From contig NZ_JAJLQX010000017.1 in NCBI RefSeq assembly GCF_021295095.1, positions 1 through 64,000 of the forward strand: a stretch of DNA of 64,000 bases, read 5' to 3'. Source of the stretch: Phocaeicola oris. GTDB lineage: Bacteria > Bacteroidota > Bacteroidia > Bacteroidales > Bacteroidaceae. Shown here piece by piece: positions 1-64,000 of this stretch. Every line of letters begins with the position of its first letter. Positions within the stretch are counted from its first letter, which is position 1. A program made the position numbers and the translations under genes. The notes under the pieces were generated by a model that saw only the letters and a list, made by a program, of their open reading frames with translations, was not told the DNA's origin and searched no databases.

Positions 1-140
1 TCGTTCCCGAACAGGGAGCCCGCCCTGAAAACCGGAAAAAGCAGGCTCTTTCCCTATCAGGCGTAACGGTAATTTATATTTATAAAGTAAAGTCAATTGG
101 CCGGTGTCGCGCAGTGACTAAGGGTGGAGAGGTTCCCTTT

Positions 141-1097
141 TTACGCTCCCGTATTTTTTAAGTTTTCGAACAGTTGCTTTTGAATGTTTGTCAGCGTCTT
201 CGGAAGCTCTACCCGATAGGTTACTATCAGGTTGCCCTTTCCTGCTCCTTTATATACAGGGAAGCCTTCACCTCTCAGTCGAACCATCTGTCCCGGTTGT
301 GTTCCCGGTTGCACCTTCAGCTCAACCGCTCCGTTCAGTGTGGGCACCTTGACTGTCCCCCCTAATACAGCCATTGTCAGCGGAATGTTTACGTTAGTGT
401 ACAAATCATCCCCCTGCCGACGGAACAACGGGTCGTTCGAAATAATAAACGTAATGTATAGATCACCGTCGGCACCGCCGTTCGAGCCTTTACCGCCGTG
501 CCCCCGTAACCTGATAACCTGCCCGTTAGCCATACCTGCCGGAATGGTGATACGAATTTGTTCCCCGTTTACGTTTAGAATTTGTTTATGTGTTACCGCG
601 GCCTCTCGCAGGCTCATGTTGAGCTCTGCCCGCAAATCCCGTCCTTTTCGTCCTTTGCTTCGTGCCGAACGTGTTCTGCTGCTTGTCTGCCCACCGAAGA
701 ACCGGTCGAAGAAATCGGAGAATCCGTCACTGCCAAAATGAATGCCCTCAAACGGGTCTTCTCCCTTGCTCGATTCGTACCAGTAAGTGCCGTTACCATC
801 GGTTCCGAAAGCTCCGTTATTTCCGAATCCGTTACTGCCATACGCCGCCTGTTGTTTCTCAAAATCGTCGGCATGTTTCCATTCCTCGCCGTATCGGTCG
901 TATTTCGCTCTTTTCTCGGGGTCGCTCAAAACTTCGTTCGCTTCGTTTACCGCCTGAAACTTCTCCTTAGCCGCAGGGTCGTTCGGGTTCAAATCCGGAT
1001 GATACTTCCTTGCCAAGGCGCGGTAAGCTTTTTTTATTTCGTCTTGTGTTGCTTTTTTGTCCACCCCTAACATTTTGTAATAATCCATATATGCCAT
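141..1097 (-). CDS. DnaJ/CbpA-type J-domain co-chaperone
   Basis: A 318-residue class B Hsp40 that would stimulate the ATPase of DnaK and deliver unfolded clients in the cytoplasm. The J domain fills residues 4-70 with the HPD tripeptide at 33-35 (KYHPDLNPN). A Gly/Phe-rich linker follows (about 80-140), then two beta-sandwich client-binding domains (about 155-310). The four CxxCxGxG zinc motifs of classical DnaJ are absent, so this is the CbpA/DnaJ class II form. The ATG at 1097 has a strong Shine-Dalgarno (AGGAGG) about 8 bases upstream. No partner gene such as cbpM is visible in the 140 bases left in the window downstream. A small GTCCTC/GAGGAC inverted repeat lies just 5' of the ribosome-binding site. 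Confidence 0.92.
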
Positions 1098-1203
1098 TGT
1101 GTCGTCCTCCTGTTCTGTCCTCTTTTAAAAATGAGGACTATTATATCGGCAGCAAAAAACATACCACAGAAGCTGTTTTTGTATCTGTTAGCAGTTGTTC
1201 TGT

Positions 1204-1248
1204 TTATCTGTTTTTATACATACTGTCGTAGTATTCTGTGTACTCTCC
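1204..1248 (-). pseudogene. remnant of the 3' end of a second rfbB allele
   Basis: Read on the minus strand, this stretch encodes GEYTEYYDSMYKNR followed by a stop. The intact rfbB 1.6 kb away ends GDYQKYYDSMYKDR-stop. At DNA level positions 1203-1235 match 2862-2894 with only two mismatches in 33 bases, including the stop codon. Nothing rfbB-like is recognisable upstream of about codon -14, so only the tail survives. This is seen directly; reading it as a recombination scar is inference. Confidence 0.7.
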
Positions 1249-1296
1249 TTCTGCCACGCCCTTATTGCGATGTCCCTTTGCTTCAACCTTTCCTGA

Positions 1297-1328
1297 TTTG
1301 AATTTCTCGATAAAAAGCAGTACCTTTA
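1297..1328 (+). promoter_or_regulatory. Bacteroidota-type promoter for the AlbA-domain regulator
   Basis: TTTG at 1297-1300, a 20-bp spacer, then TACCTTTA at 1321-1328, matching the Bacteroidota sigma-ABfr pattern TTTG-N19-21-TAnnTTTG with one mismatch in the last base. It sits 38 bases before the ATG at 1367. Confidence 0.6.
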
Positions 1329-1366
1329 CAAGGTGTTATATACAAAACTATAGTATCTGTTTTAAT

Positions 1367-2758
1367 ATGGAATTAAAGGCACTGATAAGTGAATGCACCG
1401 CATACGATTTCAAGCTGATGGTTGAAGAGAAGAAACCTAAGAGTTGGCTAAAAAGCGTAAGTGCTTTTGCCCATGGGTTAGGTGGCTCGCTTTTCTTCGG
1501 TATTGACAATGACGGAATCATTAGAGGACTTGATGATGCGCAACATGTTTGCGAAACCATCAGTAGTAGGATTCGCGATTATATGGATCCTCTGCCAGAG
1601 GTGGAAATGATTCCTCTTGATATAGATGGCTTACACATCTTGCAACTCAAAGTTAATGCCGGACATTATACCCCATATTACTACGTTGGCGATGGTCAAC
1701 TTATTGCCTTCATTCGTGTTGGCGATGAAAGCCTTCCTGCTACAGCAGAGCAGATGGTACGATTGGTACTGAAAGGCTCAAACAGAACTTTTGATTCCCT
1801 TCATACAGATTATAAATTAGAGGACTATTCCTTTACAATATTGGCGAACACTTTCAAAGACCGTACCAAACAAGAATGGGACAAGAAATACCTCTTGTCG
1901 TTTGGATTGGTAACTGGCGCGGGAAGCCTTACGAATACCGGTGCATTATTTGCTGATGATTGTCCATTGTGGCAGTCTCGTTTGTACTGTACCCGATGGG
2001 ATGGAAAGGAAAAGTGCGATGCCATAAATGATGCAGAGTTTACAGGCAATGTTCTCATGTTGCTTCGCGAAGCTATGAACTTTGTAAAGTCTAACACAAA
2101 GAGAGGCTGGAAGAAACTGCCCGATGGACGAAAGAACAAACCGGAATATGCAGAACGAGCAGCCCTTGAAGCTATGGTAAACCATTTCATCCATCGTGAC
2201 TATACTGTGATGGGGAGTGAGGTGCATCTCGACATTTATGATGACCGTCTCACAGTCACTTCTCCTGGTGGAATGTACAATGGTATGCTGATACAGGACT
2301 TGGACATCAAAGATGTGTCTTCCGAAAGGCGTAATCCCATTCTTGCAAACGTGATGGCTCAACTTGACTACATGGAGAAGCGAGGCAGCGGACTCACACG
2401 CATCTGCAATGAGACCAAAGCACTGGAAGGATATAAGGACGAGCTGAAGCCTATATTCAAGTCTACCCCGAACCAGTTCCAGACGGTTATTTTTGCCGCG
2501 ACCGACACATCAAATGTCGGAGACAATGACGGAGACATGTCGGAGACGAAACTCACTGAGCGTCAACAGAAAATCATAAATATCATCAAGGAATCTCCGA
2601 CAATAACAGGGCATCAGATGTCGGAGATGCTGTCGGTGAGCCAACGTACCATCGAGCGTGACCTTTCTGCTATGCAGAAAATTGGCATCTTGAAACATGA
2701 AGGCAAAGATAATGACGGCGTATGGGTAATATCTGATGGTATTCGTACTTGTTTTTAG
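1367..2758 (+). CDS. AlbA_2 (Schlafen-type) / HATPase_c_4 transcriptional regulator-like protein
   Basis: A 463-residue protein of the widespread 'ATP-binding / RNA-binding domain' regulator family. The N-terminal part (about 5-120) has the AlbA_2 pattern: E-KKPKSWLKSVSAFAHGLGGSLFFGIDNDG and a later FIRVGDES. The middle (about 270-360) has the HATPase_c_4-like segment VNHFIHRDYTVMG and EKRGSGLTRI. The C-terminus carries a winged helix-turn-helix (SEMLSVSQRTIERDLSAMQKIG). I start at 1367 rather than an upstream ATG at 1238, because the promoter boxes lie between them and the upstream 43 residues have no family character. Function is unknown; members often occur near mobile or phase-variable DNA. 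It is inserted between dnaJ and rfbB and flanked by direct repeats of the rfbB 3' end. Confidence 0.8.
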   Translation: MELKALISECTAYDFKLMVEEKKPKSWLKSVSAFAHGLGGSLFFGIDNDGIIRGLDDAQHVCETISSRIRDYMDPLPEVEMIPLDIDGLHILQLKVNAGHYTPYYYVGDGQLIAFIRVGDESLPATAEQMVRLVLKGSNRTFDSLHTDYKLEDYSFTILANTFKDRTKQEWDKKYLLSFGLVTGAGSLTNTGALFADDCPLWQSRLYCTRWDGKEKCDAINDAEFTGNVLMLLREAMNFVKSNTKRGWKKLPDGRKNKPEYAERAALEAMVNHFIHRDYTVMGSEVHLDIYDDRLTVTSPGGMYNGMLIQDLDIKDVSSERRNPILANVMAQLDYMEKRGSGLTRICNETKALEGYKDELKPIFKSTPNQFQTVIFAATDTSNVGDNDGDMSETKLTERQQKIINIIKESPTITGHQMSEMLSVSQRTIERDLSAMQKIGILKHEGKDNDGVWVISDGIRTCF

Positions 2759-2861
2759 CATTTTGGTATCCTAAAGGTATTTATGTATTCGCAATTAGGC
2801 ATAGCTATATTCCATATTTGGCTTAGATGAGGTAACTACACCACCTTCGGCAGGTATTTCC

Positions 2862-2894
2862 TTTATCGGTCTTTATACATACTGTCGTAGTATT
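2862..2894. repeat. 33-bp direct repeat of the rfbB 3' end (copy B; copy A at 1203-1235)
   Basis: These 33 bases contain the last codons and stop of rfbB and match 1203-1235 with two mismatches. The two copies flank about 1.6 kb containing the AlbA-domain gene. Sequence outside the repeats differs. The 103 bases between 2758 and 2862 hold no other recognisable feature. Confidence 0.75.
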
Positions 2895-4002
2895 TTTGGT
2901 AATCGCCCGAGGTGACATTATCCATCCAGTCTTGATGGTCGAGGTACCACCGGACGGTTTTTTCAATGCCTTCCTCAAACTGGAGAGACGGTTCCCATCC
3001 TAATTCACGTTGCAGTTTTCTACTGTCGATGGCGTAACGCATATCGTGCCCTTTACGGTCGGTGACGTAGGTGATGAGGTCGATGTCGGCATTTTCGGGG
3101 CGACCCAACAGACGGTCGACCGTGCTGATAAGTACCTTGATGATGTCGATATTCTTCCATTCGTTGAACCCACCTATATTATACGTGTCGGCTGTTTTTC
3201 CCCGATGAAAGATAACGTCGATGGCACGGGCATGATCTTCCACATAAAGCCAGTCGCGCACATTCTCGCCCTTACCGTATACGGGGAGCGGTTTGCGGTG
3301 GCGTATGTTATTGATGAACAGCGGAATCAGTTTTTCGGGGAATTGGTACGGACCGTAGTTGTTCGAACAATTGGTGACAATGGTAGGCATGCCGTAAGTG
3401 TCGTGGAATGCACGGACAAAGTGGTCGCTGCTTGCCTTTGAAGCCGAATACGGACTGTGCGGCTGATATTTCATGTCTTCGGTAAAGAAATCGGTTCCGT
3501 AGGCGTGATGATGCTCGGATGAGGCTTTTGTGGCGAACGGGCTGTCTAATCCTTCCGGATTCGTCATTTCGAGCGCTCCGTATACCTCGTCGGTGGAGAT
3601 GTGATAGAAGCGTTTGTTTTCGTAGCCTTCGGGAAGTGATTCCCAATATACTTTGGCGGCTTGTAACATGGACAACGTGCCCATTACATTTGTTCGGGCG
3701 AAAGTGAACGGATCTTTGATGGAACGGTCGACATGGCTCTCGGCGGCCAAATGGATAATACCGTCGACATGATAAGCCTGCATCAACTCCTGTATCTTCG
3801 GGAAGTCGCATATATCGGCCTTAACGAAAGCATAGTTCGGCTTATGCTCTATGTCTTTTAAATTTGCTAAGTTGCCTGCGTAAGTCAGCTTGTCCAGATT
3901 GATGACGCGATAGTCGGGGTACTTGTTCACAAAAAGACGAACAACATGACTGCCTATGAATCCGGCTCCGCCTGTGATGATGATAGTACGTTTGTAGTCC
4001 AT
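2863..4002 (-). CDS. rfbB: dTDP-glucose 4,6-dehydratase
   Basis: Second step of dTDP-L-rhamnose synthesis: NAD-dependent conversion of dTDP-glucose to dTDP-4-keto-6-deoxyglucose. The 379-residue extended SDR has the Rossmann motif GGAGFIGSH (11-19), the catalytic TDE (137-139) and YSASK (Tyr185, Lys189). A His-rich insertion near 163-175 (EHHHAYGTDFFTED) is of the type I associate with Bacteroidales RfbB. It is the last gene of the rfbACDB operon, 6 bases after rfbD. The 3' end is duplicated as a remnant at 1204-1248. Confidence 0.95.
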   Translation of the reverse strand: MDYKRTIIITGGAGFIGSHVVRLFVNKYPDYRVINLDKLTYAGNLANLKDIEHKPNYAFVKADICDFPKIQELMQAYHVDGIIHLAAESHVDRSIKDPFTFARTNVMGTLSMLQAAKVYWESLPEGYENKRFYHISTDEVYGALEMTNPEGLDSPFATKASSEHHHAYGTDFFTEDMKYQPHSPYSASKASSDHFVRAFHDTYGMPTIVTNCSNNYGPYQFPEKLIPLFINNIRHRKPLPVYGKGENVRDWLYVEDHARAIDVIFHRGKTADTYNIGGFNEWKNIDIIKVLISTVDRLLGRPENADIDLITYVTDRKGHDMRYAIDSRKLQRELGWEPSLQFEEGIEKTVRWYLDHQDWMDNVTSGDYQKYYDSMYKDR

Positions 4003-4008
4003 ATTATA

Positions 4009-4890
4009 TTATTTAACAGCGTTCATATTCTTCATACATTTCAGTAAGGAATCCGTCCAGTACGGGATGTCGATTCCGAAAGTTTCCTTTATCTTCGTCT
4101 TGTCGAGCACGGAATAAGCCGGACGTTTCACCGGAGAAGGGAACTCGTCGCTGTGACATGGCTCAACGCGGCAGTCGGTATTTCCGGCGAGTGTGGCAAT
4201 CTGTTTGGCAAAGTCGTACCAAGAGCAGACCCCTTCGTTAGAATAGTGATAAATACCGTTATGTCCTCTGTACAGGCGATTCTCCACAATGTGGAAGATG
4301 GCGGCTGCCAAATCGCCGGCATAGGTAGGAGTGCCGCACTGGTCGAACACCACCTTGAGTCGCGGCTTGGCAGCGGTAAGGTTCAGCATGGTTTTGAGAA
4401 AGTTTTGCCCGAACTCGGAATAGAGCCATGCGGTGCGTAGGATGATATAATCTGCTCCCACCGCTTGAATACGCTGCTCGCCATGTAGCTTGGTCAGTCC
4501 GTACACACCGGTAGGAGTTCCCTTTCGGTCTTCCTTGCAAGGCGTGTTATAAAGCTCTCCGCCAAACACGTAATCGGTAGAGATATGCACCAACAGTCCG
4601 CCCGCCTCTTTCATGACAACGGCTAAGTTCTCGGGAGCTTTGGCGTTTAGTGTCTCGACGATGTCGCCGGCAGTCTCCGCCTTATCCACATTGGTCCACG
4701 CGGCGCAGTTGATAATGCATTCTATGTGTTCGTCTTTAACCACAGCCCGAACATCGTCGATATTCGTAATATCCAAAGGACGGTATCCTTCACATACATC
4801 GGTGAAGATGTAATGATCTTTACTGTTCTTCGCCACCGCTTGCGTTTCATTGCCAAGTTGTCCGTTGGCACCCGTGACCAATATATTCAT
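4009..4890 (-). CDS. rfbD: dTDP-4-dehydrorhamnose reductase
   Basis: Final step of dTDP-L-rhamnose synthesis: NAD(P)H reduction of dTDP-4-keto-L-rhamnose. The 293-residue SDR has GANGQLGNE (7-15) for dinucleotide binding, STDYVFGG (104-111) and the catalytic YGLTK (Tyr130, Lys134). Its start lies one base after the stop of rfbC, so the two are translationally close. Rhamnose made here would feed lipopolysaccharide or capsule assembly. Confidence 0.95.
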   Translation of the reverse strand: MNILVTGANGQLGNETQAVAKNSKDHYIFTDVCEGYRPLDITNIDDVRAVVKDEHIECIINCAAWTNVDKAETAGDIVETLNAKAPENLAVVMKEAGGLLVHISTDYVFGGELYNTPCKEDRKGTPTGVYGLTKLHGEQRIQAVGADYIILRTAWLYSEFGQNFLKTMLNLTAAKPRLKVVFDQCGTPTYAGDLAAAIFHIVENRLYRGHNGIYHYSNEGVCSWYDFAKQIATLAGNTDCRVEPCHSDEFPSPVKRPAYSVLDKTKIKETFGIDIPYWTDSLLKCMKNMNAVK

Positions 4891-4891
4891 G

Positions 4892-5473
4892 TTACTTCAA
4901 TTCCGGATAAAGGTTCTCGTTATAATTAAAAAGGTATGGCGCGTCTTTCAGTCGGTTATGGTGTCTGTCTTTTTCCGATAAGATGATGTTTTCAGCAGGG
5001 ATACGCCAATCAACGCGCAGATCGGGGTCGTTCCATGCCACCGCGCCTTCGCTCTCGGGATGATAGAAATTATCGCATTTATACTGCATGACCGCTTCAT
5101 CGCTCAACACGCTGAATCCATGAGCGAATCCTTTGGGAATGAACATCTGAAGGTGATTCTCTTCTGTCAGTTCCACTGCCACGTGCTGTCCGAAAGTAGG
5201 GCTTCCCTTACGAATATCCACTGCTACATCGAGTACCGCTCCCTTGATGACCCGTACTAACTTGCTCTGGGCGTAGGGCATCTTTTGGAAATGCAGTCCC
5301 CGTAACACACCGTACGATGATTTGCTCTCGTTGTCCTGCACGAAATTAATCGGCCGGACTTTCTCAAAGAACGCTCGTTGGGAGTAGGACTCGAAGAAAT
5401 ATCCCCGACTATCGTTAAACAGGCGCGGCTGAATCAGCACTACGTCATCTATGTTTGTTTTGATTATTTCCAT
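4892..5473 (-). CDS. rfbC: dTDP-4-dehydrorhamnose 3,5-epimerase
   Basis: Third step of dTDP-L-rhamnose synthesis, double epimerisation at C3 and C5. The 193-residue cupin has the catalytic segment RGLHFQ (His61) with Lys71 in AQSKLVRV, and the DNFYHPESEGAVAWNDPDL stretch typical of RmlC. Length fits the family (about 180-195). It lies 32 bases after rfbA and one base before rfbD. Confidence 0.95.
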   Translation of the reverse strand: MEIIKTNIDDVVLIQPRLFNDSRGYFFESYSQRAFFEKVRPINFVQDNESKSSYGVLRGLHFQKMPYAQSKLVRVIKGAVLDVAVDIRKGSPTFGQHVAVELTEENHLQMFIPKGFAHGFSVLSDEAVMQYKCDNFYHPESEGAVAWNDPDLRVDWRIPAENIILSEKDRHHNRLKDAPYLFNYNENLYPELK

Positions 5474-5505
5474 TATTTATTTATGATTGTTAATAGAGTC
5501 GGTGC

Positions 5506-6387
5506 TCATAGTTTTTCTTTTATCTTCCTCATCAAGTACCGGCCGTATTCGTTTTTCAGCATAGGCTTGGCGTCTTCCTCCAGTTTCTCGGCGGTGATCC
5601 AACCCTTGTCGTAACCAATGCCTTCCAGACATGCTATCTTCAGTCCCTGACGCTTTTCTAATACCTCTATATAGGTGGAAGCCTCGGAAAGCGAATCGTG
5701 TGTTCCGGTATCGAGCCAAGCGAATCCGCGTCCTAAAGTCTCTACTTTCAACTCGCCGGCATTCAGAAACTCCTGATTAACCGTGGTGATTTCCAACTCT
5801 CCACGGGCAGAGGGCTTGATGTGTTTGGCAATATCAACTACCTTATTCGGATAAAAGTAGAGTCCTACCACCGCGTAATTCGATTTCGGACGCGTTGGTT
5901 TCTCCTCAATACTCAGGCAGTTCCCATTCTTATCGAATTCAGCCACGCCATAGCGTTCCGGATCGTTTACCCAATAACCGAAGATGGTAGCTTTATGCTC
6001 CTGTTCGGCGGCTTTTACCGCGTTGGCCAATAAAGGAGTAAAGCCATTCCCATGGAAGATATTATCGCCCAATACGAGACAAACGGTATCGTTTCCTATG
6101 AATTGCTCACCGATGATAAAGGCTTGAGCCAATCCGTCGGGAGACGGTTGTTCGGCGTAGTCAAAGTGAACGCCGAAATCGGAGCCGTCACCTAACAGTC
6201 GCTTGAATCCGGGCAGGTCGTGAGGAGTCGAGATAATAAGAATATCTCGGATTCCTGCCAGCATCAGCACGGAAATAGGATAATAAATCATTGGCTTATC
6301 GAAAATAGGAAGCAACTGTTTACTCACTCCCTTGGTGATAGGGTAGAGACGGGTTCCACTGCCACCGGCTAAAACTATTCCTTTCAT
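5506..6387 (-). CDS. rfbA: glucose-1-phosphate thymidylyltransferase
   Basis: First step of dTDP-L-rhamnose synthesis, making dTDP-glucose from dTTP and glucose-1-phosphate. The 293-residue protein opens with the nucleotidyltransferase loop GGSGTRLYP (8-16) and [16 protein letters not shown], followed by VLGDNIFHG and the sugar-binding segment [10 protein letters not shown]. First gene of the rfbACDB operon. The 5' region on the minus strand has only a weak -7 box (AGTCTTTG) and a small GACTC/GAGTC inverted repeat at 6418-6432. Confidence 0.95.
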
Positions 6388-6592
6388 ATTTTAGTAATTG
6401 TTATATTCCATTCCAAAGACTCAAACAGAGTCATTAATTTTGGCAAAAATAGGATATTCTCCGATGAATATCAAATAAAATAAATAATAATTATTTGCAT
6501 ATTCGTTTGGCGTCTGTTATGTACCGAACCGGCTAAGGGAAATAATGGATAGAATAATGTGTTTATTATTAGTAAATGAGCCTATTATTTCG

Positions 6593-6600
6593 TATCTTTG
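6593..6600 (+). promoter_or_regulatory. Bacteroidota -7 box for the uronate/nucleotide-sugar operon
   Basis: TATCTTTG, an exact TAnnTTTG match, 28 bases upstream of the ATG at 6629. The -33 region is only A/T-rich. The 205 bases between this and rfbA (6388-6592) are A/T-rich divergent promoter DNA with no other gene. Confidence 0.6.
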
Positions 6601-6628
6601 CAAAAGATATTATTAGTAAGAATTGCTT

Positions 6629-7801
6629 ATGCTGTGCGAAGAAAAGTTTTTTGAAATATATAGGCAGGAGCCTACGGGAATATCGTTTTGTCCTTATCGT
6701 ATCTGTCCTATCGGAGCTCACTCCGACCATAATTTGGGGAAAATTACCGGTTTGGCTATTGACAAAGGAATTCACATAGTTTATAAACCGAAACAAAATG
6801 GCGTTATAGAACTCACTTCTCTGCAGTTTGAAAAGCGGGCGCAGTGGCATGTGGCCGATATTCCAACCGTCAAGCAGAACGATTGGGCTGATTATTTGCG
6901 CGGGGCTACTATTGCGCTTGCCAAATCGTATCCGTTGCGTATAGGTTTGTGCGGTGTCATCGAAGGGAGTCTTCCCATAGGAGGATTGTCTTCATCAGCA
7001 GCGGTAATTATTTCATACCTGTTGGCGTTGTGTCAGCTGAACGACATTCACCTTAATCCGATGGAGATGATTCTCACGGCAAAAGCTGCCGAGAACAAGT
7101 ATGTAGGCGTGAGCTGCGGCAAACTCGACCAGTCGTGCGAGGTATTCTCGAAGAAGGATCATTTGCTTTACTTGGATACGAAGGATGACAGCTATGAGTT
7201 GATTCCTACCAGTCCGATGATGAAGCCGTATAAGGTCGCTATCTTTTTTTCGGGCATAGAGCGTAATTTGTCGGGAAGCAGATTCAATATGCGGGTGGAT
7301 GAGCTTCGATCGGCTGCTTATGCACTGAAAGCATTTGCCGGAATGGATTACGGAAAGTTTGAAGAGACGAATATGCGTGAAATTCCTCGGGATGTGTACG
7401 AGCAGTACAAAGACCGCCTGCCGGAGACATGGAAGCGGAGAGCAGAGCACTGGATGACGGAGTTCGACCGAGTGGAAAAAGGAGCGGAGGCATGGCGTAA
7501 CGGAGATTTGGAGACGTATGGAAAGCTCTCGTTCGAGAGTGGCATGTCGTCTATATGTAATTGGGAGACGGGCTCTCCGGAGTTGAAGAAGCTATATGAG
7601 ATTATGACGCGTACCGATGGCATTTATGGCGGCCGCTTCTCGGGAGCAGGATTTAAAGGCTGCTGTATGGCACTCATCGATCCGGGTTTCGAGGAGCGTA
7701 TTGAAGAACAGGTGGAGCGGGAATACCTAAAAGCTTTCCCGAATTTGAAAGGTAAGTATTCTGTTCACATCTGCGAGAGTGCTAACGGAGTAAGATTATA
7801 A
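6629..7801 (+). CDS. GHMP sugar kinase, galacturonokinase-like
   Basis: A 390-residue galactokinase-family GHMP kinase, expected to phosphorylate C1 of a sugar with ATP. Motif 1 is CPYRICPIGAHSDHNLG (21-37), where classical galactokinase has GRVNLIGEHTDY. Motif 2 is GSLPIGGLSSSAAV (113-126), the catalytic Asp is in GKLDQ (Asp167), and motif 3 is GGRFSGAGFKGC near residue 340. From memory the PYRICP-GAH-DH motif resembles plant galacturonokinase rather than GalK. The neighbours (nucleotidyltransferase, uronate epimerase, UDP-glucose dehydrogenase) also point to a uronic acid substrate. An in-frame TTG six bases upstream could serve as start; ATG 6629 is preferred. Galactose or a heptose remain alternatives. 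Confidence 0.8.
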   Translation: MLCEEKFFEIYRQEPTGISFCPYRICPIGAHSDHNLGKITGLAIDKGIHIVYKPKQNGVIELTSLQFEKRAQWHVADIPTVKQNDWADYLRGATIALAKSYPLRIGLCGVIEGSLPIGGLSSSAAVIISYLLALCQLNDIHLNPMEMILTAKAAENKYVGVSCGKLDQSCEVFSKKDHLLYLDTKDDSYELIPTSPMMKPYKVAIFFSGIERNLSGSRFNMRVDELRSAAYALKAFAGMDYGKFEETNMREIPRDVYEQYKDRLPETWKRRAEHWMTEFDRVEKGAEAWRNGDLETYGKLSFESGMSSICNWETGSPELKKLYEIMTRTDGIYGGRFSGAGFKGCCMALIDPGFEERIEEQVEREYLKAFPNLKGKYSVHICESANGVRL

Positions 7802-7821
7802 CTAATTATTTATATACATAC

Positions 7822-8559
7822 ATGAAGTGTTTGATACTTGCGGCGGGCTACGCTACACGATTGTATCCCCTGACGGAGAATTTCCCGAAGCCATTGCTGA
7901 AGGTGGGCGATAAGACCATTCTCGATTGGCTGGTTGATGATATAGATACCGCCCGCTTGGCGGACGAGTTCGTAGTGATTTCGAATCATAAGTTTGCCCG
8001 TCAGTTTGAGGCATGGGCTGCCGCGAAACAACAGAAGATTTCGGTAGTGGACGATGGTACTTCTACCAATGAAACTCGTTTGGGAGCGGTAAACGATATC
8101 CGGTACGCCATGGAAAAGTTGGGCATTGATGAGGACGTTTTAGTGATTGCCGGAGATAATGTGCTCGACTTCTCTTTGACTAAGTTCATTACTTACGCGC
8201 AGAAAAAGAAAGCTTCGTGCGTTATGCGCTACTATGAACCGAACGACCAAAAGCTGTTGAAATGCGGTATAGTTACCATTGACGCGAACGATAAAGTGCT
8301 GAATATGACAGAGAAGTCGGTTAATCCGGCTACCCATTGGTGCTGTCCGCCCTTCTATTATTATACTCGAAATGACGCGAAACTTATTCAGAAAGGTATT
8401 GATAACGGATGCGGAACGGATGCTCCGGGAAGTTTCTTTGCTTGGCTTTCAAAGCAAACCGATACGTATGCCATGGAAATGCAGGGCAATCGATATGACA
8501 TTGGTAATTTGAAGAGTTACGAGGAAGTGCGGGGGACATATAAAGGCATAGAAAAATGA
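7822..8559 (+). CDS. sugar-1-phosphate nucleotidyltransferase
   Basis: A 245-residue GT-A-type nucleotidyltransferase (RmlA/HddC/MurU group), expected to transfer NMP from an NTP to a sugar-1-phosphate. The signature LILAAGYATRLYPLTENFP (4-22) ends in KPLL (Lys23), and a metal-binding Asp sits in VIAGDNVLDF. There is no C-terminal beta-helix, so it is the minimal form. It starts 20 bases after the kinase, suggesting it uses the kinase product, for example making UDP-galacturonate. The nucleotide specificity cannot be read by eye. Confidence 0.82.
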   Translation: MKCLILAAGYATRLYPLTENFPKPLLKVGDKTILDWLVDDIDTARLADEFVVISNHKFARQFEAWAAAKQQKISVVDDGTSTNETRLGAVNDIRYAMEKLGIDEDVLVIAGDNVLDFSLTKFITYAQKKKASCVMRYYEPNDQKLLKCGIVTIDANDKVLNMTEKSVNPATHWCCPPFYYYTRNDAKLIQKGIDNGCGTDAPGSFFAWLSKQTDTYAMEMQGNRYDIGNLKSYEEVRGTYKGIEK

Positions 8560-8590
8560 TAACTTGCGCTTCTAATCATAGTTTTAGAAT

Positions 8591-9688
8591 ATGAAGATAT
8601 TAGTAACCGGCGCTGCAGGTTTTATAGGCAGCAAACTCGCGTGGCTGTTGGCGCGGCGGGGAGACGATGTTATAGGAATAGATAACATTAATACGTATTA
8701 TGATCCGAATTTGAAGTATGCCCGATTAGCGGAGATGGGTATCCGTCTGCCGGAGGGGTGCTCTACCGGATCGGCTGTTCCGGAGACAGGTAATGACGGC
8801 TCTGCCGTAACTTTTCCGGAGATGCCCTTCGGTGTGAAGGCGCAGAGCGTGAAGTTACCGAATCTGCAATTCATTCGGATGGATATAGCCGACAGAGAGG
8901 CACTTCCGAAGCTGTTTGAGGAAGAGCGGTTCGATAAGGTGATGAATTTAGCGGCGCAGGCAGGTGTACGTTACTCCATCAAGAATCCTTTTGCCTATAT
9001 CGAGAGCAATATCATAGGCTTTATGAATATATTAGAGTGCTGCCGGTATAACCATATCAAGCATTTGGTTTATGCCAGCTCCAGCTCGGTGTATGGCATG
9101 AATACGAAAGTTCCGTTTAGCGAGGATGATACGGTTATCTCTCCGGTAAGTATCTATGCTGCCACCAAGAAGAGTAACGAATTGATGGCCCATGCCTACG
9201 CAAAGCTCTACGACCTTCATTCCACCGGCTTGCGATTCTTTACGGTGTATGGCCCGTGGGGACGTCCGGATATGGCTCCGATGCTGTTTGCCGATGCCAT
9301 CAGCAAAGGTAAAGCAATCAACGTGTTTAATAATGGAGACCTGATTCGAGACTTTACCTTCATTGATGATATAGTGAACGGAACCATTCAAGTGATTGAT
9401 AAGATTCCGGTTGCCGGGGAATGCCCGAATAATGTTCCCACGAAGGTATATAATATAGGATGCAGTAATCCGGTGAAGCTCATGGACTTTATCAGCGAGA
9501 TAGAGCAGGCGTTGGGAATAAAGGCCGAGAAAAACTATCTGCCGATGCAGCAAGGCGATGTTTATCAGACGAATGCCGACACTGCCAAGTTGGAAAACGA
9601 AGTAGGTTATCACCCTCAGGTTCAGTTGCGTGAAGGCATTGTGAAGTTTATAAATTGGTATAAATCGGAAAAGAACCCGCTAACATAA
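8591..9688 (+). CDS. NAD-dependent epimerase, UDP-glucuronate 4-epimerase type
   Basis: Likely interconverts UDP-glucuronate and UDP-galacturonate. The 365-residue extended SDR has GAAGFIG (7-13), SSSSVYG and the catalytic YAATKKSNE (Tyr189, Lys193). The stretch GIDNINTYYDPNLKYARL (29-46) and AAQAGVRYSI-NP are hallmarks of UDP-GlcA 4-epimerases rather than GalE. An insertion of about 30 Gly/Ser/Pro-containing residues (about 52-85) lengthens the loop after the second beta-strand. Third gene of the operon, 16 bases before the UDP-glucose dehydrogenase gene that would supply its substrate. Confidence 0.88.
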   Translation: MKILVTGAAGFIGSKLAWLLARRGDDVIGIDNINTYYDPNLKYARLAEMGIRLPEGCSTGSAVPETGNDGSAVTFPEMPFGVKAQSVKLPNLQFIRMDIADREALPKLFEEERFDKVMNLAAQAGVRYSIKNPFAYIESNIIGFMNILECCRYNHIKHLVYASSSSVYGMNTKVPFSEDDTVISPVSIYAATKKSNELMAHAYAKLYDLHSTGLRFFTVYGPWGRPDMAPMLFADAISKGKAINVFNNGDLIRDFTFIDDIVNGTIQVIDKIPVAGECPNNVPTKVYNIGCSNPVKLMDFISEIEQALGIKAEKNYLPMQQGDVYQTNADTAKLENEVGYHPQVQLREGIVKFINWYKSEKNPLT

Positions 9689-9703
9689 AAACAGAATAAC
9701 ATT

Positions 9704-10951
9704 ATGGATAGAACGAATTTAAAGATTGCAGTAGCCGGAACAGGCTACGTCGGAATGAGCATAGCAACATTGCTGAGTCAACACCATCAGGTGACAGCCG
9801 TGGATATTCTACCCGAAAAGGTGGAGTTGATTAATAATAAAAAGTCGCCTATTGTTGATAAGGAGATAGAAGAGTATCTTGCCACGAAGAATTTAAACTT
9901 GAGGGCAACAACAGACGCGGAAGAAGCTTATAAGGATGCCGACTTTGTTATTATCGCCACTCCCACCAATTACGATACCAAGCAGAATTTCTTCGACACA
10001 TCGGCGGTAGAAGCTGTTATCAAGTTGGTAATGAAATATAACCCGAACGCTGTTATGGTTATTAAATCGACCATTCCGGTGGGGTACACGAAACATATTC
10101 GTGAGGTGATGGGATTGAAAAATATCATCTTCTCTCCGGAGTTTCTGCGCGAGAGTAAAGCTCTTTATGATAATCTTTATCCCAGCAGAATTATTGTTGG
10201 TACCGACCCTGACGACGCCCGTCTGGTAGAGGCCGCGCATACTTTTGCCGAACTGTTGCGGGAAGGAGCTGTAAAGAAAGATATTCCTACCCTGTTTATG
10301 GGATTCACCGAAGCAGAGGCTGTGAAATTATTCGCTAACACCTATTTGGCGTTGCGTGTGAGCTATTTCAACGAGCTGGATACTTACGCGGAGATGAAAG
10401 GGCTGAACACCAACCATATTATTAAAGGTGTTTGCTTGGACCCACGTATCGGTGATCAGTATAATAACCCTTCGTTCGGATATGGCGGATATTGCTTGCC
10501 GAAAGATACGAAACAGTTGTTAGCCAACTATTCGGATGTTCCTGAAAACTTAATTCAGGCAATTGTGATGAGCAACCGAACCCGTAAGGATTTCATTGCC
10601 GACAGAGTATTGAATTTAGCCGGATATTACGATGCCAACAGTACGTGGGATTCGAAGAAAGAGCACGAGGTAACCATCGGAGTTTATCGTTTAACGATGA
10701 AGAGTAACAGTGATAATTTCCGCCAGAGCTCTATTCAAGGGGTCATGAAACGTATCAAGGCAAAAGGCGCTACGGTTATCATATACGAGCCTACACTCGA
10801 GGATGGCACCACATTTTTCGGCAGCAAGGTGGTGAATAATTTAGATGAGTTTAAAGAAAAGAGTTACGCTATCATAGCCAACAGGTATGACACTTCGCTG
10901 GACGATGTAAAAGCTAAAGTTTATACTCGAGATATTTTTAGAAGAGACTGA
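9704..10951 (+). CDS. UDP-glucose/GDP-mannose dehydrogenase family, probable UDP-glucose 6-dehydrogenase
   Basis: Two-step NAD oxidation of UDP-glucose to UDP-glucuronate. The 415-residue protein has GTGYVG (12-17) for NAD, the conserved Lys208 in [22 protein letters not shown], and the catalytic Cys264 in [13 protein letters not shown]. The short length and YFNELD context match the bacterial Ugd group. Last gene of the operon. Immediately after its stop lies the first 22-bp repeat block, whose hairpin probably also separates it from the convergent gdhA. Confidence 0.9.
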
Positions 10952-10958
10952 CATAAAA

Positions 10959-11059
10959 CGATACGTATGAGTCCACCGACTCATACGTATCACTTTATAA
11001 AAACTTCTGATGAATTCTTTCATTCATCCGCGTCTCTTTTCGCTTTCATCCGCGTCGGA
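10959..11059. repeat. 22-bp repeat family, locus 1 (4 units, contains a 14-bp perfect hairpin)
   Basis: Units start at 10959, 10981, 11024 and 11046. The first two are an inverted pair: arms 10960-10973 and 10978-10991 are perfectly complementary (GATACGTATGAGTC / GACTCATACGTATC) around a 4-base loop. The last two share TCATCCGCGTC. The block fills the whole gap between the convergent genes ugd and gdhA, so the hairpin could act as a bidirectional terminator, though no long T-run follows. Confidence 0.8.
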
Positions 11060-11062
11060 ATA

Positions 11063-12397
11063 TCAGATGATGCCCTGTGCCATCATAGCTTTGGCAACCT
11101 TCATAAATCCGGCAATGTTAGCGCCTTTCACATAGTTAACATAACCGTCGGGCTCTGTGCCGTATTTTACACAAGCCTCGTGAATGCTCTTCATAATGCT
11201 GTGCAGACGGTTGTCCACCTCCCCGGCAGTCCAGCTGAGATGCTCGGCATTCTGAGTCATTTCCAAGCCGGATACAGACACGCCACCTGCATTGGATGCT
11301 TTACCCGGACTGTATAGAATCTTCGCGTCCTGAAAGACTTTGATAGCTTGTGGAGTACATGGCATGTTAGCGCCCTCGCTGACAGCAATGGCACCATTGG
11401 CGACAATGGCCTTGGCTGCTTCTTCATTGATTTCGTTTTGAGTAGCCGATGGTAAAATAATATCGGCCTTTTCGCTCCAAGGTTTGGCTCCTGCAACGTA
11501 TTTAACTCCGTATTTCTCGGCATACTCGCTGATACGTCCTCGATAAAGATTCTTCAGTTCCATGATGTAATCCAACTTCTCACGGTCAATGCCGTCAGGG
11601 TCGTAGATGTAACCGTCAGAATCGCTCATGGTGAGCACCTTACCTCCCAACTGAATAACTTTCTCGACCGTGTACTGAGCTACGTTTCCGGCACCGGATA
11701 CCAAACAAGTTTTGCCGTTCAGGTCGAGCCCTTTTGTCTTCAGCATCTCTGTCAGGAAATAGATGTTTCCATATCCGGTTGCTTCGGGACGGACAAGCGA
11801 GCCTCCGAATTCACGGCCTTTTCCGGTGAATGTTCCGGAAAACTGGTGGGAGAGCTTTTTATACATGCCGAACATGTAACCCACTTCACGACCACCCACA
11901 CCGATGTCACCGGCAGGAACATCCTCATCCGGACCCACATGATTCCAAAGCTCTGTCATAAATGCCTGACAGAACCGCATAATCTCGTTGTTCGACTTGC
12001 CTCTCGGAGAGAAATCGGAACCGCCCTTAGCGCCTCCCATAGGGAGTGTTGTCAACGAATTCTTGAATGTTTGCTCGAAAGCGAGGAATTTCAAGATACT
12101 CAGATTGACCGAGGCGTGAAAACGGACACCGCCTTTGTACGGACCGATGGCGTTATTATGCTGAACACGGTAACCCATATTGGTTTGAACATTTCCTTTA
12201 TCGTCGACCCATGTCACACGGAATGTGTAAATTCGGTCGGGGATACAGAGCCGTTCCACTAAGTTCGATTTATCAAATTCAGGATGTTTGTTATACTCCT
12301 CTTCAATACTGTTCAAAACAACAGAAACAGCCTGAATGTATTCAGGCTCGTTAGGGAATCTTCTATTCAGATCTTCCAATACTTTTGTTGCGTTCAT
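11063..12397 (-). CDS. gdhA: glutamate dehydrogenase, hexameric (probably NADP-dependent)
   Basis: Assimilates ammonium by reductive amination of 2-oxoglutarate. The 444-residue length and N-terminus match the hexameric bacterial GDH type. Substrate-binding Lys88 is in GPYKGGVRFH, the catalytic Lys124 in LPMGGAKGGSDF, and the dinucleotide fold motif GAGNVAQ is near residue 240. GdhA is a major ammonia-assimilating enzyme in Bacteroidales. A good Shine-Dalgarno (AAAGGAG) lies 9 bases before the ATG, and a consensus -7 box is upstream. Confidence 0.95.
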   Translation of the reverse strand: MNATKVLEDLNRRFPNEPEYIQAVSVVLNSIEEEYNKHPEFDKSNLVERLCIPDRIYTFRVTWVDDKGNVQTNMGYRVQHNNAIGPYKGGVRFHASVNLSILKFLAFEQTFKNSLTTLPMGGAKGGSDFSPRGKSNNEIMRFCQAFMTELWNHVGPDEDVPAGDIGVGGREVGYMFGMYKKLSHQFSGTFTGKGREFGGSLVRPEATGYGNIYFLTEMLKTKGLDLNGKTCLVSGAGNVAQYTVEKVIQLGGKVLTMSDSDGYIYDPDGIDREKLDYIMELKNLYRGRISEYAEKYGVKYVAGAKPWSEKADIILPSATQNEINEEAAKAIVANGAIAVSEGANMPCTPQAIKVFQDAKILYSPGKASNAGGVSVSGLEMTQNAEHLSWTAGEVDNRLHSIMKSIHEACVKYGTEPDGYVNYVKGANIAGFMKVAKAMMAQGII

Positions 12398-12445
12398 AAT
12401 TTAATCTCCTTTGTTATTGATATGTATTTTGTTTTTATCGACGGA

Positions 12446-12453
12446 CAAAAGTA
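12446..12453 (-). promoter_or_regulatory. -7 box for gdhA
   Basis: Minus strand reads TACTTTTG, an exact TAnnTTTG match, 48 bases before the gdhA start codon. No clear TTTG -33 element is visible. Confidence 0.55.
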
Positions 12454-12551
12454 TAGTATTTTTTGAATATACGAAACAAAAAGATAAGAAATTTAGAATA
12501 AAAGTATAAAAAAGACGTTTAAAGGTATATAGTTTAAAAATTATGTTAGTT

Positions 12552-12734
12552 TTATTCGTTTTTATTTTTGAAGTATTGGTAGAGCGGAACAAAAACCATG
12601 GCTCCGGATAAAAGAATGGTCACGATAAGCGGTCCGTCAATCTTGGGAGTTGAGGTAAGGACTATAAAACAGAAAGCAATCCAGACTAAGGCAATCAGGA
12701 CTATCTGTGTAAGAGACAACTTTCTTCGCATCAT
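12552..12734 (-). CDS. small two-helix membrane protein, unknown function
   Basis: A 60-residue protein that starts MMRRKLSLTQ and has two hydrophobic segments: about 9-27 (IVLIALVWIAFCFIVL) and about 34-52 (PLIVTILLSGAMVFVPLYQYF), with a Lys/Asn-rich tail (FKNKNE). The positive residues at the N-terminus and tail suit a small inner-membrane hairpin. I do not recognise a family. It lies between maeB and gdhA on the same strand; the next 100 bases toward gdhA hold only the gdhA promoter. Coding status is supported by length and composition only. Confidence 0.5.
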   Translation of the reverse strand: MMRRKLSLTQIVLIALVWIAFCFIVLTSTPKIDGPLIVTILLSGAMVFVPLYQYFKNKNE

Positions 12735-12793
12735 AAGCTGTGTACTATATAATAAATAATGAATAATAAAAATGGATGAGCAGTTAACAGATA

Positions 12794-12854
12794 GCTCCCC
12801 CCCTCCGTTTTTCGCGACAGGAGGGGAGCCGGAAACGGGAGTAAACGCCCCGTT
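12794..12854 (-). terminator. pair of GC-rich hairpins downstream of the malic enzyme gene
   Basis: Two adjacent inverted repeats: GCTCCCC-CCC-TCC (12794-12806) with GGAGGGGAGC (12820-12829), and AACGGG (12834-12839) with CCCGTT (12849-12854). They lie 22-80 bases after the maeB stop, and their GC content contrasts with the surrounding A/T-rich DNA. No long U-run follows on the minus strand, so they may be a terminator or an mRNA 3'-end stabiliser. Confidence 0.45.
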
Positions 12855-12875
12855 GCCTATATCTACGGTTAAAAG

Positions 12876-15173
12876 TTATAATTTATTAATCTGTTTCTTT
12901 TTCTTGTCTACATAAGCGTCAATGACAGCAACGGCCGTGATATTGACGATGTCTCGAACCGACGCTTCATGATCGGTGAAGTGGATAGGTTTGTTCAATC
13001 CCATTTGGATGGGACCGATAATCTCCATATCGTTATTCATGCCCTGCATGAGTTGATACGCGGCATTAGCGGAACTCAGGTTGGGGAATACAAGCGTGTT
13101 CACTTTCTTTCCTTTTAATCGGGTGAACGGATAAAGCTCATCGCGTAATTTCCGGTTGAGCGCGAATTTCATTTGCATCTCACCGTCGATATCCAAATGG
13201 GGATACTCTTTCTGCATGTACGTTACTGCTTCGTGCACTTTCTCCGGACTGCCTTTCTCGTCGGAGCCGAAGTTGGAGTAAGAGAGCATGGCCATTACCG
13301 GTTTATGATTGAAGAACTCCACCGACTTAGCTGTCAGGCGGGCTACATCAATAAGTGTGTCGGGGTCGGGATGGCGGTTAATCAGCGTATCGGCAATGAA
13401 ATACGTTCCTTTATTGGAGTTGAGTATATGCATGGTGCCGAAGTGATTATATCCCGGTTGGATGCCAATGACTTCTTTGGCCACTTTAATGGTATTGGAG
13501 TACTTGGTGTATAAACCGGTAATGAACGCGTCGGCGTCGCCTGTTTCCACCATCATCATTCCGAAGTAATTCCGCTCGAACATCTTATCGTTTGCTTCTT
13601 GGAAGTTGGCTCCTTGGCGGGCTCGTTTATCGGCGAGGATGTGAGCGTAACGAACACGTCGGGCTTCTTCGTTGGGATGCCGTAAATTGATAATCTCAAT
13701 ACCATCGAGACTTAAATCCAACTGCTTTGCCATTTTACGGATGGCTTCATCATTGCCCAATAGAACAGGCTGACAGATGCCTTCTTCCTTGGCAAGGACA
13801 GCTGCTTTCAGCATAGAAGGATGAATGGCCTCGGCGAATACCACACGTTGCGGGTGACGTCGAGCCGTGTCGTACAGTTGGCGTGTCAGTTTGCTTTCCT
13901 GCCCCATCAGTTGACGAAGATGTACTTCATAGCCTTCCCAGTCGGTAATCTGTTTACGAGCCACTCCCGAGCTCATGGCAGCCTTAGCTACGGCCATGCT
14001 CACGTGGGTAATCAGTCGCGGATCAACAGGTTTCGGAATGAAATAATCCGGTCCGAAAGTGAAGTTATCGACGTGGTATGTTTCGTTTACAACTTCGGGA
14101 ACAGGTTGTTTGGCCAAGTCAGCGATGGCATGGACGGCAGCTAATTTCATTTCTTCATTGATAGCTTTTGCACGTGTGTCGAGCGCTCCACGGAAGATGT
14201 ACGGAAACCCGATGACATTATTTATTTGATTCGGGTAATCGGAACGTCCGGTGGAGATGAGTACGTCCGGACGCGAGGCCTTAGCTTCCTCGTACGAGAT
14301 TTCAGGGGTAGGATTGGCTAACGCAAACACTATGGGGTTCTCGGCCATGCTGCGTACCATATCCTGAGTGAGCACGTTCCCTTTCGATAGTCCTAAGAAT
14401 ACATCGGCGCCCTTGATGGCTTCTTCAAGGGTATGTACATCCCGACGTTCGGTCGCGAACATTTGTTTGTTCGGAGTCAGATTGGGAAGATCGGAAGTGA
14501 TGACGCCTTTACTGTCGAGCATGAGGATATTTTCCTTTCGGGCGCCTAAGGCAACGTATAGCTTGGTGCACGAGGTTGCGGAAGCGCCTGCGCCATTCAC
14601 AACGATACGTACATCTTCAATCTTCTTTCCCGCTACTTCCAAGGCATTCAACAGTCCGGCAGCCGATATAATGGCTGTTCCATGTTGGTCGTCGTGCATG
14701 ACGGGAATATCGAGTTCGGCTTTCAACCGGTCTTCTATCTCAAAACATTCGGGAGCCTTGATGTCTTCTAAATTGATGCCTCCGAAGGTAGGAGCAATGG
14801 CTTTTACCGCCTCGATGAATTTATCGGGGTCTTTCTCGTCAATCTCGATATCAAAAACATCAATGCCGGCGTAAATCTTGAACAGTAAGGCTTTTCCTTC
14901 CATCACCGGTTTTCCGCTCATGGCGCCTATGTTGCCTAATCCTAAAACGGCAGTTCCGTTTGAGATGACAGCTACCAAGTTTCCCTTATCGGTATAGTCG
15001 TACACGGTTTCGGGATTCTTTTGAATCTCCAGACATGGCTCCGCTACTTCCGGAGAGTATGCAAGTGATAAGTCGGCCTGTGTATTATAGGGTTTGGTTG
15101 GAACGATTTCTATTTTTCCGGGTCTGCCCTCGGAGTGATAGCGGAGGGCAGCTTCTTTTGTTATCTTTACCAT
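12876..15173 (-). CDS. maeB: NADP-dependent malic enzyme with phosphotransacetylase-like domain
   Basis: Oxidative decarboxylation of malate to pyruvate with NADP reduction. The 765-residue MaeB form has the malic N-domain (about 1-160, with DIEIDEKDPDKFIEAV and MHDDQHGTA), the NAD-binding domain (about 165-400, VVNGAGASATSC) and a C-terminal phosphotransacetylase-like domain from about 430 (RRHPQRVVFAEA) to the end. In MaeB proteins this last domain is regulatory, binding acetyl-CoA, rather than catalytic. Monocistronic by position, with a consensus -7 box upstream and paired hairpins downstream. Confidence 0.93.
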   Translation of the reverse strand: MVKITKEAALRYHSEGRPGKIEIVPTKPYNTQADLSLAYSPEVAEPCLEIQKNPETVYDYTDKGNLVAVISNGTAVLGLGNIGAMSGKPVMEGKALLFKIYAGIDVFDIEIDEKDPDKFIEAVKAIAPTFGGINLEDIKAPECFEIEDRLKAELDIPVMHDDQHGTAIISAAGLLNALEVAGKKIEDVRIVVNGAGASATSCTKLYVALGARKENILMLDSKGVITSDLPNLTPNKQMFATERRDVHTLEEAIKGADVFLGLSKGNVLTQDMVRSMAENPIVFALANPTPEISYEEAKASRPDVLISTGRSDYPNQINNVIGFPYIFRGALDTRAKAINEEMKLAAVHAIADLAKQPVPEVVNETYHVDNFTFGPDYFIPKPVDPRLITHVSMAVAKAAMSSGVARKQITDWEGYEVHLRQLMGQESKLTRQLYDTARRHPQRVVFAEAIHPSMLKAAVLAKEEGICQPVLLGNDEAIRKMAKQLDLSLDGIEIINLRHPNEEARRVRYAHILADKRARQGANFQEANDKMFERNYFGMMMVETGDADAFITGLYTKYSNTIKVAKEVIGIQPGYNHFGTMHILNSNKGTYFIADTLINRHPDPDTLIDVARLTAKSVEFFNHKPVMAMLSYSNFGSDEKGSPEKVHEAVTYMQKEYPHLDIDGEMQMKFALNRKLRDELYPFTRLKGKKVNTLVFPNLSSANAAYQLMQGMNNDMEIIGPIQMGLNKPIHFTDHEASVRDIVNITAVAVIDAYVDKKKKQINKL

Positions 15174-15202
15174 AATTCAGTTGTTATGTATTATTTAATT
15201 TA

Positions 15203-15210
15203 CAAAATTA
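15203..15210 (-). promoter_or_regulatory. -7 box for maeB
   Basis: Minus strand reads TAATTTTG, an exact TAnnTTTG match, 29 bases before the maeB ATG. Confidence 0.55.
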
Positions 15211-15280
15211 CGATATAAAATTGATATAAGAACAGAATAGAGAGTAAATTAAATGAAATAATACATACTATGGGGGTAAA

Positions 15281-15390
15281 TCATACGTATAATTTGTTCA
15301 ACTCATGCGTATGAACCGTTCAACTCATACGTATAATTTGTTCAACTCATACGTATGAATCGTTCAACTCATGCGTATCACTTTGCTTGT
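15281..15390. repeat. 22-bp repeat family, locus 2 (5 tandem units)
   Basis: Units start at 15281, 15303, 15325, 15347 and 15369, exactly 22 bp apart. Each begins TCAT(A/G)CGTAT and most end GTTCAAC; the last ends in the ATCACTTT seen at the edge of other loci. It lies in the divergent maeB / RND-operon interval, about 150 bp before the RND promoter. Apart from this array and the two promoters I see nothing else in 15174-15622. Confidence 0.9.
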
Positions 15391-15538
15391 TCGTATATAT
15401 CGGATTAGTAGCCGGTTATGATAGGTTTACCCGAGAGTAGTAGCCGGGATTCGAGAGATAAAATTAACTACATTTGACCTGATTTGTTATTATTAGTTAA
15501 ACAATTGGTCGATTGAATATAGGTAATGGAAAAATATC

Positions 15539-15546
15539 TACTTTTG
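15539..15546 (+). promoter_or_regulatory. -7 box for the RND efflux operon
   Basis: TACTTTTG, an exact TAnnTTTG match, 76 bases before the adaptor ATG; ATTG is present at about the -33 distance. The product of the operon's own tetR gene might bind near here; no clear palindromic operator is visible overlapping the box. Confidence 0.5.
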
Positions 15547-15622
15547 CAACGAAAACCGAGAAAGTTTAAAAAGTTTTCATTATGATAAAAATGGATTATA
15601 AATCTAAAACAATAAATTAGGT

Positions 15623-16807
15623 ATGAAAGTTTTAAATTATCGTTTTGCGCTATTAGCCGGTGCTATTGTAGCATTAAGCAGTTGCGGTGGAAACAGTGGA
15701 ATGAAGTTGGGAGACGATGAGTTTGCTACCATGACGGTATCGAGTACGGCAAGTGAACAAACTACATCTTATCCGGCAACCATTAAAGGAAAGCAGGATA
15801 TTGAAGTTCGTCCGCAGGTTTCAGGTAACATTGTAAAACTGTACGTAGATGAAGGCGCTACAGTGCGTAAGGGGCAGGCATTGTTCGGAATAGACCCGAC
15901 ACAGTATGCCGCGGCTGTCCATCAGGCAAAAGCCGCCGTAGAGATGGCCAAGTCGGGTTTGAACACGGCTACGCTTACGGAGCAGCAGAAAAGAACATTG
16001 CACGACAAGCATATTATCAGTGATTATGAGTACACAGCGGCTGTTAACCAGTTGGAGTCGGCAAAGGCTCAGTTGGCACAGGCAGAGGCTTCCTATACGG
16101 CAGCCGCTCAGAATTTGGGATTCTGTACCGTAACCAGTCCGTCGAACGGAGTGGTTGGAACATTCCCTTATCGTGTAGGCGCATTGGTGGGGCCGTCTAT
16201 CGCTTATCCTTTGACTACGGTCAGTGAGATTGGTGATATGTACGTTTATTTTTCCATGACAGAGAAAGAATTGCTGAAGATGACGAAGCAGGGTACATCA
16301 TTGAAAGAGGAACTTGCCAAGTTGCCCGAAGTTGAGTTGCGGCTTATTGATGGTACGCTGTATGACGAGAAAGGAAAGATTGACGCGGTGAGTGGTGTCA
16401 TTGACCAGAATACAGGTTCGGTTAGTATGCGAGCTGTCTTTCCTAACAGTAAAAATGTGCTCCGCAGCGGTGGCACAGGTAATGTTGTTTTCCCTTATAA
16501 AATGGATGGCGTGATGATTATTCCCCAGAGCGCCACTCAGGAAATTCAGGATTTGAAGTTTGTTTGGGTGGTAGGCAACGATAACAAAGTAGTCAGCACT
16601 CAGGTTACTGTTTCTCCTTTGGATGATGGTCAGAACTATATTGTTACCGATGGTTTGAAAGATGGTGACAAGATTGTGATTGAAGGCGTTCAGCTGTTGT
16701 CTAACGGACAAGAAATCAAGCCTATTACAAAGGAACAGGCAAGGGCTAAATATGAACAGCATTTGAAAGATCAGAGTGAGGGAAATATTCAAACAGCGTT
16801 TAAATAA
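15623..16807 (+). CDS. RND efflux periplasmic adaptor (AcrA-like lipoprotein)
   Basis: Links the inner-membrane RND pump to the outer-membrane factor. The 394-residue protein has a lipoprotein signal with lipobox LSSC (acylated Cys21). It then has the biotinyl-lipoyl-like half motifs (YPATIKGKQDIEVRPQVSGNIVKLYVDEGATVRKGQALFGID, split by the hairpin), a helical hairpin (about 90-150, AKAAVEMAKSGLN and QLESAKAQLAQAEASY), and beta-barrel and membrane-proximal domains. First gene of a five-gene operon (adaptor, pump, channel, LpxA-like, TetR). Confidence 0.93.
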   Translation: MKVLNYRFALLAGAIVALSSCGGNSGMKLGDDEFATMTVSSTASEQTTSYPATIKGKQDIEVRPQVSGNIVKLYVDEGATVRKGQALFGIDPTQYAAAVHQAKAAVEMAKSGLNTATLTEQQKRTLHDKHIISDYEYTAAVNQLESAKAQLAQAEASYTAAAQNLGFCTVTSPSNGVVGTFPYRVGALVGPSIAYPLTTVSEIGDMYVYFSMTEKELLKMTKQGTSLKEELAKLPEVELRLIDGTLYDEKGKIDAVSGVIDQNTGSVSMRAVFPNSKNVLRSGGTGNVVFPYKMDGVMIIPQSATQEIQDLKFVWVVGNDNKVVSTQVTVSPLDDGQNYIVTDGLKDGDKIVIEGVQLLSNGQEIKPITKEQARAKYEQHLKDQSEGNIQTAFK

Positions 16808-16849
16808 TCTGTCCCGCGTTAAATATCGTACCATTTAAGTTAGAATAGA

Positions 16850-19800
16850 ATGAGATTAGATAATTTTATAAAGCGGCCGGTACTTTCAACGGTAATTTCT
16901 ATTTTTATCGTTATTTTGGGTATTATTGGCTTGGTAACACTGCCCATTACCCAGTATCCGAGTATCGCGCCTCCTACCGTTATGGTGAGCGCTACCTATC
17001 CGGGAGCCAACGCTCAGACGGTATTGAACAGTGTTATCGTTCCGTTGGAAGAGCAAATCAACGGAGTTGAGAACATGTTGTATATGTCTTCTTCCGCTAC
17101 CAATAGCGGGAGCGCGAGTATTACCATTTATTTTAAGCAGGGAACCGATCCGGATATGGCGGCAGTGAATGTGCAGAACCGTGTGTCTATGGCACAAGGA
17201 TTATTACCCGCCGAGGTAACCCAAATTGGCGTGATGACCATGAAGCGTCAATCGTCTATGTTGATGGTTTTCTCTTTAGTCGACACCTCCGATAAGTATC
17301 CGTACGACTTCATTGAGAATTACGCGGAAATTAATATCATTCCGGAGGTTAAACGTGTTAACGGTGTCGGTCAGGCATTTGTGGCCGGCGGCGAATACTC
17401 TATGCGTATTTGGTTGAAGCCGGATGTCATGTCACAATATAAATTGGTACCATCGGATATTACCGGAGTATTGGCAGAGCAGAACTTGGAAGCTGCTCCC
17501 GGGCAGTTTGGCGAACGTTCGAATCAGACATTCCAATATACTATTCGATACCGAGGACGTTTGCAGACCGAGGAAGAGTTTGGTGACATTGTCATCAAGT
17601 CGATGCCCGATGGTCAGGTTCTCCATTTAAAAGATGTAGCCGATATAGAATTGGGACGTTTAACATACTCCTTTATTAATAAGGTGAACGGACACAACGG
17701 CGTAACCTGTATTGCTTTCCAGTTGGCAGGCTCCAACGCGACTTCTACTATTAATATGTTGGAGAAACAGTTGGACGAAGCAAGTAAGAACTTGCCTACA
17801 GGATTGAAAATAAACGTAGCCATTAGCGCCAATGATTTCTTGTTCGCTTCTATTCACGAGGTGGTGAAAACGTTGATTGAGGCCTTTATTTTGGTGTTCA
17901 TTGTAGTATATATATTCTTGCAGGATTTCCGTTCCACATTGATTCCCGCCATTGCCATTCCGGTGTCGTTGGTTGGTACCTTCTTTATCCTGAAGATGAT
18001 GGGATTCAGTTTGAACCTGCTCACGTTGAGTGCGTTGGTATTGGCCATAGCCATTGTTGTTGACGATGCCATAGTAGTTGTTGAGGGTGTCCATGCCAAG
18101 TTAGATCAGGGGTACCATTCCTCTTTGGAGGCTTCTATTGATGCCATGAGTGAGTTAGGGACTGCCATTGTATCTATTACATTAGTCATGATGGCGGTGT
18201 TTATTCCGGTATCTTTCATGGGCGGAACAGCCGGTACATTCTATCGGCAATTCGGTTTGACCATGGCTGTTGCCATTGGTATCTCCGCGTTGAATGCTTT
18301 GACTTTGTCTCCGGCTCTTTGCGCTATTTTCCTGAAACCGAAGAATGAAGACGGTACCGCTAAGAAGTCGACTTTTGTCGATCGTTTCCATACGGCATTT
18401 AATACGACGTACGACAATATCCTTGGCAAATACCGTCGTAAGATAGTTAAGCTTATAAAGAATAAGCGACTTGTATATATATTGGTTCCATCAGCTATTG
18501 TGGTACTGATTATATTGATGAAGATGACTCCTACCGGTATGGTTCCTTCCGAGGATCAGGGAGCTATTATGGGTGCCATTACATTGCCTCCCGGAACATC
18601 GCAAGACCGTGCTGAGAAGATTTTCATGCAGGTAGACAGTTTGGTAGCGGCAGAGCCGTGTGTTGAGTCGCATACCATTATGTCAGGTTACGGATTCACG
18701 GGTGGTCAGGGTCCTTCATACGGATCGGTCATCATTAAGCTGAAACCATGGAGTGAACGGAGTCAGACACAGACGGCTGATATTATATATGTAGAGTTGT
18801 TTATGCGTGCTCAGAAGATTATCAAAGACGCTCAGGTGTTGTTCTTCATGCCGCCTTCTATTCCGGGTTACTCTGTTTCAAGCAGTGTTGAGTTGAACCT
18901 GCAGGATAAAACCGGTGGAACATTGGATCGATTCTATGAAGTTTCGCAAAGCTTTATAAAAGAATTGATGTCCCGTCCGGAAATTCAGACTGCGCAAACC
19001 ACGTTTAACCCGAAGTTCCCTCAGTATCAAATCGACATTGACGCGGCAGCATGTAAAAAGGCAGGCATCAGTCCGGTGTCTATCTTGAGTGTCCTTCAGG
19101 GCTATTATGGCGGCTTGTACGCGTCGAACTTCAACCGGTTCGGTAAAATGTATCGTGTCATGGTTCAGGCTCGTCCAGACGACAGGAAAAACGTGGAATC
19201 ATTGAAGAATATCATGGTTCGCAGCGGGGCGGAGATGGCTCCTGTTACTCAGTTTATGACCATGAAGAAAGTTTACGGACCGGATAACATTAACCGATTC
19301 AACTTGTACACGTCCATGCAGATTTTAGTTAACCCTGCCGAGGGTTATACTTCCGGTGAGGCTTTGCAAGCTATCTCAGAAGTATCGCAGAAGAACCTGC
19401 CTGTAGGTTATGGTTACGAGTTGGGCGGTATGGCACGCGAGGAAGCAACCAACGGCAGCTCGACAGGAGTGATTTTTGTGCTTTGCTTCGTATTCGTTTA
19501 TTTATTGCTGAGTGCGTTGTACGAGAGTTATATTCTGCCGTTGTCAGTTATTCTTTCTATTCCGTTTGGTTTGGCAGGCAGTTTCATCTTTGTCAACTTG
19601 TACGGTTTGATAGCTAAGATTCCAATGTTGCAGATGCTGTTGGGTTCCATGTCTAACGATATCTATATGCAGATTGCGTTGATTATGTTGATGGGTCTGT
19701 TAGCTAAGAATGCCATCTTGATAGTAGAGTTTGCTCTCGACCGTCGCAAACAGGGTATGGGAATCGGTTGGGCTTCCGTACTTGGCGCGTCAGCCCGTTT

Positions 19801-20065
19801 GCGCCCTATTCTAATGACTTCATTGGCTATGGTGGTAGGTCTGTTCCCGTTGATGATAGCTACCGGCGCCGGCGCTCATGGTTACAGAACATTAGGTTGG
19901 GCAGCCGTTGGAGGCATGGCTATTGGTATGATATTCCAGATATTTGTGGTTCCTGTGCTGTTCTCTGTCTTTGAGTACTTGCAAGAGAAAGTTAAACCTA
20001 TCAAGTGGGATGTAATAGAAGATAAGACGGTTAATCCGGAAATTCAACAATATGTAAAAGATTAA
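16850..20065 (+). CDS. RND multidrug efflux transporter (AcrB/HAE1 family)
   Basis: Proton-driven trimeric pump of the inner membrane. The 1071-residue length, N-terminal FIKRPVLSTVISIFIVILGII helix and 12-TM duplicated architecture fit the HAE1 family. The proton-relay Asp pair is present in TM4 (LAIAIVVDDAIVVVEGV) and the relay Lys in LLAKNAILIVEFA. It starts 42 bases after the adaptor. Likely substrates are bile salts, detergents or antibiotics, but the sequence alone does not say which. Confidence 0.95.
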   Translation: MRLDNFIKRPVLSTVISIFIVILGIIGLVTLPITQYPSIAPPTVMVSATYPGANAQTVLNSVIVPLEEQINGVENMLYMSSSATNSGSASITIYFKQGTDPDMAAVNVQNRVSMAQGLLPAEVTQIGVMTMKRQSSMLMVFSLVDTSDKYPYDFIENYAEINIIPEVKRVNGVGQAFVAGGEYSMRIWLKPDVMSQYKLVPSDITGVLAEQNLEAAPGQFGERSNQTFQYTIRYRGRLQTEEEFGDIVIKSMPDGQVLHLKDVADIELGRLTYSFINKVNGHNGVTCIAFQLAGSNATSTINMLEKQLDEASKNLPTGLKINVAISANDFLFASIHEVVKTLIEAFILVFIVVYIFLQDFRSTLIPAIAIPVSLVGTFFILKMMGFSLNLLTLSALVLAIAIVVDDAIVVVEGVHAKLDQGYHSSLEASIDAMSELGTAIVSITLVMMAVFIPVSFMGGTAGTFYRQFGLTMAVAIGISALNALTLSPALCAIFLKPKNEDGTAKKSTFVDRFHTAFNTTYDNILGKYRRKIVKLIKNKRLVYILVPSAIVVLIILMKMTPTGMVPSEDQGAIMGAITLPPGTSQDRAEKIFMQVDSLVAAEPCVESHTIMSGYGFTGGQGPSYGSVIIKLKPWSERSQTQTADIIYVELFMRAQKIIKDAQVLFFMPPSIPGYSVSSSVELNLQDKTGGTLDRFYEVSQSFIKELMSRPEIQTAQTTFNPKFPQYQIDIDAAACKKAGISPVSILSVLQGYYGGLYASNFNRFGKMYRVMVQARPDDRKNVESLKNIMVRSGAEMAPVTQFMTMKKVYGPDNINRFNLYTSMQILVNPAEGYTSGEALQAISEVSQKNLPVGYGYELGGMAREEATNGSSTGVIFVLCFVFVYLLLSALYESYILPLSVILSIPFGLAGSFIFVNLYGLIAKIPMLQMLLGSMSNDIYMQIALIMLMGLLAKNAILIVEFALDRRKQGMGIGWASVLGASARLRPILMTSLAMVVGLFPLMIATGAGAHGYRTLGWAAVGGMAIGMIFQIFVVPVLFSVFEYLQEKVKPIKWDVIEDKTVNPEIQQYVKD

Positions 20066-20069
20066 TAGA

Positions 20070-21455
20070 ATGAAGAAGATTATTATATGGTGCAGTCTTG
20101 CTCTGCTAATGAGCAGTTGTCATATTTATAAGTCGTATGAGCGTCCGGATTCAATTACCGCGGAGAACATATATCGTGATCCGGTAGCTGATAACGCGCC
20201 GTTTGCGTCCGGTGATACTGCTAATTTCGGTAATTTAGATTGGAAAGAAGTGTTCCGCGACCCGCAGTTGCAGTCGCTTATTGAAGAAGGACTCTCCAAT
20301 AATGTGAATATGCAGGCAGCTATTCTTCGTGTAGAGGAAGCTAAAGCGATGCTTACAGCCGCTCATTTGTCGTTTCTTCCTTCAGTGGCTGTTGCTCCGC
20401 AGGGGTCGCTTACGAGCATGAACAAGAGCACAGCGGTAAAGAACTATACATTGCCGGCATCAGCCAGTTGGGAGATTGATTTGTTTGGCGCCTTGCTGAA
20501 TGCCGATCGTGGTCAACGTGCTTCTTATTTGCAGAGTGAATATAGTCGTCAGGCAGTCCGTTCACAGATTATCTGTGGTATTGCTACCGCTTATTACTCT
20601 TTGCTGATGCTTGACTGTCAGGTAGATATTACAGCTCAGAATGTAGACTTGATGGCCGATTTGGTCAATACCATGAAAGCCTATAAGGAAGCCGGTATGA
20701 CTACCGAGGCCGGTGTCGCTCAGTATGAAGGTACTTACCATCAGATTCAGGCCTCGCTTGCCGGATTGAAACGTCAGGTTCGTGAGACGGAGAATTCATT
20801 GGCTACATTGTTGGGGCGTCCGGCACAGCATATCGACCGTTCTACACTCGCCGCTCAGGAGATTCCCGATGGCATGAGCGTAGGCTTCCCGTTGCAGTTG
20901 CTTGAGAATCGTCCTGATGTACGTATAGCTGAAATGAACCTTGCCGCAGCTTATTATCAGACCAATCAGGCACGCTCGGCCTTCTATCCTCATGTTACGC
21001 TTACAGGCACGGCAGGATGGACAAATGGTTCCAATGGAACTGTTATTCGTAATCCGGCAGTCTTTATGTGGCAGGCATTGGGGTCGCTTACTCAGCCTAT
21101 CTTCGCTCGTGGCAAGCTCATTGCTAATTTAAAAGTGACTAAGCGTGAAGAGGAAATAGCAAAGGCTAATTATCAGCAAAAGATTTTAGAGGCAGGTAAG
21201 GAAGTCAGTAACGCGCTCTTCTTGTTCGATACAGCCGATAAGCAGTTGGGCGAGCATCAGGCACAGGTAGAGAAAATGCGTAATGCGCTCGAAATGAGTA
21301 AAGATTTGTTTAAGGTTGCCAAGGCAACTTATTTGGAAATAATATCGGCACAGCAATCACTGCTCAGTGCTCAGTTGAACGAAGTAACCGACCGATACCA
21401 GCGTTTGGAGGCAGTCATCGACCTTTATAGCGCGTTAGGTGGAGGTCGTGAATAA
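20070..21455 (+). CDS. RND outer-membrane factor, NodT/OprM-type lipoprotein
   Basis: Outer-membrane exit duct for the pump. The 461-residue protein has lipobox MSSC (acylated Cys17), two OEP repeats of long alpha-helices (ILRVEEAKAMLTAAHLSFLPSVAV; later AYYQTNQARSAFYPHVTLTG) and the NRPDVRIAE motif typical of NodT proteins. It begins 4 bases after the pump gene. Its end overlaps a possible upstream GTG of the next frame, but that gene's likely ATG is 13 bases after this stop. Confidence 0.93.
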   Translation: MKKIIIWCSLALLMSSCHIYKSYERPDSITAENIYRDPVADNAPFASGDTANFGNLDWKEVFRDPQLQSLIEEGLSNNVNMQAAILRVEEAKAMLTAAHLSFLPSVAVAPQGSLTSMNKSTAVKNYTLPASASWEIDLFGALLNADRGQRASYLQSEYSRQAVRSQIICGIATAYYSLLMLDCQVDITAQNVDLMADLVNTMKAYKEAGMTTEAGVAQYEGTYHQIQASLAGLKRQVRETENSLATLLGRPAQHIDRSTLAAQEIPDGMSVGFPLQLLENRPDVRIAEMNLAAAYYQTNQARSAFYPHVTLTGTAGWTNGSNGTVIRNPAVFMWQALGSLTQPIFARGKLIANLKVTKREEEIAKANYQQKILEAGKEVSNALFLFDTADKQLGEHQAQVEKMRNALEMSKDLFKVAKATYLEIISAQQSLLSAQLNEVTDRYQRLEAVIDLYSALGGGRE

Positions 21456-21468
21456 AAAATATAGTATC

Positions 21469-22242
21469 ATGATTAGTCCGTTAGCATATATAGATTCTTC
21501 CGCGAAGATCGGAAAGAATGTAGAAATTGGTCCATTCGTCTTTATAGACAAGAACGTGGAAATAGGTGATGATAATGTTATCATGCCTAATGCAAGTATC
21601 ATGAGTGGCGCTCGTATAGGGAATGGTAACAGCATCTTCAATGGAGCGGTTATTGCCGCCGAGCCTCAGGATTTTTTCTATAAAGGTGAAAATACAATAG
21701 CCCGTATAGGAAACAATAATGTGATTCGGGAAAATGCTGTTATTATCCGTGCTACTTTTCCGACAGGCGAGACTGTTATAGGAAATGACAACCATATCAT
21801 GCAAGGAGTTCGCGTCTCCCATGACGTGCATATCGGAAATATGAATATTATAGGTAATGGAACTCAGATTTCAGGTAATGGAATTGTTGAGGATAGGGTT
21901 ATTCTGACATCGAATGTTCTGATGCAGGGCGATACCCGTGTGGGAACCTACTCGTGTGTTTTAGGCGGTACTAATTTCATTAAGGATGTACCTCCGTACT
22001 GTGTCATCAATAGCGAGAGAGGAGGTACGTTCGAGAATGTGAATTATCCTGTTTTAGAGCATTTCAAAGTTGATGAAACCATACTGAAGCATTTGAGCCA
22101 TGCTTTCCGCTTGCTTTATAAGGTAAATACCACCCAACACGAAGCATTGCGTAGAATTGAAGAGCAGATTCCGACAAGTCCGGAAATTAAATATTTGGTT
22201 AAGTTCATTCGTGAATCAAAATTAGGCATTGTAGGTAGTTGA
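21469..22242 (+). CDS. LpxA-like acyl-ACP:UDP-GlcNAc O-acyltransferase family protein
   Basis: A 257-residue left-handed beta-helix protein. Hexapeptide repeats run from about 5 to 185 (AKIGKNVEIGPFVFIDKNVEIG), including VSHDVHIGN with the His equivalent to catalytic His125 of LpxA. DVPPYCVINSERG closes the helix, and an alpha-helical C-terminus follows (HAFRLLYKVNT). It would acylate UDP-GlcNAc or a related nucleotide sugar in early lipid A synthesis. It sits inside an efflux operon rather than with lpxC/lpxD, so it may be a specialised paralogue. ATG 21469 is chosen because the alternative GTG at 21439 lies inside the preceding gene. Confidence 0.82.
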   Translation: MISPLAYIDSSAKIGKNVEIGPFVFIDKNVEIGDDNVIMPNASIMSGARIGNGNSIFNGAVIAAEPQDFFYKGENTIARIGNNNVIRENAVIIRATFPTGETVIGNDNHIMQGVRVSHDVHIGNMNIIGNGTQISGNGIVEDRVILTSNVLMQGDTRVGTYSCVLGGTNFIKDVPPYCVINSERGGTFENVNYPVLEHFKVDETILKHLSHAFRLLYKVNTTQHEALRRIEEQIPTSPEIKYLVKFIRESKLGIVGS

Positions 22243-22243
22243 T

Positions 22244-22909
22244 ATGGATTCATTAACAATACATAATCAGACCGTCCGTCCAAGTCGTAAGGCTGATAAG
22301 GCAATTATTCGCCGTAGGGTGTTGAAAGCAGCTAATATAGCTTTTCGCACGAAAGGTATAAAGGCTGTCAGAATGGATGATTTGGCCGCGGAATTATCTA
22401 TATCGAAGCGTACCATTTATCAGTTGTTCCATGACAAAGAAGAGCTGCTTTTCGAAATAGTGAAGAAGAATGCGGAAGAGATAAAAGCTTATCTCAGTGA
22501 AGTAGGAGAACACGCTGAGAATGTACTTGTAGTGGTTTTTAAGTTTTATCAGCAGAACATGGAGCAGCTAAATTCTATCAATGTGAAGTTTTTAGAAGAT
22601 TTAGAGCGTTATCCACGTATATTGAAATATATTAAAAGCATCAAAAAGGAGAATTCCAAATATGTGGATCAATTTTATCAGGAAGGTGTAAATCAGGGGC
22701 TGTTTATTCCGAATGTTAAGTTCCGTATTATTACAGTGATGTTTGATGAACAGATGGAGAATGTACTACATTCCGATTTGCTGCAGACTTATACGCTTAC
22801 TGATATTTATAAAACCGTGTTAATGGCACTTCTCCGTGGAGCATGTACCGCTAAGGGCGTGAAACTCATTGATGATTACTTTTCAAATTCTCCTGAGAAT
22901 TTTAATTAG
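22244..22909 (+). CDS. TetR/AcrR-family transcriptional regulator
   Basis: A 221-residue regulator with an N-terminal helix-turn-helix: ANIAFRTKGIKAVRMDDLAAELSIS, then KRTIYQLFHDKEELL (about 33-73). A helical ligand-binding C-terminus follows. It begins one base after the stop of the LpxA-like gene, so it is the last cistron of the efflux operon and probably autoregulates it. Such downstream placement is less usual than a divergent tetR. Confidence 0.92.
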   Translation: MDSLTIHNQTVRPSRKADKAIIRRRVLKAANIAFRTKGIKAVRMDDLAAELSISKRTIYQLFHDKEELLFEIVKKNAEEIKAYLSEVGEHAENVLVVVFKFYQQNMEQLNSINVKFLEDLERYPRILKYIKSIKKENSKYVDQFYQEGVNQGLFIPNVKFRIITVMFDEQMENVLHSDLLQTYTLTDIYKTVLMALLRGACTAKGVKLIDDYFSNSPENFN

Positions 22910-22931
22910 TTAATCAGAACTTTTATTAGAC

Positions 22932-23019
22932 TGACGCGCATGAGTTGTCCAACTCATACGCGTCAGTTCACTAACTCATCCGCATGAGTTGAGCAATTCA
23001 TACGTATCACTTTTTAAAG
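22932..23019. repeat. 22-bp repeat family, locus 3 (4 tandem units, 17-bp inverted pair)
   Basis: Units start at 22932, 22954, 22976 and 22998. The first two are inverted: 22931-22947 pairs with 22950-22966 with a single mismatch in 17 bp (CTGACGCGCATGAGTTG / CAACTCATACGCGTCAG). The last unit ends in ATCACTTTTT. The block begins 22 bases after the tetR stop and could form the 3' hairpin of the efflux operon transcript. Confidence 0.88.
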
Positions 23020-23283
23020 CTCTCTTGACGATTGTTTCCAATTTGCCACAAATGTTTGTGGGTGTCCATCAGCCAACACTCGGACAATCACCACTCTTCT
23101 CCACGTTAGAAGTGTGCTCGTGATTTTTAGTATTATTCCCATGCTATACGAGTACACCATGCTTATAGTAAAAAAATGCCAATGTTGGCAACTTTTTACC
23201 ACTAAATCTGTTTGGATAAATAGAAAAGCAATATCTTCATAGCGTAAAAATCTGCCATTAGTGGTAAGAATTTATTATGGACA

Positions 23284-23486
23284 ATGGAAATAAAAAGAGA
23301 TAGATACTTACAGCAGCTGATAGAAAGTTGTCAGAACGGCTTTATCAAAGTGGTGACAGGAATCCGCAGATGTAAAAATCCTACCTTCTAAATGTCTTGT
23401 TCTATCATTATCTTCTGGATAATGGTGTGGCAGAAGACCATATCATCCGTGTTGATCTTGAAGACCGCATGAATAAGGAATTCTAA
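23284..23486 (+). pseudogene. truncated, frameshifted AAA_14-type ATPase remnant
   Basis: Reading starts MEIKRDRYLQQLIES and continues IKVVTGIRRC, the usual opening of Bacteroidales AAA_14 (DUF4143) ATPases, where GIRRCGKS forms Walker A. Here the Gly codon and frame are lost (C-KNPTF-stop). In a second frame the family sequence resumes as SYLLNVLFYHYLLDNG and HIIRVDLEDRMNKEF, then stops. Only about 65 of about 400 codons remain. Upstream, 10-bp inverted repeats (TTACCACTAA at 23196-23205, TTAGTGGTAA at 23258-23267) and the palindrome TGCCAATGTTGGCA (23177-23190) may be its old operators. I see nothing else in 23020-23283. Confidence 0.75.
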
Positions 23487-23490
23487 AAAA

Positions 23491-23529
23491 CGGGCTGCCT
23501 CAAAAAGAAATTGAGGCAGCCCGTTTTTT
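23491..23529. terminator. bidirectional intrinsic terminator
   Basis: Perfect 13-bp stem CGGGCTGCCTCAA (23491-23503) / TTGAGGCAGCCCG (23511-23523), loop of 7, flanked by A6 and T6. It serves the minus-strand kinase gene ending at 23548 and any plus-strand transcription from the efflux operon. Confidence 0.9.
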
Positions 23530-23547
23530 GTGATTGTGGTTTAAGCG

Positions 23548-24963
23548 TTATCTTTCGTGAAGTTCCAGAATAAAGCGAGTTCCTTTTTTGAATTCGTCAT
23601 CTATGTGGATAACTCCGTTTAATTTGTACGCGATGAGGCTGCAGATAGGAAGTCCCATCTTATCGCCTTCGCGCAAGTCCTCAACCGCTCTGAACGGCTT
23701 GAACAGCTCTCCTCGAAGTTCCTGCTTAATGCCACATCCGTTATCTGTTACCATAAATTGTCCTGTATGCGCGCTACGTTTCTTAAATTCAAGCGTAATC
23801 TTGCCTTCCGTGGTGAAGTAGGCTGCGTTCATCAGTAAGTGTTGAAGGATTTGTTTCAGCGCGTCACCATTTGTACTGATGAATACCTTTGGAGCATTGA
23901 CCACCGGCTCTACACCGTCTTTAAAGAATGGCTTAGCCTCTTCCATTATCTGTTCGCAGAACGCGGAGACATCCATTTTCTCTGATGGATATTGTTCTTC
24001 ACGGCTCTTCTCCAAGGCACTATAAGTTTGAACATCATGGAACAAGGTTCTGAGCGCGTTAACGTCTGCGTTGATGTCGCTGTTTTTCGATTTGGAAATA
24101 ATATCGTTCAGCATCGGTTCCACCTGATCGGTGATGTGACTGATGAATTGAGATTTCATTTCATTGTTGTTATTGGCAATGTCGAGGCTGCTCTTTAATT
24201 TCTTATTTTTGACGATATAGCGGAGGAGTGAGAAAACAAGGAAGATGACACCGGCAGCTAATACTATGGCGACGACGCCTAAGATGCCTAAGAAAACCTT
24301 GTTACGGGTAATGGTACTCTGTTTCTCATCAAGCGACTTTTGCGCGTCCGCGAACTTCAGCTTCAACGAATTATATTCGAATGCGTCCTTGGCGGTTTGA
24401 ATGGAATCTTTCCAGTGTTTATAAAGTGTCTGCATGGATAAAGACAGCGTAGTATTACCCTCTGCTTTTGCTTGAGCGAGAATATCTTTATACTGTTTGT
24501 CCACGGCAGCTTCATCTTGTCCTTTTGCTTGCTGTGAAAACCATTGTTTGTAGCATTCTAAGCTTTGTGCCGGCTGACCGAAAATTTGATAGTACTGAGC
24601 CTTGCAATATAAATAATCGATGATTAACGAGTCTGCGTTCGACTGAGTAGCATAGTTATTCATTAAATCGAGTTGCTGCTTACTGCTTTCAGGACGACGG
24701 ATTCGGTTGTACATGCGTAACCGTTCCTTGGAAATCAGATAATGTAAGTCGTAATGCGGATTGTTCGAAGTCTGTGTGTCATTCAGCAACATCTGATCCA
24801 AATTCCTGCAGGTTGTGAAAGCTTCATTCCAATTAGAGCTTTCCGTATATTGAATACTCTGCTTGATACCCTGACGAACTGCATTGGCAAGGTTTGGGCT
24901 CTGGGCGTGTGCTGTGAGTAACAGACAACTGAATAACAAGGTTAAAAACGCTGTTTTCTTCAT
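23548..24963 (-). CDS. membrane sensor histidine kinase-like protein with periplasmic TPR-like domain
   Basis: A 471-residue protein with a cleavable-type signal (LLFSCLLLTAHAQ), a helical TPR-like periplasmic region (about 20-215), one transmembrane helix (about 225-250, VFLGILGVVAIVLAAGVIFLV), and a cytoplasmic kinase core. The phosphoacceptor region is divergent (SQFISHITDQVEPM) but keeps a His. The HATPase domain has an N-box LLMNAAYF, DNGCGI and GDKMGLPICS. No response regulator is adjacent. Start at ATG 24963 (MKKTAFL) fits the signal peptide; an upstream ATG adds 8 residues that overlap the promoter box. Confidence 0.82.
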   Translation of the reverse strand: MKKTAFLTLLFSCLLLTAHAQSPNLANAVRQGIKQSIQYTESSNWNEAFTTCRNLDQMLLNDTQTSNNPHYDLHYLISKERLRMYNRIRRPESSKQQLDLMNNYATQSNADSLIIDYLYCKAQYYQIFGQPAQSLECYKQWFSQQAKGQDEAAVDKQYKDILAQAKAEGNTTLSLSMQTLYKHWKDSIQTAKDAFEYNSLKLKFADAQKSLDEKQSTITRNKVFLGILGVVAIVLAAGVIFLVFSLLRYIVKNKKLKSSLDIANNNNEMKSQFISHITDQVEPMLNDIISKSKNSDINADVNALRTLFHDVQTYSALEKSREEQYPSEKMDVSAFCEQIMEEAKPFFKDGVEPVVNAPKVFISTNGDALKQILQHLLMNAAYFTTEGKITLEFKKRSAHTGQFMVTDNGCGIKQELRGELFKPFRAVEDLREGDKMGLPICSLIAYKLNGVIHIDDEFKKGTRFILELHER

Positions 24964-24984
24964 CTTTATAAAATTTGCTTTATG

Positions 24985-24992
24985 CAAAGGTA
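24985..24992 (-). promoter_or_regulatory. -7 box for the orphan sensor kinase
   Basis: Minus strand reads TACCTTTG, an exact TAnnTTTG match, 22 bases before ATG 24963. This argues against the upstream ATG at 24987. Confidence 0.55.
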
Positions 24993-25025
24993 CTATTTTT
25001 CTTCGTTACGCGTACCTATTTAGCT

Positions 25026-26906
25026 TTATTTATGTAAAGATGCTATATATTCGTACAGTTTTTTATAGAACGGATGCTTTACAAGGGTGCGCGCGTCTCC
25101 TAAAATGATAAGTTTCACACGGGCACGAGTAATGGCTACATTCATACGTCGTAAATCGCGCAGGAAGCCTATATCCCCATTATCGTTGGCTCGTACCAGA
25201 CTGATCATGATAACATCTCGTTCCTGACCTTGAAATCCGTCAACGGTATTTATGGTAATGAACGGACGGAAGGGTTTAAAAAAGGCATCATGCTTTATGA
25301 GTCGACGGAGATATTGTACTTGAGCCTTATACGGTGAAATAAGCCCGACGTCAATCCGTTCCTCAAGGAACCGGTGTCTCCCGATTTTTTCAATGTATTC
25401 CTTTAATACGTTCACCGAGAGTTGACCTTCCTGTTTGTTAATGCGCCCGAACGTTTCCCCTATGAATTCCTCCTTGAAGTCAAGTTCCGCGGTATTTACC
25501 CATTCTATGGGAGTGTCCAAATCGAGGATACCGCGATTCTTTACTTCAGGGGCTGATTTCAGTTGCCCGTGATAGAACCATTCCGAGGAGAAACGCATGA
25601 TATCTTCGTTCATACGGTATTGTACGGTGAGCAAAGAAACCACTTCCGGCCGGTTATTAACAATATCTTCCATCAGTGTTTTAGCCAGTCCGCCGTATGC
25701 CGCTTCCGGACATTTGATGGTTGGCGGCAACTGACAATGGTCTCCGGCTAAAATAACTTTGTCGGCTTTCTGAATGGCAATCCAACAAGCGGGTTCTAAA
25801 GCCTGCGCTGCTTCATCAATGAACAGTGTTCCATACTTCTGACCTAAAAGAATACGATTTGCCGAACCGGTAAGGGTAGAGGCAATGACTCGTGCTTCGT
25901 TGAAAAGCGACTCGTTGATTCGCGTTTCTATGGCAGTGGCACGATCTTTCAGAGCATTGATTTTCTCGTGCTTGTCATCAATGTTTTTTCCATTATACAG
26001 TTCACGAATAGCCTTGCGAATACTCCATAGTCGCGGATAGTCGGGATGCGCTTCAAATTTACGCTCGTATGTGTACGAAAGCATTTTATCGTTTACCCGT
26101 ACCGGATTCCCGACGCGTAGTACCGGCACGCCTCTATCAACTAATTTTTCACTGATCCAGTCGACAGCCATATTGCTTTGCGCGCAAACCAACACCTGAT
26201 TCTCCCGACGCAGTGTTTCATAGATTGCTTCTACCAGTGTAGTTGTTTTTCCTGTTCCGGGAGGCCCGTGGACAATCGCTACGTCTTTTGCTCGAAGCAC
26301 ATTATTGACAGCCAACTCCTGCGAAGGGTTCAGCCATGGCAATCGGATATGATCGAAAGAAAACGCGGAAGGTTTCAGGGTTCCGTGAAAGATATCACGA
26401 AGTTCTGCTAACCGACCTTTCTTAGCTTCTATGACACGATTCATGGCATTAAACATCAACTTGTAGGTGAATTCATCGAAATAGATTTGGATTCCGATAG
26501 AAGCCGGCTCCGCCTGCAGCTCCAATAGTGAACCGGCATTGGGCAGAACTACTACCATACGGTCATCGTCTACGTAGCTCACTGTTCCGGTGAAGTTGAA
26601 GTAATGAAGTTTCCCTGTCACTTCCTGTGTAAGGAATACTACAGGACGCCCGAATTCGAATACATGCTCTATGTCCTTGTCTTCCGTCCGATAAACTTCA
26701 ATGACAAGTTGGTTGAGTGAATTATAATAACTTCTTCCCATACTAATGGGGAACCAAGCCATGCCGCGTTTAATTTTCCTTATTATTCCCATCATTTCCG
26801 ATTGCTGTTTAAACGATTCCTTTTCAAAAGCATATTCTAATTTCAGCAGATGGAGTTTCTGTTGTAAAATAGCAATGGATGATGGGGTGTCTATGTTCGA
26901 ATTCAC
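25026..26906 (-). CDS. superfamily 1B DNA/RNA helicase (UPF1/IGHMBP2/Dna2-like)
   Basis: A 626-residue ATP-dependent helicase. Walker A is GPPGTGKT (214-221), Walker B IDEAAQALEP, motif III GDHCQLPPT, motif IV region VQYRMNEDIM, motif V TVDGFQGQERDVIMIS and motif VI MNVAITRARVKLIILGD. The N-terminal region (about 90-150) has a small beta-barrel-like segment (YFNFTGTVSYVDDDRMVVVLP). The start codon is GTG at 26906, preceded by AAAAGG; no earlier in-frame ATG is plausible. The physiological nucleic acid substrate of the bacterial members is not established. Confidence 0.92.
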   Translation of the reverse strand: MNSNIDTPSSIAILQQKLHLLKLEYAFEKESFKQQSEMMGIIRKIKRGMAWFPISMGRSYYNSLNQLVIEVYRTEDKDIEHVFEFGRPVVFLTQEVTGKLHYFNFTGTVSYVDDDRMVVVLPNAGSLLELQAEPASIGIQIYFDEFTYKLMFNAMNRVIEAKKGRLAELRDIFHGTLKPSAFSFDHIRLPWLNPSQELAVNNVLRAKDVAIVHGPPGTGKTTTLVEAIYETLRRENQVLVCAQSNMAVDWISEKLVDRGVPVLRVGNPVRVNDKMLSYTYERKFEAHPDYPRLWSIRKAIRELYNGKNIDDKHEKINALKDRATAIETRINESLFNEARVIASTLTGSANRILLGQKYGTLFIDEAAQALEPACWIAIQKADKVILAGDHCQLPPTIKCPEAAYGGLAKTLMEDIVNNRPEVVSLLTVQYRMNEDIMRFSSEWFYHGQLKSAPEVKNRGILDLDTPIEWVNTAELDFKEEFIGETFGRINKQEGQLSVNVLKEYIEKIGRHRFLEERIDVGLISPYKAQVQYLRRLIKHDAFFKPFRPFITINTVDGFQGQERDVIMISLVRANDNGDIGFLRDLRRMNVAITRARVKLIILGDARTLVKHPFYKKLYEYIASLHK

Positions 26907-26930
26907 CTTTTATATGATATTTTATGGCTG

Positions 26931-26966
26931 TAAAGATAGCGAAATTCAAATAATTTTCTATCTTTG
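26931..26966. promoter_or_regulatory. divergent promoters of the helicase and AAA/DUF4435 genes
   Basis: Minus strand TATCTTTA at 26931-26938 (one mismatch from TAnnTTTG) serves the helicase. Plus strand TATCTTTG at 26959-26966 (exact) serves the AAA ATPase. The boxes are only 20 bp apart, so the two promoters overlap. Confidence 0.55.
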
Positions 26967-26990
26967 TAATATAATAATACCTATGTAATT

Positions 26991-27848
26991 ATGGGAAAAC
27001 AAGCAGATTATATTTCACAGATAAAGATTGTAAGCCTTTGGGGGCGAAAGAATATCACTTGGGACTTACGTCCTGATGTGAATATTCTTAGTGGAATTAA
27101 TGGTATAGGAAAGAGTACCATTATTAATAAAGCCATAGAAAAATTGAAAGACTTGGAGGTGCCAAATATAAAATTGAAGATGCTTCAAGGCGGGGAATTG
27201 GGAAACGGGCAGGTAGCCGGAGTATTCTTTAAGTTTCATCCCGAAGGGGCTGATTGCGTTCATTATGACGTGATTCGCAGTATTGACAGACCTATTATTC
27301 ATTCCGATTTATTGGAGAAAATGGCCGACGAGCATGTAAAGACAGAGCTTGATTTTCAATTATATCAGTTGCAACGCCGTTATTTGGATTATCAGGTGAA
27401 TATAGGCAACCGGATGATTGCCTGTCTGACGTCGGGCGCTCCTGATGCTCAGCAGAAAGCTATGGAGATAGCTAAAGCCAAGAATCATTTTCTTGATTTG
27501 GTTGATGATCTTTTCAGTGAAACCCGAAAGACGATTATCAGGAACAGTAATGAGATAATGTTTACTCAGGATGGTGATACCCTATATCCGTTTCAGTTAT
27601 CGTCAGGGGAGAAGCAGATGTTAGTAATTCTGCTTACCGTCCTTGTTCAGGATAATCAAAATGGAGCCCTCTTTATGGATGAACCTGAAATATCTCTGCA
27701 TGTTGAATGGCAGGAACGTCTGATTTCCATTATCCGCGATTTGAATCCGAACGTGCAGATTATTCTAACCACTCATTCTCCGGCTGTCATTATGAACGGC
27801 TGGACTGATGTCGTTACAGAGGTAAGTGATATAACTACCGAAAATTAA
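26991..27848 (+). CDS. AAA family ATPase (OLD/RecF-like, AriA-like), partner of DUF4435 protein
   Basis: A compact 285-residue ABC-type ATPase. Walker A is GINGIGKST (35-43), the signature LSSGEKQ is at 203-209, Walker B ALFMDEPE at 226-232, and the switch His262 is in LTTHSP. There is no long coiled coil, so it is about half the size of typical OLD or AriA proteins. It is followed 9 bases later by a DUF4435 gene. AAA + DUF4435 is the gene pairing of the PARIS anti-phage system (AriA/AriB), but defence activity here is inference; the pair may be a housekeeping relative. Confidence 0.85.
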   Translation: MGKQADYISQIKIVSLWGRKNITWDLRPDVNILSGINGIGKSTIINKAIEKLKDLEVPNIKLKMLQGGELGNGQVAGVFFKFHPEGADCVHYDVIRSIDRPIIHSDLLEKMADEHVKTELDFQLYQLQRRYLDYQVNIGNRMIACLTSGAPDAQQKAMEIAKAKNHFLDLVDDLFSETRKTIIRNSNEIMFTQDGDTLYPFQLSSGEKQMLVILLTVLVQDNQNGALFMDEPEISLHVEWQERLISIIRDLNPNVQIILTTHSPAVIMNGWTDVVTEVSDITTEN

Positions 27849-27857
27849 CTAACTATT

Positions 27858-28892
27858 ATGCCGAAAAGGTTAAAAGATAATCTTTCTTCTCTCTATATCG
27901 GAGCTGCTAACAGCATGCGTCCTAAAACGGCCAGACACAAGATTGTAGCTTATGTCGAGAGCTATGATGACATTGCGTTCTGGCGGAATATTCTTGGGGA
28001 GTATGAGGATAAAACTCATTACTTTGAAGTCATGCTTCCATCTAAGACATCGCTTTCAAAAGGAAAGAAGATAGCATTAGACAATGATTTGGGACCACGA
28101 TTAGGCGAAAATATGATTGCCTGTGTAGATAGCGACTATGATTATCTGATACAGGGTGCTACCCGTATGTCAAAATTCATGTTGGAAAGTCCGTATGTAT
28201 TACAAACGTATGTGTATGCTATAGAGAACTACCAATGTTACGCGGAATCATTGCATGAAGTGTGTGTGAGCGCTACTTTGAATGATCATCAGTTGATAGA
28301 TTTTGTGAACTTTATGGAGATTTACTCGCGGATAGCATATCCGTTGTTCATTTGGCATATTTATTTTTACTGTATAAATGAGTTGGGAAAATTGCCTGTC
28401 ACGGAATTATGTATGAATCTGAAAGTAGAGCATTTTAATGTATATCATCCGGAGCGTTGCTTGGGAGAAATACAATGGAGAGTAGAAAGGAAACTTAGGA
28501 ATCTTAGGGAAAAGTATCCCGAAGCAGTGGAAAAAGTGGATACGTTAAAGGATAACTTGAAGAAACTTGGGGTAGAGCCCGACAACACCTATTTATTTAT
28601 TCAGGGACACCATATTTTTGAGAATGTGGCAATGCGCATGCTTGATCCTATTTGTACGATTCTGCGTAAGGAACGGGAAAATGAAATTTCCTCTTTGGCA
28701 GCTCATGGCATGCAATATCAAAATGAACTCTCGTGCTATGAAGACAGGCAAGTGAGCGCGTATATGGCATTGAAGAAAAATACGGATTTCAAGAATTGTC
28801 CCATGTTTAAGAAGGTGAATGAAGATATTCTGAATCTGCTTGGATTGATTAAAAAACAAGAAAATAAGGATTCATCGAAAAATACGAATTAA
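27858..28892 (+). CDS. DUF4435 protein, TOPRIM-like nuclease candidate (AriB-like)
   Basis: A 344-residue protein with the acidic residues expected for a TOPRIM fold: Glu34 in VAYVESYDDIAFW (31-43) and the Asp triad in CVDSDYDYL (Asp91, Asp93, Asp95). Conserved family motifs SKTSLSKGKK and YAIENYQCYAESL follow, then a helical C-terminal half (about 150-340). DUF4435 proteins include AriB, the effector nuclease of PARIS. It shares an operon with the ATPase upstream. The intact acidic residues suggest retained catalysis. Confidence 0.83.
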   Translation: MPKRLKDNLSSLYIGAANSMRPKTARHKIVAYVESYDDIAFWRNILGEYEDKTHYFEVMLPSKTSLSKGKKIALDNDLGPRLGENMIACVDSDYDYLIQGATRMSKFMLESPYVLQTYVYAIENYQCYAESLHEVCVSATLNDHQLIDFVNFMEIYSRIAYPLFIWHIYFYCINELGKLPVTELCMNLKVEHFNVYHPERCLGEIQWRVERKLRNLREKYPEAVEKVDTLKDNLKKLGVEPDNTYLFIQGHHIFENVAMRMLDPICTILRKERENEISSLAAHGMQYQNELSCYEDRQVSAYMALKKNTDFKNCPMFKKVNEDILNLLGLIKKQENKDSSKNTN

Positions 28893-28903
28893 TCTGCTTA
28901 ATA

Positions 28904-28935
28904 GTTGTCTTTGGTTGGTATTTAATATAACTTTG
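28904..28935 (+). promoter_or_regulatory. promoter of pfkA
   Basis: GTTG at 28904-28907, a 20-bp spacer and TAACTTTG at 28928-28935 (exact TAnnTTTG). The box is 36 bases before the pfkA ATG. Confidence 0.6.
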
Positions 28936-28970
28936 TGAGAAGAAACAAATTAAAACAATAAGATAAAGAT

Positions 28971-29951
28971 ATGAAACCGATTAGATGTATAGGTGTTTTG
29001 ACTTCCGGAGGTGACGCTTCCGGAATGAACGCGGCCATACGTGCCGTGACTCGTAGCGCTATATGCAATAACTTTCGTGTCAAGGCTATTTATCGAGGAT
29101 ATGAAGGCTTGATCAATGGAGAAGTGAAAGAGTTTACAACTCAAGATGTAAGCAGTATTATTCAACGGGGTGGTACGATATTGAAGACTGCTCGTTCGGA
29201 GGCGTTTAGAACACCCGAAGGGCGTCAGAAAGCATACGAAACAATGAAACGTGAGGAGATTGATGCCTTAATCGTTATAGGCGGAAACGGCTCGTTAGCC
29301 GGAGCTCGTGATTTTGCTAATGAATATGACATCTCATGCATTGGTTTGCCCGGAACGATTGATAATGATTTATATGGCACTGATTCTACCATCGGGTATG
29401 ATACCGCGTTGAATACTATTGTCGATTGCGTCGATAAAATTCGGGATACGGCAACTTCGCATGATAGGATTTTCTTTGTTGAAGTAATGGGACGTGATGC
29501 CGGTTTCCTTGCGCAGAACAGCGCTATTGCTTCGGGAGCGGAAGCGGCTATCATACCGGAAGACCGGACGGATGTGGATCAGTTGGAACAGTTTATAGGA
29601 CGAGGATTTCGTAAATCAAAGAATAGCAGTATTGTAATTGTGTCGGAGAGCCCTAAAGATGGAGGAGCCATGCATTATGCCGAACGTGTGAAAGCCGAAT
29701 ATCCGCAATATGATGTGCGGGTATCTATCTTGGGACACTTGCAGAGGGGTGGCTCACCCACGGCTTACGATCGTATTTTGGCAAGCAGATTAGGCGTTGG
29801 TGCCATCGACGCGTTGTTAGAAGGACAGCGCAATGTAATGGTGGGAATTCAAAACGATAAGGTGGTTTATGTTCCGTTTGTCAATGCTGTAAAAAAGGAT
29901 AAACCAATCGATCGCTCATTGATTCGTGTTCTCGACGAATTATCTATTTAA
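28971..29951 (+). CDS. pfkA: 6-phosphofructokinase (ATP-type by Gly after GGN)
   Basis: Phosphorylates fructose-6-phosphate in glycolysis. The 326-residue length matches the bacterial tetrameric enzyme. It has [16 protein letters not shown] (10-25), the catalytic TIDND (129-133), [12 protein letters not shown] and [13 protein letters not shown]. Gly107 follows the pattern of ATP-dependent enzymes (PPi-dependent ones have Asp here). The preceding residue is Asn106 where E. coli PfkA has Asp103, which coordinates Mg-ATP. Bacteroidales often carry several pfk genes, so this could be a specialised paralogue. It is followed by a terminator at 30035-30088. Confidence 0.9.
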
Positions 29952-30034
29952 AGTATGTAAATCACTGAAAGAACTGCCGGTACGGAAAGTTCAATCAGGT
30001 TATGTCGCGTGTAAAAGTTTATTTGTGTTAGCTT

Positions 30035-30088
30035 GTCACCCAATGTGCATTTACAAATCAATGTAAAAGGCTGTTGGGTGACTTTTTT
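30035..30088 (+). terminator. intrinsic terminator after pfkA
   Basis: GTCACCCAA (30035-30043) pairs perfectly with TTGGGTGAC (30074-30082), followed by T6. The 30-base interior holds a further short stem (TTTAC / GTAAA). Confidence 0.75.
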
Positions 30089-30090
30089 GT

Positions 30091-30459
30091 TTATAAATAC
30101 TTTGCTTGTTCTCGTTTAGGGAGCGAAGAGAGTACACGGAGGTAAGCGTCGCGGACAAGCTCAAAGATTTGGCTGTCGGGCATATCGCGGTTGAAACAGA
30201 CCGATATCCAATGCCGATGATTCATGTGATACCCCGGACGCACGGCTTCATATTTAGCTTGCAAGGCGGTTGATATGTCGGGAGCCGACTTCAGATTACA
30301 GAAGTCGAATACGTCGACATTGACAAAACAGAACCATTTGTCACCGATACTGAAGACCAATATGTTACGTTCATAATCGGTATTTGCCTTCTGAAAGGGC
30401 ATCTTTTCTGTAACACCTTTCAGCGAAAGGCAGTAGTCGCGGAATTCTTCTATGTTCAT
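30091..30459 (-). CDS. MmcQ/YjbR family protein
   Basis: A 122-residue protein with the family pattern MNIEEFRDYCLSLKGVTEKMPF, then FSIGDKWFCFVNVD, YEAVRPGYHMNHRHWISVCF and a C-terminal helix. YjbR proteins have a double-wing-like DNA-binding fold; no precise function is established. Its start is 10 bases after the stop of the esterase gene, so the two are co-transcribed. Confidence 0.88.
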   Translation of the reverse strand: MNIEEFRDYCLSLKGVTEKMPFQKANTDYERNILVFSIGDKWFCFVNVDVFDFCNLKSAPDISTALQAKYEAVRPGYHMNHRHWISVCFNRDMPDSQIFELVRDAYLRVLSSLPKREQAKYL

Positions 30460-30468
30460 AAGAGCTAT

Positions 30469-31164
30469 TTATTTTATTTCTTTTTCCATTCTTTTCAGGC
30501 ACCAAACAAAGCCGTTGGCAGTGCGCTCTGTGCTGTTTCGGAAGTGGTTACCAACATTCCAAACAAGGGTGGTATGGGTATCTCCTATTTGGGTGGTCAG
30601 CATATCATGATATTGGCGGATATTGTTGCCAACTTGCGCGAAGACTTTGTTCTTGACGTGTTCTTCTTGGTCACCTAAGCTCAGGTATATATGCTGTGCC
30701 TTAGTCGGATTTTCTCGGGCAAAGTTAATCCAGTCTTTTATCCACACAGAAGGCGATGAGGCCGCGATTCCAACGAATGAATCAACCTGCGTGGAAGCCC
30801 AGAGCGCAAAGAGCGCGCTGAGGGAATAACCTCCGAGGAGGCAGGGGAGTTCTCCCCACCTATGGCGCGACCATGGCAATAAGCACTGCTCTATATACGA
30901 CAAGGTGTCTGTGGCATGATGCCCTACTTCGGCATTGCTTGATACTGCCCGATCAGGCCACGGCATAAGCTCCTTTTCCCAATCTTCAATATTAAAAGCT
31001 GCCATAGCGAACCTGCTTCCACTTTCTTCGGCAATCATTGCTATCTCTTGATCTACACTCTTCAGTTCGTGTTCATCCATCGGTTGGATGAGTAGCGCTT
31101 CGGGTTGTCCTGCCATGTAAACCCGGCAATCTTTGTTTCCTAATTTAATGTATGCTTGTTCCAT
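30469..31164 (-). CDS. alpha/beta hydrolase, esterase-like
   Basis: A 231-residue serine hydrolase with the nucleophile elbow GGYSLSALFALW near residue 130, SSPSVWIKDW and a conserved C-terminal GNHFRNS supplying the likely catalytic His. This resembles the putative esterase/YbbA group acting on small acyl or peptide-linked esters; the substrate is unknown. I start at ATG 31164 (MEQAYIKLG). Reading on to 31254 adds about 30 residues encoded mostly by 22-bp repeats (MPTHTHESVNSYASLYPL), which are unlikely to be translated. ATG 31194 is also possible. Confidence 0.75.
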   Translation of the reverse strand: MEQAYIKLGNKDCRVYMAGQPEALLIQPMDEHELKSVDQEIAMIAEESGSRFAMAAFNIEDWEKELMPWPDRAVSSNAEVGHHATDTLSYIEQCLLPWSRHRWGELPCLLGGYSLSALFALWASTQVDSFVGIAASSPSVWIKDWINFARENPTKAQHIYLSLGDQEEHVKNKVFAQVGNNIRQYHDMLTTQIGDTHTTLVWNVGNHFRNSTERTANGFVWCLKRMEKEIK

Positions 31165-31190
31165 TGCTAATATCTTATGTATATCAGATT

Positions 31191-31312
31191 TCATCCGCAT
31201 GAGTGGGTAAAGTGATGCGTATGAGTTGACTGATTCATGCGTATGAGTAGGCAAAATGATACGTATGACTTTGACCGATGACGCGTATGACTTTGGGAAT
31301 TCATGCTCATGC
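31191..31312. repeat. 22-bp repeat family, locus 4 (6 tandem units)
   Basis: Units start at 31191, 31213, 31235, 31257, 31279 and 31301 in exact 22-bp register. Cores include TCATCCGCATGA, TGATGCGTATGA, TCATGCGTATGA and TGACGCGTATGA. The array fills the space between gph and the esterase, both on the minus strand. The last unit contains the gph stop codon, and the first may include the alternative esterase start at 31194. Confidence 0.88.
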
Positions 31313-31957
31313 TAAGTACTTTAATATCTCATCCGTTGTGTCAACGATGGCGAAGGGATGTTCTTTTTCTAATTCTGTCCGAGGACGGAATCCCCAAGTC
31401 ACGCCTACACCGTCGACTCCGGCATGGATGGCAGTCTGCATGTCTACATTACTGTCACCGCAGTATAGTACTTCCTCTTTGCTGACGTCGGCTATCTTCA
31501 TGATGTCATAAACAATAGTTGGGTCGGGTTTGCGGGGTACTCCTTCGCGCTGACCGAAGATGGCGGTAAAATTGATGTTCGGGAAGAAGTGCGGGATGAG
31601 CTTGCTTGTGGCTTGCTGATATTTATTCGATGCCACGGCTATCCGGATGTTGCTTTGTTGAATGCTTTCAAGCAAATCGGGAATACCCGGATAGGGTTGG
31701 GTGAAGTCGGTGAGGTGCTCATTGTAATACGGAATGAACCGCTCACGAATCTTCAGTACCTGCTCTTGATTTTTCTTTCCCTCCGGAAGGGCACGCTCGA
31801 ACAATTTGTTAATGCCGTTGCCCACGAAATACTTGTATTGGGGAATATCGTGAGTAGGGTAGCCGTACGAAGCTAAAGCCTGATTGGTAGCTGTGGCTAA
31901 GTCGGCGATAGTATTCAACAGCGTACCGTCGAGGTCGAATATGATTAATTTCTTCAT
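31307..31957 (-). CDS. HAD hydrolase, phosphoglycolate phosphatase-like
   Basis: A 216-residue HAD phosphatase with the nucleophile motif FDLDGTLLNT (8-17), motif II VASNKY, the Lys of motif III in RKPDP, and the acidic motif IV YCGDSNVDM. The helical cap type and length match Gph/PGP family enzymes. It overlaps the tyrA stop by 4 bases (ATGA), so it is the last gene of the aromatic amino acid operon. Whether its substrate is 2-phosphoglycolate or another small phosphate is not decided by sequence. Its stop codon lies within a 22-bp repeat unit. Confidence 0.85.
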   Translation of the reverse strand: MKKLIIFDLDGTLLNTIADLATATNQALASYGYPTHDIPQYKYFVGNGINKLFERALPEGKKNQEQVLKIRERFIPYYNEHLTDFTQPYPGIPDLLESIQQSNIRIAVASNKYQQATSKLIPHFFPNINFTAIFGQREGVPRKPDPTIVYDIMKIADVSKEEVLYCGDSNVDMQTAIHAGVDGVGVTWGFRPRTELEKEHPFAIVDTTDEILKYLA

Positions 31958-32727
31958 TTAATATGTAATCTTATTTTCTCTAAATAAGCATGCATACGTG
32001 TAGCGTCTTTCTTAGAGATAATGTCTAACAATTCGTTTAACTCGGTGCGGATATTTTCTACCTGATGCGGTGTACGGGGGTTGAACAGAATCTCTTGCAA
32101 CAGGTAATCATCCTCATTAAGCACTCCTTTCGCTATTTTCATGTGACGTTTGAAGGTGGTACCCGGCGCGTCCTGATGCTTCATCACCGCGGCAAACACA
32201 AAAGTAGATACGAATGGAATGGACAGCGAGTAGGCTACCGTGTCGTCGTGCTCGTCGAATGTATATTCAAAGATATGCAGTCCGAGACTTTGGTACAAGT
32301 CTTTGAAGAAGATTTTTCCTAAATGGTCGCCTTCGCTGATGATAATAGCGTTCTCATTACTCAACTGGTCTAAGTTGGCAAAAGTCGGGCCGAACATGGG
32401 GTGTGTGGAACAGTAGCGGAATCCGTTTTTCTCGTAGTAATCTTTCAGTCCCGTCTTTACCGATGAAATGTCGCTGATAATACAATCTTTCGGCAAAAAA
32501 GGAAGTATCTGATTGAACGCTTCGATGGTATATTTCACGGTTACGGCATTAATTAACAATTCAGGTTTGAATTCCTGAATCTCCTCCGGCTTGGTGAAGC
32601 GATAACAGTTATACATAAAGCGCAACCGTTTCGGATCAATTTCGAATACGGCAACTTCGTGTTGAAAACTGAGTATGTCGGTAAAGAAAGAGCCCATCTT
32701 TCCGGCTCCTAAAATAACTATTCTCAT
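31954..32727 (-). CDS. tyrA: prephenate dehydrogenase
   Basis: Oxidative decarboxylation of prephenate to 4-hydroxyphenylpyruvate for tyrosine. The 257-residue protein has GAGKMG (7-12) for NAD(P), SDISSVKTGL, CSTHPMFGPT (substrate-binding His) and DEHDDTVAYSLSIPF. It lacks a fused mutase or ACT domain; chorismate mutase is supplied by the preceding gene. Start lies 12 bases after aroG/CM and the end overlaps gph by 4. Confidence 0.92.
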   Translation of the reverse strand: MRIVILGAGKMGSFFTDILSFQHEVAVFEIDPKRLRFMYNCYRFTKPEEIQEFKPELLINAVTVKYTIEAFNQILPFLPKDCIISDISSVKTGLKDYYEKNGFRYCSTHPMFGPTFANLDQLSNENAIIISEGDHLGKIFFKDLYQSLGLHIFEYTFDEHDDTVAYSLSIPFVSTFVFAAVMKHQDAPGTTFKRHMKIAKGVLNEDDYLLQEILFNPRTPHQVENIRTELNELLDIISKKDATRMHAYLEKIRLHIK

Positions 32728-32739
32728 CGTAGTAAACGT

Positions 32740-33807
32740 TTATTTATTGATAATATCCAACTGTTGGCGGACACTCTCTTCGTGGATGGCGATAAATACC
32801 TTTTTGATGAAGTCGGCATCCATTTCGCAGAGAGAGCCTTGAGCGCCCCGTTTCTCTAAAATCTCGTTGTAACGGGTAGGCTGCAATACAGTCATATCAT
32901 GCTCTTTCTTATAGGTACCTATCTCGCGGCAGATACGCATACGTTTCGACAGAATATCAATAATTTGGTCGTCACACTCATCAATCTGCGCACGGAGAGC
33001 ACGGATACTCTCGGTAGTTTGTTTGGTATCACGTATGACGAGTAAATTCAGCATATAGTCGAGCACCTCAGGAGTGAGTTGTTGAGCAGCATCGCTCCAT
33101 GCCGTATCGGGGTTGCAATGCGACTCTATAATCAGGCCGTCGAAGCCAAGGTCCATTGCCTGTTGACAGAGCGGAGCAATAAGTTCACGTTTCCCTCCGA
33201 TATGGCTCGGGTCACAGAAAATGGGCAGATTAGGAATACGACGACGGAGTTCCATCGGTATGTGCCACTGTGGTGAGTTTCGATAAATCTTTTTATCGGA
33301 AGTAGAGAAACCTCGATGGATAACAGCCAATCGTTTTAAACCGGCATTGTTGATACGCTCCAAGCCACCAATCCAAAGCTCTAAGTCGGGGTTTACAGGG
33401 TTCTTTATCAGGATAGGAATATCCACCCCCTTCAGAGCATCCGCAATCTCCTGAACAGCGAATGGGTTTGCCGACGTGCGAGCTCCTATCCAAAGAATGT
33501 CGATACCGGCTTTCAAGCTCTCGTACACATGTTTGGCAGTAGCTACTTCGGTAGCCACCAACAACCCTGTTTCCTTCTGAACTTCCTTCAGCCAAGGTAA
33601 TCCTTCAACTCCGACACCTTCAAAACTTCCGGGTTTGGTACGTGGTTTCCATATCCCCGCGCGAAATATTTTAATGCCATATTTAACCAACTGTTTGGCT
33701 GTTGTAATTACTTGTTCTTCTGTCTCAGCGCTACATGGTCCTGCAATAACGATGGGACGTTTGGGCTCAATGCCCGGAAGTGCTAATGGTTGCAAATCTA
33801 ATTCCAT
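32740..33807 (-). CDS. bifunctional DAHP synthase / chorismate mutase type II
   Basis: A 355-residue fusion. The N-terminal DAHP synthase of the type I-beta/KDO8P-like form (about 1-250; IAGPCSAETEEQV at 21-33, KPRTKPGSFEGVG, PVNPDLELW, CDPSHIGGKR) makes the first shikimate intermediate. The C-terminal AroQ-type chorismate mutase (about 265-350; LRAQIDECDDQIIDILSKRM) makes prephenate. This order is characteristic of Bacteroidales. It links shikimate entry to the Phe/Tyr branch within one attenuated operon. Confidence 0.93.
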   Translation of the reverse strand: MELDLQPLALPGIEPKRPIVIAGPCSAETEEQVITTAKQLVKYGIKIFRAGIWKPRTKPGSFEGVGVEGLPWLKEVQKETGLLVATEVATAKHVYESLKAGIDILWIGARTSANPFAVQEIADALKGVDIPILIKNPVNPDLELWIGGLERINNAGLKRLAVIHRGFSTSDKKIYRNSPQWHIPMELRRRIPNLPIFCDPSHIGGKRELIAPLCQQAMDLGFDGLIIESHCNPDTAWSDAAQQLTPEVLDYMLNLLVIRDTKQTTESIRALRAQIDECDDQIIDILSKRMRICREIGTYKKEHDMTVLQPTRYNEILEKRGAQGSLCEMDADFIKKVFIAIHEESVRQQLDIINK

Positions 33808-33858
33808 TGTATGTTGTTTTTATTTTATTATCATATAAATAGAAACATTCAAAATCTA

Positions 33859-35046
33859 TTATTCTTTATTCATTAATGCTTTTACTCGCTTCAATGCTTC
33901 TTGCATCTTATCTTCTTTGGCACAGAGAGAGATACGAATATATCGCTTTCCGTTGCTCCCGAAGATGAATCCCGGAGTGATAAATACTTTAGCTTCATGA
34001 AGCACTTTCTCGGTAAGATTCTCTACATCGGCGTACTTATCAGGGACGCGTCCCCAGAGGAACATGCCTACCTGTTCCGAATCAAACGTGCACCCGAGCG
34101 TTGTCATGATTTGTTCTGCCAATTTACGGCGACGATGATATACGTTGTAATTGGCTTCTTCATGCCATTCCATAGAGTTATGATAGGCTTGAGCGGCAGC
34201 AAGTTGCACAGGCTTGAAGGTTCCATTGTCGATGTTGCTCTTAATCTTCAGAATCCATTGGATGAATTGTGCATTGCTTGACAACATGGCTACACGCCAG
34301 CCCGGCATGTTATGGCTTTTACTCATAGAGTTGAACTCAACGCAACACTCTTTTGCGTCCGGAACATTAAGAATGCTGACAGGTTTTTTATTAAGGATGA
34401 AACTATACGGATTATCATTCACAACGACGATATTATGTCGGCGGGCGAAGTCTACTATCTTTTGATAAAGTTCTATATTTGCGTTCCCTCCGGTCGGCAT
34501 GTTCGGGTAGTTGGTCCACATTAGCTTCACTTTGCTTAAATCCATTTTCTCCAATGCGTCGAAATCCGGTTGCCAATGATTGTTTTCCATCAGGTCATAG
34601 TATACGATGTCGCTGCCCAATATTTTATTCACAGCGGTATACGTAGGATACCCCGGATTCGGAATGAGCACCTGATCTCCCGGATTGACAAATGCTAAAG
34701 TGACATGTAGAATACCTTCTTTTGAACCTATGAGCGGTTGGATTTCCGTATTCGGGTCTAAGTCGACGTTATACCAGCGCTTATACCAGTCGGCCATAGC
34801 TTTACGCAACTGCGGAATACCGACGGTTGGCTGATAGCCGTGAGCGTCCGGCTTCTTGGCTTCTTCGCAGAGTACCTTAACCGTTTCTTCCGAAGGAGGC
34901 ATATCAGGACTTCCAATGGCAAGGCTGATGATGTCCATGCCATCAGCATTCATTTGGGCAACTTCTTTCAGTTTTCGACTGAAGTAGTATTCGCTTATGC
35001 CGGACAAGCGATGAGCCGGCTCTATGTTATATGGTTGATTTTCCAT
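33859..35046 (-). CDS. class I/II PLP-dependent aminotransferase
   Basis: A 395-residue fold-type I aminotransferase; PLP-binding Lys is in SMSKSHNMPGWRVAM, with NYPNMPTGGNA and NDNPYSFI supplying cofactor contacts. From operon position it should transaminate phenylpyruvate and 4-hydroxyphenylpyruvate, or prephenate to arogenate. By family it resembles aspartate/LL-diaminopimelate aminotransferases. Its start lies 20 bases inside the end of pheA, indicating translational coupling. Confidence 0.88.
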   Translation of the reverse strand: MENQPYNIEPAHRLSGISEYYFSRKLKEVAQMNADGMDIISLAIGSPDMPPSEETVKVLCEEAKKPDAHGYQPTVGIPQLRKAMADWYKRWYNVDLDPNTEIQPLIGSKEGILHVTLAFVNPGDQVLIPNPGYPTYTAVNKILGSDIVYYDLMENNHWQPDFDALEKMDLSKVKLMWTNYPNMPTGGNANIELYQKIVDFARRHNIVVVNDNPYSFILNKKPVSILNVPDAKECCVEFNSMSKSHNMPGWRVAMLSSNAQFIQWILKIKSNIDNGTFKPVQLAAAQAYHNSMEWHEEANYNVYHRRRKLAEQIMTTLGCTFDSEQVGMFLWGRVPDKYADVENLTEKVLHEAKVFITPGFIFGSNGKRYIRISLCAKEDKMQEALKRVKALMNKE

Positions 35047-35869
35047 CTTCGTATTCTCCTAATATTTTAAGTTTTTTTGTTAACGGTGTAACGGCATCAA
35101 CCGATTGACGCCAGCGAAGGTAATCGCTGAACATAACGTCAACGTAAAACAGATATTCCCATTCACGACCGATGATTGGGAGCGACTGGATTTTGGTCAG
35201 ATTAATGCTATAAAATGAAAAGATTGAAAGTATTTGCGACAGACTGCCTTCTTTATGAGGCAAGGCAAAGACAAGGGTGGCTTTGTTGGCTTTTCCCAAA
35301 CTACGCATATCATCTGCCACCCAAGGGTCGGAAACAACCATAAAGCGGGTGAAGTTATGTTTGTTGGTCTCTATTCCTTCTTGCAAAACTTTCATCCCGT
35401 AAAGTTCGGCAGCGTATTTGGAACAGATGGCAGCATGACCGGTGAGATGGCACTCTTTTATTTCCTGAGCACTCTTGGCAGTATCTTCTGTTTCGACAAT
35501 CTTTAGTTCAGGGTGCTCATGTAGAAACGTTCGGCACTGTGCCAAAGCCACAGGGTGAGAGTCAACCTCGGTAATGGAGTCCCAATCATCCTCAGGCAGA
35601 CACATTATACTATGTTTTATGCGTAGCTTATGCTCTCCTACAATGGTATATCCGCTTTCGCGTAACAGTTCGTAATTATGTAGCAAGCTGCCTGCAATGG
35701 TGTTCTCAATGGCCACCAGCCCGATTATTTTGCTGTCCTGTTTCATGCTCTCGAAGACTTGTTCAAACGTGTCACAGCAAATCAGTCGCAGTTCATCGTC
35801 GGGGAAATATTTGTGGGCGGCAATATCGTGGAATGAACCTTTGATTCCTTGTATAGCTACTTTCTTCAT
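35027..35869 (-). CDS. pheA: prephenate dehydratase with ACT domain
   Basis: Converts prephenate to phenylpyruvate. The 280-residue protein has the catalytic domain (about 1-185; AIQGIKGSFHDIAA, VAIENTIAGSLL, HNFTRFMVV with the catalytic Thr) and a C-terminal ACT domain (about 195-275; LVFALPHKEGSLSQIL, LTKIQSLPI) for phenylalanine feedback. First structural gene of the operon. Its leader contains a Phe/Tyr-rich peptide and terminator, so transcription is probably controlled by attenuation as well as enzyme feedback. Confidence 0.93.
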   Translation of the reverse strand: MKKVAIQGIKGSFHDIAAHKYFPDDELRLICCDTFEQVFESMKQDSKIIGLVAIENTIAGSLLHNYELLRESGYTIVGEHKLRIKHSIMCLPEDDWDSITEVDSHPVALAQCRTFLHEHPELKIVETEDTAKSAQEIKECHLTGHAAICSKYAAELYGMKVLQEGIETNKHNFTRFMVVSDPWVADDMRSLGKANKATLVFALPHKEGSLSQILSIFSFYSINLTKIQSLPIIGREWEYLFYVDVMFSDYLRWRQSVDAVTPLTKKLKILGEYEDGKSTI

Positions 35870-35890
35870 CTCGTATATTCGTTAAAATAA

Positions 35891-35922
35891 AAAATCCCGT
35901 CTTCTATGGGAAGCGGGATTTT
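35891..35922 (-). terminator. attenuator terminator hairpin ahead of pheA
   Basis: On the minus strand ATCCCG-CTTC-CCATA-GAAG-A-CGGGAT folds as a stem of 10 pairs with one bulged A, extended by flanking A/T pairs and followed by a U-rich tail (TTTTTTATTTTA). The 5' arm TCCCGCTTC (plus-strand 35910-35918) is the exact 9-base complement of GAAGCGGGA inside the leader ORF (plus-strand 35970-35978). A mutually exclusive antiterminator can therefore form. Confidence 0.85.
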
Positions 35923-35950
35923 ATGGTTATTTCAAATTCTTTTTGGTTGC

Positions 35951-36040
35951 TTAGATTACGTATGCAAACTCCCGCTTCACTTCATCGCTAAAGTAAAAGT
36001 AATAATTAAAAAAGAAGTATGCACGTTGCAATGTATTCAT
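35951..36040 (-). CDS. Phe/Tyr-rich leader peptide of the pheA operon
   Basis: A 29-residue ORF (ATG 36040, stop 35953-35951) too short for ordinary gene calling. Residues 7-17 read AYFFFNYYFYF, and in all it has six further-separated or clustered Phe and five Tyr (11 of 29, including FAYVI at the end). It begins 27 bases after a consensus -7 box and ends about 30 bases before the terminator hairpin. Codons encoding VKRE overlap the antiterminator strand, so ribosome stalling at Phe/Tyr codons when these tRNAs are uncharged would alter which hairpin forms. Confidence 0.85.
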   Translation of the reverse strand: MNTLQRAYFFFNYYFYFSDEVKREFAYVI

Positions 36041-36066
36041 CACAAATATTGTTTTACATTTCGCTG

Positions 36067-36074
36067 CAAATGTA
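36067..36074 (-). promoter_or_regulatory. -7 box for the attenuated pheA operon
   Basis: Minus strand reads TACATTTG, an exact TAnnTTTG match, 26 bases before the leader ATG; a CTTGT element lies about 21 bases farther upstream. The short untranslated start followed directly by the leader ORF fits an attenuation leader. Confidence 0.65.
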
Positions 36075-36168
36075 CTATATTTTTAGAAGAAACAAGCATG
36101 TTATTCGTTTTTTTTCGTAAAATCTTTCTTTTATATTTAAAAGAATGTATTTTTTAATAATGAATAAG

Positions 36169-36176
36169 TAAATTTG
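36169..36176 (+). promoter_or_regulatory. -7 box for the PatB-type lyase gene
   Basis: TAAATTTG, an exact TAnnTTTG match, 31 bases before ATG 36208. Confidence 0.55.
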
Positions 36177-36207
36177 TGCCAACCAGAAAATTAAAATTAA
36201 AGAGATC

Positions 36208-37383
36208 ATGAAATACGATTTTGACAGCATAATAAACCGTGAGGGAACAGATGCCATAAAATTAACTGCTATGATGGAGAATTGGGGACGGACAGATTTG
36301 ATTCCGATGTGGGTAGCCGATATGGACTTCGCTGCCGGACCATTCGTGTTGGATGCTATTCGTCGGCGTTGTGACAGGGGAATATTAGGGTATACCTGCA
36401 AGGGAGATCATTATTATAATGCCATTATCCATTGGATAAACGATCGTTACGGCATGTCCGCGGTTAAGGAGAATATTACTTTTGTGGGAGGTATTGTTCC
36501 GGGCATCGCTTTGGCTATAGACTGTTTCTCAAAGTCGGGCGATAAGGTGCTTATCCAACCTCCCGTGTATCATCCGTTCCGTAATGTATCGACAGCATAC
36601 GGCCGTGAGGTAGTGACGAATCCGTTGATGTTGGAAAACGGACAATATCGTATGGATTTGGATGATTTGCGTAACAAGGCGAAGGGATGTAAACTGATGA
36701 TTTTGTGTAATCCTCATAATCCGGGAGGAATAGTCTGGACCAAAGAGGAACTTCAGGCTGTAGCCGAGATTTGCGCGAAAGAACATGTCATGGTATTTTC
36801 CGATGAGATTCATGCCGACCTTACGTTGCCGCCTTGCAAGCATACTCCGTTCTGTATGATTAGTGAAGAGGCCCGGCAAAATACTGTCACTTTTATGGCT
36901 CCGAGTAAGGCTTTTAATATAGCCGGTATCTCTGCTTCGCATGTTATTATATATAATAAGGAATGGCATCAACAGTTCGAAGCGTTTTTAGAGCGGGGGG
37001 AACTGAACATGGGACACGTTTTTGCTACATTGTGTGTTGAGGCTTGCTACACAGAGGGTAAGGAGTGGCTCGATCAGTGTATTCGGTACATTCAAGGTAA
37101 TATAGATTATGTAAATACATTCCTGAAGGAACATTGTCCGAGGATCAAGGCAATTGAACCACATGCGTCTTATCTGATTTGGCTCGACTGCAGGGAGTTA
37201 GGTCTCACTCCGGAACAACTGACCGATTTCTTTGTTGATAAAGCTCATTTAGCTCTTAATGATGGTTACATTTTTGGTGAAGAAGGGAAAGGATTTATGC
37301 GATTGAACATAGGCAGTCCGCGAAGTATCATTGAGAAGGCGATGAAACAGTTGGCGGAGGCTTATAAACGACAAGGGTATTAG
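36208..37383 (+). CDS. MalY/PatB-type cystathionine beta-lyase (C-S lyase)
   Basis: A 391-residue PLP enzyme expected to cleave C-S bonds of cystathionine, releasing homocysteine, or of cysteine conjugates. It shows the family opening (NREGTDAIK, PMWVADMDF), NPHNPGGIVW, FSDEIHADL and the PLP Lys in APSKAFNIAG. Stands alone with its own promoter, divergent from the pheA operon. MalY-like regulatory roles are possible but nothing here supports them. Confidence 0.9.
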   Translation: MKYDFDSIINREGTDAIKLTAMMENWGRTDLIPMWVADMDFAAGPFVLDAIRRRCDRGILGYTCKGDHYYNAIIHWINDRYGMSAVKENITFVGGIVPGIALAIDCFSKSGDKVLIQPPVYHPFRNVSTAYGREVVTNPLMLENGQYRMDLDDLRNKAKGCKLMILCNPHNPGGIVWTKEELQAVAEICAKEHVMVFSDEIHADLTLPPCKHTPFCMISEEARQNTVTFMAPSKAFNIAGISASHVIIYNKEWHQQFEAFLERGELNMGHVFATLCVEACYTEGKEWLDQCIRYIQGNIDYVNTFLKEHCPRIKAIEPHASYLIWLDCRELGLTPEQLTDFFVDKAHLALNDGYIFGEEGKGFMRLNIGSPRSIIEKAMKQLAEAYKRQGY

Positions 37384-37426
37384 CAGTTGTCTGTTTGTTA
37401 AGTAGTGACAATAGCAGTGAATGAAT

Positions 37427-37476
37427 AACATACTTGCAAGCATAGCTTAATATAAGACTATGCTTGTAAGTATGTT
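37427..37476. repeat. 19-bp inverted repeat (long hairpin) between convergent genes
   Basis: AACATACTTGCAAGCATAG (37427-37445) and CTATGCTTGTAAGTATGTT (37458-37476) are complementary except for one position that can form G-U. The loop is 12 bases. No T-run follows, so it is either an mRNA 3'-end structure for the PatB gene or a small mobile-element footprint. The rest of 37384-37551 has no other feature. Confidence 0.7.
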
Positions 37477-37551
37477 CAGATAGGTTTTACAATATCAATT
37501 CGCAAACCTAACGCGTCAATGATTCGACAAATGCAGTAAAATGCAAAGAAA

Positions 37552-37579
37552 AGCGGGTGAGGCATTTGCCTCACCCGCT
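37552..37579 (-). terminator. terminator of the PFOR gene
   Basis: Perfect 13-bp stem AGCGGGTGAGGCA (37552-37564) / TGCCTCACCCGCT (37567-37579), followed on the minus strand by TTTCTTTG. It lies 20 bases after the PFOR stop. Confidence 0.85.
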
Positions 37580-37599
37580 AAATTTATATTAGGAACAAA

Positions 37600-40500
37600 T
37601 TAGTTGTTCTCTTCCAAACTCCAGTCCTCTTGACTCTTGCGTATGTAGCTCTTATAACGGAGCTTAGCCATGTGCTGAGCTTCGGTGAAGAGTTCTTCCG
37701 CTTCGTTAGGATAAGCTTTCTTTACAGACAGGTAACGAACCTCACCCAACAGGAAGTCGTGGAACTTATTCCAATCGGGCTCTTTGGAATCTAAAGAGAA
37801 TGGGTTCTTGCCCTGATCTGCTAACTGTGGGTTATATCTCCACAAATGCCAGTAACCACATTCAACGGCACGTCCTTCTTCTGCCTGACTGCGTCCCATG
37901 CCACCTTTAACCTTTAAACCATGATTGATACATGGAGCGTATGCAATGACCAATGACGGGCCCGGATATGCTTCCGCCTCACGGATAGCCTTCAAGCACT
38001 GAGAGTTATCGGCGCCCATAGCAACTTGAGCGACATAAACATAACCGTAAGTAGTAGCCATCAATCCCAAATCTTTCTTGCGGATTCGTTTACCTTGAGC
38101 AGCGAACTGAGCGATAGCGCCCAAAGGAGTAGCCTTAGACGACTGACCACCTGTATTAGAGTAAACCTCGGTATCGAGGACAAGGATGTTAACATCTTCA
38201 CCGGATGCGATGACGTGGTCGAGACCGCCGTAACCGATATCGTATGAAGCGCCGTCGCCACCAATAATCCACTGACTTCTCTTAACTAAGTAGTGATCTA
38301 AAGTCTTTAATTCCGTACAGATAGGACAACCGCCCTTAACACCTTCTTCAATCAATGGCTTCAGTTCAGCGGCGGCAATCTTAGACGCGTCAGCGTCGTT
38401 TTTGCCTTCTATCCATTTCTGAGCAGCAGCTTTAAACGCTTCCGGAGTATCTTCTTTAGCAATAGCATCGTTGAGCAACATAGTGATACGTTCTTTCATC
38501 TTTTTGTTACCCAATGCCATACCTAAGCCGAATTCGCAGAAATCCTCAAACAATGAGTTGTTGAATACCGGTCCTTGCCCTTTTTCATTCTTGCAATACG
38601 GAGTAGAAGGAATAGAAGCAGAATAGATAGATGAGCAACCTGTTGCGTTAGCCAACATCTCACGGTCGCCAAACAATTGAGAAATCAGCTTAACGTAAGG
38701 AGTCTCGCCACAACCGGCGCAAGCACCTGAGAACTCAAACAAAGGTTGCGCGAACTGAGAGTTCTTCGGGCTCTGTTTGATATCGATAAGATTTTGTTTA
38801 GACTTCACATTCTTAGTCAGATATATCCAATTGGCAGCTTCTTTCTTCATCTCTTCGGAATCAGGATTAAACGGAGTCATCTTCAAAGCCTTGCCTGTTT
38901 TAGGATTACCCGGGCAAACATCCTCGCAATTACCGCAACCTAAGCAATCCATAACGCTTACCTCAATACGGAAGTGCATGCCTGCTAAAGGTTTTGGAAC
39001 TTTGACATCGATTGTTTGAGTATCGAAGCCTTTCAACTCCTCATCATTCAGGACAAATGGACGGATAGCTGCGTGAGGACAAACGAATGAACATTTGTTA
39101 CACTGGATACAGTTTTCCGGATTCCAAACAGGAACAAAAGCCTCTACGCCTCGTTTTTCGTAAGCGGCAGTACCTACTGACCAAGAACCGTCGACAGTAT
39201 TATGCTTAACGAAGTCAGAAACTTTTAACAAGTCACCGCTCTGAGCATTGATAGGACGAACCAGTTCTTTAACGAATGCCGGAGCATCGTCTTCCACTGC
39301 ATCCTCATCAGCTAAGTCAGCCCATGCCGGATTGATAGCCAATGTCTTATATTCGTCACCGCGATCGACAGCAGCATAGTTTTTATCAACCACATCCTGT
39401 CCCTTGTTGCCGTACGACTTAACAATAAATTTCTTCATTTGTTCTACAGCCAAGTCAACAGGGATAACCTCGGTGATACGGAAGAACGCGCTCTGAAGAA
39501 TAGTGTTGGTACGATTACCCAACCCAATTTCTTGAGCGATTTTAGTAGCGTTGATATAATAAACGGTGATATTGTTTTGAGCGAAGTAGCGTTTAACTTT
39601 ATTAGGAATGAAGTGAACCAATTCGTCACCATCGAAGATCGTATTTAAAAGGAATGTACCGTTCTTTTGCAAGCCACGGGTAACATCGTACATGTTAAGG
39701 TAAGCCTGAACATGGCAAGCCACGAAGTTTGGAGTATTGACCAAATAAGTGGAATGGATAGGATTGTCACCGAAACGAAGATGAGAGCAGGTGAAACCTC
39801 CGGACTTCTTTGAGTCGTAGCTGAAATAAGCCTGACAATGCTTGTCTGTGTTGTCACCGATAATCTTAACCGAGTTCTTGTTAGCACCCACAGTACCATC
39901 AGCGCCCAAGCCGTAGAATTTAGCTTCGAATGTACCTTCAGCGCCCATAGGAATTTCCTCAACCTGTGGAAGAGATGTGAATGTAACATCATCGACGATA
40001 CCGATGGTAAAGTGATTCTTCGGTTCGTTCATCTTCAAGTTATTGAATACGGAAACGATTTGGGCAGGAGTTGTATCGCGTGATCCTAAACCATAGCGAC
40101 CGCCAACAATCAGTGGCTTATCTTGAACATCATAGTATGCGCTCTTAATATCCAAGTAAAGAGGTTCACCTTCGGCTCCCGGCTCCTTTGTGCGATCGAG
40201 AACAGCAATGCGCTTAACAGTCTTAGGAACAGAGGCAAGCAGATGCTTAACAGAGAACGGACGATACAAGTGAACACTAATCATTCCCACCTTCTCGCCA
40301 TTCTTATTTAAATAATCGATAGCCTCACGAGCAGCTTCGGTAGCGGAACCCATTAAAATAATCATACGGTCAGCGTCTTTTGCGCCATAGTATGAGAACA
40401 AGTGATATTCACGGCCTGTGATAGTACTGATTTTGCCGAGCAATTCCTCAACAACTTCCGGAACATTCTCGTAAGCGCCGTTGCTGGCTTCACGATGAGT

Positions 40501-41184
40501 GAAGAAAGTCTCCGGATTTTCCGCGGTACCACGAGTTACAGGACGCTCAGGACTTAAGGCACGGTCGCGGAAGCGTTTGATATCATCCATGTCAACCAAT
40601 GGACAGATATCCTCGTTGTCCAGTCTTTCAATCTTGTCAATCTCATGAGAGGTGCGGAAACCATCAAAGAAATTGATGAAAGGAACGCTGGTCTTCAATG
40701 TTGCCAAGTGAGGAACAGCCGTTAAATCCATAACCTCTTGAACAGATCCGGAGCAGAACATGGCGAAACCTGTCTGACGACAAGCCATTACATCCTGATG
40801 ATCACCGAAGATACAAAGAGAATGAGAAGCTAAAGTACGAGCTGAAACATCGAATACACAAGGAAGCAGTTCTCCTGCAATCTTATACATATTAGGAATC
40901 ATCAACAATAAACCCTGTGAAGCAGTGAATGTTGTTGTTAAAGCACCGGCTTGTAAAGAACCATGCAAGGCACCGGCAGCTCCTCCTTCAGATTGCATTT
41001 CTTGTACACTAACGGTCTGACCGAAAAGGTTCTTACGACCTTTGGCAGCCCATTCATCAACATGCTCTGCCATAGGAGATGACGGAGTAATAGGGTAGAT
41101 AGCGGCAACCTCACTAAACATGTAGCTTATGTGAGCGGCAGCTTCATTACCATCACAAGTGATAAATTTTTTTTGTTTAGTCAT
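37600..41184 (-). CDS. nifJ: pyruvate:ferredoxin (flavodoxin) oxidoreductase
   Basis: Oxygen-sensitive central enzyme converting pyruvate + CoA to acetyl-CoA + CO2, reducing ferredoxin. The 1194-residue single-chain form contains all domains in order: pyrimidine-binding domain (CDGNEAAAHISYMFSEVAAIYPITPSS, split near 10-37), domain II, gamma-like domain (about 430-650), a 2x[4Fe-4S] ferredoxin insert (CIQCNKCSFVCP and CLGCGNCEDVCP, about 690-760), and the TPP domain (GGDGASYDIGYGG and DTEVYSNTGGQSS, about 970-1010). Expected in an obligate anaerobe. Only 35 bases separate it from the AAA_14 gene upstream. Confidence 0.97.
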   Translation of the reverse strand: MTKQKKFITCDGNEAAAHISYMFSEVAAIYPITPSSPMAEHVDEWAAKGRKNLFGQTVSVQEMQSEGGAAGALHGSLQAGALTTTFTASQGLLLMIPNMYKIAGELLPCVFDVSARTLASHSLCIFGDHQDVMACRQTGFAMFCSGSVQEVMDLTAVPHLATLKTSVPFINFFDGFRTSHEIDKIERLDNEDICPLVDMDDIKRFRDRALSPERPVTRGTAENPETFFTHREASNGAYENVPEVVEELLGKISTITGREYHLFSYYGAKDADRMIILMGSATEAAREAIDYLNKNGEKVGMISVHLYRPFSVKHLLASVPKTVKRIAVLDRTKEPGAEGEPLYLDIKSAYYDVQDKPLIVGGRYGLGSRDTTPAQIVSVFNNLKMNEPKNHFTIGIVDDVTFTSLPQVEEIPMGAEGTFEAKFYGLGADGTVGANKNSVKIIGDNTDKHCQAYFSYDSKKSGGFTCSHLRFGDNPIHSTYLVNTPNFVACHVQAYLNMYDVTRGLQKNGTFLLNTIFDGDELVHFIPNKVKRYFAQNNITVYYINATKIAQEIGLGNRTNTILQSAFFRITEVIPVDLAVEQMKKFIVKSYGNKGQDVVDKNYAAVDRGDEYKTLAINPAWADLADEDAVEDDAPAFVKELVRPINAQSGDLLKVSDFVKHNTVDGSWSVGTAAYEKRGVEAFVPVWNPENCIQCNKCSFVCPHAAIRPFVLNDEELKGFDTQTIDVKVPKPLAGMHFRIEVSVMDCLGCGNCEDVCPGNPKTGKALKMTPFNPDSEEMKKEAANWIYLTKNVKSKQNLIDIKQSPKNSQFAQPLFEFSGACAGCGETPYVKLISQLFGDREMLANATGCSSIYSASIPSTPYCKNEKGQGPVFNNSLFEDFCEFGLGMALGNKKMKERITMLLNDAIAKEDTPEAFKAAAQKWIEGKNDADASKIAAAELKPLIEEGVKGGCPICTELKTLDHYLVKRSQWIIGGDGASYDIGYGGLDHVIASGEDVNILVLDTEVYSNTGGQSSKATPLGAIAQFAAQGKRIRKKDLGLMATTYGYVYVAQVAMGADNSQCLKAIREAEAYPGPSLVIAYAPCINHGLKVKGGMGRSQAEEGRAVECGYWHLWRYNPQLADQGKNPFSLDSKEPDWNKFHDFLLGEVRYLSVKKAYPNEAEELFTEAQHMAKLRYKSYIRKSQEDWSLEENN

Positions 41185-41219
41185 ATAATACTAAGTAGTT
41201 AAATAATAAATAAACTCAA

Positions 41220-42395
41220 CTAATAAAGGAATCCAAATAACCACAATGGAATTTGGTTTCCGTGTCCTACAGACATATTACGAATAGCATAATAATAACG
41301 TGGATTATTTTTAGTCTCGCCTTCTTCCATCGCAATTCGCAGGCGGATGCCTTCGTCGACGGAGAAAGAACTTCCACGATCTCCTTTATATATATTATGT
41401 CCTTTGGAAAGCGCGTTTAATAAAAAGGTGTTGAGCACATCCTTCTTTTCAAACTTGATGGGGTAAATGGCATACATCAGATTGGTATTATGCATCAGCA
41501 ACTTGGATGGTTTCTTTGGAAAACTTTCGCCATTCGGATAAATCATATTAATTAGTCTTGCTTCCGATAAGTATTTGATGTAGTTCATCACTGTTGCACG
41601 GGATGTCTCTATTTCTTTGGCTAATTGACTGATATTCGGAGCGACCGGTCCGTCAACAGCCACTAAGTATAGTAACTTTTTTATCTTTGTCAGATACTTC
41701 AACTCTATTTGTTTAATGAGCAGAATATCTACTTCAATCATCATGTTCATGGTCTTCACTAAATTCTCGGAATAGTTTCTGTTCTCCAAGAAGAACGGAT
41801 AGAATCCATGATGCAGATAATCTTTGAAATAGTCTAACGGCTTGGTATTCCGAAGAACCGTATCCGCAATGGGTTGATGATTCTCTAAAATTTCCTGCAG
41901 CGTATACGGATGGAACGAGTGTCCGGTTTTTAAGTTTAGGAATTCACGGAATGAAAATCCACGGATATGATATAACTTGCAAATATCATTTATCTCAGGA
42001 AAATCTTCCAACTGCATGACTGAGGAGTTGGTGAAAACAATTTTTAGCTGTGGAAAGCGTTCGTAACAAACGCGCAGGTCGTGACTCCATTCCGGATACT
42101 TGAATACCTGATCGATTAACAGCACTTTTCCGCCGTCGTTCACAAATTGTTCCGCGAAATCTACAATGGTATGGTCGGAGAAATAGAAATTGTTCATGTT
42201 AATGTATAAACAAGACCTGTCAGTGCCGAATTTCTCTTTAGCATACTGCAAAAGGAAAGTTGTTTTTCCAATGCCTCGAGTACCTTTAATACCTATTAAC
42301 CGGTCGTTCCAATTGATTTCATCCATTAAAAGTCGACGAACGGGGGCATTAGTGTGCTCAACGAGATAACGATGTGTCCTGTAAAAGGTTTCCAT
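41220..42395 (-). CDS. AAA_14 / DUF4143-type ATPase
   Basis: A 391-residue P-loop ATPase with Walker A GTRGIGKTTFLLQ near residue 38, Walker B-like VLLIDQVFKYPEW (Asp-Gln instead of the usual Asp-Glu), sensor FTNSSVMQLE and the family helix GFSFREFLNL. A winged-helix segment (SQLAKEIETSRATVMNYIKYL) follows. The C-terminal DUF4143 domain has a weak nuclease-like core (RGSSFSVDEGIRLRI). Function of this abundant Bacteroidales family is unknown. It precedes PFOR on the same strand and may be co-transcribed with it. Confidence 0.85.
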   Translation of the reverse strand: METFYRTHRYLVEHTNAPVRRLLMDEINWNDRLIGIKGTRGIGKTTFLLQYAKEKFGTDRSCLYINMNNFYFSDHTIVDFAEQFVNDGGKVLLIDQVFKYPEWSHDLRVCYERFPQLKIVFTNSSVMQLEDFPEINDICKLYHIRGFSFREFLNLKTGHSFHPYTLQEILENHQPIADTVLRNTKPLDYFKDYLHHGFYPFFLENRNYSENLVKTMNMMIEVDILLIKQIELKYLTKIKKLLYLVAVDGPVAPNISQLAKEIETSRATVMNYIKYLSEARLINMIYPNGESFPKKPSKLLMHNTNLMYAIYPIKFEKKDVLNTFLLNALSKGHNIYKGDRGSSFSVDEGIRLRIAMEEGETKNNPRYYYAIRNMSVGHGNQIPLWLFGFLY

Positions 42396-42418
42396 TTCTT
42401 CTATTAAAGAATTTGACG

Positions 42419-42426
42419 CAAAGGTA
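42419..42426 (-). promoter_or_regulatory. -7 box for the AAA_14 ATPase gene
   Basis: Minus strand reads TACCTTTG (exact TAnnTTTG), 24 bases before ATG 42395. Confidence 0.55.
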
Positions 42427-42558
42427 CAAAATCAAATTAGAATTGCAAAGTGGAGATTACAAAATTATGCTAATATTTATATCTTTCTTCAAGATAAATT
42501 CATTCTTTTTATTGGTCTTTATAAAATGAATTAATTAATAGATGTATTTTATTCTTTC

Positions 42559-42566
42559 TATCTTTG
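42559..42566 (+). promoter_or_regulatory. -7 box for the ATP-grasp-like gene
   Basis: TATCTTTG (exact TAnnTTTG), only 4 bases before ATG 42571. The transcript would have a very short or no leader if this ATG is used; a slightly later start is possible. Confidence 0.45.
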
Positions 42567-42570
42567 CGTT

Positions 42571-43722
42571 ATGAAACCAATTTATTTGTTTAATCCCGAT
42601 AACGACATGGCCTTAGCTTATGGGAAGCCGAGTTTCGTCGTTCGTCATAGCATTAAGAAAATGACGGAAGATTTGTCTTTCCTTCCGGCTTGGTATGCCG
42701 ATAAAGGAAGTTGGGTACTTGTTGATGCTGTCGACAGAATAGATTTGTTTCGAAAGTACTGCCCATTTCATTTAGATATTAATTTTACTGATCAACTGAT
42801 TTCGGATTTTGATATTGTCAGGCCGTGGGGATGGAATCCGTCGCTTTGTTATGACTTACAAATGAATGGTTTGCCGACGGGCTCTTTCCCAAATGAAGAG
42901 CAGATGGGGAAAATTCGTGATTTGTCGAGCAGGTTGACGGCGGTTAAAATACTGAAACAGCTTCAAGGAGCGGATTATTTACTTGGTGATGCGGTTGTTT
43001 TAACTTGTGAAACGGATATTGAAAAGTTTATCCTTTCGCACGATAAAGTTGTATTAAAGGCTCCGTGGTCGGGTAGTGGTCGGGGAATCCATTTTGTTTC
43101 TCCTGATACATGGAATGCCCCGATAAAGAGCTGGGTATCGAGAGTTCTTTTGACACAGGGAATCATTGTGGCGGAACCGTATAATCCCCGATCGATTGAC
43201 TTTGCCATGGAATTTTATTCCGATATGGAAGGAGTGATGTTTGCCGGTTATTCGCTCTTTGAGACAGATGATAACGGCGTTTATAAGCGGAATGTATTAG
43301 CTTCGGATGATGAAATTGAGAAACGGTTGGCCGAATTTGTTCCACTGCATGTTTTGTTATATATAAGGAACCGGCTGGAGCAGTTGTTGTTTGAAGAGAT
43401 TCGTGGCTTTTACCAAGGCTGTTTAGGGGTCGATATGCTCATTTCCGAAGGGAAGTTGCGTCCTTGTGTGGAGATAAACCTTCGGATGAATATGGGAATC
43501 CTATCGCGCGTACTGTTTGACAAATATATTTGTCCCACTTCTCACGGATATTTTTATATTGAATATTATCCCCATCCCGATGAGGCTTTAAAAGCACAAA
43601 GGCAAATGATGTCGGATTATCCTTTGGCAATGGAATCGGGTAGGATAAGGAAAGGTTATCTCCCTTTAACGCCGGTAAACAAAGATACTTCTTTTGCGGT
43701 TTATATCATAGTTACTCATTAA
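42571..43722 (+). CDS. ATP-grasp-like protein of unknown function
   Basis: A 383-residue protein that I recognise only as a Bacteroidales conserved hypothetical. The fold cue is the ATP-grasp pattern: the Lys-containing strand and glycine-rich loop VVLKAPWSGSGRGIHFV (160-176), an IIVAEPYNPRSIDFAMEF segment, and a C-terminal metal-binding strand CVEINLRMNMG near residue 300. The N-terminus (LFNPDNDMALAYG, WGWNPSL) is distinctive. ATP-grasp enzymes ligate a carboxylate to an amine or thiol through an acyl phosphate. No substrate or partner gene is indicated by the neighbours. Confidence 0.7.
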   Translation: MKPIYLFNPDNDMALAYGKPSFVVRHSIKKMTEDLSFLPAWYADKGSWVLVDAVDRIDLFRKYCPFHLDINFTDQLISDFDIVRPWGWNPSLCYDLQMNGLPTGSFPNEEQMGKIRDLSSRLTAVKILKQLQGADYLLGDAVVLTCETDIEKFILSHDKVVLKAPWSGSGRGIHFVSPDTWNAPIKSWVSRVLLTQGIIVAEPYNPRSIDFAMEFYSDMEGVMFAGYSLFETDDNGVYKRNVLASDDEIEKRLAEFVPLHVLLYIRNRLEQLLFEEIRGFYQGCLGVDMLISEGKLRPCVEINLRMNMGILSRVLFDKYICPTSHGYFYIEYYPHPDEALKAQRQMMSDYPLAMESGRIRKGYLPLTPVNKDTSFAVYIIVTH

Positions 43723-43818
43723 TTTATACGGCACACAAGATCTGTATTCTCTTTCGTCGGTACATTAAGTTGCAGTGATAATGTCAATTTCATATCTCAT
43801 CAAGAGCATTAGGAAAAG

Positions 43819-43928
43819 TGATGCGCATGAGTTGACCGATTCATCCGCATGAGTTGTACGATTCATCCTCATGAGTTGATCGATTCATGCGTATGAGTTG
43901 TACGTTTGATACGTATCACTTTTCGCGT
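43819..43928. repeat. 22-bp repeat family, locus 5 (5 tandem units)
   Basis: Units start at 43819, 43841, 43863, 43885 and 43907 in exact register. Cores read TGATGCGCATGA, TCATCCGCATGA, TCATCCTCATGA, TCATGCGTATGA and TGATACGTATCA, each followed by GTTG in all but the last. The array ends in ATCACTTTTC. It lies between the convergent ATP-grasp and alpha-galactosidase genes; 43723-43818 holds nothing recognisable. Confidence 0.92.
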
Positions 43929-43986
43929 TTATAGGCATCGGAATAATAACAGAAATGTTTTTTCCTTCAAAGTCGGTATAAAAGAA

Positions 43987-44018
43987 AAAAGAGGGAACTA
44001 CATACAGCTCCCTCTTTT
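43987..44018 (-). terminator. bidirectional terminator after alpha-galactosidase
   Basis: AAAAGAGGGA-A-CT (43987-43999) pairs with AG-C-TCCCTCTTTT (44006-44018) with a single internal mismatch and A/T-rich flanks on both sides. It lies 20 bases past the alpha-galactosidase stop. Confidence 0.75.
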
Positions 44019-44037
44019 ATTGTTATTTCTTAAAATA

Positions 44038-46233
44038 TTAATTGACTTCTTCCAAGTAAAGAACACGACTTGAATAATCCGGTTGTACACCTCTGACACG
44101 ATGGTTATAAGGAATTTCCAATCCGTTCGACATTAGATATTCTCCACTGAATACCTGACCTTCGAAGACTAAAGGATGAGCATCAATACGGTTCAGTTCG
44201 TGTACTTTGTAATTCTTATCAGCCTTTAAGCCTGCCATAGGAATGCGCGGAAGATGCTGATTTACAAAATGCTCTGTCTTATACCAGTAGAATACGGCTT
44301 TATCTTTCTCGGGAGTAACATACATCAGTGAAGAAATTCCTATATGATTGTATGGAGATTGTAAGCGGTAGATGTCGCCCATTTGTACTATCGGGCGGAT
44401 ATTTTTATATTCTGCGATAGCATTCTTGCATAGATTCTTCTCATTCTCGGTCATGTTCTTTGGCTGGATTTCCATACCAAGGCGACCGCTCATAGCTACG
44501 TCGATTCTGAACTTCAAAGGAATAACACGCCCTGTCTGATGATTAGGAGCGGCACTGATGTGAGAAGCCATGGCGATGGCGGGGAAGAAATAAGAGGTGC
44601 CCCACTGCATATAGACACGTTGCAAAGCATCGGTATCATCGCTTACCCAGAATTCATCAAAATATGGAAGTACACCCCAGTTGGCACGACCGCCACCACT
44701 GGCACATGCCTGAATGGTCAGCTTTGGGTATTTGGCACGGATGCGCTGGCAAGCTTTCTCAAAGCCACGATGATAGTCAATATACAAATGGCTTTGGTTA
44801 TCCTTTGTCAGATAGTTGGAACCATGATTCATAATAGACGCGTTGGCATCCCATTTGATATAATCCAAATCAGGATATTTAGTCATTAAATTATCTACGA
44901 CACCAAACACAAAGTCTTGAACAGCGGGATTGCTCAAGTCGAGTACCACCTGTGTGCCTCCACGTCCTAATACCAAATCTCTTTGCGGAGCTTTGATAAC
45001 CCAGTCGGGATGCTGTTCATAAAGTTCGCTGACGGTGTTTGTCATTTCCGGTTCTATCCAGATGCCGAACTTTATGCCATGTTTCTTTGCCGCGTCAATC
45101 AAGCCTTGAATGCCGTGAGGAAGTTTTGTTTTGTCCACTTCCCAGTCACCTAATGAGGAATGGTCGTTTTTGCGTGGGTATTTAACGCCAAACCATCCGT
45201 CGTCCATCACAAAGAGTTCGCCCCCCATAGAAGCGATGTCAGCCATCATTTGGTCCATGCCTTCTTCGTTGATGTTGAAGTACACGCCTTCCCAACTGTT
45301 CAACAATACCTTTCGAAGAGTATTGCCGTTGGCTAATTTGTATTCACGCCCCCATTTGTGGAAGTTACGGCTTGCGCCACTCAAACCTTCTTTCGTATAA
45401 GTCAGGGCGAGGGCAGGAGTAGTAAATATTTCATCTTTCTTAAGATTATACCATGAGTTATCCTCATTTATTCCGGCGAAGAAGTGATGGTATTCACTCT
45501 CATCGGTATTGACTTTCAGTCGATAGTTGCCTGAGTAGCAGAGTGCCGCGCCAATCATACGACCTTCGTTCTCTTTAGCTTCACCGTCTAACGAGAACAT
45601 CACCTCGGCATGAGCGGTATGTGAGTTGCGTACACCGTCTTTATTGATGATTTCCTTTACACCCGGAGTAAGCGGCTCACAAACCAACTTACCTTCATTA
45701 CCCCATGCTCCGTAGAGGTGAGAGATATAAACATTTCCTTTACGGATAGGCAGATAAGCGGAAGCGAACTCCGTCATCATAACGATGCCTTTCTCTCCAT
45801 GATTGACCTCTGTCCAAGTTTCAATCATATCGACATCTTTATAAGCCTTGTAATTTACCTTTACATAGAACGGATAAACTTTATCCTTCATGGTAATGGT
45901 GGTAGTGACAGCATGGTTATCATCTTTCTTATCCACACTTTGTACAGCCATTTCAAGAGACATGTTTCCGTCGGCATGTTGTACGGATAAAGCATTTTCC
46001 TGAGTGCAATTCAATCCGTAAGCAGGATAAGCAGCAAATCGAGCAGCTTCTGTTTTTTCGATTGAATTTAAATCTTGATCAGAGAGTTTCTGACCGAAGT
46101 ACACGAACTTCAATTCCTTTCCTGTCTGCGCGTTCAGCACCAACGACATGTTTTTAGTGGAAATATGAATGCTTTGCGCTAATAAATAACTTGACAGCAT
46201 CATAAAGCAAAAAAATAAAAGAGTTTTCCTCAT
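44038..46233 (-). CDS. GH36 alpha-galactosidase, exported
   Basis: Hydrolyses terminal alpha-1,6-galactosyl residues of oligosaccharides such as raffinose or melibiose. The 731-residue protein has a signal peptide (LLFFCFMMLSSYLLAQ, 5-20), an N-terminal beta-supersandwich domain, and a TIM barrel with MDDGWFG (343-349), the nucleophile Asp462 in IKWDAN and the acid/base in WVSDDTD (Asp532/533). GSGG-like ACASGGGR (509-516) is also typical. No SusC/SusD pair is adjacent, so it is a stand-alone periplasmic enzyme downstream of the export operon, with its own promoter. Confidence 0.93.
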   Translation of the reverse strand: MRKTLLFFCFMMLSSYLLAQSIHISTKNMSLVLNAQTGKELKFVYFGQKLSDQDLNSIEKTEAARFAAYPAYGLNCTQENALSVQHADGNMSLEMAVQSVDKKDDNHAVTTTITMKDKVYPFYVKVNYKAYKDVDMIETWTEVNHGEKGIVMMTEFASAYLPIRKGNVYISHLYGAWGNEGKLVCEPLTPGVKEIINKDGVRNSHTAHAEVMFSLDGEAKENEGRMIGAALCYSGNYRLKVNTDESEYHHFFAGINEDNSWYNLKKDEIFTTPALALTYTKEGLSGASRNFHKWGREYKLANGNTLRKVLLNSWEGVYFNINEEGMDQMMADIASMGGELFVMDDGWFGVKYPRKNDHSSLGDWEVDKTKLPHGIQGLIDAAKKHGIKFGIWIEPEMTNTVSELYEQHPDWVIKAPQRDLVLGRGGTQVVLDLSNPAVQDFVFGVVDNLMTKYPDLDYIKWDANASIMNHGSNYLTKDNQSHLYIDYHRGFEKACQRIRAKYPKLTIQACASGGGRANWGVLPYFDEFWVSDDTDALQRVYMQWGTSYFFPAIAMASHISAAPNHQTGRVIPLKFRIDVAMSGRLGMEIQPKNMTENEKNLCKNAIAEYKNIRPIVQMGDIYRLQSPYNHIGISSLMYVTPEKDKAVFYWYKTEHFVNQHLPRIPMAGLKADKNYKVHELNRIDAHPLVFEGQVFSGEYLMSNGLEIPYNHRVRGVQPDYSSRVLYLEEVN

Positions 46234-46295
46234 AGCATTACTTTTGTAAATGAATAAAATGGTTACTTCTGTTTAGAGCTAATATATACTCCGGA

Positions 46296-46303
46296 CAAAA
46301 GTA
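46296..46303 (-). promoter_or_regulatory. -7 box for alpha-galactosidase
   Basis: Minus strand reads TACTTTTG (exact TAnnTTTG), 63 bases before ATG 46233 and 20 bases past the end of the upstream permease gene, so the enzyme gene can be expressed independently of the export operon. Confidence 0.55.
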
Positions 46304-46322
46304 ATCATTTTTTTTGATAAAT

Positions 46323-48710
46323 TTATTCGGTGCGGAGATTTTCTGTAGGGTTGGCTTGTGCAGCTTTCCAAACTAACAGATATGCCATGACTACTACTAT
46401 TAGAAGTACGATTAGCATACATCCGCCGAACAAATACCATGTTAATGGAATCTTTACAGAGAAAACCTCTAATATATATTGTCCGACAATCCATGCGCAT
46501 AAACCTCCGACAAAAATGGCAGGCACCGCTATGTATAACAGGTATTGTTGGAATAACTTTTGAATATTACCGGCAGTCGCTCCAAGAATAGACCGGATAG
46601 CAATCTCGGAACGGCGACGGTTCACTTCATCGCGGATATAAGCTATTAAACCTATAAGCGCAATAATCAGAATACTTATTCCTGCTAACATAATAGAATT
46701 GCGGACATGTTTTAAATGGGCGTAGTTGTTCCCTATTTCCATGCGCAGCAGGTACACCGTTTTTTTATTGCTGGTAATAGTCTTATCGACAATATCCTGA
46801 ATTTGTTGAACCTGCTCCGACCCCATATTATTTAAACGGATATAGAGATACATAGTCCAAGGAGAATCAATGGTTCCATAATAGATTACACTGGGACGTG
46901 TATGATACTCTTCAGCTTCTTTTTCTAATATACCGGTTCTGAAATCTTTGTATATGCCAATAATTCTATATAATCCATCATGGCTGGTGATATATACATC
47001 TTTACCGATGGCATCGCCTTTCCATCCGGCTAATTTTTCCATCTTTTTAACAAAAGTTTCGCTTACCATTATCTCTTTGCTTAATGAATCAACAGCTACC
47101 GGAGTAAATGTCTTGCCTTCAAGAACAGGTATTTCAAGAGTCTTAAAGAAATCATCACCTCCAGCAAATAAGTTGCGTACATTCATATATTCCTCACCTG
47201 TTTCCGGATTAATAACGTTATCTCCATTTACTCCGGAAGAAAAGTCCTGATAAGCCCATGTTACGGAAGCGACATTCGGATTTCTTTTCAACTCCTGATA
47301 GCAGCGTTCCCGTTCATTTCTATTAACACCTTTAAATCCGACTTCTAACATATTTTTGTAGTTGAAACCTAAATCATAATTGGTCAACTTTTGATATTGT
47401 AACCCGATTACAGTTAACAAACAAACGAAGAAGCCTGTCAGCATGAATTGGACGAACAGTAAGGCCAATTTCCAACGACGTTTGCTTTCTGTATATTTAC
47501 GGTAAGCATACGTGACCGGAATTTTAGTGTAGATATAGCCCGGAAGTAATCCGCAAACAATAACTACAATGAAGGTAATGAGTATACATATTATAATAGT
47601 AGAGATAGGGAAAAGGCTCTTCAGACTATGCGCGATTTGTTCTTGAACAAAGTTTTGCAGACTAAAGATGATAAGTATGGCCAAAGGTAAAGCAATGCAA
47701 AAGATATGTAGGAATGATTCGCCGAGAATCATTTTATAAATGTCTTTACTATCAGCTCCATAGCAACGGTATGTAGCTATACTTTTGGCTCGGTTCACCA
47801 TAGAGGATATAATCAAAAGGATATAATTGAACACCGAAACCAACAACATGATAATACCGAATCCGAGGAACGCGAAATTCATTATCTTGTTTTTCGAACT
47901 CGAAAGGACAATTCCTTTCAAAGGATCCAGACGGAGCTTCATATCAACTCCACCTTTAGTAAGTTGTTTCCCTATCTTGTCTTTAATCCATTGGTCCATA
48001 CGACCTTGTAAGTTGTTGGGATTGGTGCCGTGGCGTAGACGGACATAACCTATATAGCGGTCGTTGCCTACCATATTATTTGGGCTGTCCCACCCCCATA
48101 TTTTTAAAGCAGTAGGCATGGCCATTATAATATCCATATCGGGAAGCGAAGTGTTCTCAGGAATATCTTGGAACACGCCAACAATATTCAGTTGCAATCG
48201 GTTATCTATTTTCATAGAAACTGTTTTGCCTATGATGTCCTGTCCGATAGTTTTATATAAACTTTCAGAAATATAAGCCTTACCGGATTCATTTAAGCCG
48301 GTCTTTGGATCTTCTCCCAACAATATCTTTCTTGGGAATACGTTGAAGAAAGAAGAGTCGCAAAGGAATGCGTTACCTTTCAGTTCTTTTTTGTCTTCTG
48401 TGAGAAAAGTCGCGGATTCTGAAAACCAAGTGTATCTGGTTGCGGCTTCCACTTCCGGACAAACCGACTTGATGCCCGGAGCATGTGCTCCGGAACATTG
48501 AGTGAAGTTTTTCCAGTCTTCGCCTTTCATTTTGTAGTTTTCTCCCACCAGATACGTATCTTCAAGTCCTGGTACAAAGTTATCGTAGGAGTATTCATAG
48601 ATGACTTCCGCTATCATGGTCAGTCCTAAGGCTAAACCGATGGCAAGACAGAGAATCTTTGTTATGTTTGCTTCTCCTTTTCGAAATAATGATTTTATTG
48701 CACGACGCAT
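46323..48710 (-). CDS. MacB/FtsX-type ABC transporter permease (third of the operon)
   Basis: A 795-residue permease with an N-terminal TM helix (ILCLAIGLALGLTMIAEVIYEY), a large periplasmic MacB_PCD domain (about 45-280), three TM helices (about 285-430), and a second half with periplasmic domain (about 450-680) and three C-terminal TM helices carrying the FtsX pattern IAIRSILGATAGNIQKL. Such duplicated permeases form MacB-like mechanotransmission machines. It follows the ATPase gene by 87 bases and ends 90 bases before alpha-galactosidase. Confidence 0.88.
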   Translation of the reverse strand: MRRAIKSLFRKGEANITKILCLAIGLALGLTMIAEVIYEYSYDNFVPGLEDTYLVGENYKMKGEDWKNFTQCSGAHAPGIKSVCPEVEAATRYTWFSESATFLTEDKKELKGNAFLCDSSFFNVFPRKILLGEDPKTGLNESGKAYISESLYKTIGQDIIGKTVSMKIDNRLQLNIVGVFQDIPENTSLPDMDIIMAMPTALKIWGWDSPNNMVGNDRYIGYVRLRHGTNPNNLQGRMDQWIKDKIGKQLTKGGVDMKLRLDPLKGIVLSSSKNKIMNFAFLGFGIIMLLVSVFNYILLIISSMVNRAKSIATYRCYGADSKDIYKMILGESFLHIFCIALPLAILIIFSLQNFVQEQIAHSLKSLFPISTIIICILITFIVVIVCGLLPGYIYTKIPVTYAYRKYTESKRRWKLALLFVQFMLTGFFVCLLTVIGLQYQKLTNYDLGFNYKNMLEVGFKGVNRNERERCYQELKRNPNVASVTWAYQDFSSGVNGDNVINPETGEEYMNVRNLFAGGDDFFKTLEIPVLEGKTFTPVAVDSLSKEIMVSETFVKKMEKLAGWKGDAIGKDVYITSHDGLYRIIGIYKDFRTGILEKEAEEYHTRPSVIYYGTIDSPWTMYLYIRLNNMGSEQVQQIQDIVDKTITSNKKTVYLLRMEIGNNYAHLKHVRNSIMLAGISILIIALIGLIAYIRDEVNRRRSEIAIRSILGATAGNIQKLFQQYLLYIAVPAIFVGGLCAWIVGQYILEVFSVKIPLTWYLFGGCMLIVLLIVVVMAYLLVWKAAQANPTENLRTE

Positions 48711-48797
48711 GATTAAATATTTTTTGTTTGAGGATTAAAAGTTTAGTTCGTTATAGAGGAAAGGTAAACTTTTCCACCTATATTCGTTGCTAAACTA

Positions 48798-49475
48798 TTA
48801 AAGCCCTTCTGTTGTTGAGACAATCTGGCCATCGAACAAATTGATAATACGTCCGGCAAAGCCTGCGTCATGCTGACTATGAGTAACCATGACGATGGTG
48901 GTACCTTCTTTATTTAATTCTGTCAGAAGTTCCATTACTTCTTGTCCATTCTTTGAGTCCAGATTACCGGTAGGCTCATCGGCAAGAATCAATTTCGGAT
49001 TAATTATTACGGCACGTGCGATGGCAACTCTTTGTTGCTGACCTCCCGACAACTGTTGTGGATAATGTTTTGCCCGATGACTGATATTCATTCGCTTAAG
49101 GATTTCAGTCACACGTTTCTTTCTTTCATTGGCGGGAATGCCTAAGTATGTCAACGGTAATTCCACATTCTCGAAAACATTCAATTCGTCAATCAGATTA
49201 AAACTTTGGAACACGAATCCGATATTTCCTTTACGGACTTTGGTGCGATCTTTTTCTTTCAGGTGACCGACTTCTTCCTGATTCAAATAATAATTACCCG
49301 AAGTTGGGTTGTCAAGCAGTCCCATAATATTCAGTAAGGTTGACTTACCGCAGCCCGAAGGTCCCATGATAGCGACAAATTCTTTATCGGCAACTTCCAA
49401 ATTTACATTATTCAACGCAATGGTCTCAACTTCTGTTGTAACGAATTTCTTAGTTAAATTTTCAATCTTAATCAT
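48798..49475 (-). CDS. ABC transporter ATP-binding protein (MacB/LolD type)
   Basis: A 225-residue ATPase that powers the neighbouring FtsX-type permeases. Walker A is GPSGCGKST (38-46), Q-loop [12 protein letters not shown], signature [14 protein letters not shown], Walker [13 protein letters not shown] and switch MVTHSQHDA. The FQSFNL and EPTGNLD wording is typical of the LolD/MacB/FtsE group. It is the only ATPase for three permeases in this operon. Confidence 0.95.
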
Positions 49476-49519
49476 GTCTTTATTCTTTTAAAATTATTAA
49501 TTATCTATTATTTATTTTA

Positions 49520-51886
49520 TTATTCTGTCTTTATACTGTCAATTGGATTTTCTTTGGTTGCTTTATTACTGATAATGTAAACAGATGTCAATGATACGAC
49601 TGTTACAAAAGCAATAGCAACCAGTGGTATCCACCACGGACAATCGTATCTTTCCACCGGAATTAAGTCGTTCAGTTTCTTTATTCCACCCCACATCAAT
49701 GGAAGAGCAATGATTAGGCTGAAGAATAATGAACGAAGTGTGAATTTCATCAAGCTGAACAGTTCTATTCTATTTGTTGAACCAAACACTTTCCGAATAG
49801 CCATATCTCTTCTGCGCTGTGTGATAAAATAGATACTCATGGCTGTCAATCCTAACAAGGAAATAACTAATGCGGCAAAGGTGAAGATTCCAATGGTCTT
49901 ACTTAGTTGAGACACCGGCTCGTATTGTTGTTTTACCATATCACTATACCATCTGGAAGAGAAAGGTATTCCATTGGCTAAACCGGAATATATGGAATCA
50001 ATCTGTTCTTTGTAATTTTTGAAATCTCCGTTATGTACTTGTACACATACGCCTCCGGGATGTTTAATACTGTCATTCGGAATAATATTCATTAGAATAT
50101 AATCAGAACCGGGATTTAATACCGACCGTATTTTTATATCGTTTATTATTCCTGCAATGATATATTTATCGTTATAATCGGTGGTAATATAATCGGTATA
50201 TCCTAACTCGTTAGCGGTTTTTATGGCGTTTTCGCTAAAGAACCAATTATGTTTGTCCGGTTGTAACTTTCGGTCTTCTATAATATGAATGTCAAACATC
50301 TTAATAAAGGCGGAATCGACATTTATTTGTTCAAAGCTCATTGATTTGTTCGGACCTCCTTTTGCGTTCTTTATATTCTGTGTATTGTTACGTCCGCCTT
50401 CAATCAGAAGTTCATCGGAAAAAGAAATGTTATTTACGAATGGTAATTTTTGCAGTTCACTTCTGAATGTGTGATAGTCTTTACTATTGAGTACCGGATC
50501 TAACGTAAGTATATTTTCATAGCTATATCCAAGTGGCAGGTGCAATAAGAAGTAAAACATGGAAGCCATAAATAAAGCACATGTCAACAGAGCGATGGTT
50601 AATCCGTTCTGAAAGATACTAAGCAGACGTAGATAGATAGCTTTCGTTTTACGGCGGAATGTTCCTTTTACTATATCCATTGGGTGATAGTTTGATAAAA
50701 TGGTAGCAGGGAAAAATCCGGATACAAACGCTAATAAAGCTATAGTAGAAACATATATTAGTAAGGTTATCGCATTCAGGTCACCTGTAATATCTATCTT
50801 GGTCCGGAAGAGATCTATGGCGAAAGGCTCTGCTGCTTTGGCCAACAGGAATCCTAATAGAAAAGCAATGAAAGTCAGCAACAGAGATTCTTCAATCATC
50901 CGCCAGAAGATATCTTTTTTATTTGAGCCTAACAAACGTCGGGTTGCCATTTCTTTGGCACGATAGCTTGTTTGAACAATACTCATGCAGATATAGTTGA
51001 ATACTGCCATTAACAAGATAATGATGCCTACTATTATATATATGATTACTTGCGTAAAATCGTACTGATTCAGTCCATTGAAGTCTTTAATCTCTGAGAA
51101 ATAAAAGTCTTTCATCGGAATAAACTGCACATCATTGACAGCCTCTTGAGAGTATATCCAGAAGATGGTTTTGAGATAATTTTTCACTTCTTCTTTTTTC
51201 CGATTGAAATCCACTCCCTTGGGTGTCTTTATGAAAAGTTCGGCGCCGGCCGCGTTATTCATCATTTCCGCTTTTTCCGAAGAGCTCCAGTTTACATATT
51301 CCATTATCTCGAAAGGGAATATGGCTTCTGTTTCATCCGGGAAGATAGAATTGTCAATGTTTTCTGCAATACCGCTTACCACATAATTGGTACTTTGGGA
51401 ATCATGCGTAAATAGGAATGTTTTTCCTACCGCGTGTTCGGTACCAAACAACTTAATGGCTCCTTTACGTGTAAGCACAACATTGGTGGTTCCCTGAAGT
51501 ACATCTTCAGCTTTACCTTCGACTAACCGATAGCCAAAGAAAGAATAGAAGTTTTTACGTACAATCAGTGAGTTTAGTTCGTAATTCGTATCGCCTACTT
51601 TAGCTATCACCGTTTTGCCAGGACTGGTTACGCACCAGTCTTCAATTTCGGGATAACGACTTTGCAATTTATCGCCCAAATTATAATGAGCTCCAACAAA
51701 ATATTCATTAGCAAACAAGCTGATGTGGTCAGCGTCTTTTACTTCAGCGTCTACTCTGAGCTGTCGGGTTATCATATTCGCTATCAACAATACGAACATC
51801 AACGATATGCTTAAACCCAACACGTTGACAAAAGTGAATAATTTATTGTGATTAAGGAAATGGAAATATGTCTTTAATTTTTTCAT
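49520..51886 (-). CDS. MacB/FtsX-type ABC transporter permease (second of the operon)
   Basis: A 788-residue permease related to its two neighbours. N-terminal TM (FVNVLGLSISLMFVLLIANMI), periplasmic MacB_PCD domain, three central TM helices (IIYIIVGIIILLMAVFNYICM; LLTFIAFLLGFLLAK), a second periplasmic domain and three C-terminal TMs. The FtsX motif is MAIRKVFGSTNRIELF. It starts 14 bases after the preceding permease and ends 44 bases before the ATPase gene. Confidence 0.88.
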   Translation of the reverse strand: MKKLKTYFHFLNHNKLFTFVNVLGLSISLMFVLLIANMITRQLRVDAEVKDADHISLFANEYFVGAHYNLGDKLQSRYPEIEDWCVTSPGKTVIAKVGDTNYELNSLIVRKNFYSFFGYRLVEGKAEDVLQGTTNVVLTRKGAIKLFGTEHAVGKTFLFTHDSQSTNYVVSGIAENIDNSIFPDETEAIFPFEIMEYVNWSSSEKAEMMNNAAGAELFIKTPKGVDFNRKKEEVKNYLKTIFWIYSQEAVNDVQFIPMKDFYFSEIKDFNGLNQYDFTQVIIYIIVGIIILLMAVFNYICMSIVQTSYRAKEMATRRLLGSNKKDIFWRMIEESLLLTFIAFLLGFLLAKAAEPFAIDLFRTKIDITGDLNAITLLIYVSTIALLAFVSGFFPATILSNYHPMDIVKGTFRRKTKAIYLRLLSIFQNGLTIALLTCALFMASMFYFLLHLPLGYSYENILTLDPVLNSKDYHTFRSELQKLPFVNNISFSDELLIEGGRNNTQNIKNAKGGPNKSMSFEQINVDSAFIKMFDIHIIEDRKLQPDKHNWFFSENAIKTANELGYTDYITTDYNDKYIIAGIINDIKIRSVLNPGSDYILMNIIPNDSIKHPGGVCVQVHNGDFKNYKEQIDSIYSGLANGIPFSSRWYSDMVKQQYEPVSQLSKTIGIFTFAALVISLLGLTAMSIYFITQRRRDMAIRKVFGSTNRIELFSLMKFTLRSLFFSLIIALPLMWGGIKKLNDLIPVERYDCPWWIPLVAIAFVTVVSLTSVYIISNKATKENPIDSIKTE

Positions 51887-51900
51887 AAATGATTATTTTT

Positions 51901-54261
51901 TTATTCCGTCTTTATACTGTTTATTGGATTCTCGTTCGCGTTCTTCCAGCTCTGGAATGTGACGGTCAACATGGTGAAAAAGGTAACCAAGAGGAAAGCG
52001 ACAAGGAAAACAAGGAGCGATATATTTGTTTGCTGCGCGAATCCTTCTAACCAGTGGTGTCCGAACAAATATCCGACAGGAGCGGCAAAGACAAAACATC
52101 CTATCAACATATATATGTACCGTTTGTTGAACATGTAAAGGATTTCTTTAGTCGAACTACCCATAATCTTTCGGATTCCTATTTCTTTTCTTCGGTATTC
52201 GCTTTCGAACATCGTCAGTCCGAATACGCCAATGATGCTAATCAGGATGGCAAGTAAAGAGAACAGGACAATCTGTTTCGTATATAAGAATTCATGTTGA
52301 TAATTATTCTCAATGACCTGATCCATGCTGCGGACATTGAAATCGTTATGCGGAGTGAATTCCTCTAAGGCTTTCTGTATCTCTTTTCGTGCGGCAACCT
52401 TGTCTACATTCTTTCCTACACGAATGTTTAATACGTTTCGCCAGTTACCCCAATCTTTATATTTGCCGGTAGGAGAAGAAATGAATAAACCTAATGGCAG
52501 ATCATCTTTTATTTGTCTGAACGAAGCGTACTGTAAGTCATCGAAAAAACCGACTACGAGGAAATCGTTTGCATTGAGTTTCTCATCAACCTTGACAAAA
52601 GGATACTTCTTTTTCATCGACTCCGAAAACATATAAACGTCTCCGTCGCCTTCTTTAAACCCTCTGCCTTCCACAATTTTCAATCCTAACGTGTTTGGAA
52701 AATGTGAGTCGACAAAGAAGACGGCAAATCCCACCTGATCGTTTTCATTTGTTCCGCGTCCCCAAGTCATGTATCCGTTTGAAGAACTCATGATGAACTG
52801 AGAGAAGCTGGCATCTTCCACGCCACTGATGTTTTTCATTCGATTGATGACTGCTTCGGGCTGGCTGCGCGTTTCCCGTGTGGTGGAGGCCACCATTACC
52901 ATGTCTTTGTCGTATCCGTAATCGGACGTGAAAATATAATGACTCTGCAGATACATAATACCTACGGCAATAATCAGTATGAACGAGATAATGAACTGTA
53001 TGCTTATCAATATAGCGCGGAGGATTCTGCCTTTTGGAGAAAGCCCGAACGAACCTTTCAGTACTAAAGCCGGAGGAAAGGATGTGACATAATAGGACGG
53101 GTAAGCACCGGCTAACAATCCCACAGTAACGCTTATCAGAAAAGTAAGGAGAAGCAAAGTTTTCTGGTCGTCTAACCGGATGGAGGCATCGACCAGATGC
53201 TGTAATCCCATGTCGTTGGCAATGACTACCCATATAAGCGACAGAGCGTATGCTATCAAACTTATGAATACAGCTTCCGCTAATAAACTCCCTTTCAGTT
53301 TCGCTGCTGTCGCGCCTAATATCTTCTGTGTATTGATACTGCGAATCCGCATAGGAGTTTCTGCTAACGTGAAGTTCATGAAGTTGACACCGGCAATGAG
53401 AATAATCAGGATAGAGAAGCAGAACAGCAGATAGACAGATGATTTGGAACTGGTTCCTCCCTTGCTGAAATGTGTATCGGCGATGGGCATGAAGTTGATT
53501 TTGAGTCCTTCCAAATCTTTATCTGTGGTACCTTTTTCTTTAAAGAATTGTATAAATTTCTTTTCGAACAAATCGTTCACTTCCTTTACGTTCTTCGCGT
53601 CATCTAACCGGACGTAGAAATAATAGTTCCAATTGTTTCCGTTTCCTTCGTTTTCATTGCTTCCGATGAAACAACAGTCGTAGAAGAATGTATTATCCGG
53701 ATAGTCTTTGACAATGGCACAGATGGTGATTTCTGTATCCGGATTTTCTTCTGTCAAAGCCGGAAGGGTGATGGTTTTGTTAACGACGTCTATCGAACCG
53801 AACATGCGCTTGGCTGCTGATTCCGTGACAACGATTTGTCGTTCTTCTTTCATTCGGTCAAGATTTCCTGAAATGATTTCCGGTTCAAATATTTTCGGAA
53901 AGTCATTGATTCCAAGCATCACTTGCAGGTTGTATTCTTTCTCGTTGATCCTGAATTTTCGATTAAATACTTGACTGATTAATCCATAGCTTTTTACATG
54001 TGGAGAGGATTGTGATAAGGCTTCTGCTATAGGACGTGAAAAGTGGGTGGTATAATCACCCATACTTCTCTCCAAATTCATGCTTATCTGATACAGGTTT
54101 CGATAATCTTTGATAGATTTATTGTATCCGTTGTCGTAGCTGACTTGTGTCATGATAACGAAGAACGCGGCAAAAGCCAGACTTAACCCTAAAATGTTTA
54201 ATAGGTTGGCCATTACGAAACGGCGGAATATAGAAGTAAAATTTCGGATAATTGTTTTCAT
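51901..54261 (-). CDS. MacB/FtsX-type ABC transporter permease (first of the operon)
   Basis: A 786-residue permease with N-terminal TM (ANLLNILGLSLAFAAFFVIMT), periplasmic domain, central TM helices (VYLLFCFSILIILIAGVNFMN), a second periplasmic domain and C-terminal TMs with EIGIRKIMGSSTKEIL. It begins 7 bases after the adaptor gene. The three permeases share architecture and C-terminal ending ENPI(D/N)SIKTE-like (this and the second) and therefore arose by duplication. Confidence 0.88.
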   Translation of the reverse strand: MKTIIRNFTSIFRRFVMANLLNILGLSLAFAAFFVIMTQVSYDNGYNKSIKDYRNLYQISMNLERSMGDYTTHFSRPIAEALSQSSPHVKSYGLISQVFNRKFRINEKEYNLQVMLGINDFPKIFEPEIISGNLDRMKEERQIVVTESAAKRMFGSIDVVNKTITLPALTEENPDTEITICAIVKDYPDNTFFYDCCFIGSNENEGNGNNWNYYFYVRLDDAKNVKEVNDLFEKKFIQFFKEKGTTDKDLEGLKINFMPIADTHFSKGGTSSKSSVYLLFCFSILIILIAGVNFMNFTLAETPMRIRSINTQKILGATAAKLKGSLLAEAVFISLIAYALSLIWVVIANDMGLQHLVDASIRLDDQKTLLLLTFLISVTVGLLAGAYPSYYVTSFPPALVLKGSFGLSPKGRILRAILISIQFIISFILIIAVGIMYLQSHYIFTSDYGYDKDMVMVASTTRETRSQPEAVINRMKNISGVEDASFSQFIMSSSNGYMTWGRGTNENDQVGFAVFFVDSHFPNTLGLKIVEGRGFKEGDGDVYMFSESMKKKYPFVKVDEKLNANDFLVVGFFDDLQYASFRQIKDDLPLGLFISSPTGKYKDWGNWRNVLNIRVGKNVDKVAARKEIQKALEEFTPHNDFNVRSMDQVIENNYQHEFLYTKQIVLFSLLAILISIIGVFGLTMFESEYRRKEIGIRKIMGSSTKEILYMFNKRYIYMLIGCFVFAAPVGYLFGHHWLEGFAQQTNISLLVFLVAFLLVTFFTMLTVTFQSWKNANENPINSIKTE

Positions 54262-54268
54262 TGTAACA

Positions 54269-55519
54269 CTAATTAAGTATCAACACTTCATTGTCTTTAA
54301 AGCTTTCATAACCGGAGATGATAACCCGTTCGCCTTTCTCTAAGCCCTCCATCACCTCATAGTATTGTGGATTTTGACGACCGATACGAATCTTTCTTCT
54401 ATATGCTTTATGACCGTCTTTGTCGACTACGAAAATCCAGTTTCCTCCGGTAACTTGGAAGAATGTTCCTTTTGGAATGAGCACGCTTTGAGATGATTCT
54501 CCTAATTGCAAATCGATGTAATAAGTCTGTCCGGTACGGATATTTTCCGGACGAGCGCCTTCGAATATAAAGTCGGTGCGGAAGCGGCCTTCTCTGACTT
54601 CGGGATAAACTTTTCTTACTTTCAGTTTAAACTTTTTGTCTTGACGCTCAAAGGTGGCAGGTAATCCGTTGGTCACCCTGTCGATATAATGTTCGTCAAC
54701 TTGGGCTTCTATTTTATAATCGGAAAGGTCGTTTATCTGTCCTACCATTTGACCGGCGGATATGTTCTGCCCTAACTCAACATCCAGTAAGCCGAGTTCG
54801 CCGGATATGGTAGCGCGGACTTCTAATTTCTCTTTACGTTCCCGTATCAAGGCTACGTTCTGTCGCATATTCTGTAAGTTATCTTCCATCTGGTCCATTT
54901 GGATATATCGATAAATGGAATCTTGTTTCAATCGTTCATTAATCAAGTTATGCTTCTTTTGTGAAAGCTGCCAGTCTTCTTGAGCCTTTAGAAACTCTTC
55001 TTTGCTTATTAATTTCTCTTTATAAAGACGAGAATACTGTTGGAATGTGCGTTCTTTTTGCTTTGTATCAATATCGAGCGTCGCTTTCTCTGTTTCATTA
55101 TTCAGTTTGTCTTGTTGCATGGTAACTTGTGTGTTACGAAGCATATTCTGTTTTTCGGCAACTTCCGACTCGGCATTCAGTATTTGTAAGTCTAAGTCGG
55201 AGTTACTGAGACGGATAATGACATCACCTTGATTGATGTGCGCGCCTTCTTCAACTATTTTTTCGCGTACAATTCCGCCTTCTTCCGGACTGATTTGGAC
55301 AATTTGAATAGGTTGAACTTTTCCGTTAACACGAATATAGTCATTGAACTCGCCATAAGTGACATCGGCAATATTGATAGATTTCGCTTCTATACGCATG
55401 GTTGAAGCGTGGTTTCCGAAGAGAACCCATAACAGCAAAAGAAGAATTGCACCCCCACCGATGATGTATGGGATATGTTTCTTTTGAATTCCTTTTTTCT
55501 TTTCTAATTGTATATCCAT
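54269..55519 (-). CDS. HlyD/MacA-type periplasmic adaptor
   Basis: A 416-residue adaptor joining the MacB-like permeases to TolC. An N-terminal TM anchor (IPYIIGGGAILLLLLWVLFG, about 16-35) replaces a lipobox. A lipoyl half motif (VQISPEEGGIVREKIVEEGAHINQ, split) comes next, followed by a long coiled-coil hairpin (about 115-215, VAEKQNMLRNTQVTMQQDK and later LQNMRQNVALIRERKEKL), then beta-barrel domains and a membrane-proximal domain (VMEGLEKGERVIISGYE). It starts 11 bases after tolC. Confidence 0.92.
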   Translation of the reverse strand: MDIQLEKKKGIQKKHIPYIIGGGAILLLLLWVLFGNHASTMRIEAKSINIADVTYGEFNDYIRVNGKVQPIQIVQISPEEGGIVREKIVEEGAHINQGDVIIRLSNSDLDLQILNAESEVAEKQNMLRNTQVTMQQDKLNNETEKATLDIDTKQKERTFQQYSRLYKEKLISKEEFLKAQEDWQLSQKKHNLINERLKQDSIYRYIQMDQMEDNLQNMRQNVALIRERKEKLEVRATISGELGLLDVELGQNISAGQMVGQINDLSDYKIEAQVDEHYIDRVTNGLPATFERQDKKFKLKVRKVYPEVREGRFRTDFIFEGARPENIRTGQTYYIDLQLGESSQSVLIPKGTFFQVTGGNWIFVVDKDGHKAYRRKIRIGRQNPQYYEVMEGLEKGERVIISGYESFKDNEVLILN

Positions 55520-55530
55520 AGTGTGTTTTT

Positions 55531-56883
55531 TTATTTTCGTTTAATAATGTCTTCTCCTTTATAATAGTCAACCAAGCGACATTTTAAGAAGTATGTCAAC
55601 TTGCTTTGTAAAAGATTTGCCTGACTTTCTAACCATGTCGCGGCATTATTCTGAACATCGAGGGAAGTCATGAGTCCTTCCTCATATTTCCGTTTGGTTA
55701 CCTGATAGGCGATAGCGTCTGACTCTTCTTTCTTTTCCATCCGGATACTTTCCTTTAGGTATCCCTCACGGTCGAGTACAGCTTGTTCTACCAGCTTGCG
55801 GAGTTCCAGTTTCTGTTCTTCGTATTGCTCTTTTGCAATGAGGTAATTATTTCGGGCTTTCTTCACATTACCGTAGCTTTTGAAATGGTTTAAAATAGGA
55901 ATACTCAATGTGAATCCGAAATAATATCCATAATTATTATTAAACTGCTCATGGAAACTTGGATAATTTGAACTGTGCAATTCCTTAAAATATGAAGTAG
56001 AAAGACCGGAGAACATATATACGGAAGGGAGTGCCTCGCCATAAGCAATGTAGCGACCTATTTTAGTGGACTTGGCATTCATTTCCGACTTGCGGAGTGT
56101 GGGATTATTCTGCATTGCCAACCTTACAACTTCTTCTTTATCGGCTGTTTGAAGTTCTATATGATTAAATACAGATGAATCGAGCAGGGTAGAGTCAAGG
56201 AGGAGTGGCTCATCGGTTGGATAATTCATTTTCTGGCGGAGGTTGAGCAATGCCGTGGCCAACAGGTTTTGTTGTTTAGTCAGGTTATATGCGTCTGTTG
56301 CCTGCTGAGCTTCCATTTGGGCAACATCAGCCTGACCTTTCAGGCCGACTTGCTCCTGGACTTGTGTTTTATATAATATGGAGTCGCTCTCGGAAAGTTT
56401 CTTTTTTGCCATACGAACTGTACCTTGGCAATAGAGTGCCTGAATATATGCTTGGAATGTTTCAAGAGCTACATTATCGCGTTCTTCCTGAAGCGCAGCT
56501 TTGCCTCTCAGTACGTTTACACGGGCTTGTCTGACTTGATTAACCAGACTACCGCCATAAAATATGGGAAGCGTGCTTTGCAGCGAGTAATAGTTATTGA
56601 ATGTTTTTACGTTTTTATACGTATTGGTTTCAGGGTCAATGTTACGACCATAGTTGTATTGAGCTTGAATGCCTCCTTGCAGACCGGGAAGAAAATTTCC
56701 GATAGCTTGCAATTTATCAAGTTTGTTGTTTTTCACTTCAAACGCTCGTTGACGAACTGTGTGATTGTTCTTCACAGCGTAATCCATGCAGCGGTCAACA
56801 TCCCACACATCTTGAGCATGGAGACTGACCGTCGCGGCCAACATGAGGAGGAATAATCCTTTTTCTATCTTTTTTCTTTTCAT
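55531..56883 (-). CDS. TolC-family outer-membrane channel
   Basis: A 450-residue outer-membrane efflux protein with signal peptide (KGLFLLMLAATVSLHAQ), two OEP domains of long helices (VWDVDRCMDYAVKNNHTVRQ; later VEQAVLDREGYLKESIRM) and a NPTLRKSEMNAKSTK repeat start. I use ATG 56883 (MKRKKIEKG). A longer reading to 57072 would add 63 residues, overlapping a sigma-54 promoter and upstream activator sites and lacking any TolC character. First gene of the export operon. Confidence 0.92.
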   Translation of the reverse strand: MKRKKIEKGLFLLMLAATVSLHAQDVWDVDRCMDYAVKNNHTVRQRAFEVKNNKLDKLQAIGNFLPGLQGGIQAQYNYGRNIDPETNTYKNVKTFNNYYSLQSTLPIFYGGSLVNQVRQARVNVLRGKAALQEERDNVALETFQAYIQALYCQGTVRMAKKKLSESDSILYKTQVQEQVGLKGQADVAQMEAQQATDAYNLTKQQNLLATALLNLRQKMNYPTDEPLLLDSTLLDSSVFNHIELQTADKEEVVRLAMQNNPTLRKSEMNAKSTKIGRYIAYGEALPSVYMFSGLSTSYFKELHSSNYPSFHEQFNNNYGYYFGFTLSIPILNHFKSYGNVKKARNNYLIAKEQYEEQKLELRKLVEQAVLDREGYLKESIRMEKKEESDAIAYQVTKRKYEEGLMTSLDVQNNAATWLESQANLLQSKLTYFLKCRLVDYYKGEDIIKRK

Positions 56884-56913
56884 AATCGGATATTGAATTT
56901 CTATGGAATATAA

Positions 56914-56929
56914 AGCAACTACCGTGCCA
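56914..56929 (-). promoter_or_regulatory. sigma-54 promoter of the TolC/MacB-like export operon
   Basis: Minus strand reads TGGCACGGTAGTTGCT, matching the -24/-12 consensus TGGCACG-N4-TTGC(A/T) at every defined position. The -12 element ends 31 bases before the tolC ATG, leaving a leader of about 20 bases. The gene pair for an NtrC-type activator and kinase lies 3 kb away on the other side of the DUF5916 gene. Confidence 0.88.
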
Positions 56930-56981
56930 GAAGAGTTAGTTGTCTGATTATCAGAATAAAGAGACTTTTTGAATGATGCAT

Positions 56982-57022
56982 AGTGTCTAAAAAATAGACA
57001 CTTGGTGTATAAAGTTTGGACA
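56982..57022. promoter_or_regulatory. two upstream activator-like palindromes for the sigma-54 promoter
   Basis: Site 1 is a perfect dyad AGTGTCTA-AAAAA-TAGACACT (56982-57002). Site 2 (57006-57022) has the same TGT-N11-ACA frame, TGTATA-AAGTT-TGGACA, less symmetric. Their centres (56992 and 57014) are 22 bp apart, two helical turns, and lie roughly 65-90 bp upstream of the -24 element, the normal place for enhancer sites of NtrC-type activators. Confidence 0.65.
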
Positions 57023-57046
57023 GACTGTTTTGATTCCTTATTTAAG

Positions 57047-57222
57047 TCATACGTATCACTTGGTTGCTTCATGCGTATGACTTTGCCAACTCATGCGTAT
57101 GAGTTGAGTGATTCATGCGGATGAGTTGGACGATTCATGCGGATGAGTTGGACGATTCATGCGGATGAGTTAAGCGATTCATGCGGATCATTTGCGTGGT
57201 TTATATGGATGACCATGGTTGT
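57047..57222. repeat. 22-bp repeat family, locus 6 (7 units plus a degenerate eighth)
   Basis: Units start at 57047, 57069, 57091, 57113, 57135, 57157 and 57179, with a decayed unit at 57201. Units at 57113, 57135 and 57157 share TCATGCGGATGAGTT and the pair at 57113/57135 is identical over 22 bp, showing recent tandem duplication. This is the longest array and starts 25 bp beyond the sigma-54 activator sites, in the divergent tolC / DUF5916 interval. The remaining 57223-57338 contains only a weak promoter-like TACATTTA (57313-57320). Confidence 0.92.
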
Positions 57223-57338
57223 TATTCTGATGACGAGATAGTGTATGCTTTACGTTAGAAGAAATCTTTTGATAAATAATGAAATTGATGATTTGTCGTA
57301 CTAAAATATTTATTACATTTATGCCAAAATTTAATAGT

Positions 57339-59930
57339 ATGAAACGCTTATTTCTGTTCATTTTGAATTTGATTATCTATTTGTATGTTTTTGGACAAGA
57401 AGATTCTATTGTTCCGTTTGAGAAAGCATACAAGAGAATTTATCATATAACGAAAGTGGAAAATGTAAAGTTGAATATTGATGGTAAGTTGGATGAACCA
57501 TTATGGAAAACCCAAGGAGAATGGACAGAACGTTTTACTCAAGTATCTCCTTACGAGCGGGTTAAATCAAAATCACCTACTTTCGCGAAGCTTTTCTATG
57601 ACAATAAATACATTTATGTAGGAATATATTGTAAGGAAAATGAGCCCGATCATTTGAACCGGTTCATTGGTGATCGTGATGACAATTCTATTGGCGACTT
57701 GGTGAGTATCGCTTTTGACACCTATCACGACTTTCGAGCCGCGCCGGAGTTCAATTTGAATTTGGGTGGAAATAAAACAGACCTGATAGTGACGGATAAA
57801 CTGGAAGTCAACCGAAGCTGGAATGCCGTGTGGGAGGCCAAGACTCATGTTGACATGGCAGATTCTTGTTGGACGGCCGAGTTGAGAATCCCGTTCAGTC
57901 AGATACGTTATAATCAGAAGTCGGAAGATGGTATATGGGGACTTCATATTCGGCGCGTCAACCGGCATCGGAATGAGGTGCAGAACTGGAGTCTTATTCC
58001 GCTGAAAAACAGCGGGCACGTGTTCTCGTTTGGAGAAATGCACGGGATGACGGATTTGCCAAAGCCGAAAGGAATAGAGATTCTGCCGTATGTGATGGGC
58101 AAGTTCCGAAGTGAACCTAAGATAACGGGAAGTCCTTATCGGAAAGGGCACGATTGGGATGGTAATGCCGGATTAGATGCCAAATTCGCTTTATCAGACT
58201 TGACACTCGATTTGACTGTCAATCCGGATTACGGACAAGTGGAATTGGATCCGTCGGTCATGAACCTGACGGCTTACGAAACTTTTTATGAGGAAAAACG
58301 TCCGTTCTTTTTGGAAGGCAAGCATATTCTTGACTTTGAAGATGACAGTAATATGCTTTTTTATTCTCGAAGAATAGGAGCAACACCCTCATACAAGCCG
58401 GAAGATATTGATAATGTACATAGCTTTGCTAAAGAAAAGGAACATGTTCCCATTATCGAAGCCATGAAGTTGACGGGAACTACTCGAAATGGTTGGACGA
58501 TAGGAATGTTGGAGAGTGTAACAGCAAAATCTTCTGTCGATGTAATGCGAAATGGCGTTGAGAATAAAACCGAAGTGGAGCCGTTGACAAACTACACTAT
58601 TGCCCGTCTTCAAAAGAATTGGAACGGGAATACGCTGTTGGGCGGTATGCTTACGGCTGTTAATCGTGCTTTGAATCAGCCGTATTTAGAGGATTTCATG
58701 GCGCGGAATGTTTTTACCGGAGGAATTGACTTTACACAATATTTTATGAATCGTTTTTTCTATGTAGATGCTAAACTGATGGGTAGCTCTCTTCATGGGT
58801 CAGAGCGGGCTATAGAACATGTACAACGAAATGCGGTACATTATTATCAGCGTGTTTCGTCAGCCGATTATTTGGGCGTGAATACAGATCGGCGTTCGCT
58901 TTCGGGAACAGGCGGACATGTTGAGTTGGGTAAAAAAGGAAATTCAAAATGGATTTTTTTGGAAAAGTTCAGTTGGGCATCCCCGGGGTTTGATTTAAAT
59001 GATGTCGGCTATTTGAAAGAAGCCGATTATTTGTCCAATACAACGAGCCTTTCGTTTAAGCAAACCAATACGTGGAAGAAATTCCGTTCCAATACGATTA
59101 CTTTAGAACAAGCGAATAAATGGAATTACGGAGGAACTTCGCTGTTAAATAAAATAGAATTGGATTGGATAACGATGTTCATCAATCGTTATCAACTTAC
59201 GGTGAAGCAAGCGTATAATTGGAATAAATTAGATACTCGTGTTCTTCGGGGCGGGCCGGATTTACGTTTTAACCCGTATTTTGCTACCGATATCAAATTT
59301 AATACCGATACGGGAAAGCGAATAATGTTAGGCTTGGATTATAAAGGCGATCATGACACCGACGGACGTTATAATTATAATACTTGGTCGCCCAAAGCTT
59401 CGTTTCGTATAGGGAATCATTTATATATCTCTACTCAGTTTGATTATTCCTATAATACAGATGAACAGGCCTATGTGCGTAGTGTTCCTACAGCTTCGGC
59501 ACCTTATGTTACAGCAAAAATGAAACAGAATACATACGGTGTTACGTTGAAAGCTCAGGCAAATGTGACACCTGATTTCTCTATTCAATTTTATGGATCT
59601 CCATTTACTTCTATAGCTAAGTACAGTGAGTTTAAAGACATGACGAATACTACTGCTCATAAGTTTGAAGACCGTTTTCGCTTGATGACGGACGCGGAAG
59701 TGGAGGCACAGCATCTTTCACCCGATTTCAGTTTCAATGAGTTTCGTTCCAACTTGGTTGCGCGTTGGGAATATCTACCGGGATCAACACTTTATGTCGT
59801 TTGGGAACATACCATGTCGAACAGAGATAAATATTATCGTTCCGGATGGAATGATAATTTAGATAAAATGTTTGGCCTTCCTTCTACTAATACTTTTATG
59901 GTCAAAATCAATTATTGGTTTAATATGTAA
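57339..59930 (+). CDS. DUF5916 outer-membrane protein with CBM9-like N-terminal domain
   Basis: An 863-residue exported protein. Signal peptide (LFLFILNLIIYLYVFGQ), then a carbohydrate-binding family 9-like beta-sandwich (about 35-220; LNIDGKLDEPLWKTQGEWTERFTQ, split, and RIPFSQIRY), then DUF5916, which is predicted to form an outer-membrane beta-barrel (about 230-863). The C-terminus KINYWFNM has the near-terminal aromatic residue of barrel proteins. The substrate is unknown. It lies divergent from the export operon and is followed by the NtrC-type pair. ATG 57339 is preferred to an upstream one at 57279, since it directly precedes the signal sequence. Confidence 0.85.
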   Translation: MKRLFLFILNLIIYLYVFGQEDSIVPFEKAYKRIYHITKVENVKLNIDGKLDEPLWKTQGEWTERFTQVSPYERVKSKSPTFAKLFYDNKYIYVGIYCKENEPDHLNRFIGDRDDNSIGDLVSIAFDTYHDFRAAPEFNLNLGGNKTDLIVTDKLEVNRSWNAVWEAKTHVDMADSCWTAELRIPFSQIRYNQKSEDGIWGLHIRRVNRHRNEVQNWSLIPLKNSGHVFSFGEMHGMTDLPKPKGIEILPYVMGKFRSEPKITGSPYRKGHDWDGNAGLDAKFALSDLTLDLTVNPDYGQVELDPSVMNLTAYETFYEEKRPFFLEGKHILDFEDDSNMLFYSRRIGATPSYKPEDIDNVHSFAKEKEHVPIIEAMKLTGTTRNGWTIGMLESVTAKSSVDVMRNGVENKTEVEPLTNYTIARLQKNWNGNTLLGGMLTAVNRALNQPYLEDFMARNVFTGGIDFTQYFMNRFFYVDAKLMGSSLHGSERAIEHVQRNAVHYYQRVSSADYLGVNTDRRSLSGTGGHVELGKKGNSKWIFLEKFSWASPGFDLNDVGYLKEADYLSNTTSLSFKQTNTWKKFRSNTITLEQANKWNYGGTSLLNKIELDWITMFINRYQLTVKQAYNWNKLDTRVLRGGPDLRFNPYFATDIKFNTDTGKRIMLGLDYKGDHDTDGRYNYNTWSPKASFRIGNHLYISTQFDYSYNTDEQAYVRSVPTASAPYVTAKMKQNTYGVTLKAQANVTPDFSIQFYGSPFTSIAKYSEFKDMTNTTAHKFEDRFRLMTDAEVEAQHLSPDFSFNEFRSNLVARWEYLPGSTLYVVWEHTMSNRDKYYRSGWNDNLDKMFGLPSTNTFMVKINYWFNM

Positions 59931-59952
59931 GTTGTTTTTCTTATTGGATTCT

Positions 59953-59983
59953 TTTGTTTGTTTTATTATATGCACTAATTTTG
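59953..59983 (+). promoter_or_regulatory. promoter of the NtrC-type two-component operon
   Basis: TTTG at 59953-59956, a 19-bp spacer and TAATTTTG at 59976-59983, matching both Bacteroidota promoter elements exactly. It is 20 bases before the response regulator ATG. Confidence 0.7.
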
Positions 59984-60003
59984 TTCGTATAAAATAAGAA
60001 ATT

Positions 60004-61374
60004 ATGGCAAAACAAGGAACATTGCTTGTCGTTGATGACAATAAAAACATTTTGACTTCTCTGCAATATTTGCTGGGTGATCATTTTACCAGAGTAATTA
60101 CTTCAACTACTCCCGTCACACTTCCTACAATGTTACAGATGGAGAAGCCGGATGTGGTGTTGCTTGACATGAATTTCTCTTCCGGTTTGAATACGGGTAA
60201 TGAAGGTCTTTATTGGCTTAGGGAAATAAAACGACTTCGTCCTCAGACACAAGTAGTTCTATTCACGGCATACGCGGATATTAATCTTGCCGTAACAGGA
60301 TTGAAGGATGGAGCTACCGATTTTGTAGTCAAGCCATGGGATAATACCAAGTTAATTCAAACTTTGAAAGAAGCTTACGATAAATCGCAGCCAAAGGGGA
60401 AGAAAGGATTCAATACAACTCCTGTTGAAGAGAATAATAAAGATATGTATTGGGGTAATTCTCCGGCGATTCGACCATTAAAATTGACGGTGGAGAAGGT
60501 AAGTGCTACCGACGCAACCATTTTAATTACCGGAGAGAATGGTACGGGTAAGGACATGCTTGCTCACGAGATACATCGCTTGTCGGGCCGAATGAACGGC
60601 CCGTTCGTATCGGTTGACATGGGAGCTATTACGGAGACGCTATTCGAAAGCGAGTTGTTCGGGCATGTGAAGGGATCGTTTACTGATGCGCATGCTGACC
60701 GAACCGGTAGATTTGAAGCGGCCGACGGTGGAACACTCTTTTTGGATGAGATAGCCAATCTTCCGATACACATGCAGCCAAAGCTGTTGACCGCCATACA
60801 GAAACGGAGCTTTGTGAAAGTAGGAAGTAATGTACCCCAGCCTACGAATATTCGTTTGATTTGTGCTACCAATCGGAATCTGGAGCAGATGGTGCAAGAT
60901 GGAACGTTCCGTGAAGACCTTTTATACCGAATTAATACGATACATCTTCATATTCCGGCACTGAGAGAGCGTCAGGAAGATATACTTCCGCTGACACAAC
61001 GTTTCTTAAATCATTACTCTACGCAGTACGGACGAGCTATTACAAACATTTCAGAAGGTGCTAAGAAGAAATTGCTTGCCCATCCGTGGTATGGGAATAT
61101 TCGCGAACTTCAACATACCATAGAGAAAGGCGTTATTCTTTGTGATAATAATGAGTTGCAGGAGAGCAACTTGGAACTTTCTAATGCGATAGCTCCACCT
61201 GTTTTAGAACGGTCGGAAAATATGGAAGCTCCTGTTCAGACGTTGGACGAGATGGAGAAAGACTTAGTAAAGAGAGCCGTCGACCAATGTAATGGCAATT
61301 TGTCGCAGGCGGCTGCTACATTAGGAATTACTCGCCAGACTCTATATAATAAGATGAAACGATATGGCATTTGA
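60004..61374 (+). CDS. NtrC-family sigma-54-dependent response regulator
   Basis: A 456-residue activator. Receiver domain (1-125) with acidic pocket Asp11-Asp12, phosphoacceptor Asp55 and Lys110. AAA+ domain (about 150-385) with Walker A GENGTGKD (177-184), Walker B GGTLFLDEI and the sigma-54 contact loop GSFTDA (224-229) in place of GAFTGA, a variant I believe is common in Bacteroidota. A C-terminal Fis-type helix-turn-helix (GNLSQAAATLGITRQTLYNKM) binds enhancer DNA. Likely target is the sigma-54 promoter at 56914-56929. It overlaps the kinase gene by 11 bases. Confidence 0.94.
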   Translation: MAKQGTLLVVDDNKNILTSLQYLLGDHFTRVITSTTPVTLPTMLQMEKPDVVLLDMNFSSGLNTGNEGLYWLREIKRLRPQTQVVLFTAYADINLAVTGLKDGATDFVVKPWDNTKLIQTLKEAYDKSQPKGKKGFNTTPVEENNKDMYWGNSPAIRPLKLTVEKVSATDATILITGENGTGKDMLAHEIHRLSGRMNGPFVSVDMGAITETLFESELFGHVKGSFTDAHADRTGRFEAADGGTLFLDEIANLPIHMQPKLLTAIQKRSFVKVGSNVPQPTNIRLICATNRNLEQMVQDGTFREDLLYRINTIHLHIPALRERQEDILPLTQRFLNHYSTQYGRAITNISEGAKKKLLAHPWYGNIRELQHTIEKGVILCDNNELQESNLELSNAIAPPVLERSENMEAPVQTLDEMEKDLVKRAVDQCNGNLSQAAATLGITRQTLYNKMKRYGI

Positions 61375-62668
61375 TTGGTTACGAACAACGGCGGCACGTA
61401 CCATCCTGCTTATGGTAGGATGTATCGTTTTAGGGATAGGTATTGGAAGCTGGAATATATACTTTATGTCCATAGGAGGAGCTTTTTGTGTTATTTATCT
61501 GATTCTGACCATTCTTTCTCGAAATGCTTTGAAAGAGAAATGTGATTTAATGCTTGAAGCTATTAATAATAACGATTATACATTTCGTTTGCCGACTATG
61601 GGCTTCGATTCCGGAGAGAAAGCTCTTCAACGGACACTTAATAGGTTTGGAGTACTGATGGGAGAGCAGAAACAGAATCAAATACAACAGGAGAAATATT
61701 ATGAACAAATACTTTCGACCGTTACGACCGGTGTGATTGTTTTAGATGACGAGAATAGGATTATTCAGACAAATGCCGCGGCTGTACAGTTGCTCGATCT
61801 TCCTGCTTTAGGAACATTACAGCAATTAGAACGCTATGGACATGATGTAGGAGAGAAATTCCGGACTATCCAAGCCGGAGAGCGGAGTCAGTTGCATTTT
61901 TCTACCTCAAAAGGTGAAGCTCATTTATCATTGAGAGCAGTTCGAACTGTACTTGAAATGCAACCGGTTCGTATTTTGATACTGAATGATATTCGTAATG
62001 AGTTGGACGATAAAGAGTTGGATTCGTGGATTAAATTGACTCGGGTGCTGACTCATGAGATTATGAATTCCATTGCGCCTATTTCTTCTATTAGCGAGAC
62101 ATTTCTTAACAGGGATGATGTAAAAGGGACATCGCTTTATGATGGAATTGAAGCAATATATGAAACTTCAACGGGGCTGATAAACTTTGTGGATAGTTAT
62201 AGAAAGTTCTCGTCTTTACAAATACCGGCTCCTAAACCTTTCTATTTAAAAGAGTTACTACAACAGATAGGTGGATTAAGCATTGTTCCTCAGCATATAA
62301 AGTTGACTATGCTCATTGAACCGAACGATTTGATGATTTATGCCGATCCGAACCTCATTCGTCAGATGTTTATCAATTTGATTAAGAATGCGGTACAATC
62401 TATTGGGGATGATGCAGGTCATATTTATATTAAAGCATATAGTGCTCCGAATGACCATGTCTTTGTCTCTGTTAGCGATGACGGTCCGGCTATTCCGGAA
62501 GATGTGGCTGATGATATATTTGTTCCTTTTTTTACTACAAAAGAGAATGGGAGCGGTATAGGTTTATCTCTTTCTCGTCAGATTATGAAACTCTCACGAG
62601 GCAATATCAGTCTGTTGAAAGCAGGAACAAACGGTTGGAACACCACCTTTATTTTGGAGTTTGAATGA
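61364..62668 (+). CDS. NtrB/NtrY-like sensor histidine kinase
   Basis: A 434-residue membrane kinase, cognate partner of the NtrC-type regulator. Two N-terminal TM helices (about 12-32 and 35-52) with almost no periplasmic loop suggest it senses the membrane or cytoplasm. A HAMP-like/PAS segment follows (about 60-210; ILSTVTTGVIVLDDENRIIQTNAAA, split), then the phosphoacceptor His231 in LTRVLTHEIMNSIAP, N-box FINLIKNAVQSI, DDGPAIPEDV and GSGIGLSLSRQIM. Gene order RR-HK with overlap indicates coupled translation. Confidence 0.93.
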   Translation: MAFDWLRTTAARTILLMVGCIVLGIGIGSWNIYFMSIGGAFCVIYLILTILSRNALKEKCDLMLEAINNNDYTFRLPTMGFDSGEKALQRTLNRFGVLMGEQKQNQIQQEKYYEQILSTVTTGVIVLDDENRIIQTNAAAVQLLDLPALGTLQQLERYGHDVGEKFRTIQAGERSQLHFSTSKGEAHLSLRAVRTVLEMQPVRILILNDIRNELDDKELDSWIKLTRVLTHEIMNSIAPISSISETFLNRDDVKGTSLYDGIEAIYETSTGLINFVDSYRKFSSLQIPAPKPFYLKELLQQIGGLSIVPQHIKLTMLIEPNDLMIYADPNLIRQMFINLIKNAVQSIGDDAGHIYIKAYSAPNDHVFVSVSDDGPAIPEDVADDIFVPFFTTKENGSGIGLSLSRQIMKLSRGNISLLKAGTNGWNTTFILEFE

Positions 62669-62678
62669 TTCAAAATAG

Positions 62679-62709
62679 AACGGAAGAGCTTAGAATAAGT
62701 CCTTCCGTT
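62679..62709. terminator. hairpin between convergent kinase and radical SAM genes
   Basis: AACGGAAG (62679-62686) pairs with CTTCCGTT (62702-62709) around a 15-base loop; T-rich sequence follows on the plus strand. Probable terminator for the two-component operon. Confidence 0.6.
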
Positions 62710-62748
62710 ACGATTTTAATTGTTTTGTTAGTGGAGTGATATATTTTT

Positions 62749-63822
62749 TTACTTTTTAAATCCTAATCGTTTCATGTGACAGAGTAAAAGTTTGCCTTCA
62801 TCATCCCTAAGGTGCATTCCGTTACCTCGGCAATAACGGAAATACTTACAATCGGCACAATCATCTTTCTTCATCCAATTTCTGTCGCGATAAGGCAGAA
62901 ACTTGTTGTTCCATACATTTAAAAAGTCATCTTCATAGATGTTGCCTTGATGATAGTTCGCACGAATGCTTGGACAAGCGGAGATAGATCCGTCGCATAA
63001 TACAGATCCGACAGTTGCGCCGGCCTGACAGAAGAAGAAATGATTTCTTACTTCATTTTCATATTCTCCTAAGAACCCTTCACATCCATAGTTTACATCA
63101 ATCTTTCCTTCTGCTTTTGTGGCTTTAATGAACTCAAATACCTGACGGAATTCATCATTGTCTAAATGCATCATGGGGTCTTTGGCTGCTCTTCCCATAG
63201 GAAAGACCGTAAAAATACGCCAGCTTTTTAATCCTATGCCGATAAGGTATTCTTTTAGTTTAGGGAGTTCATTAAGATTTCGCTTGTTCGCGCAGGTTAC
63301 CACATCGAAAACTATTTCGTTTGAATGGACTACCATTTCGATCGCTCGTGTCGCGTTATCGAAACTGTGTATGTTTCCGCGCATCCAGTTGTGTGAATCG
63401 TGAAGTCCGTCCAAACTAATAGTCATGGAACGCAGACCGCGGTTCAGCAGACGCCGGTATCGTTCCGGTGTAAGAGCCAATCCGTTACTTACCATGCCCC
63501 AAGGAAACTCCCGTTCATAAATACCTTTACCACATTCTTCCAAATCGGGTCGCATTAAAGGCTCACCACCGGTTAGAATAACAAATACTTTATGTGGGTT
63601 GAATTGCTGCTTTACTGAATCGAGTACTTTAAAGAAATCTTCTTTCGGCATGTCCGGAGTAGTAGCAATATGTTTGCAGTCGCTTCCGCAATGTCGGCAA
63701 TGTAAGTTGCATCGGAGGGTACATTCCCAGAAAAGTTGTTTCAACGGATGTTCTTTTATCAAGTCGTTCTGTAACTTTCGAGTTATTTCAAGCCCCAAAT
63801 GTTTCCGTACAGAGAACCTCAT
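62749..63822 (-). CDS. radical SAM/SPASM domain protein (maturase-like)
   Basis: A 357-residue radical SAM enzyme. The [4Fe-4S]-SAM motif is C38-NLH-C42-RH-C45 within CTLRCNLHCRHCGSDC; GGEP follows (LTGGEPLMRP). The C-terminal SPASM region has several Cys (CDGSISACPS, CADCKYFRYCRG, CHMKRLGF) for auxiliary clusters. SPASM enzymes typically modify peptides or proteins. The gene begins one base after the stop of an upstream gene, the arrangement of the 'rSAM/lipoprotein' pairs I recall from Bacteroidales. The target is probably that upstream product. Confidence 0.88.
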   Translation of the reverse strand: MRFSVRKHLGLEITRKLQNDLIKEHPLKQLFWECTLRCNLHCRHCGSDCKHIATTPDMPKEDFFKVLDSVKQQFNPHKVFVILTGGEPLMRPDLEECGKGIYEREFPWGMVSNGLALTPERYRRLLNRGLRSMTISLDGLHDSHNWMRGNIHSFDNATRAIEMVVHSNEIVFDVVTCANKRNLNELPKLKEYLIGIGLKSWRIFTVFPMGRAAKDPMMHLDNDEFRQVFEFIKATKAEGKIDVNYGCEGFLGEYENEVRNHFFFCQAGATVGSVLCDGSISACPSIRANYHQGNIYEDDFLNVWNNKFLPYRDRNWMKKDDCADCKYFRYCRGNGMHLRDDEGKLLLCHMKRLGFKK

Positions 63823-63823
63823 C

Positions 63824-64000
63824 CTATTTCTTTTTCAACTTTTGATTGGCTGTGAGTGTAAACTCTCCCAAGTACCAGCCATTACGTTTTTTAGTTTTAA
63901 CTAAGTCTTCGGTAGTGATGGTGGCATCCTGAAAAGATCCGTTTTGCTTACCATCTACATCCGAGAACTTGATGGTTGCCGATTTGACAGTGTATAAGCC
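63824..64000 (-). CDS. 3' end of a gene coupled to the radical SAM enzyme (partial; probable lipoprotein substrate)
   Basis: An open frame of 58 codons plus stop runs off the right edge. It reads ATIKFSDVDGKQNGSF, then DLVKTKKRNGWYLGEFTLTA and a Lys-rich tail. The stop TAG is followed by one base and then the radical SAM ATG, so the two are translationally coupled. By context it may be the lipoprotein partner of the radical SAM enzyme; the N-terminus that would show a lipobox lies outside the window. Cys is absent from the visible part. Confidence 0.65.
   Translation of the reverse strand, partial: GLYTVKSATIKFSDVDGKQNGSFQDATITTEDLVKTKKRNGWYLGEFTLTANQKLKKK

Follow-up and report, generated by a model that had tools for sequence, protein, structure and literature searches.

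Several described systems place dispersed palindromes across bacterial chromosomes. REP/BIME elements, with RAYT, IHF or gyrase, are scattered intergenic palindromes that recruit DNA-binding proteins, and in this they resemble the arrays studied here; to our knowledge, they have neither a strict 22-bp grid nor a paralog-specific core common with the leader of a nucleoid-protein gene. The matS/MatP, SlmA, Noc and parS/ParB systems are similar in that dispersed palindromes serve one DNA-binding protein in chromosome organisation. Their sites are mostly single, with one family per genome and other protein folds, whereas arrays of the class proposed below are tandem, with several private families per genome. 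HU is usually regarded as lacking sequence preference. The literature searched for HU-HIG proteins (Pfam PF18291), which have an HU domain, often together with a winged helix-turn-helix, did not yield any account of their target sites.

The initial annotation had raised the possibility of an exact match to a named repeat. None was found, and the closest that we came upon is BrickBuilt of P. gingivalis, a minisatellite/MITE with a 23-nt unit and 19 dispersed, species-limited intergenic copies (PMC4596501, in the passages considered here). Both are short-period tandem repeats that are intergenic, dispersed and limited to a species, but BrickBuilt is described there with leader and tail segments, IS5-like terminal repeats and 1 to 22.8 units (PMC4596501), and its unit is 23 nt, not the 22 bp of our arrays. 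Its main text has no word beginning ‘palindrom’ and mentions dyad symmetry in section 8. In Table 1 one short element, BrickBuilt_14, has a membrane protein gene on one side and a gene for a PF00216 DNA-binding protein on the other, and the passages of PMC4596501 considered contain no pairing with HU. Our guess is that BrickBuilt may belong to the HU-HIG array class, to which we liken it by description, not by sequence.

The window, by which we mean the whole 64,000-nucleotide stretch of Phocaeicola oris DNA analysed, contains all six arrays that had been claimed, and no strand is assigned to any of them. Array 1 (10959-11059), where a UDP-glucose dehydrogenase-like gene (+) and gdhA (-) converge, has two good units (10959-10992) closed by ATCACTTT, with degenerate units and a slip beyond. 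Array 2 (15281-15384; five units in exact 22-bp phase, in a divergent gap) and array 3 (22932-23013; four units, in the convergent gap that separates a TetR-like gene from a histidine kinase-like one) both end in ATCACTTT. Array 4 (31191-31312) comprises six units, some degenerate, in a codirectional gap, and a TTG-start ORF call extends inside it. Array 5 (43797-43940), in a convergent gap, consists of five good units (43819-43918), with AAAGTGAT as opening and ATCACTTT as closing word, plus one degenerate unit per side, and array 6 (57047-57212) holds seven to eight units in a divergent gap. The total of about 31 units given initially compares with the 32 obtained by our chaining rule, degenerate units included, although only two belong to array 1. 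Allowing up to two mismatches, TCATRCGTATGA matched the window 57 times (both strands, palindromes double-counted), compared with 10.9 ± 3.9 matches in shuffled sequences (largest 23). A lag analysis that makes no use of the core identified five clusters at lag 22 in the window and none at any other lag from 12 to 40; a slightly lower lag threshold added one cluster at lag 29.

A genome scan, suggested as a way to see whether the family ends here, found further copies. Exact cores number 143 across the genome (84 and 59 by strand, perfect palindromes counted on both), the reversed-pattern control gave 0 + 0, and the window's main family comprises 38 arrays in 584 kb. Random density and spacing had also been considered, and both are beyond chance. 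Distances between strong cores, taken over 320 kb of this genome's contig C11, equal 22 bp in 107 cases, 44 bp in 82 and 66 bp in 57; 21 and 23 are absent, and 43, 65, 87 and 109 occur three to four times each. Unit-to-unit counts from the chaining rule are biased to 22 by construction and were excluded as spacing evidence. Fixed phase alone would be weak evidence, because tandem duplication preserves phase by default, but it carries weight in these arrays because indels are missing and substitutions are many, with 36% of positions different between adjacent spacers (97 pairs). The selection for spacing proposed by the initial annotation is thus supported, as the 22-bp spacing is kept while the spacers diverge.

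The arrays are mostly intergenic: 28 of 31 have under 20% of their length within a crude ORF call, as do 3-6% of random 130-bp stretches. The loci were initially said always to lie between genes; arrays 4 and 6 of the window overlap ORF calls (57% and 16%, respectively), we think because the start calls are over-long. Twelve of the 31 occupy convergent gaps, where 7.4 would be expected by gap length (P = 0.008) and 7.7 by gap count (P = 0.026), and the arrays may have a role as terminators. Along C11, the evenness of their distribution is no different from random (CV 0.79, P = 0.18).

Comparison of sequences suggests that a protein of the HU-HIG family probably binds these arrays, as tandem sites set about two helical turns apart. 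In these proteins the HU domain spans about residues 1-124, followed in many long forms by the winged helix-turn-helix; the related model TIGR01201 (NCBIfam HU_rel) scores over its cut-off in L108, L109 and L111 and below it in L100, L110 and L112. An array at lag 21-23 is present within 600 bp upstream at 83 of 147 HU-HIG loci, a set not selected for arrays, and absent at the other 64. Leader arrays precede 66 of the 86 proteins of at least 185 aa and 17 of the 61 shorter ones, and 41/56 long and 14/44 short proteins when one random member was taken per 80% cluster. Applied to 621 other genes from stretches of congeners, this rule gives 24 with an array. These controls are genes of unrelated stretches because the other-ORF control of a wider locus set (19/167) was contaminated by shared divergent leaders. 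In that wider set, 87 of 158 loci have an array, but 12 loci were selected by the array pattern, 30 came from 11 genomes reached through such pattern loci (seven of these genomes included since an HU gene was seen beside an array) and about eight were fetched twice. Without the pattern-selected loci and those from genomes reached via them, 58 of 118 have an array within 300 bp upstream at z ≥ 6.5. Downstream of the genes, 4/108 loci of the wider set have one. Array-bearing genes were among the seeds of the HU search model; L115, L203 and L221 were dropped for want of an ORF, and 2 of 160 loci for want of a usable upstream stretch.

The typical leader array is located directly 3' of a -7-like box, TAnnTTTG, about 60 bp upstream of the start codon. 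The box accompanies 37 of 65 arrays; it falls in the stretch from array to ATG in 13 of 55 cases and farther upstream in 1 of 64. Leader arrays are palindromic (0.685 versus 0.538 in shuffled columns), and at 30 HU loci lag 22 was counted 21 times, lag 21 15 times, lag 14 nine times and any other lag at most five times, counts that reflect in part simple or coding repeats. The initial annotation had suggested an array-binding protein or a nucleoid role; HU-HIG leaders contain arrays built alike on different cores, which points the same way, as do matching arrays scattered through those same genomes.

The resemblance between two leader arrays grows with the identity of their HU-HIG proteins, from z 0.8 below 30% identity to 6.6 at 50-65%. 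For pairs below 80% identity the rank correlation is 0.42, compared with at most 0.14 in 500 permutations; two of the 83 leaders were too short and were omitted. Shared descent could account in part for like arrays in like proteins. Paralogs of one genome have mostly unlike cores, with z ≥ 6 in 9 of 94 pairs. In seven congeners, 19 of 38 scattered arrays resemble a leader of the same genome, compared with 5.3 expected from the leaders of other genomes, and among the clearer scattered arrays 15 of 21 do so (4.7 expected). Three congeners are weaker: G002 and G011 have 0 of 3 + 3 scattered arrays matched, and G043 has two of six. Arrays less than 1.2 kb from an HU gene (5/77) were excluded from this matching. 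In G060 both the leader and a scattered array have period 21. Agreement of period is in general partly built in, as matching uses the leader's period.

The genome studied here has leader arrays on four of its five strong HU-HIG genes. All four have at least one scattered partner in C11, and that of the period-23 leader also has period 23. Counting the leader in each case, the L112 core was found at 36 loci (90 matches, 0 in the control) and the L110 core at 14 loci (49 matches, 1 in the control). Considering C11 and the window together, 4 of 34 non-leader arrays match a resident leader, where 1.3 are expected. The window's main family has no good match among the four resident leaders (best z 2.7-6.2); it has the 22-bp grid and the TCA-N6-TGA outline of one predicted resident HU-HIG operator. 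None of the five HU-HIG genes in this assembly, which is 95% complete, has the window's core, TCATNCGNATGA, in its leader, and a search with the HU-HIG protein of RGIG7311, another MAG, returned just these five genes. The partner of the window core is missing, lost or unrecognised here. In RGIG7311, TCATGCGCATGA arrays with the same core as the window are scattered and also stand in an HU-HIG leader, and in the KKGINPQ clade a matching core precedes HU proteins with a Gly/Asp-rich tail and no winged helix. The window's family also joins units of the HU-HIG type in mixed arrays: in the two that we read (C11:234951 and L049), TCAT-N4-ATGA and TCAC-N4-GTGA units share one register.

The two-unit pattern is present in only 1 of 60 congeners and was found again in other Bacteroidota. 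The HU-HIG family is present in 57 of the 60 genomes of the genus at E ≤ 1e-15. The closest congener found for the window is distant (gdhA 77% at best). Of 19 gdhA loci from congeners, 3 show a lag-22 cluster with no HU-HIG gene seen nearby. In the congeners G060 and G008, a printed block with one array differs in 2 of 176 columns, and the interval preset for the array, which extends beyond it on the right, is 93% identical compared with 84% and 90% for the flanks; the comparison is weak, as the two genomes are so similar (95-97% across long stretches). On viral contigs the pair pattern occurs in five stretches, and in L103 and L106 an HU-like gene adjoins the array. A phage origin was rejected, as an HU-HIG alignment search of viral sequences (22 pattern stretches) confirmed no relative.

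The arrays could instead be MITE-like elements comparable to BrickBuilt, in which short inverted ends, AAAGTGAT...ATCACTTT, enclose an internal minisatellite. As non-autonomous transposons, they would have been dispersed by a transposase and would serve no binding function. The outward end word ATCACTTT is common to 23 of 62 array ends (CTTT makes up 20 of 258 inner half-words), chain size is fairly uniform (5-8 units in 29 of 31), and the family is amplified in one species of the genus, all of which, like the mostly intergenic placement, would suit such an element. However, only 4 of 31 arrays have the CTTT end on both sides, and the IS5-like terminal repeat GAGACCTTTGCA, at up to one mismatch, does not occur within 120 bp of any of the 31 arrays and matches the window twice, where 4.4 matches are expected by chance; these searches of array flanks and window lend no support to an IS5-type MITE. 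Nor would a transposon explain why, throughout Bacteroidota, HU-HIG leaders are associated with this grid under different cores. We consider this origin quite unlikely; HU-HIG binding would still allow the arrays to have spread through a copying process of some kind.

If the arrays acted in RNA, their transcripts would fold into long hairpins with a function in mRNA stability, termination or translation. Folding is indeed much stronger than chance on both strands of array 2 (z -3.5 and -5.2), the + strand of array 5 folds at z -8.1 versus -4.1 for the other, one strand of array 6 reaches -7.5 versus -1.8, and the leader arrays lie in probable 5' UTRs. Strand tests argue against a cis-acting RNA element, as the stable strand is the gene strand in just 6 of 14 codirectional gaps, the more stable strand of 83 HU-HIG leader arrays is sense in 35 and antisense in 45, and array orientation is unlinked to gene direction. 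A comparison of the window with Rfam at gathering score returned no known family, and we regard a role in RNA as very improbable. A different protein might also bind the arrays, with HU-HIG genes merely among its regular targets. The window core stands in no resident HU-HIG leader, and proteins of 157-164 aa that lack the winged helix also have leader arrays, both of which fit such a binder. It is nevertheless an unlikely one, given that array likeness follows HU-HIG protein likeness, that same-genome paralogs mostly differ and that a single genome has several families side by side, with four HU-HIG genes each having its own; with cores tracking the paralogs, a separate binder would need to have duplicated in step.

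Under the HU-HIG binding that we favour, dimers would bind each palindrome, aligned on one face of the DNA. Binding in the leader would repress the protein's own gene, and at the scattered sites it would chiefly shape or mark the chromosome and not switch single promoters, an architectural role suggested by the lack of strand preference relative to neighbour genes and the lean to convergent gaps. We are inclined, by a small margin, to a broader interpretation, in which the HU-HIG family has diversified into chromosome proteins that recognise specific sequences and form arrays, each paralog with a private palindromic address, giving several overlapping protein-marked site networks per chromosome. 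Each such address would be repeated with a 21-23 bp period in the leader of the paralog's gene and at anything from a dozen to hundreds of intergenic sites, and units could change from one address to another within an array.

Bacteroidota dominate the human gut. If HU-HIG proteins read private arrays, the cells of this phylum would hold several parallel chromosome-marking systems, whose sites could be read straight from sequence. The HU-HIG gene family would gain a testable role, and many intergenic repeats would be accounted for. The natural pairs of protein and site would also lend themselves to the study of how binding specificity evolves.

We confirmed all six of the 22-bp arrays proposed in the initial annotation, at positions 10959-11059, 15281-15390, 22932-23019, 31191-31312, 43819-43928 and 57047-57222, and counted 32 units under a chaining rule. 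As had been claimed, the core is near-palindromic: each unit consists of a 12-bp near-palindrome, TCAT-N-CG-N-ATGA, and a 10-bp spacer. The fixed phase despite sequence decay also held on C11, another contig of the same genome, where strong cores in 320 kb are separated by 22 bp (107 cases), 44 bp (82) or 66 bp (57) and never by 21 or 23 bp, although adjacent spacers differ at 36% of positions. Motif-free lag analysis of C11 revealed 29 clusters at lag 22 and at most two at every other lag from 12 to 40. Among half-words adjoining the core, GTTG is the commonest in array interiors, at 87 of 258, and ATCACTTT the commonest at array ends, at 23 of 62. As RNA, the plus strands of 43810-43928 and 57060-57195 each fold into a single long hairpin (z -8.1 and -7.5, respectively), the opposite strand folding less well; no association was found between the folding strand of arrays and gene direction.

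The scan of the whole genome suggested in the initial annotation identified further copies, with 84 + 59 exact-core matches (perfect palindromes being scored on both strands) and none for the reversed core pattern used as a control. A two-unit pattern gave 161 + 144 matches in this genome and a single match, in one species, in other members of the genus, and was absent from the remaining 59 of 61 genomes; across the family, 16 of 399 genomes were positive. Among the matches listed, MAGs of Bacteroidaceae/Prevotellaceae, Flavobacterium and Aequorivita also contain the pattern, with spacers that vary, and at 56 listed loci extra cores lie 22 bp (35), 44 bp (20) or 66 bp (5) from the retrieving pair. 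With 38 arrays in 584 kb, this main family is the largest seen in the window's genome. Two pairs of loci from different MAGs (L055 and L098, L063 and L074) share flanks and differ by one 22-bp unit, and arrays therefore appear to expand or contract by entire units. Four TCATRCGYATGA-like palindromes clustered in the actinobacterium Nocardia ninae (L084), not all in 22-bp phase, are probably unrelated.

At several loci retrieved by the two-unit pattern, the array adjoins a HU-like gene. Two IMG/VR viral contigs (L103 and L106) likewise carry a HU-like gene, of the KKGINPQ/KKGINPK type, with a similar 22-bp array directly upstream. In a sample of 30 loci encoding HU-HIG (PF18291) DNA-binding proteins, drawn from 11 genomes of which seven had been chosen for array adjacency, lag 22 was the commonest period of motif-free clusters with 21, followed by lag 21 with 15 and lag 14 with 9; no other lag had more than five, and many lag-22 clusters have different cores. 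The window's genome, whose HU-HIG genes were not selected by array adjacency, contains an array of about four units directly before four of its five strong HU-HIG genes, each with its own palindrome and one with period 23. The cleanest set comprises 147 HU-HIG loci of the genus picked by PF18291 score, irrespective of arrays. In 83 of them the 600 bp upstream of the gene contain an array of lag 21-23, including 66 of 86 encoding proteins of at least 185 aa vs 17 of 61 encoding shorter ones, whereas the same rule was positive for 24 of 621 non-HU-HIG genes in congener stretches. With one random protein per 80% cluster, arrays precede 41 of the 56 long proteins and 14 of the 44 short ones. The array ends a median of 58 bp before the ATG in the unselected part (quartiles 50 and 74) and 63 bp in the wider set (53 and 75). 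The box TAnnTTTG, the Bacteroidota -7 element, occurs at 37 of 65 arrays in the unselected part, vs 13 of 55 array-ATG intervals and 1 of 64 regions farther upstream in unselected leaders. Three HU-HIG proteins of 157-164 aa without a winged helix (L243, L258 and L277) form one clade with ACGTACGT-like leader cores; such cores are also scattered between genes in the congeners G055 and G019, with similar arrays in G011. G031, G033, G037 and G038 each hold several copies of a HU protein about 145-165 aa long; these copies mostly lack arrays and are possibly on mobile elements.

By eye, leader cores track the protein tree with exceptions, and TTACACGTNCGTGTAA, CCACACGNNCGTGTGG, TATCACTNNAGTGATA, GACTGTACAGTC and CTCCATAGCTTTTGGAG each mark one group. 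Across 81 leaders, mean array-match z rises with protein identity, from 0.8 below 30% to 2.7 (30-40%), 3.3 (40-50%), 6.6 (50-65%) and 8.1 (65-80%); for pairs below 80% identity the rank correlation is 0.42, against a maximum of 0.14 in 500 permutations. Nine of 94 paralog pairs within one genome reach z 6. This parallel supports a pairing of protein and core without proving it, because shared descent contributes.

Scattered arrays often resemble leaders of their own genome. In seven congeners, 19 of 38 match such a leader (4/5 in G055, 2/6 in G043, 3/5 in G060, 6/9 in G019, 4/7 in G025, and 0/3 in both G002 and G011), vs 5.3 expected from leaders of other genomes. The best match for the G011 arrays is the L277 leader, which belongs to a near-identical protein in G019. 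No lag-22 cluster was detected in 90 kb of G001, among the nearest relatives. One array is retained between G060 and G008, which is weakly consistent with the proposed role. The window and C11 together contain 34 non-leader arrays. Four of these match the leader of a resident HU-HIG gene, where 1.3 would be expected, and each of the four HU-HIG leaders has one such counterpart; most of the others belong to the main family. Genome-wide, leaders included, the palindrome of the L112 leader occurs at 36 loci (90 matches, control 0) and that of L110 at 14 (49 matches, control 1); 51 of 54 steps between L112-type units and all 28 between L110-type units measure 22 bp.

The main-family core itself was not found in a resident HU-HIG leader (assembly 95% complete, 50 contigs). 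Its outline is TCAY-N4-RTGA; two or more copies of TCAY-N4or5-RTGA occur in 13 of 83 leaders, including L112, and in no shuffles. Two fully read arrays, L049 and C11:234951, combine main-family and L112-type units in one 22-bp register, suggesting that single units of an array can change specificity, and in the MAG RGIG7311 the core TCATGCGCATGA occurs both in a HU-HIG leader and in scattered arrays. Given the outline, mixed arrays and RGIG7311 leader, membership of the window's family in the HU-HIG array class is well supported. Our literature search returned no published description of HU-HIG target arrays, and the term HU-HIG did not occur in the set of papers checked for it. The nearest named repeat found is BrickBuilt; Table 1 of PMC4596501 places the short 23-nt repeat element BrickBuilt_14 of P. 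gingivalis beside a PF00216 DNA-binding protein gene, and on that entry BrickBuilt may belong to the same class.

The long HU-HIG proteins examined comprise HU at about residues 1-124 followed by a region matching winged-helix families; HTH_IclR exceeds its cut-off in L108, the matches in L100, L109 and L110 stay below cut-off, and the L112 protein has no winged-helix match. The palindromic core would suit a HU-HIG dimer, and a period of 21-23 bp would set dimers along one face of the DNA. As leader arrays lie downstream of the promoter box, binding is predicted to block transcription. Scattered arrays show no strand preference relative to genes and are over-represented in convergent gaps (12 of 31 arrays; 7.4 expected by length, P 0.008; 7.7 by count, P 0.026), and we thus favor for them a putative structural role over promoter control.
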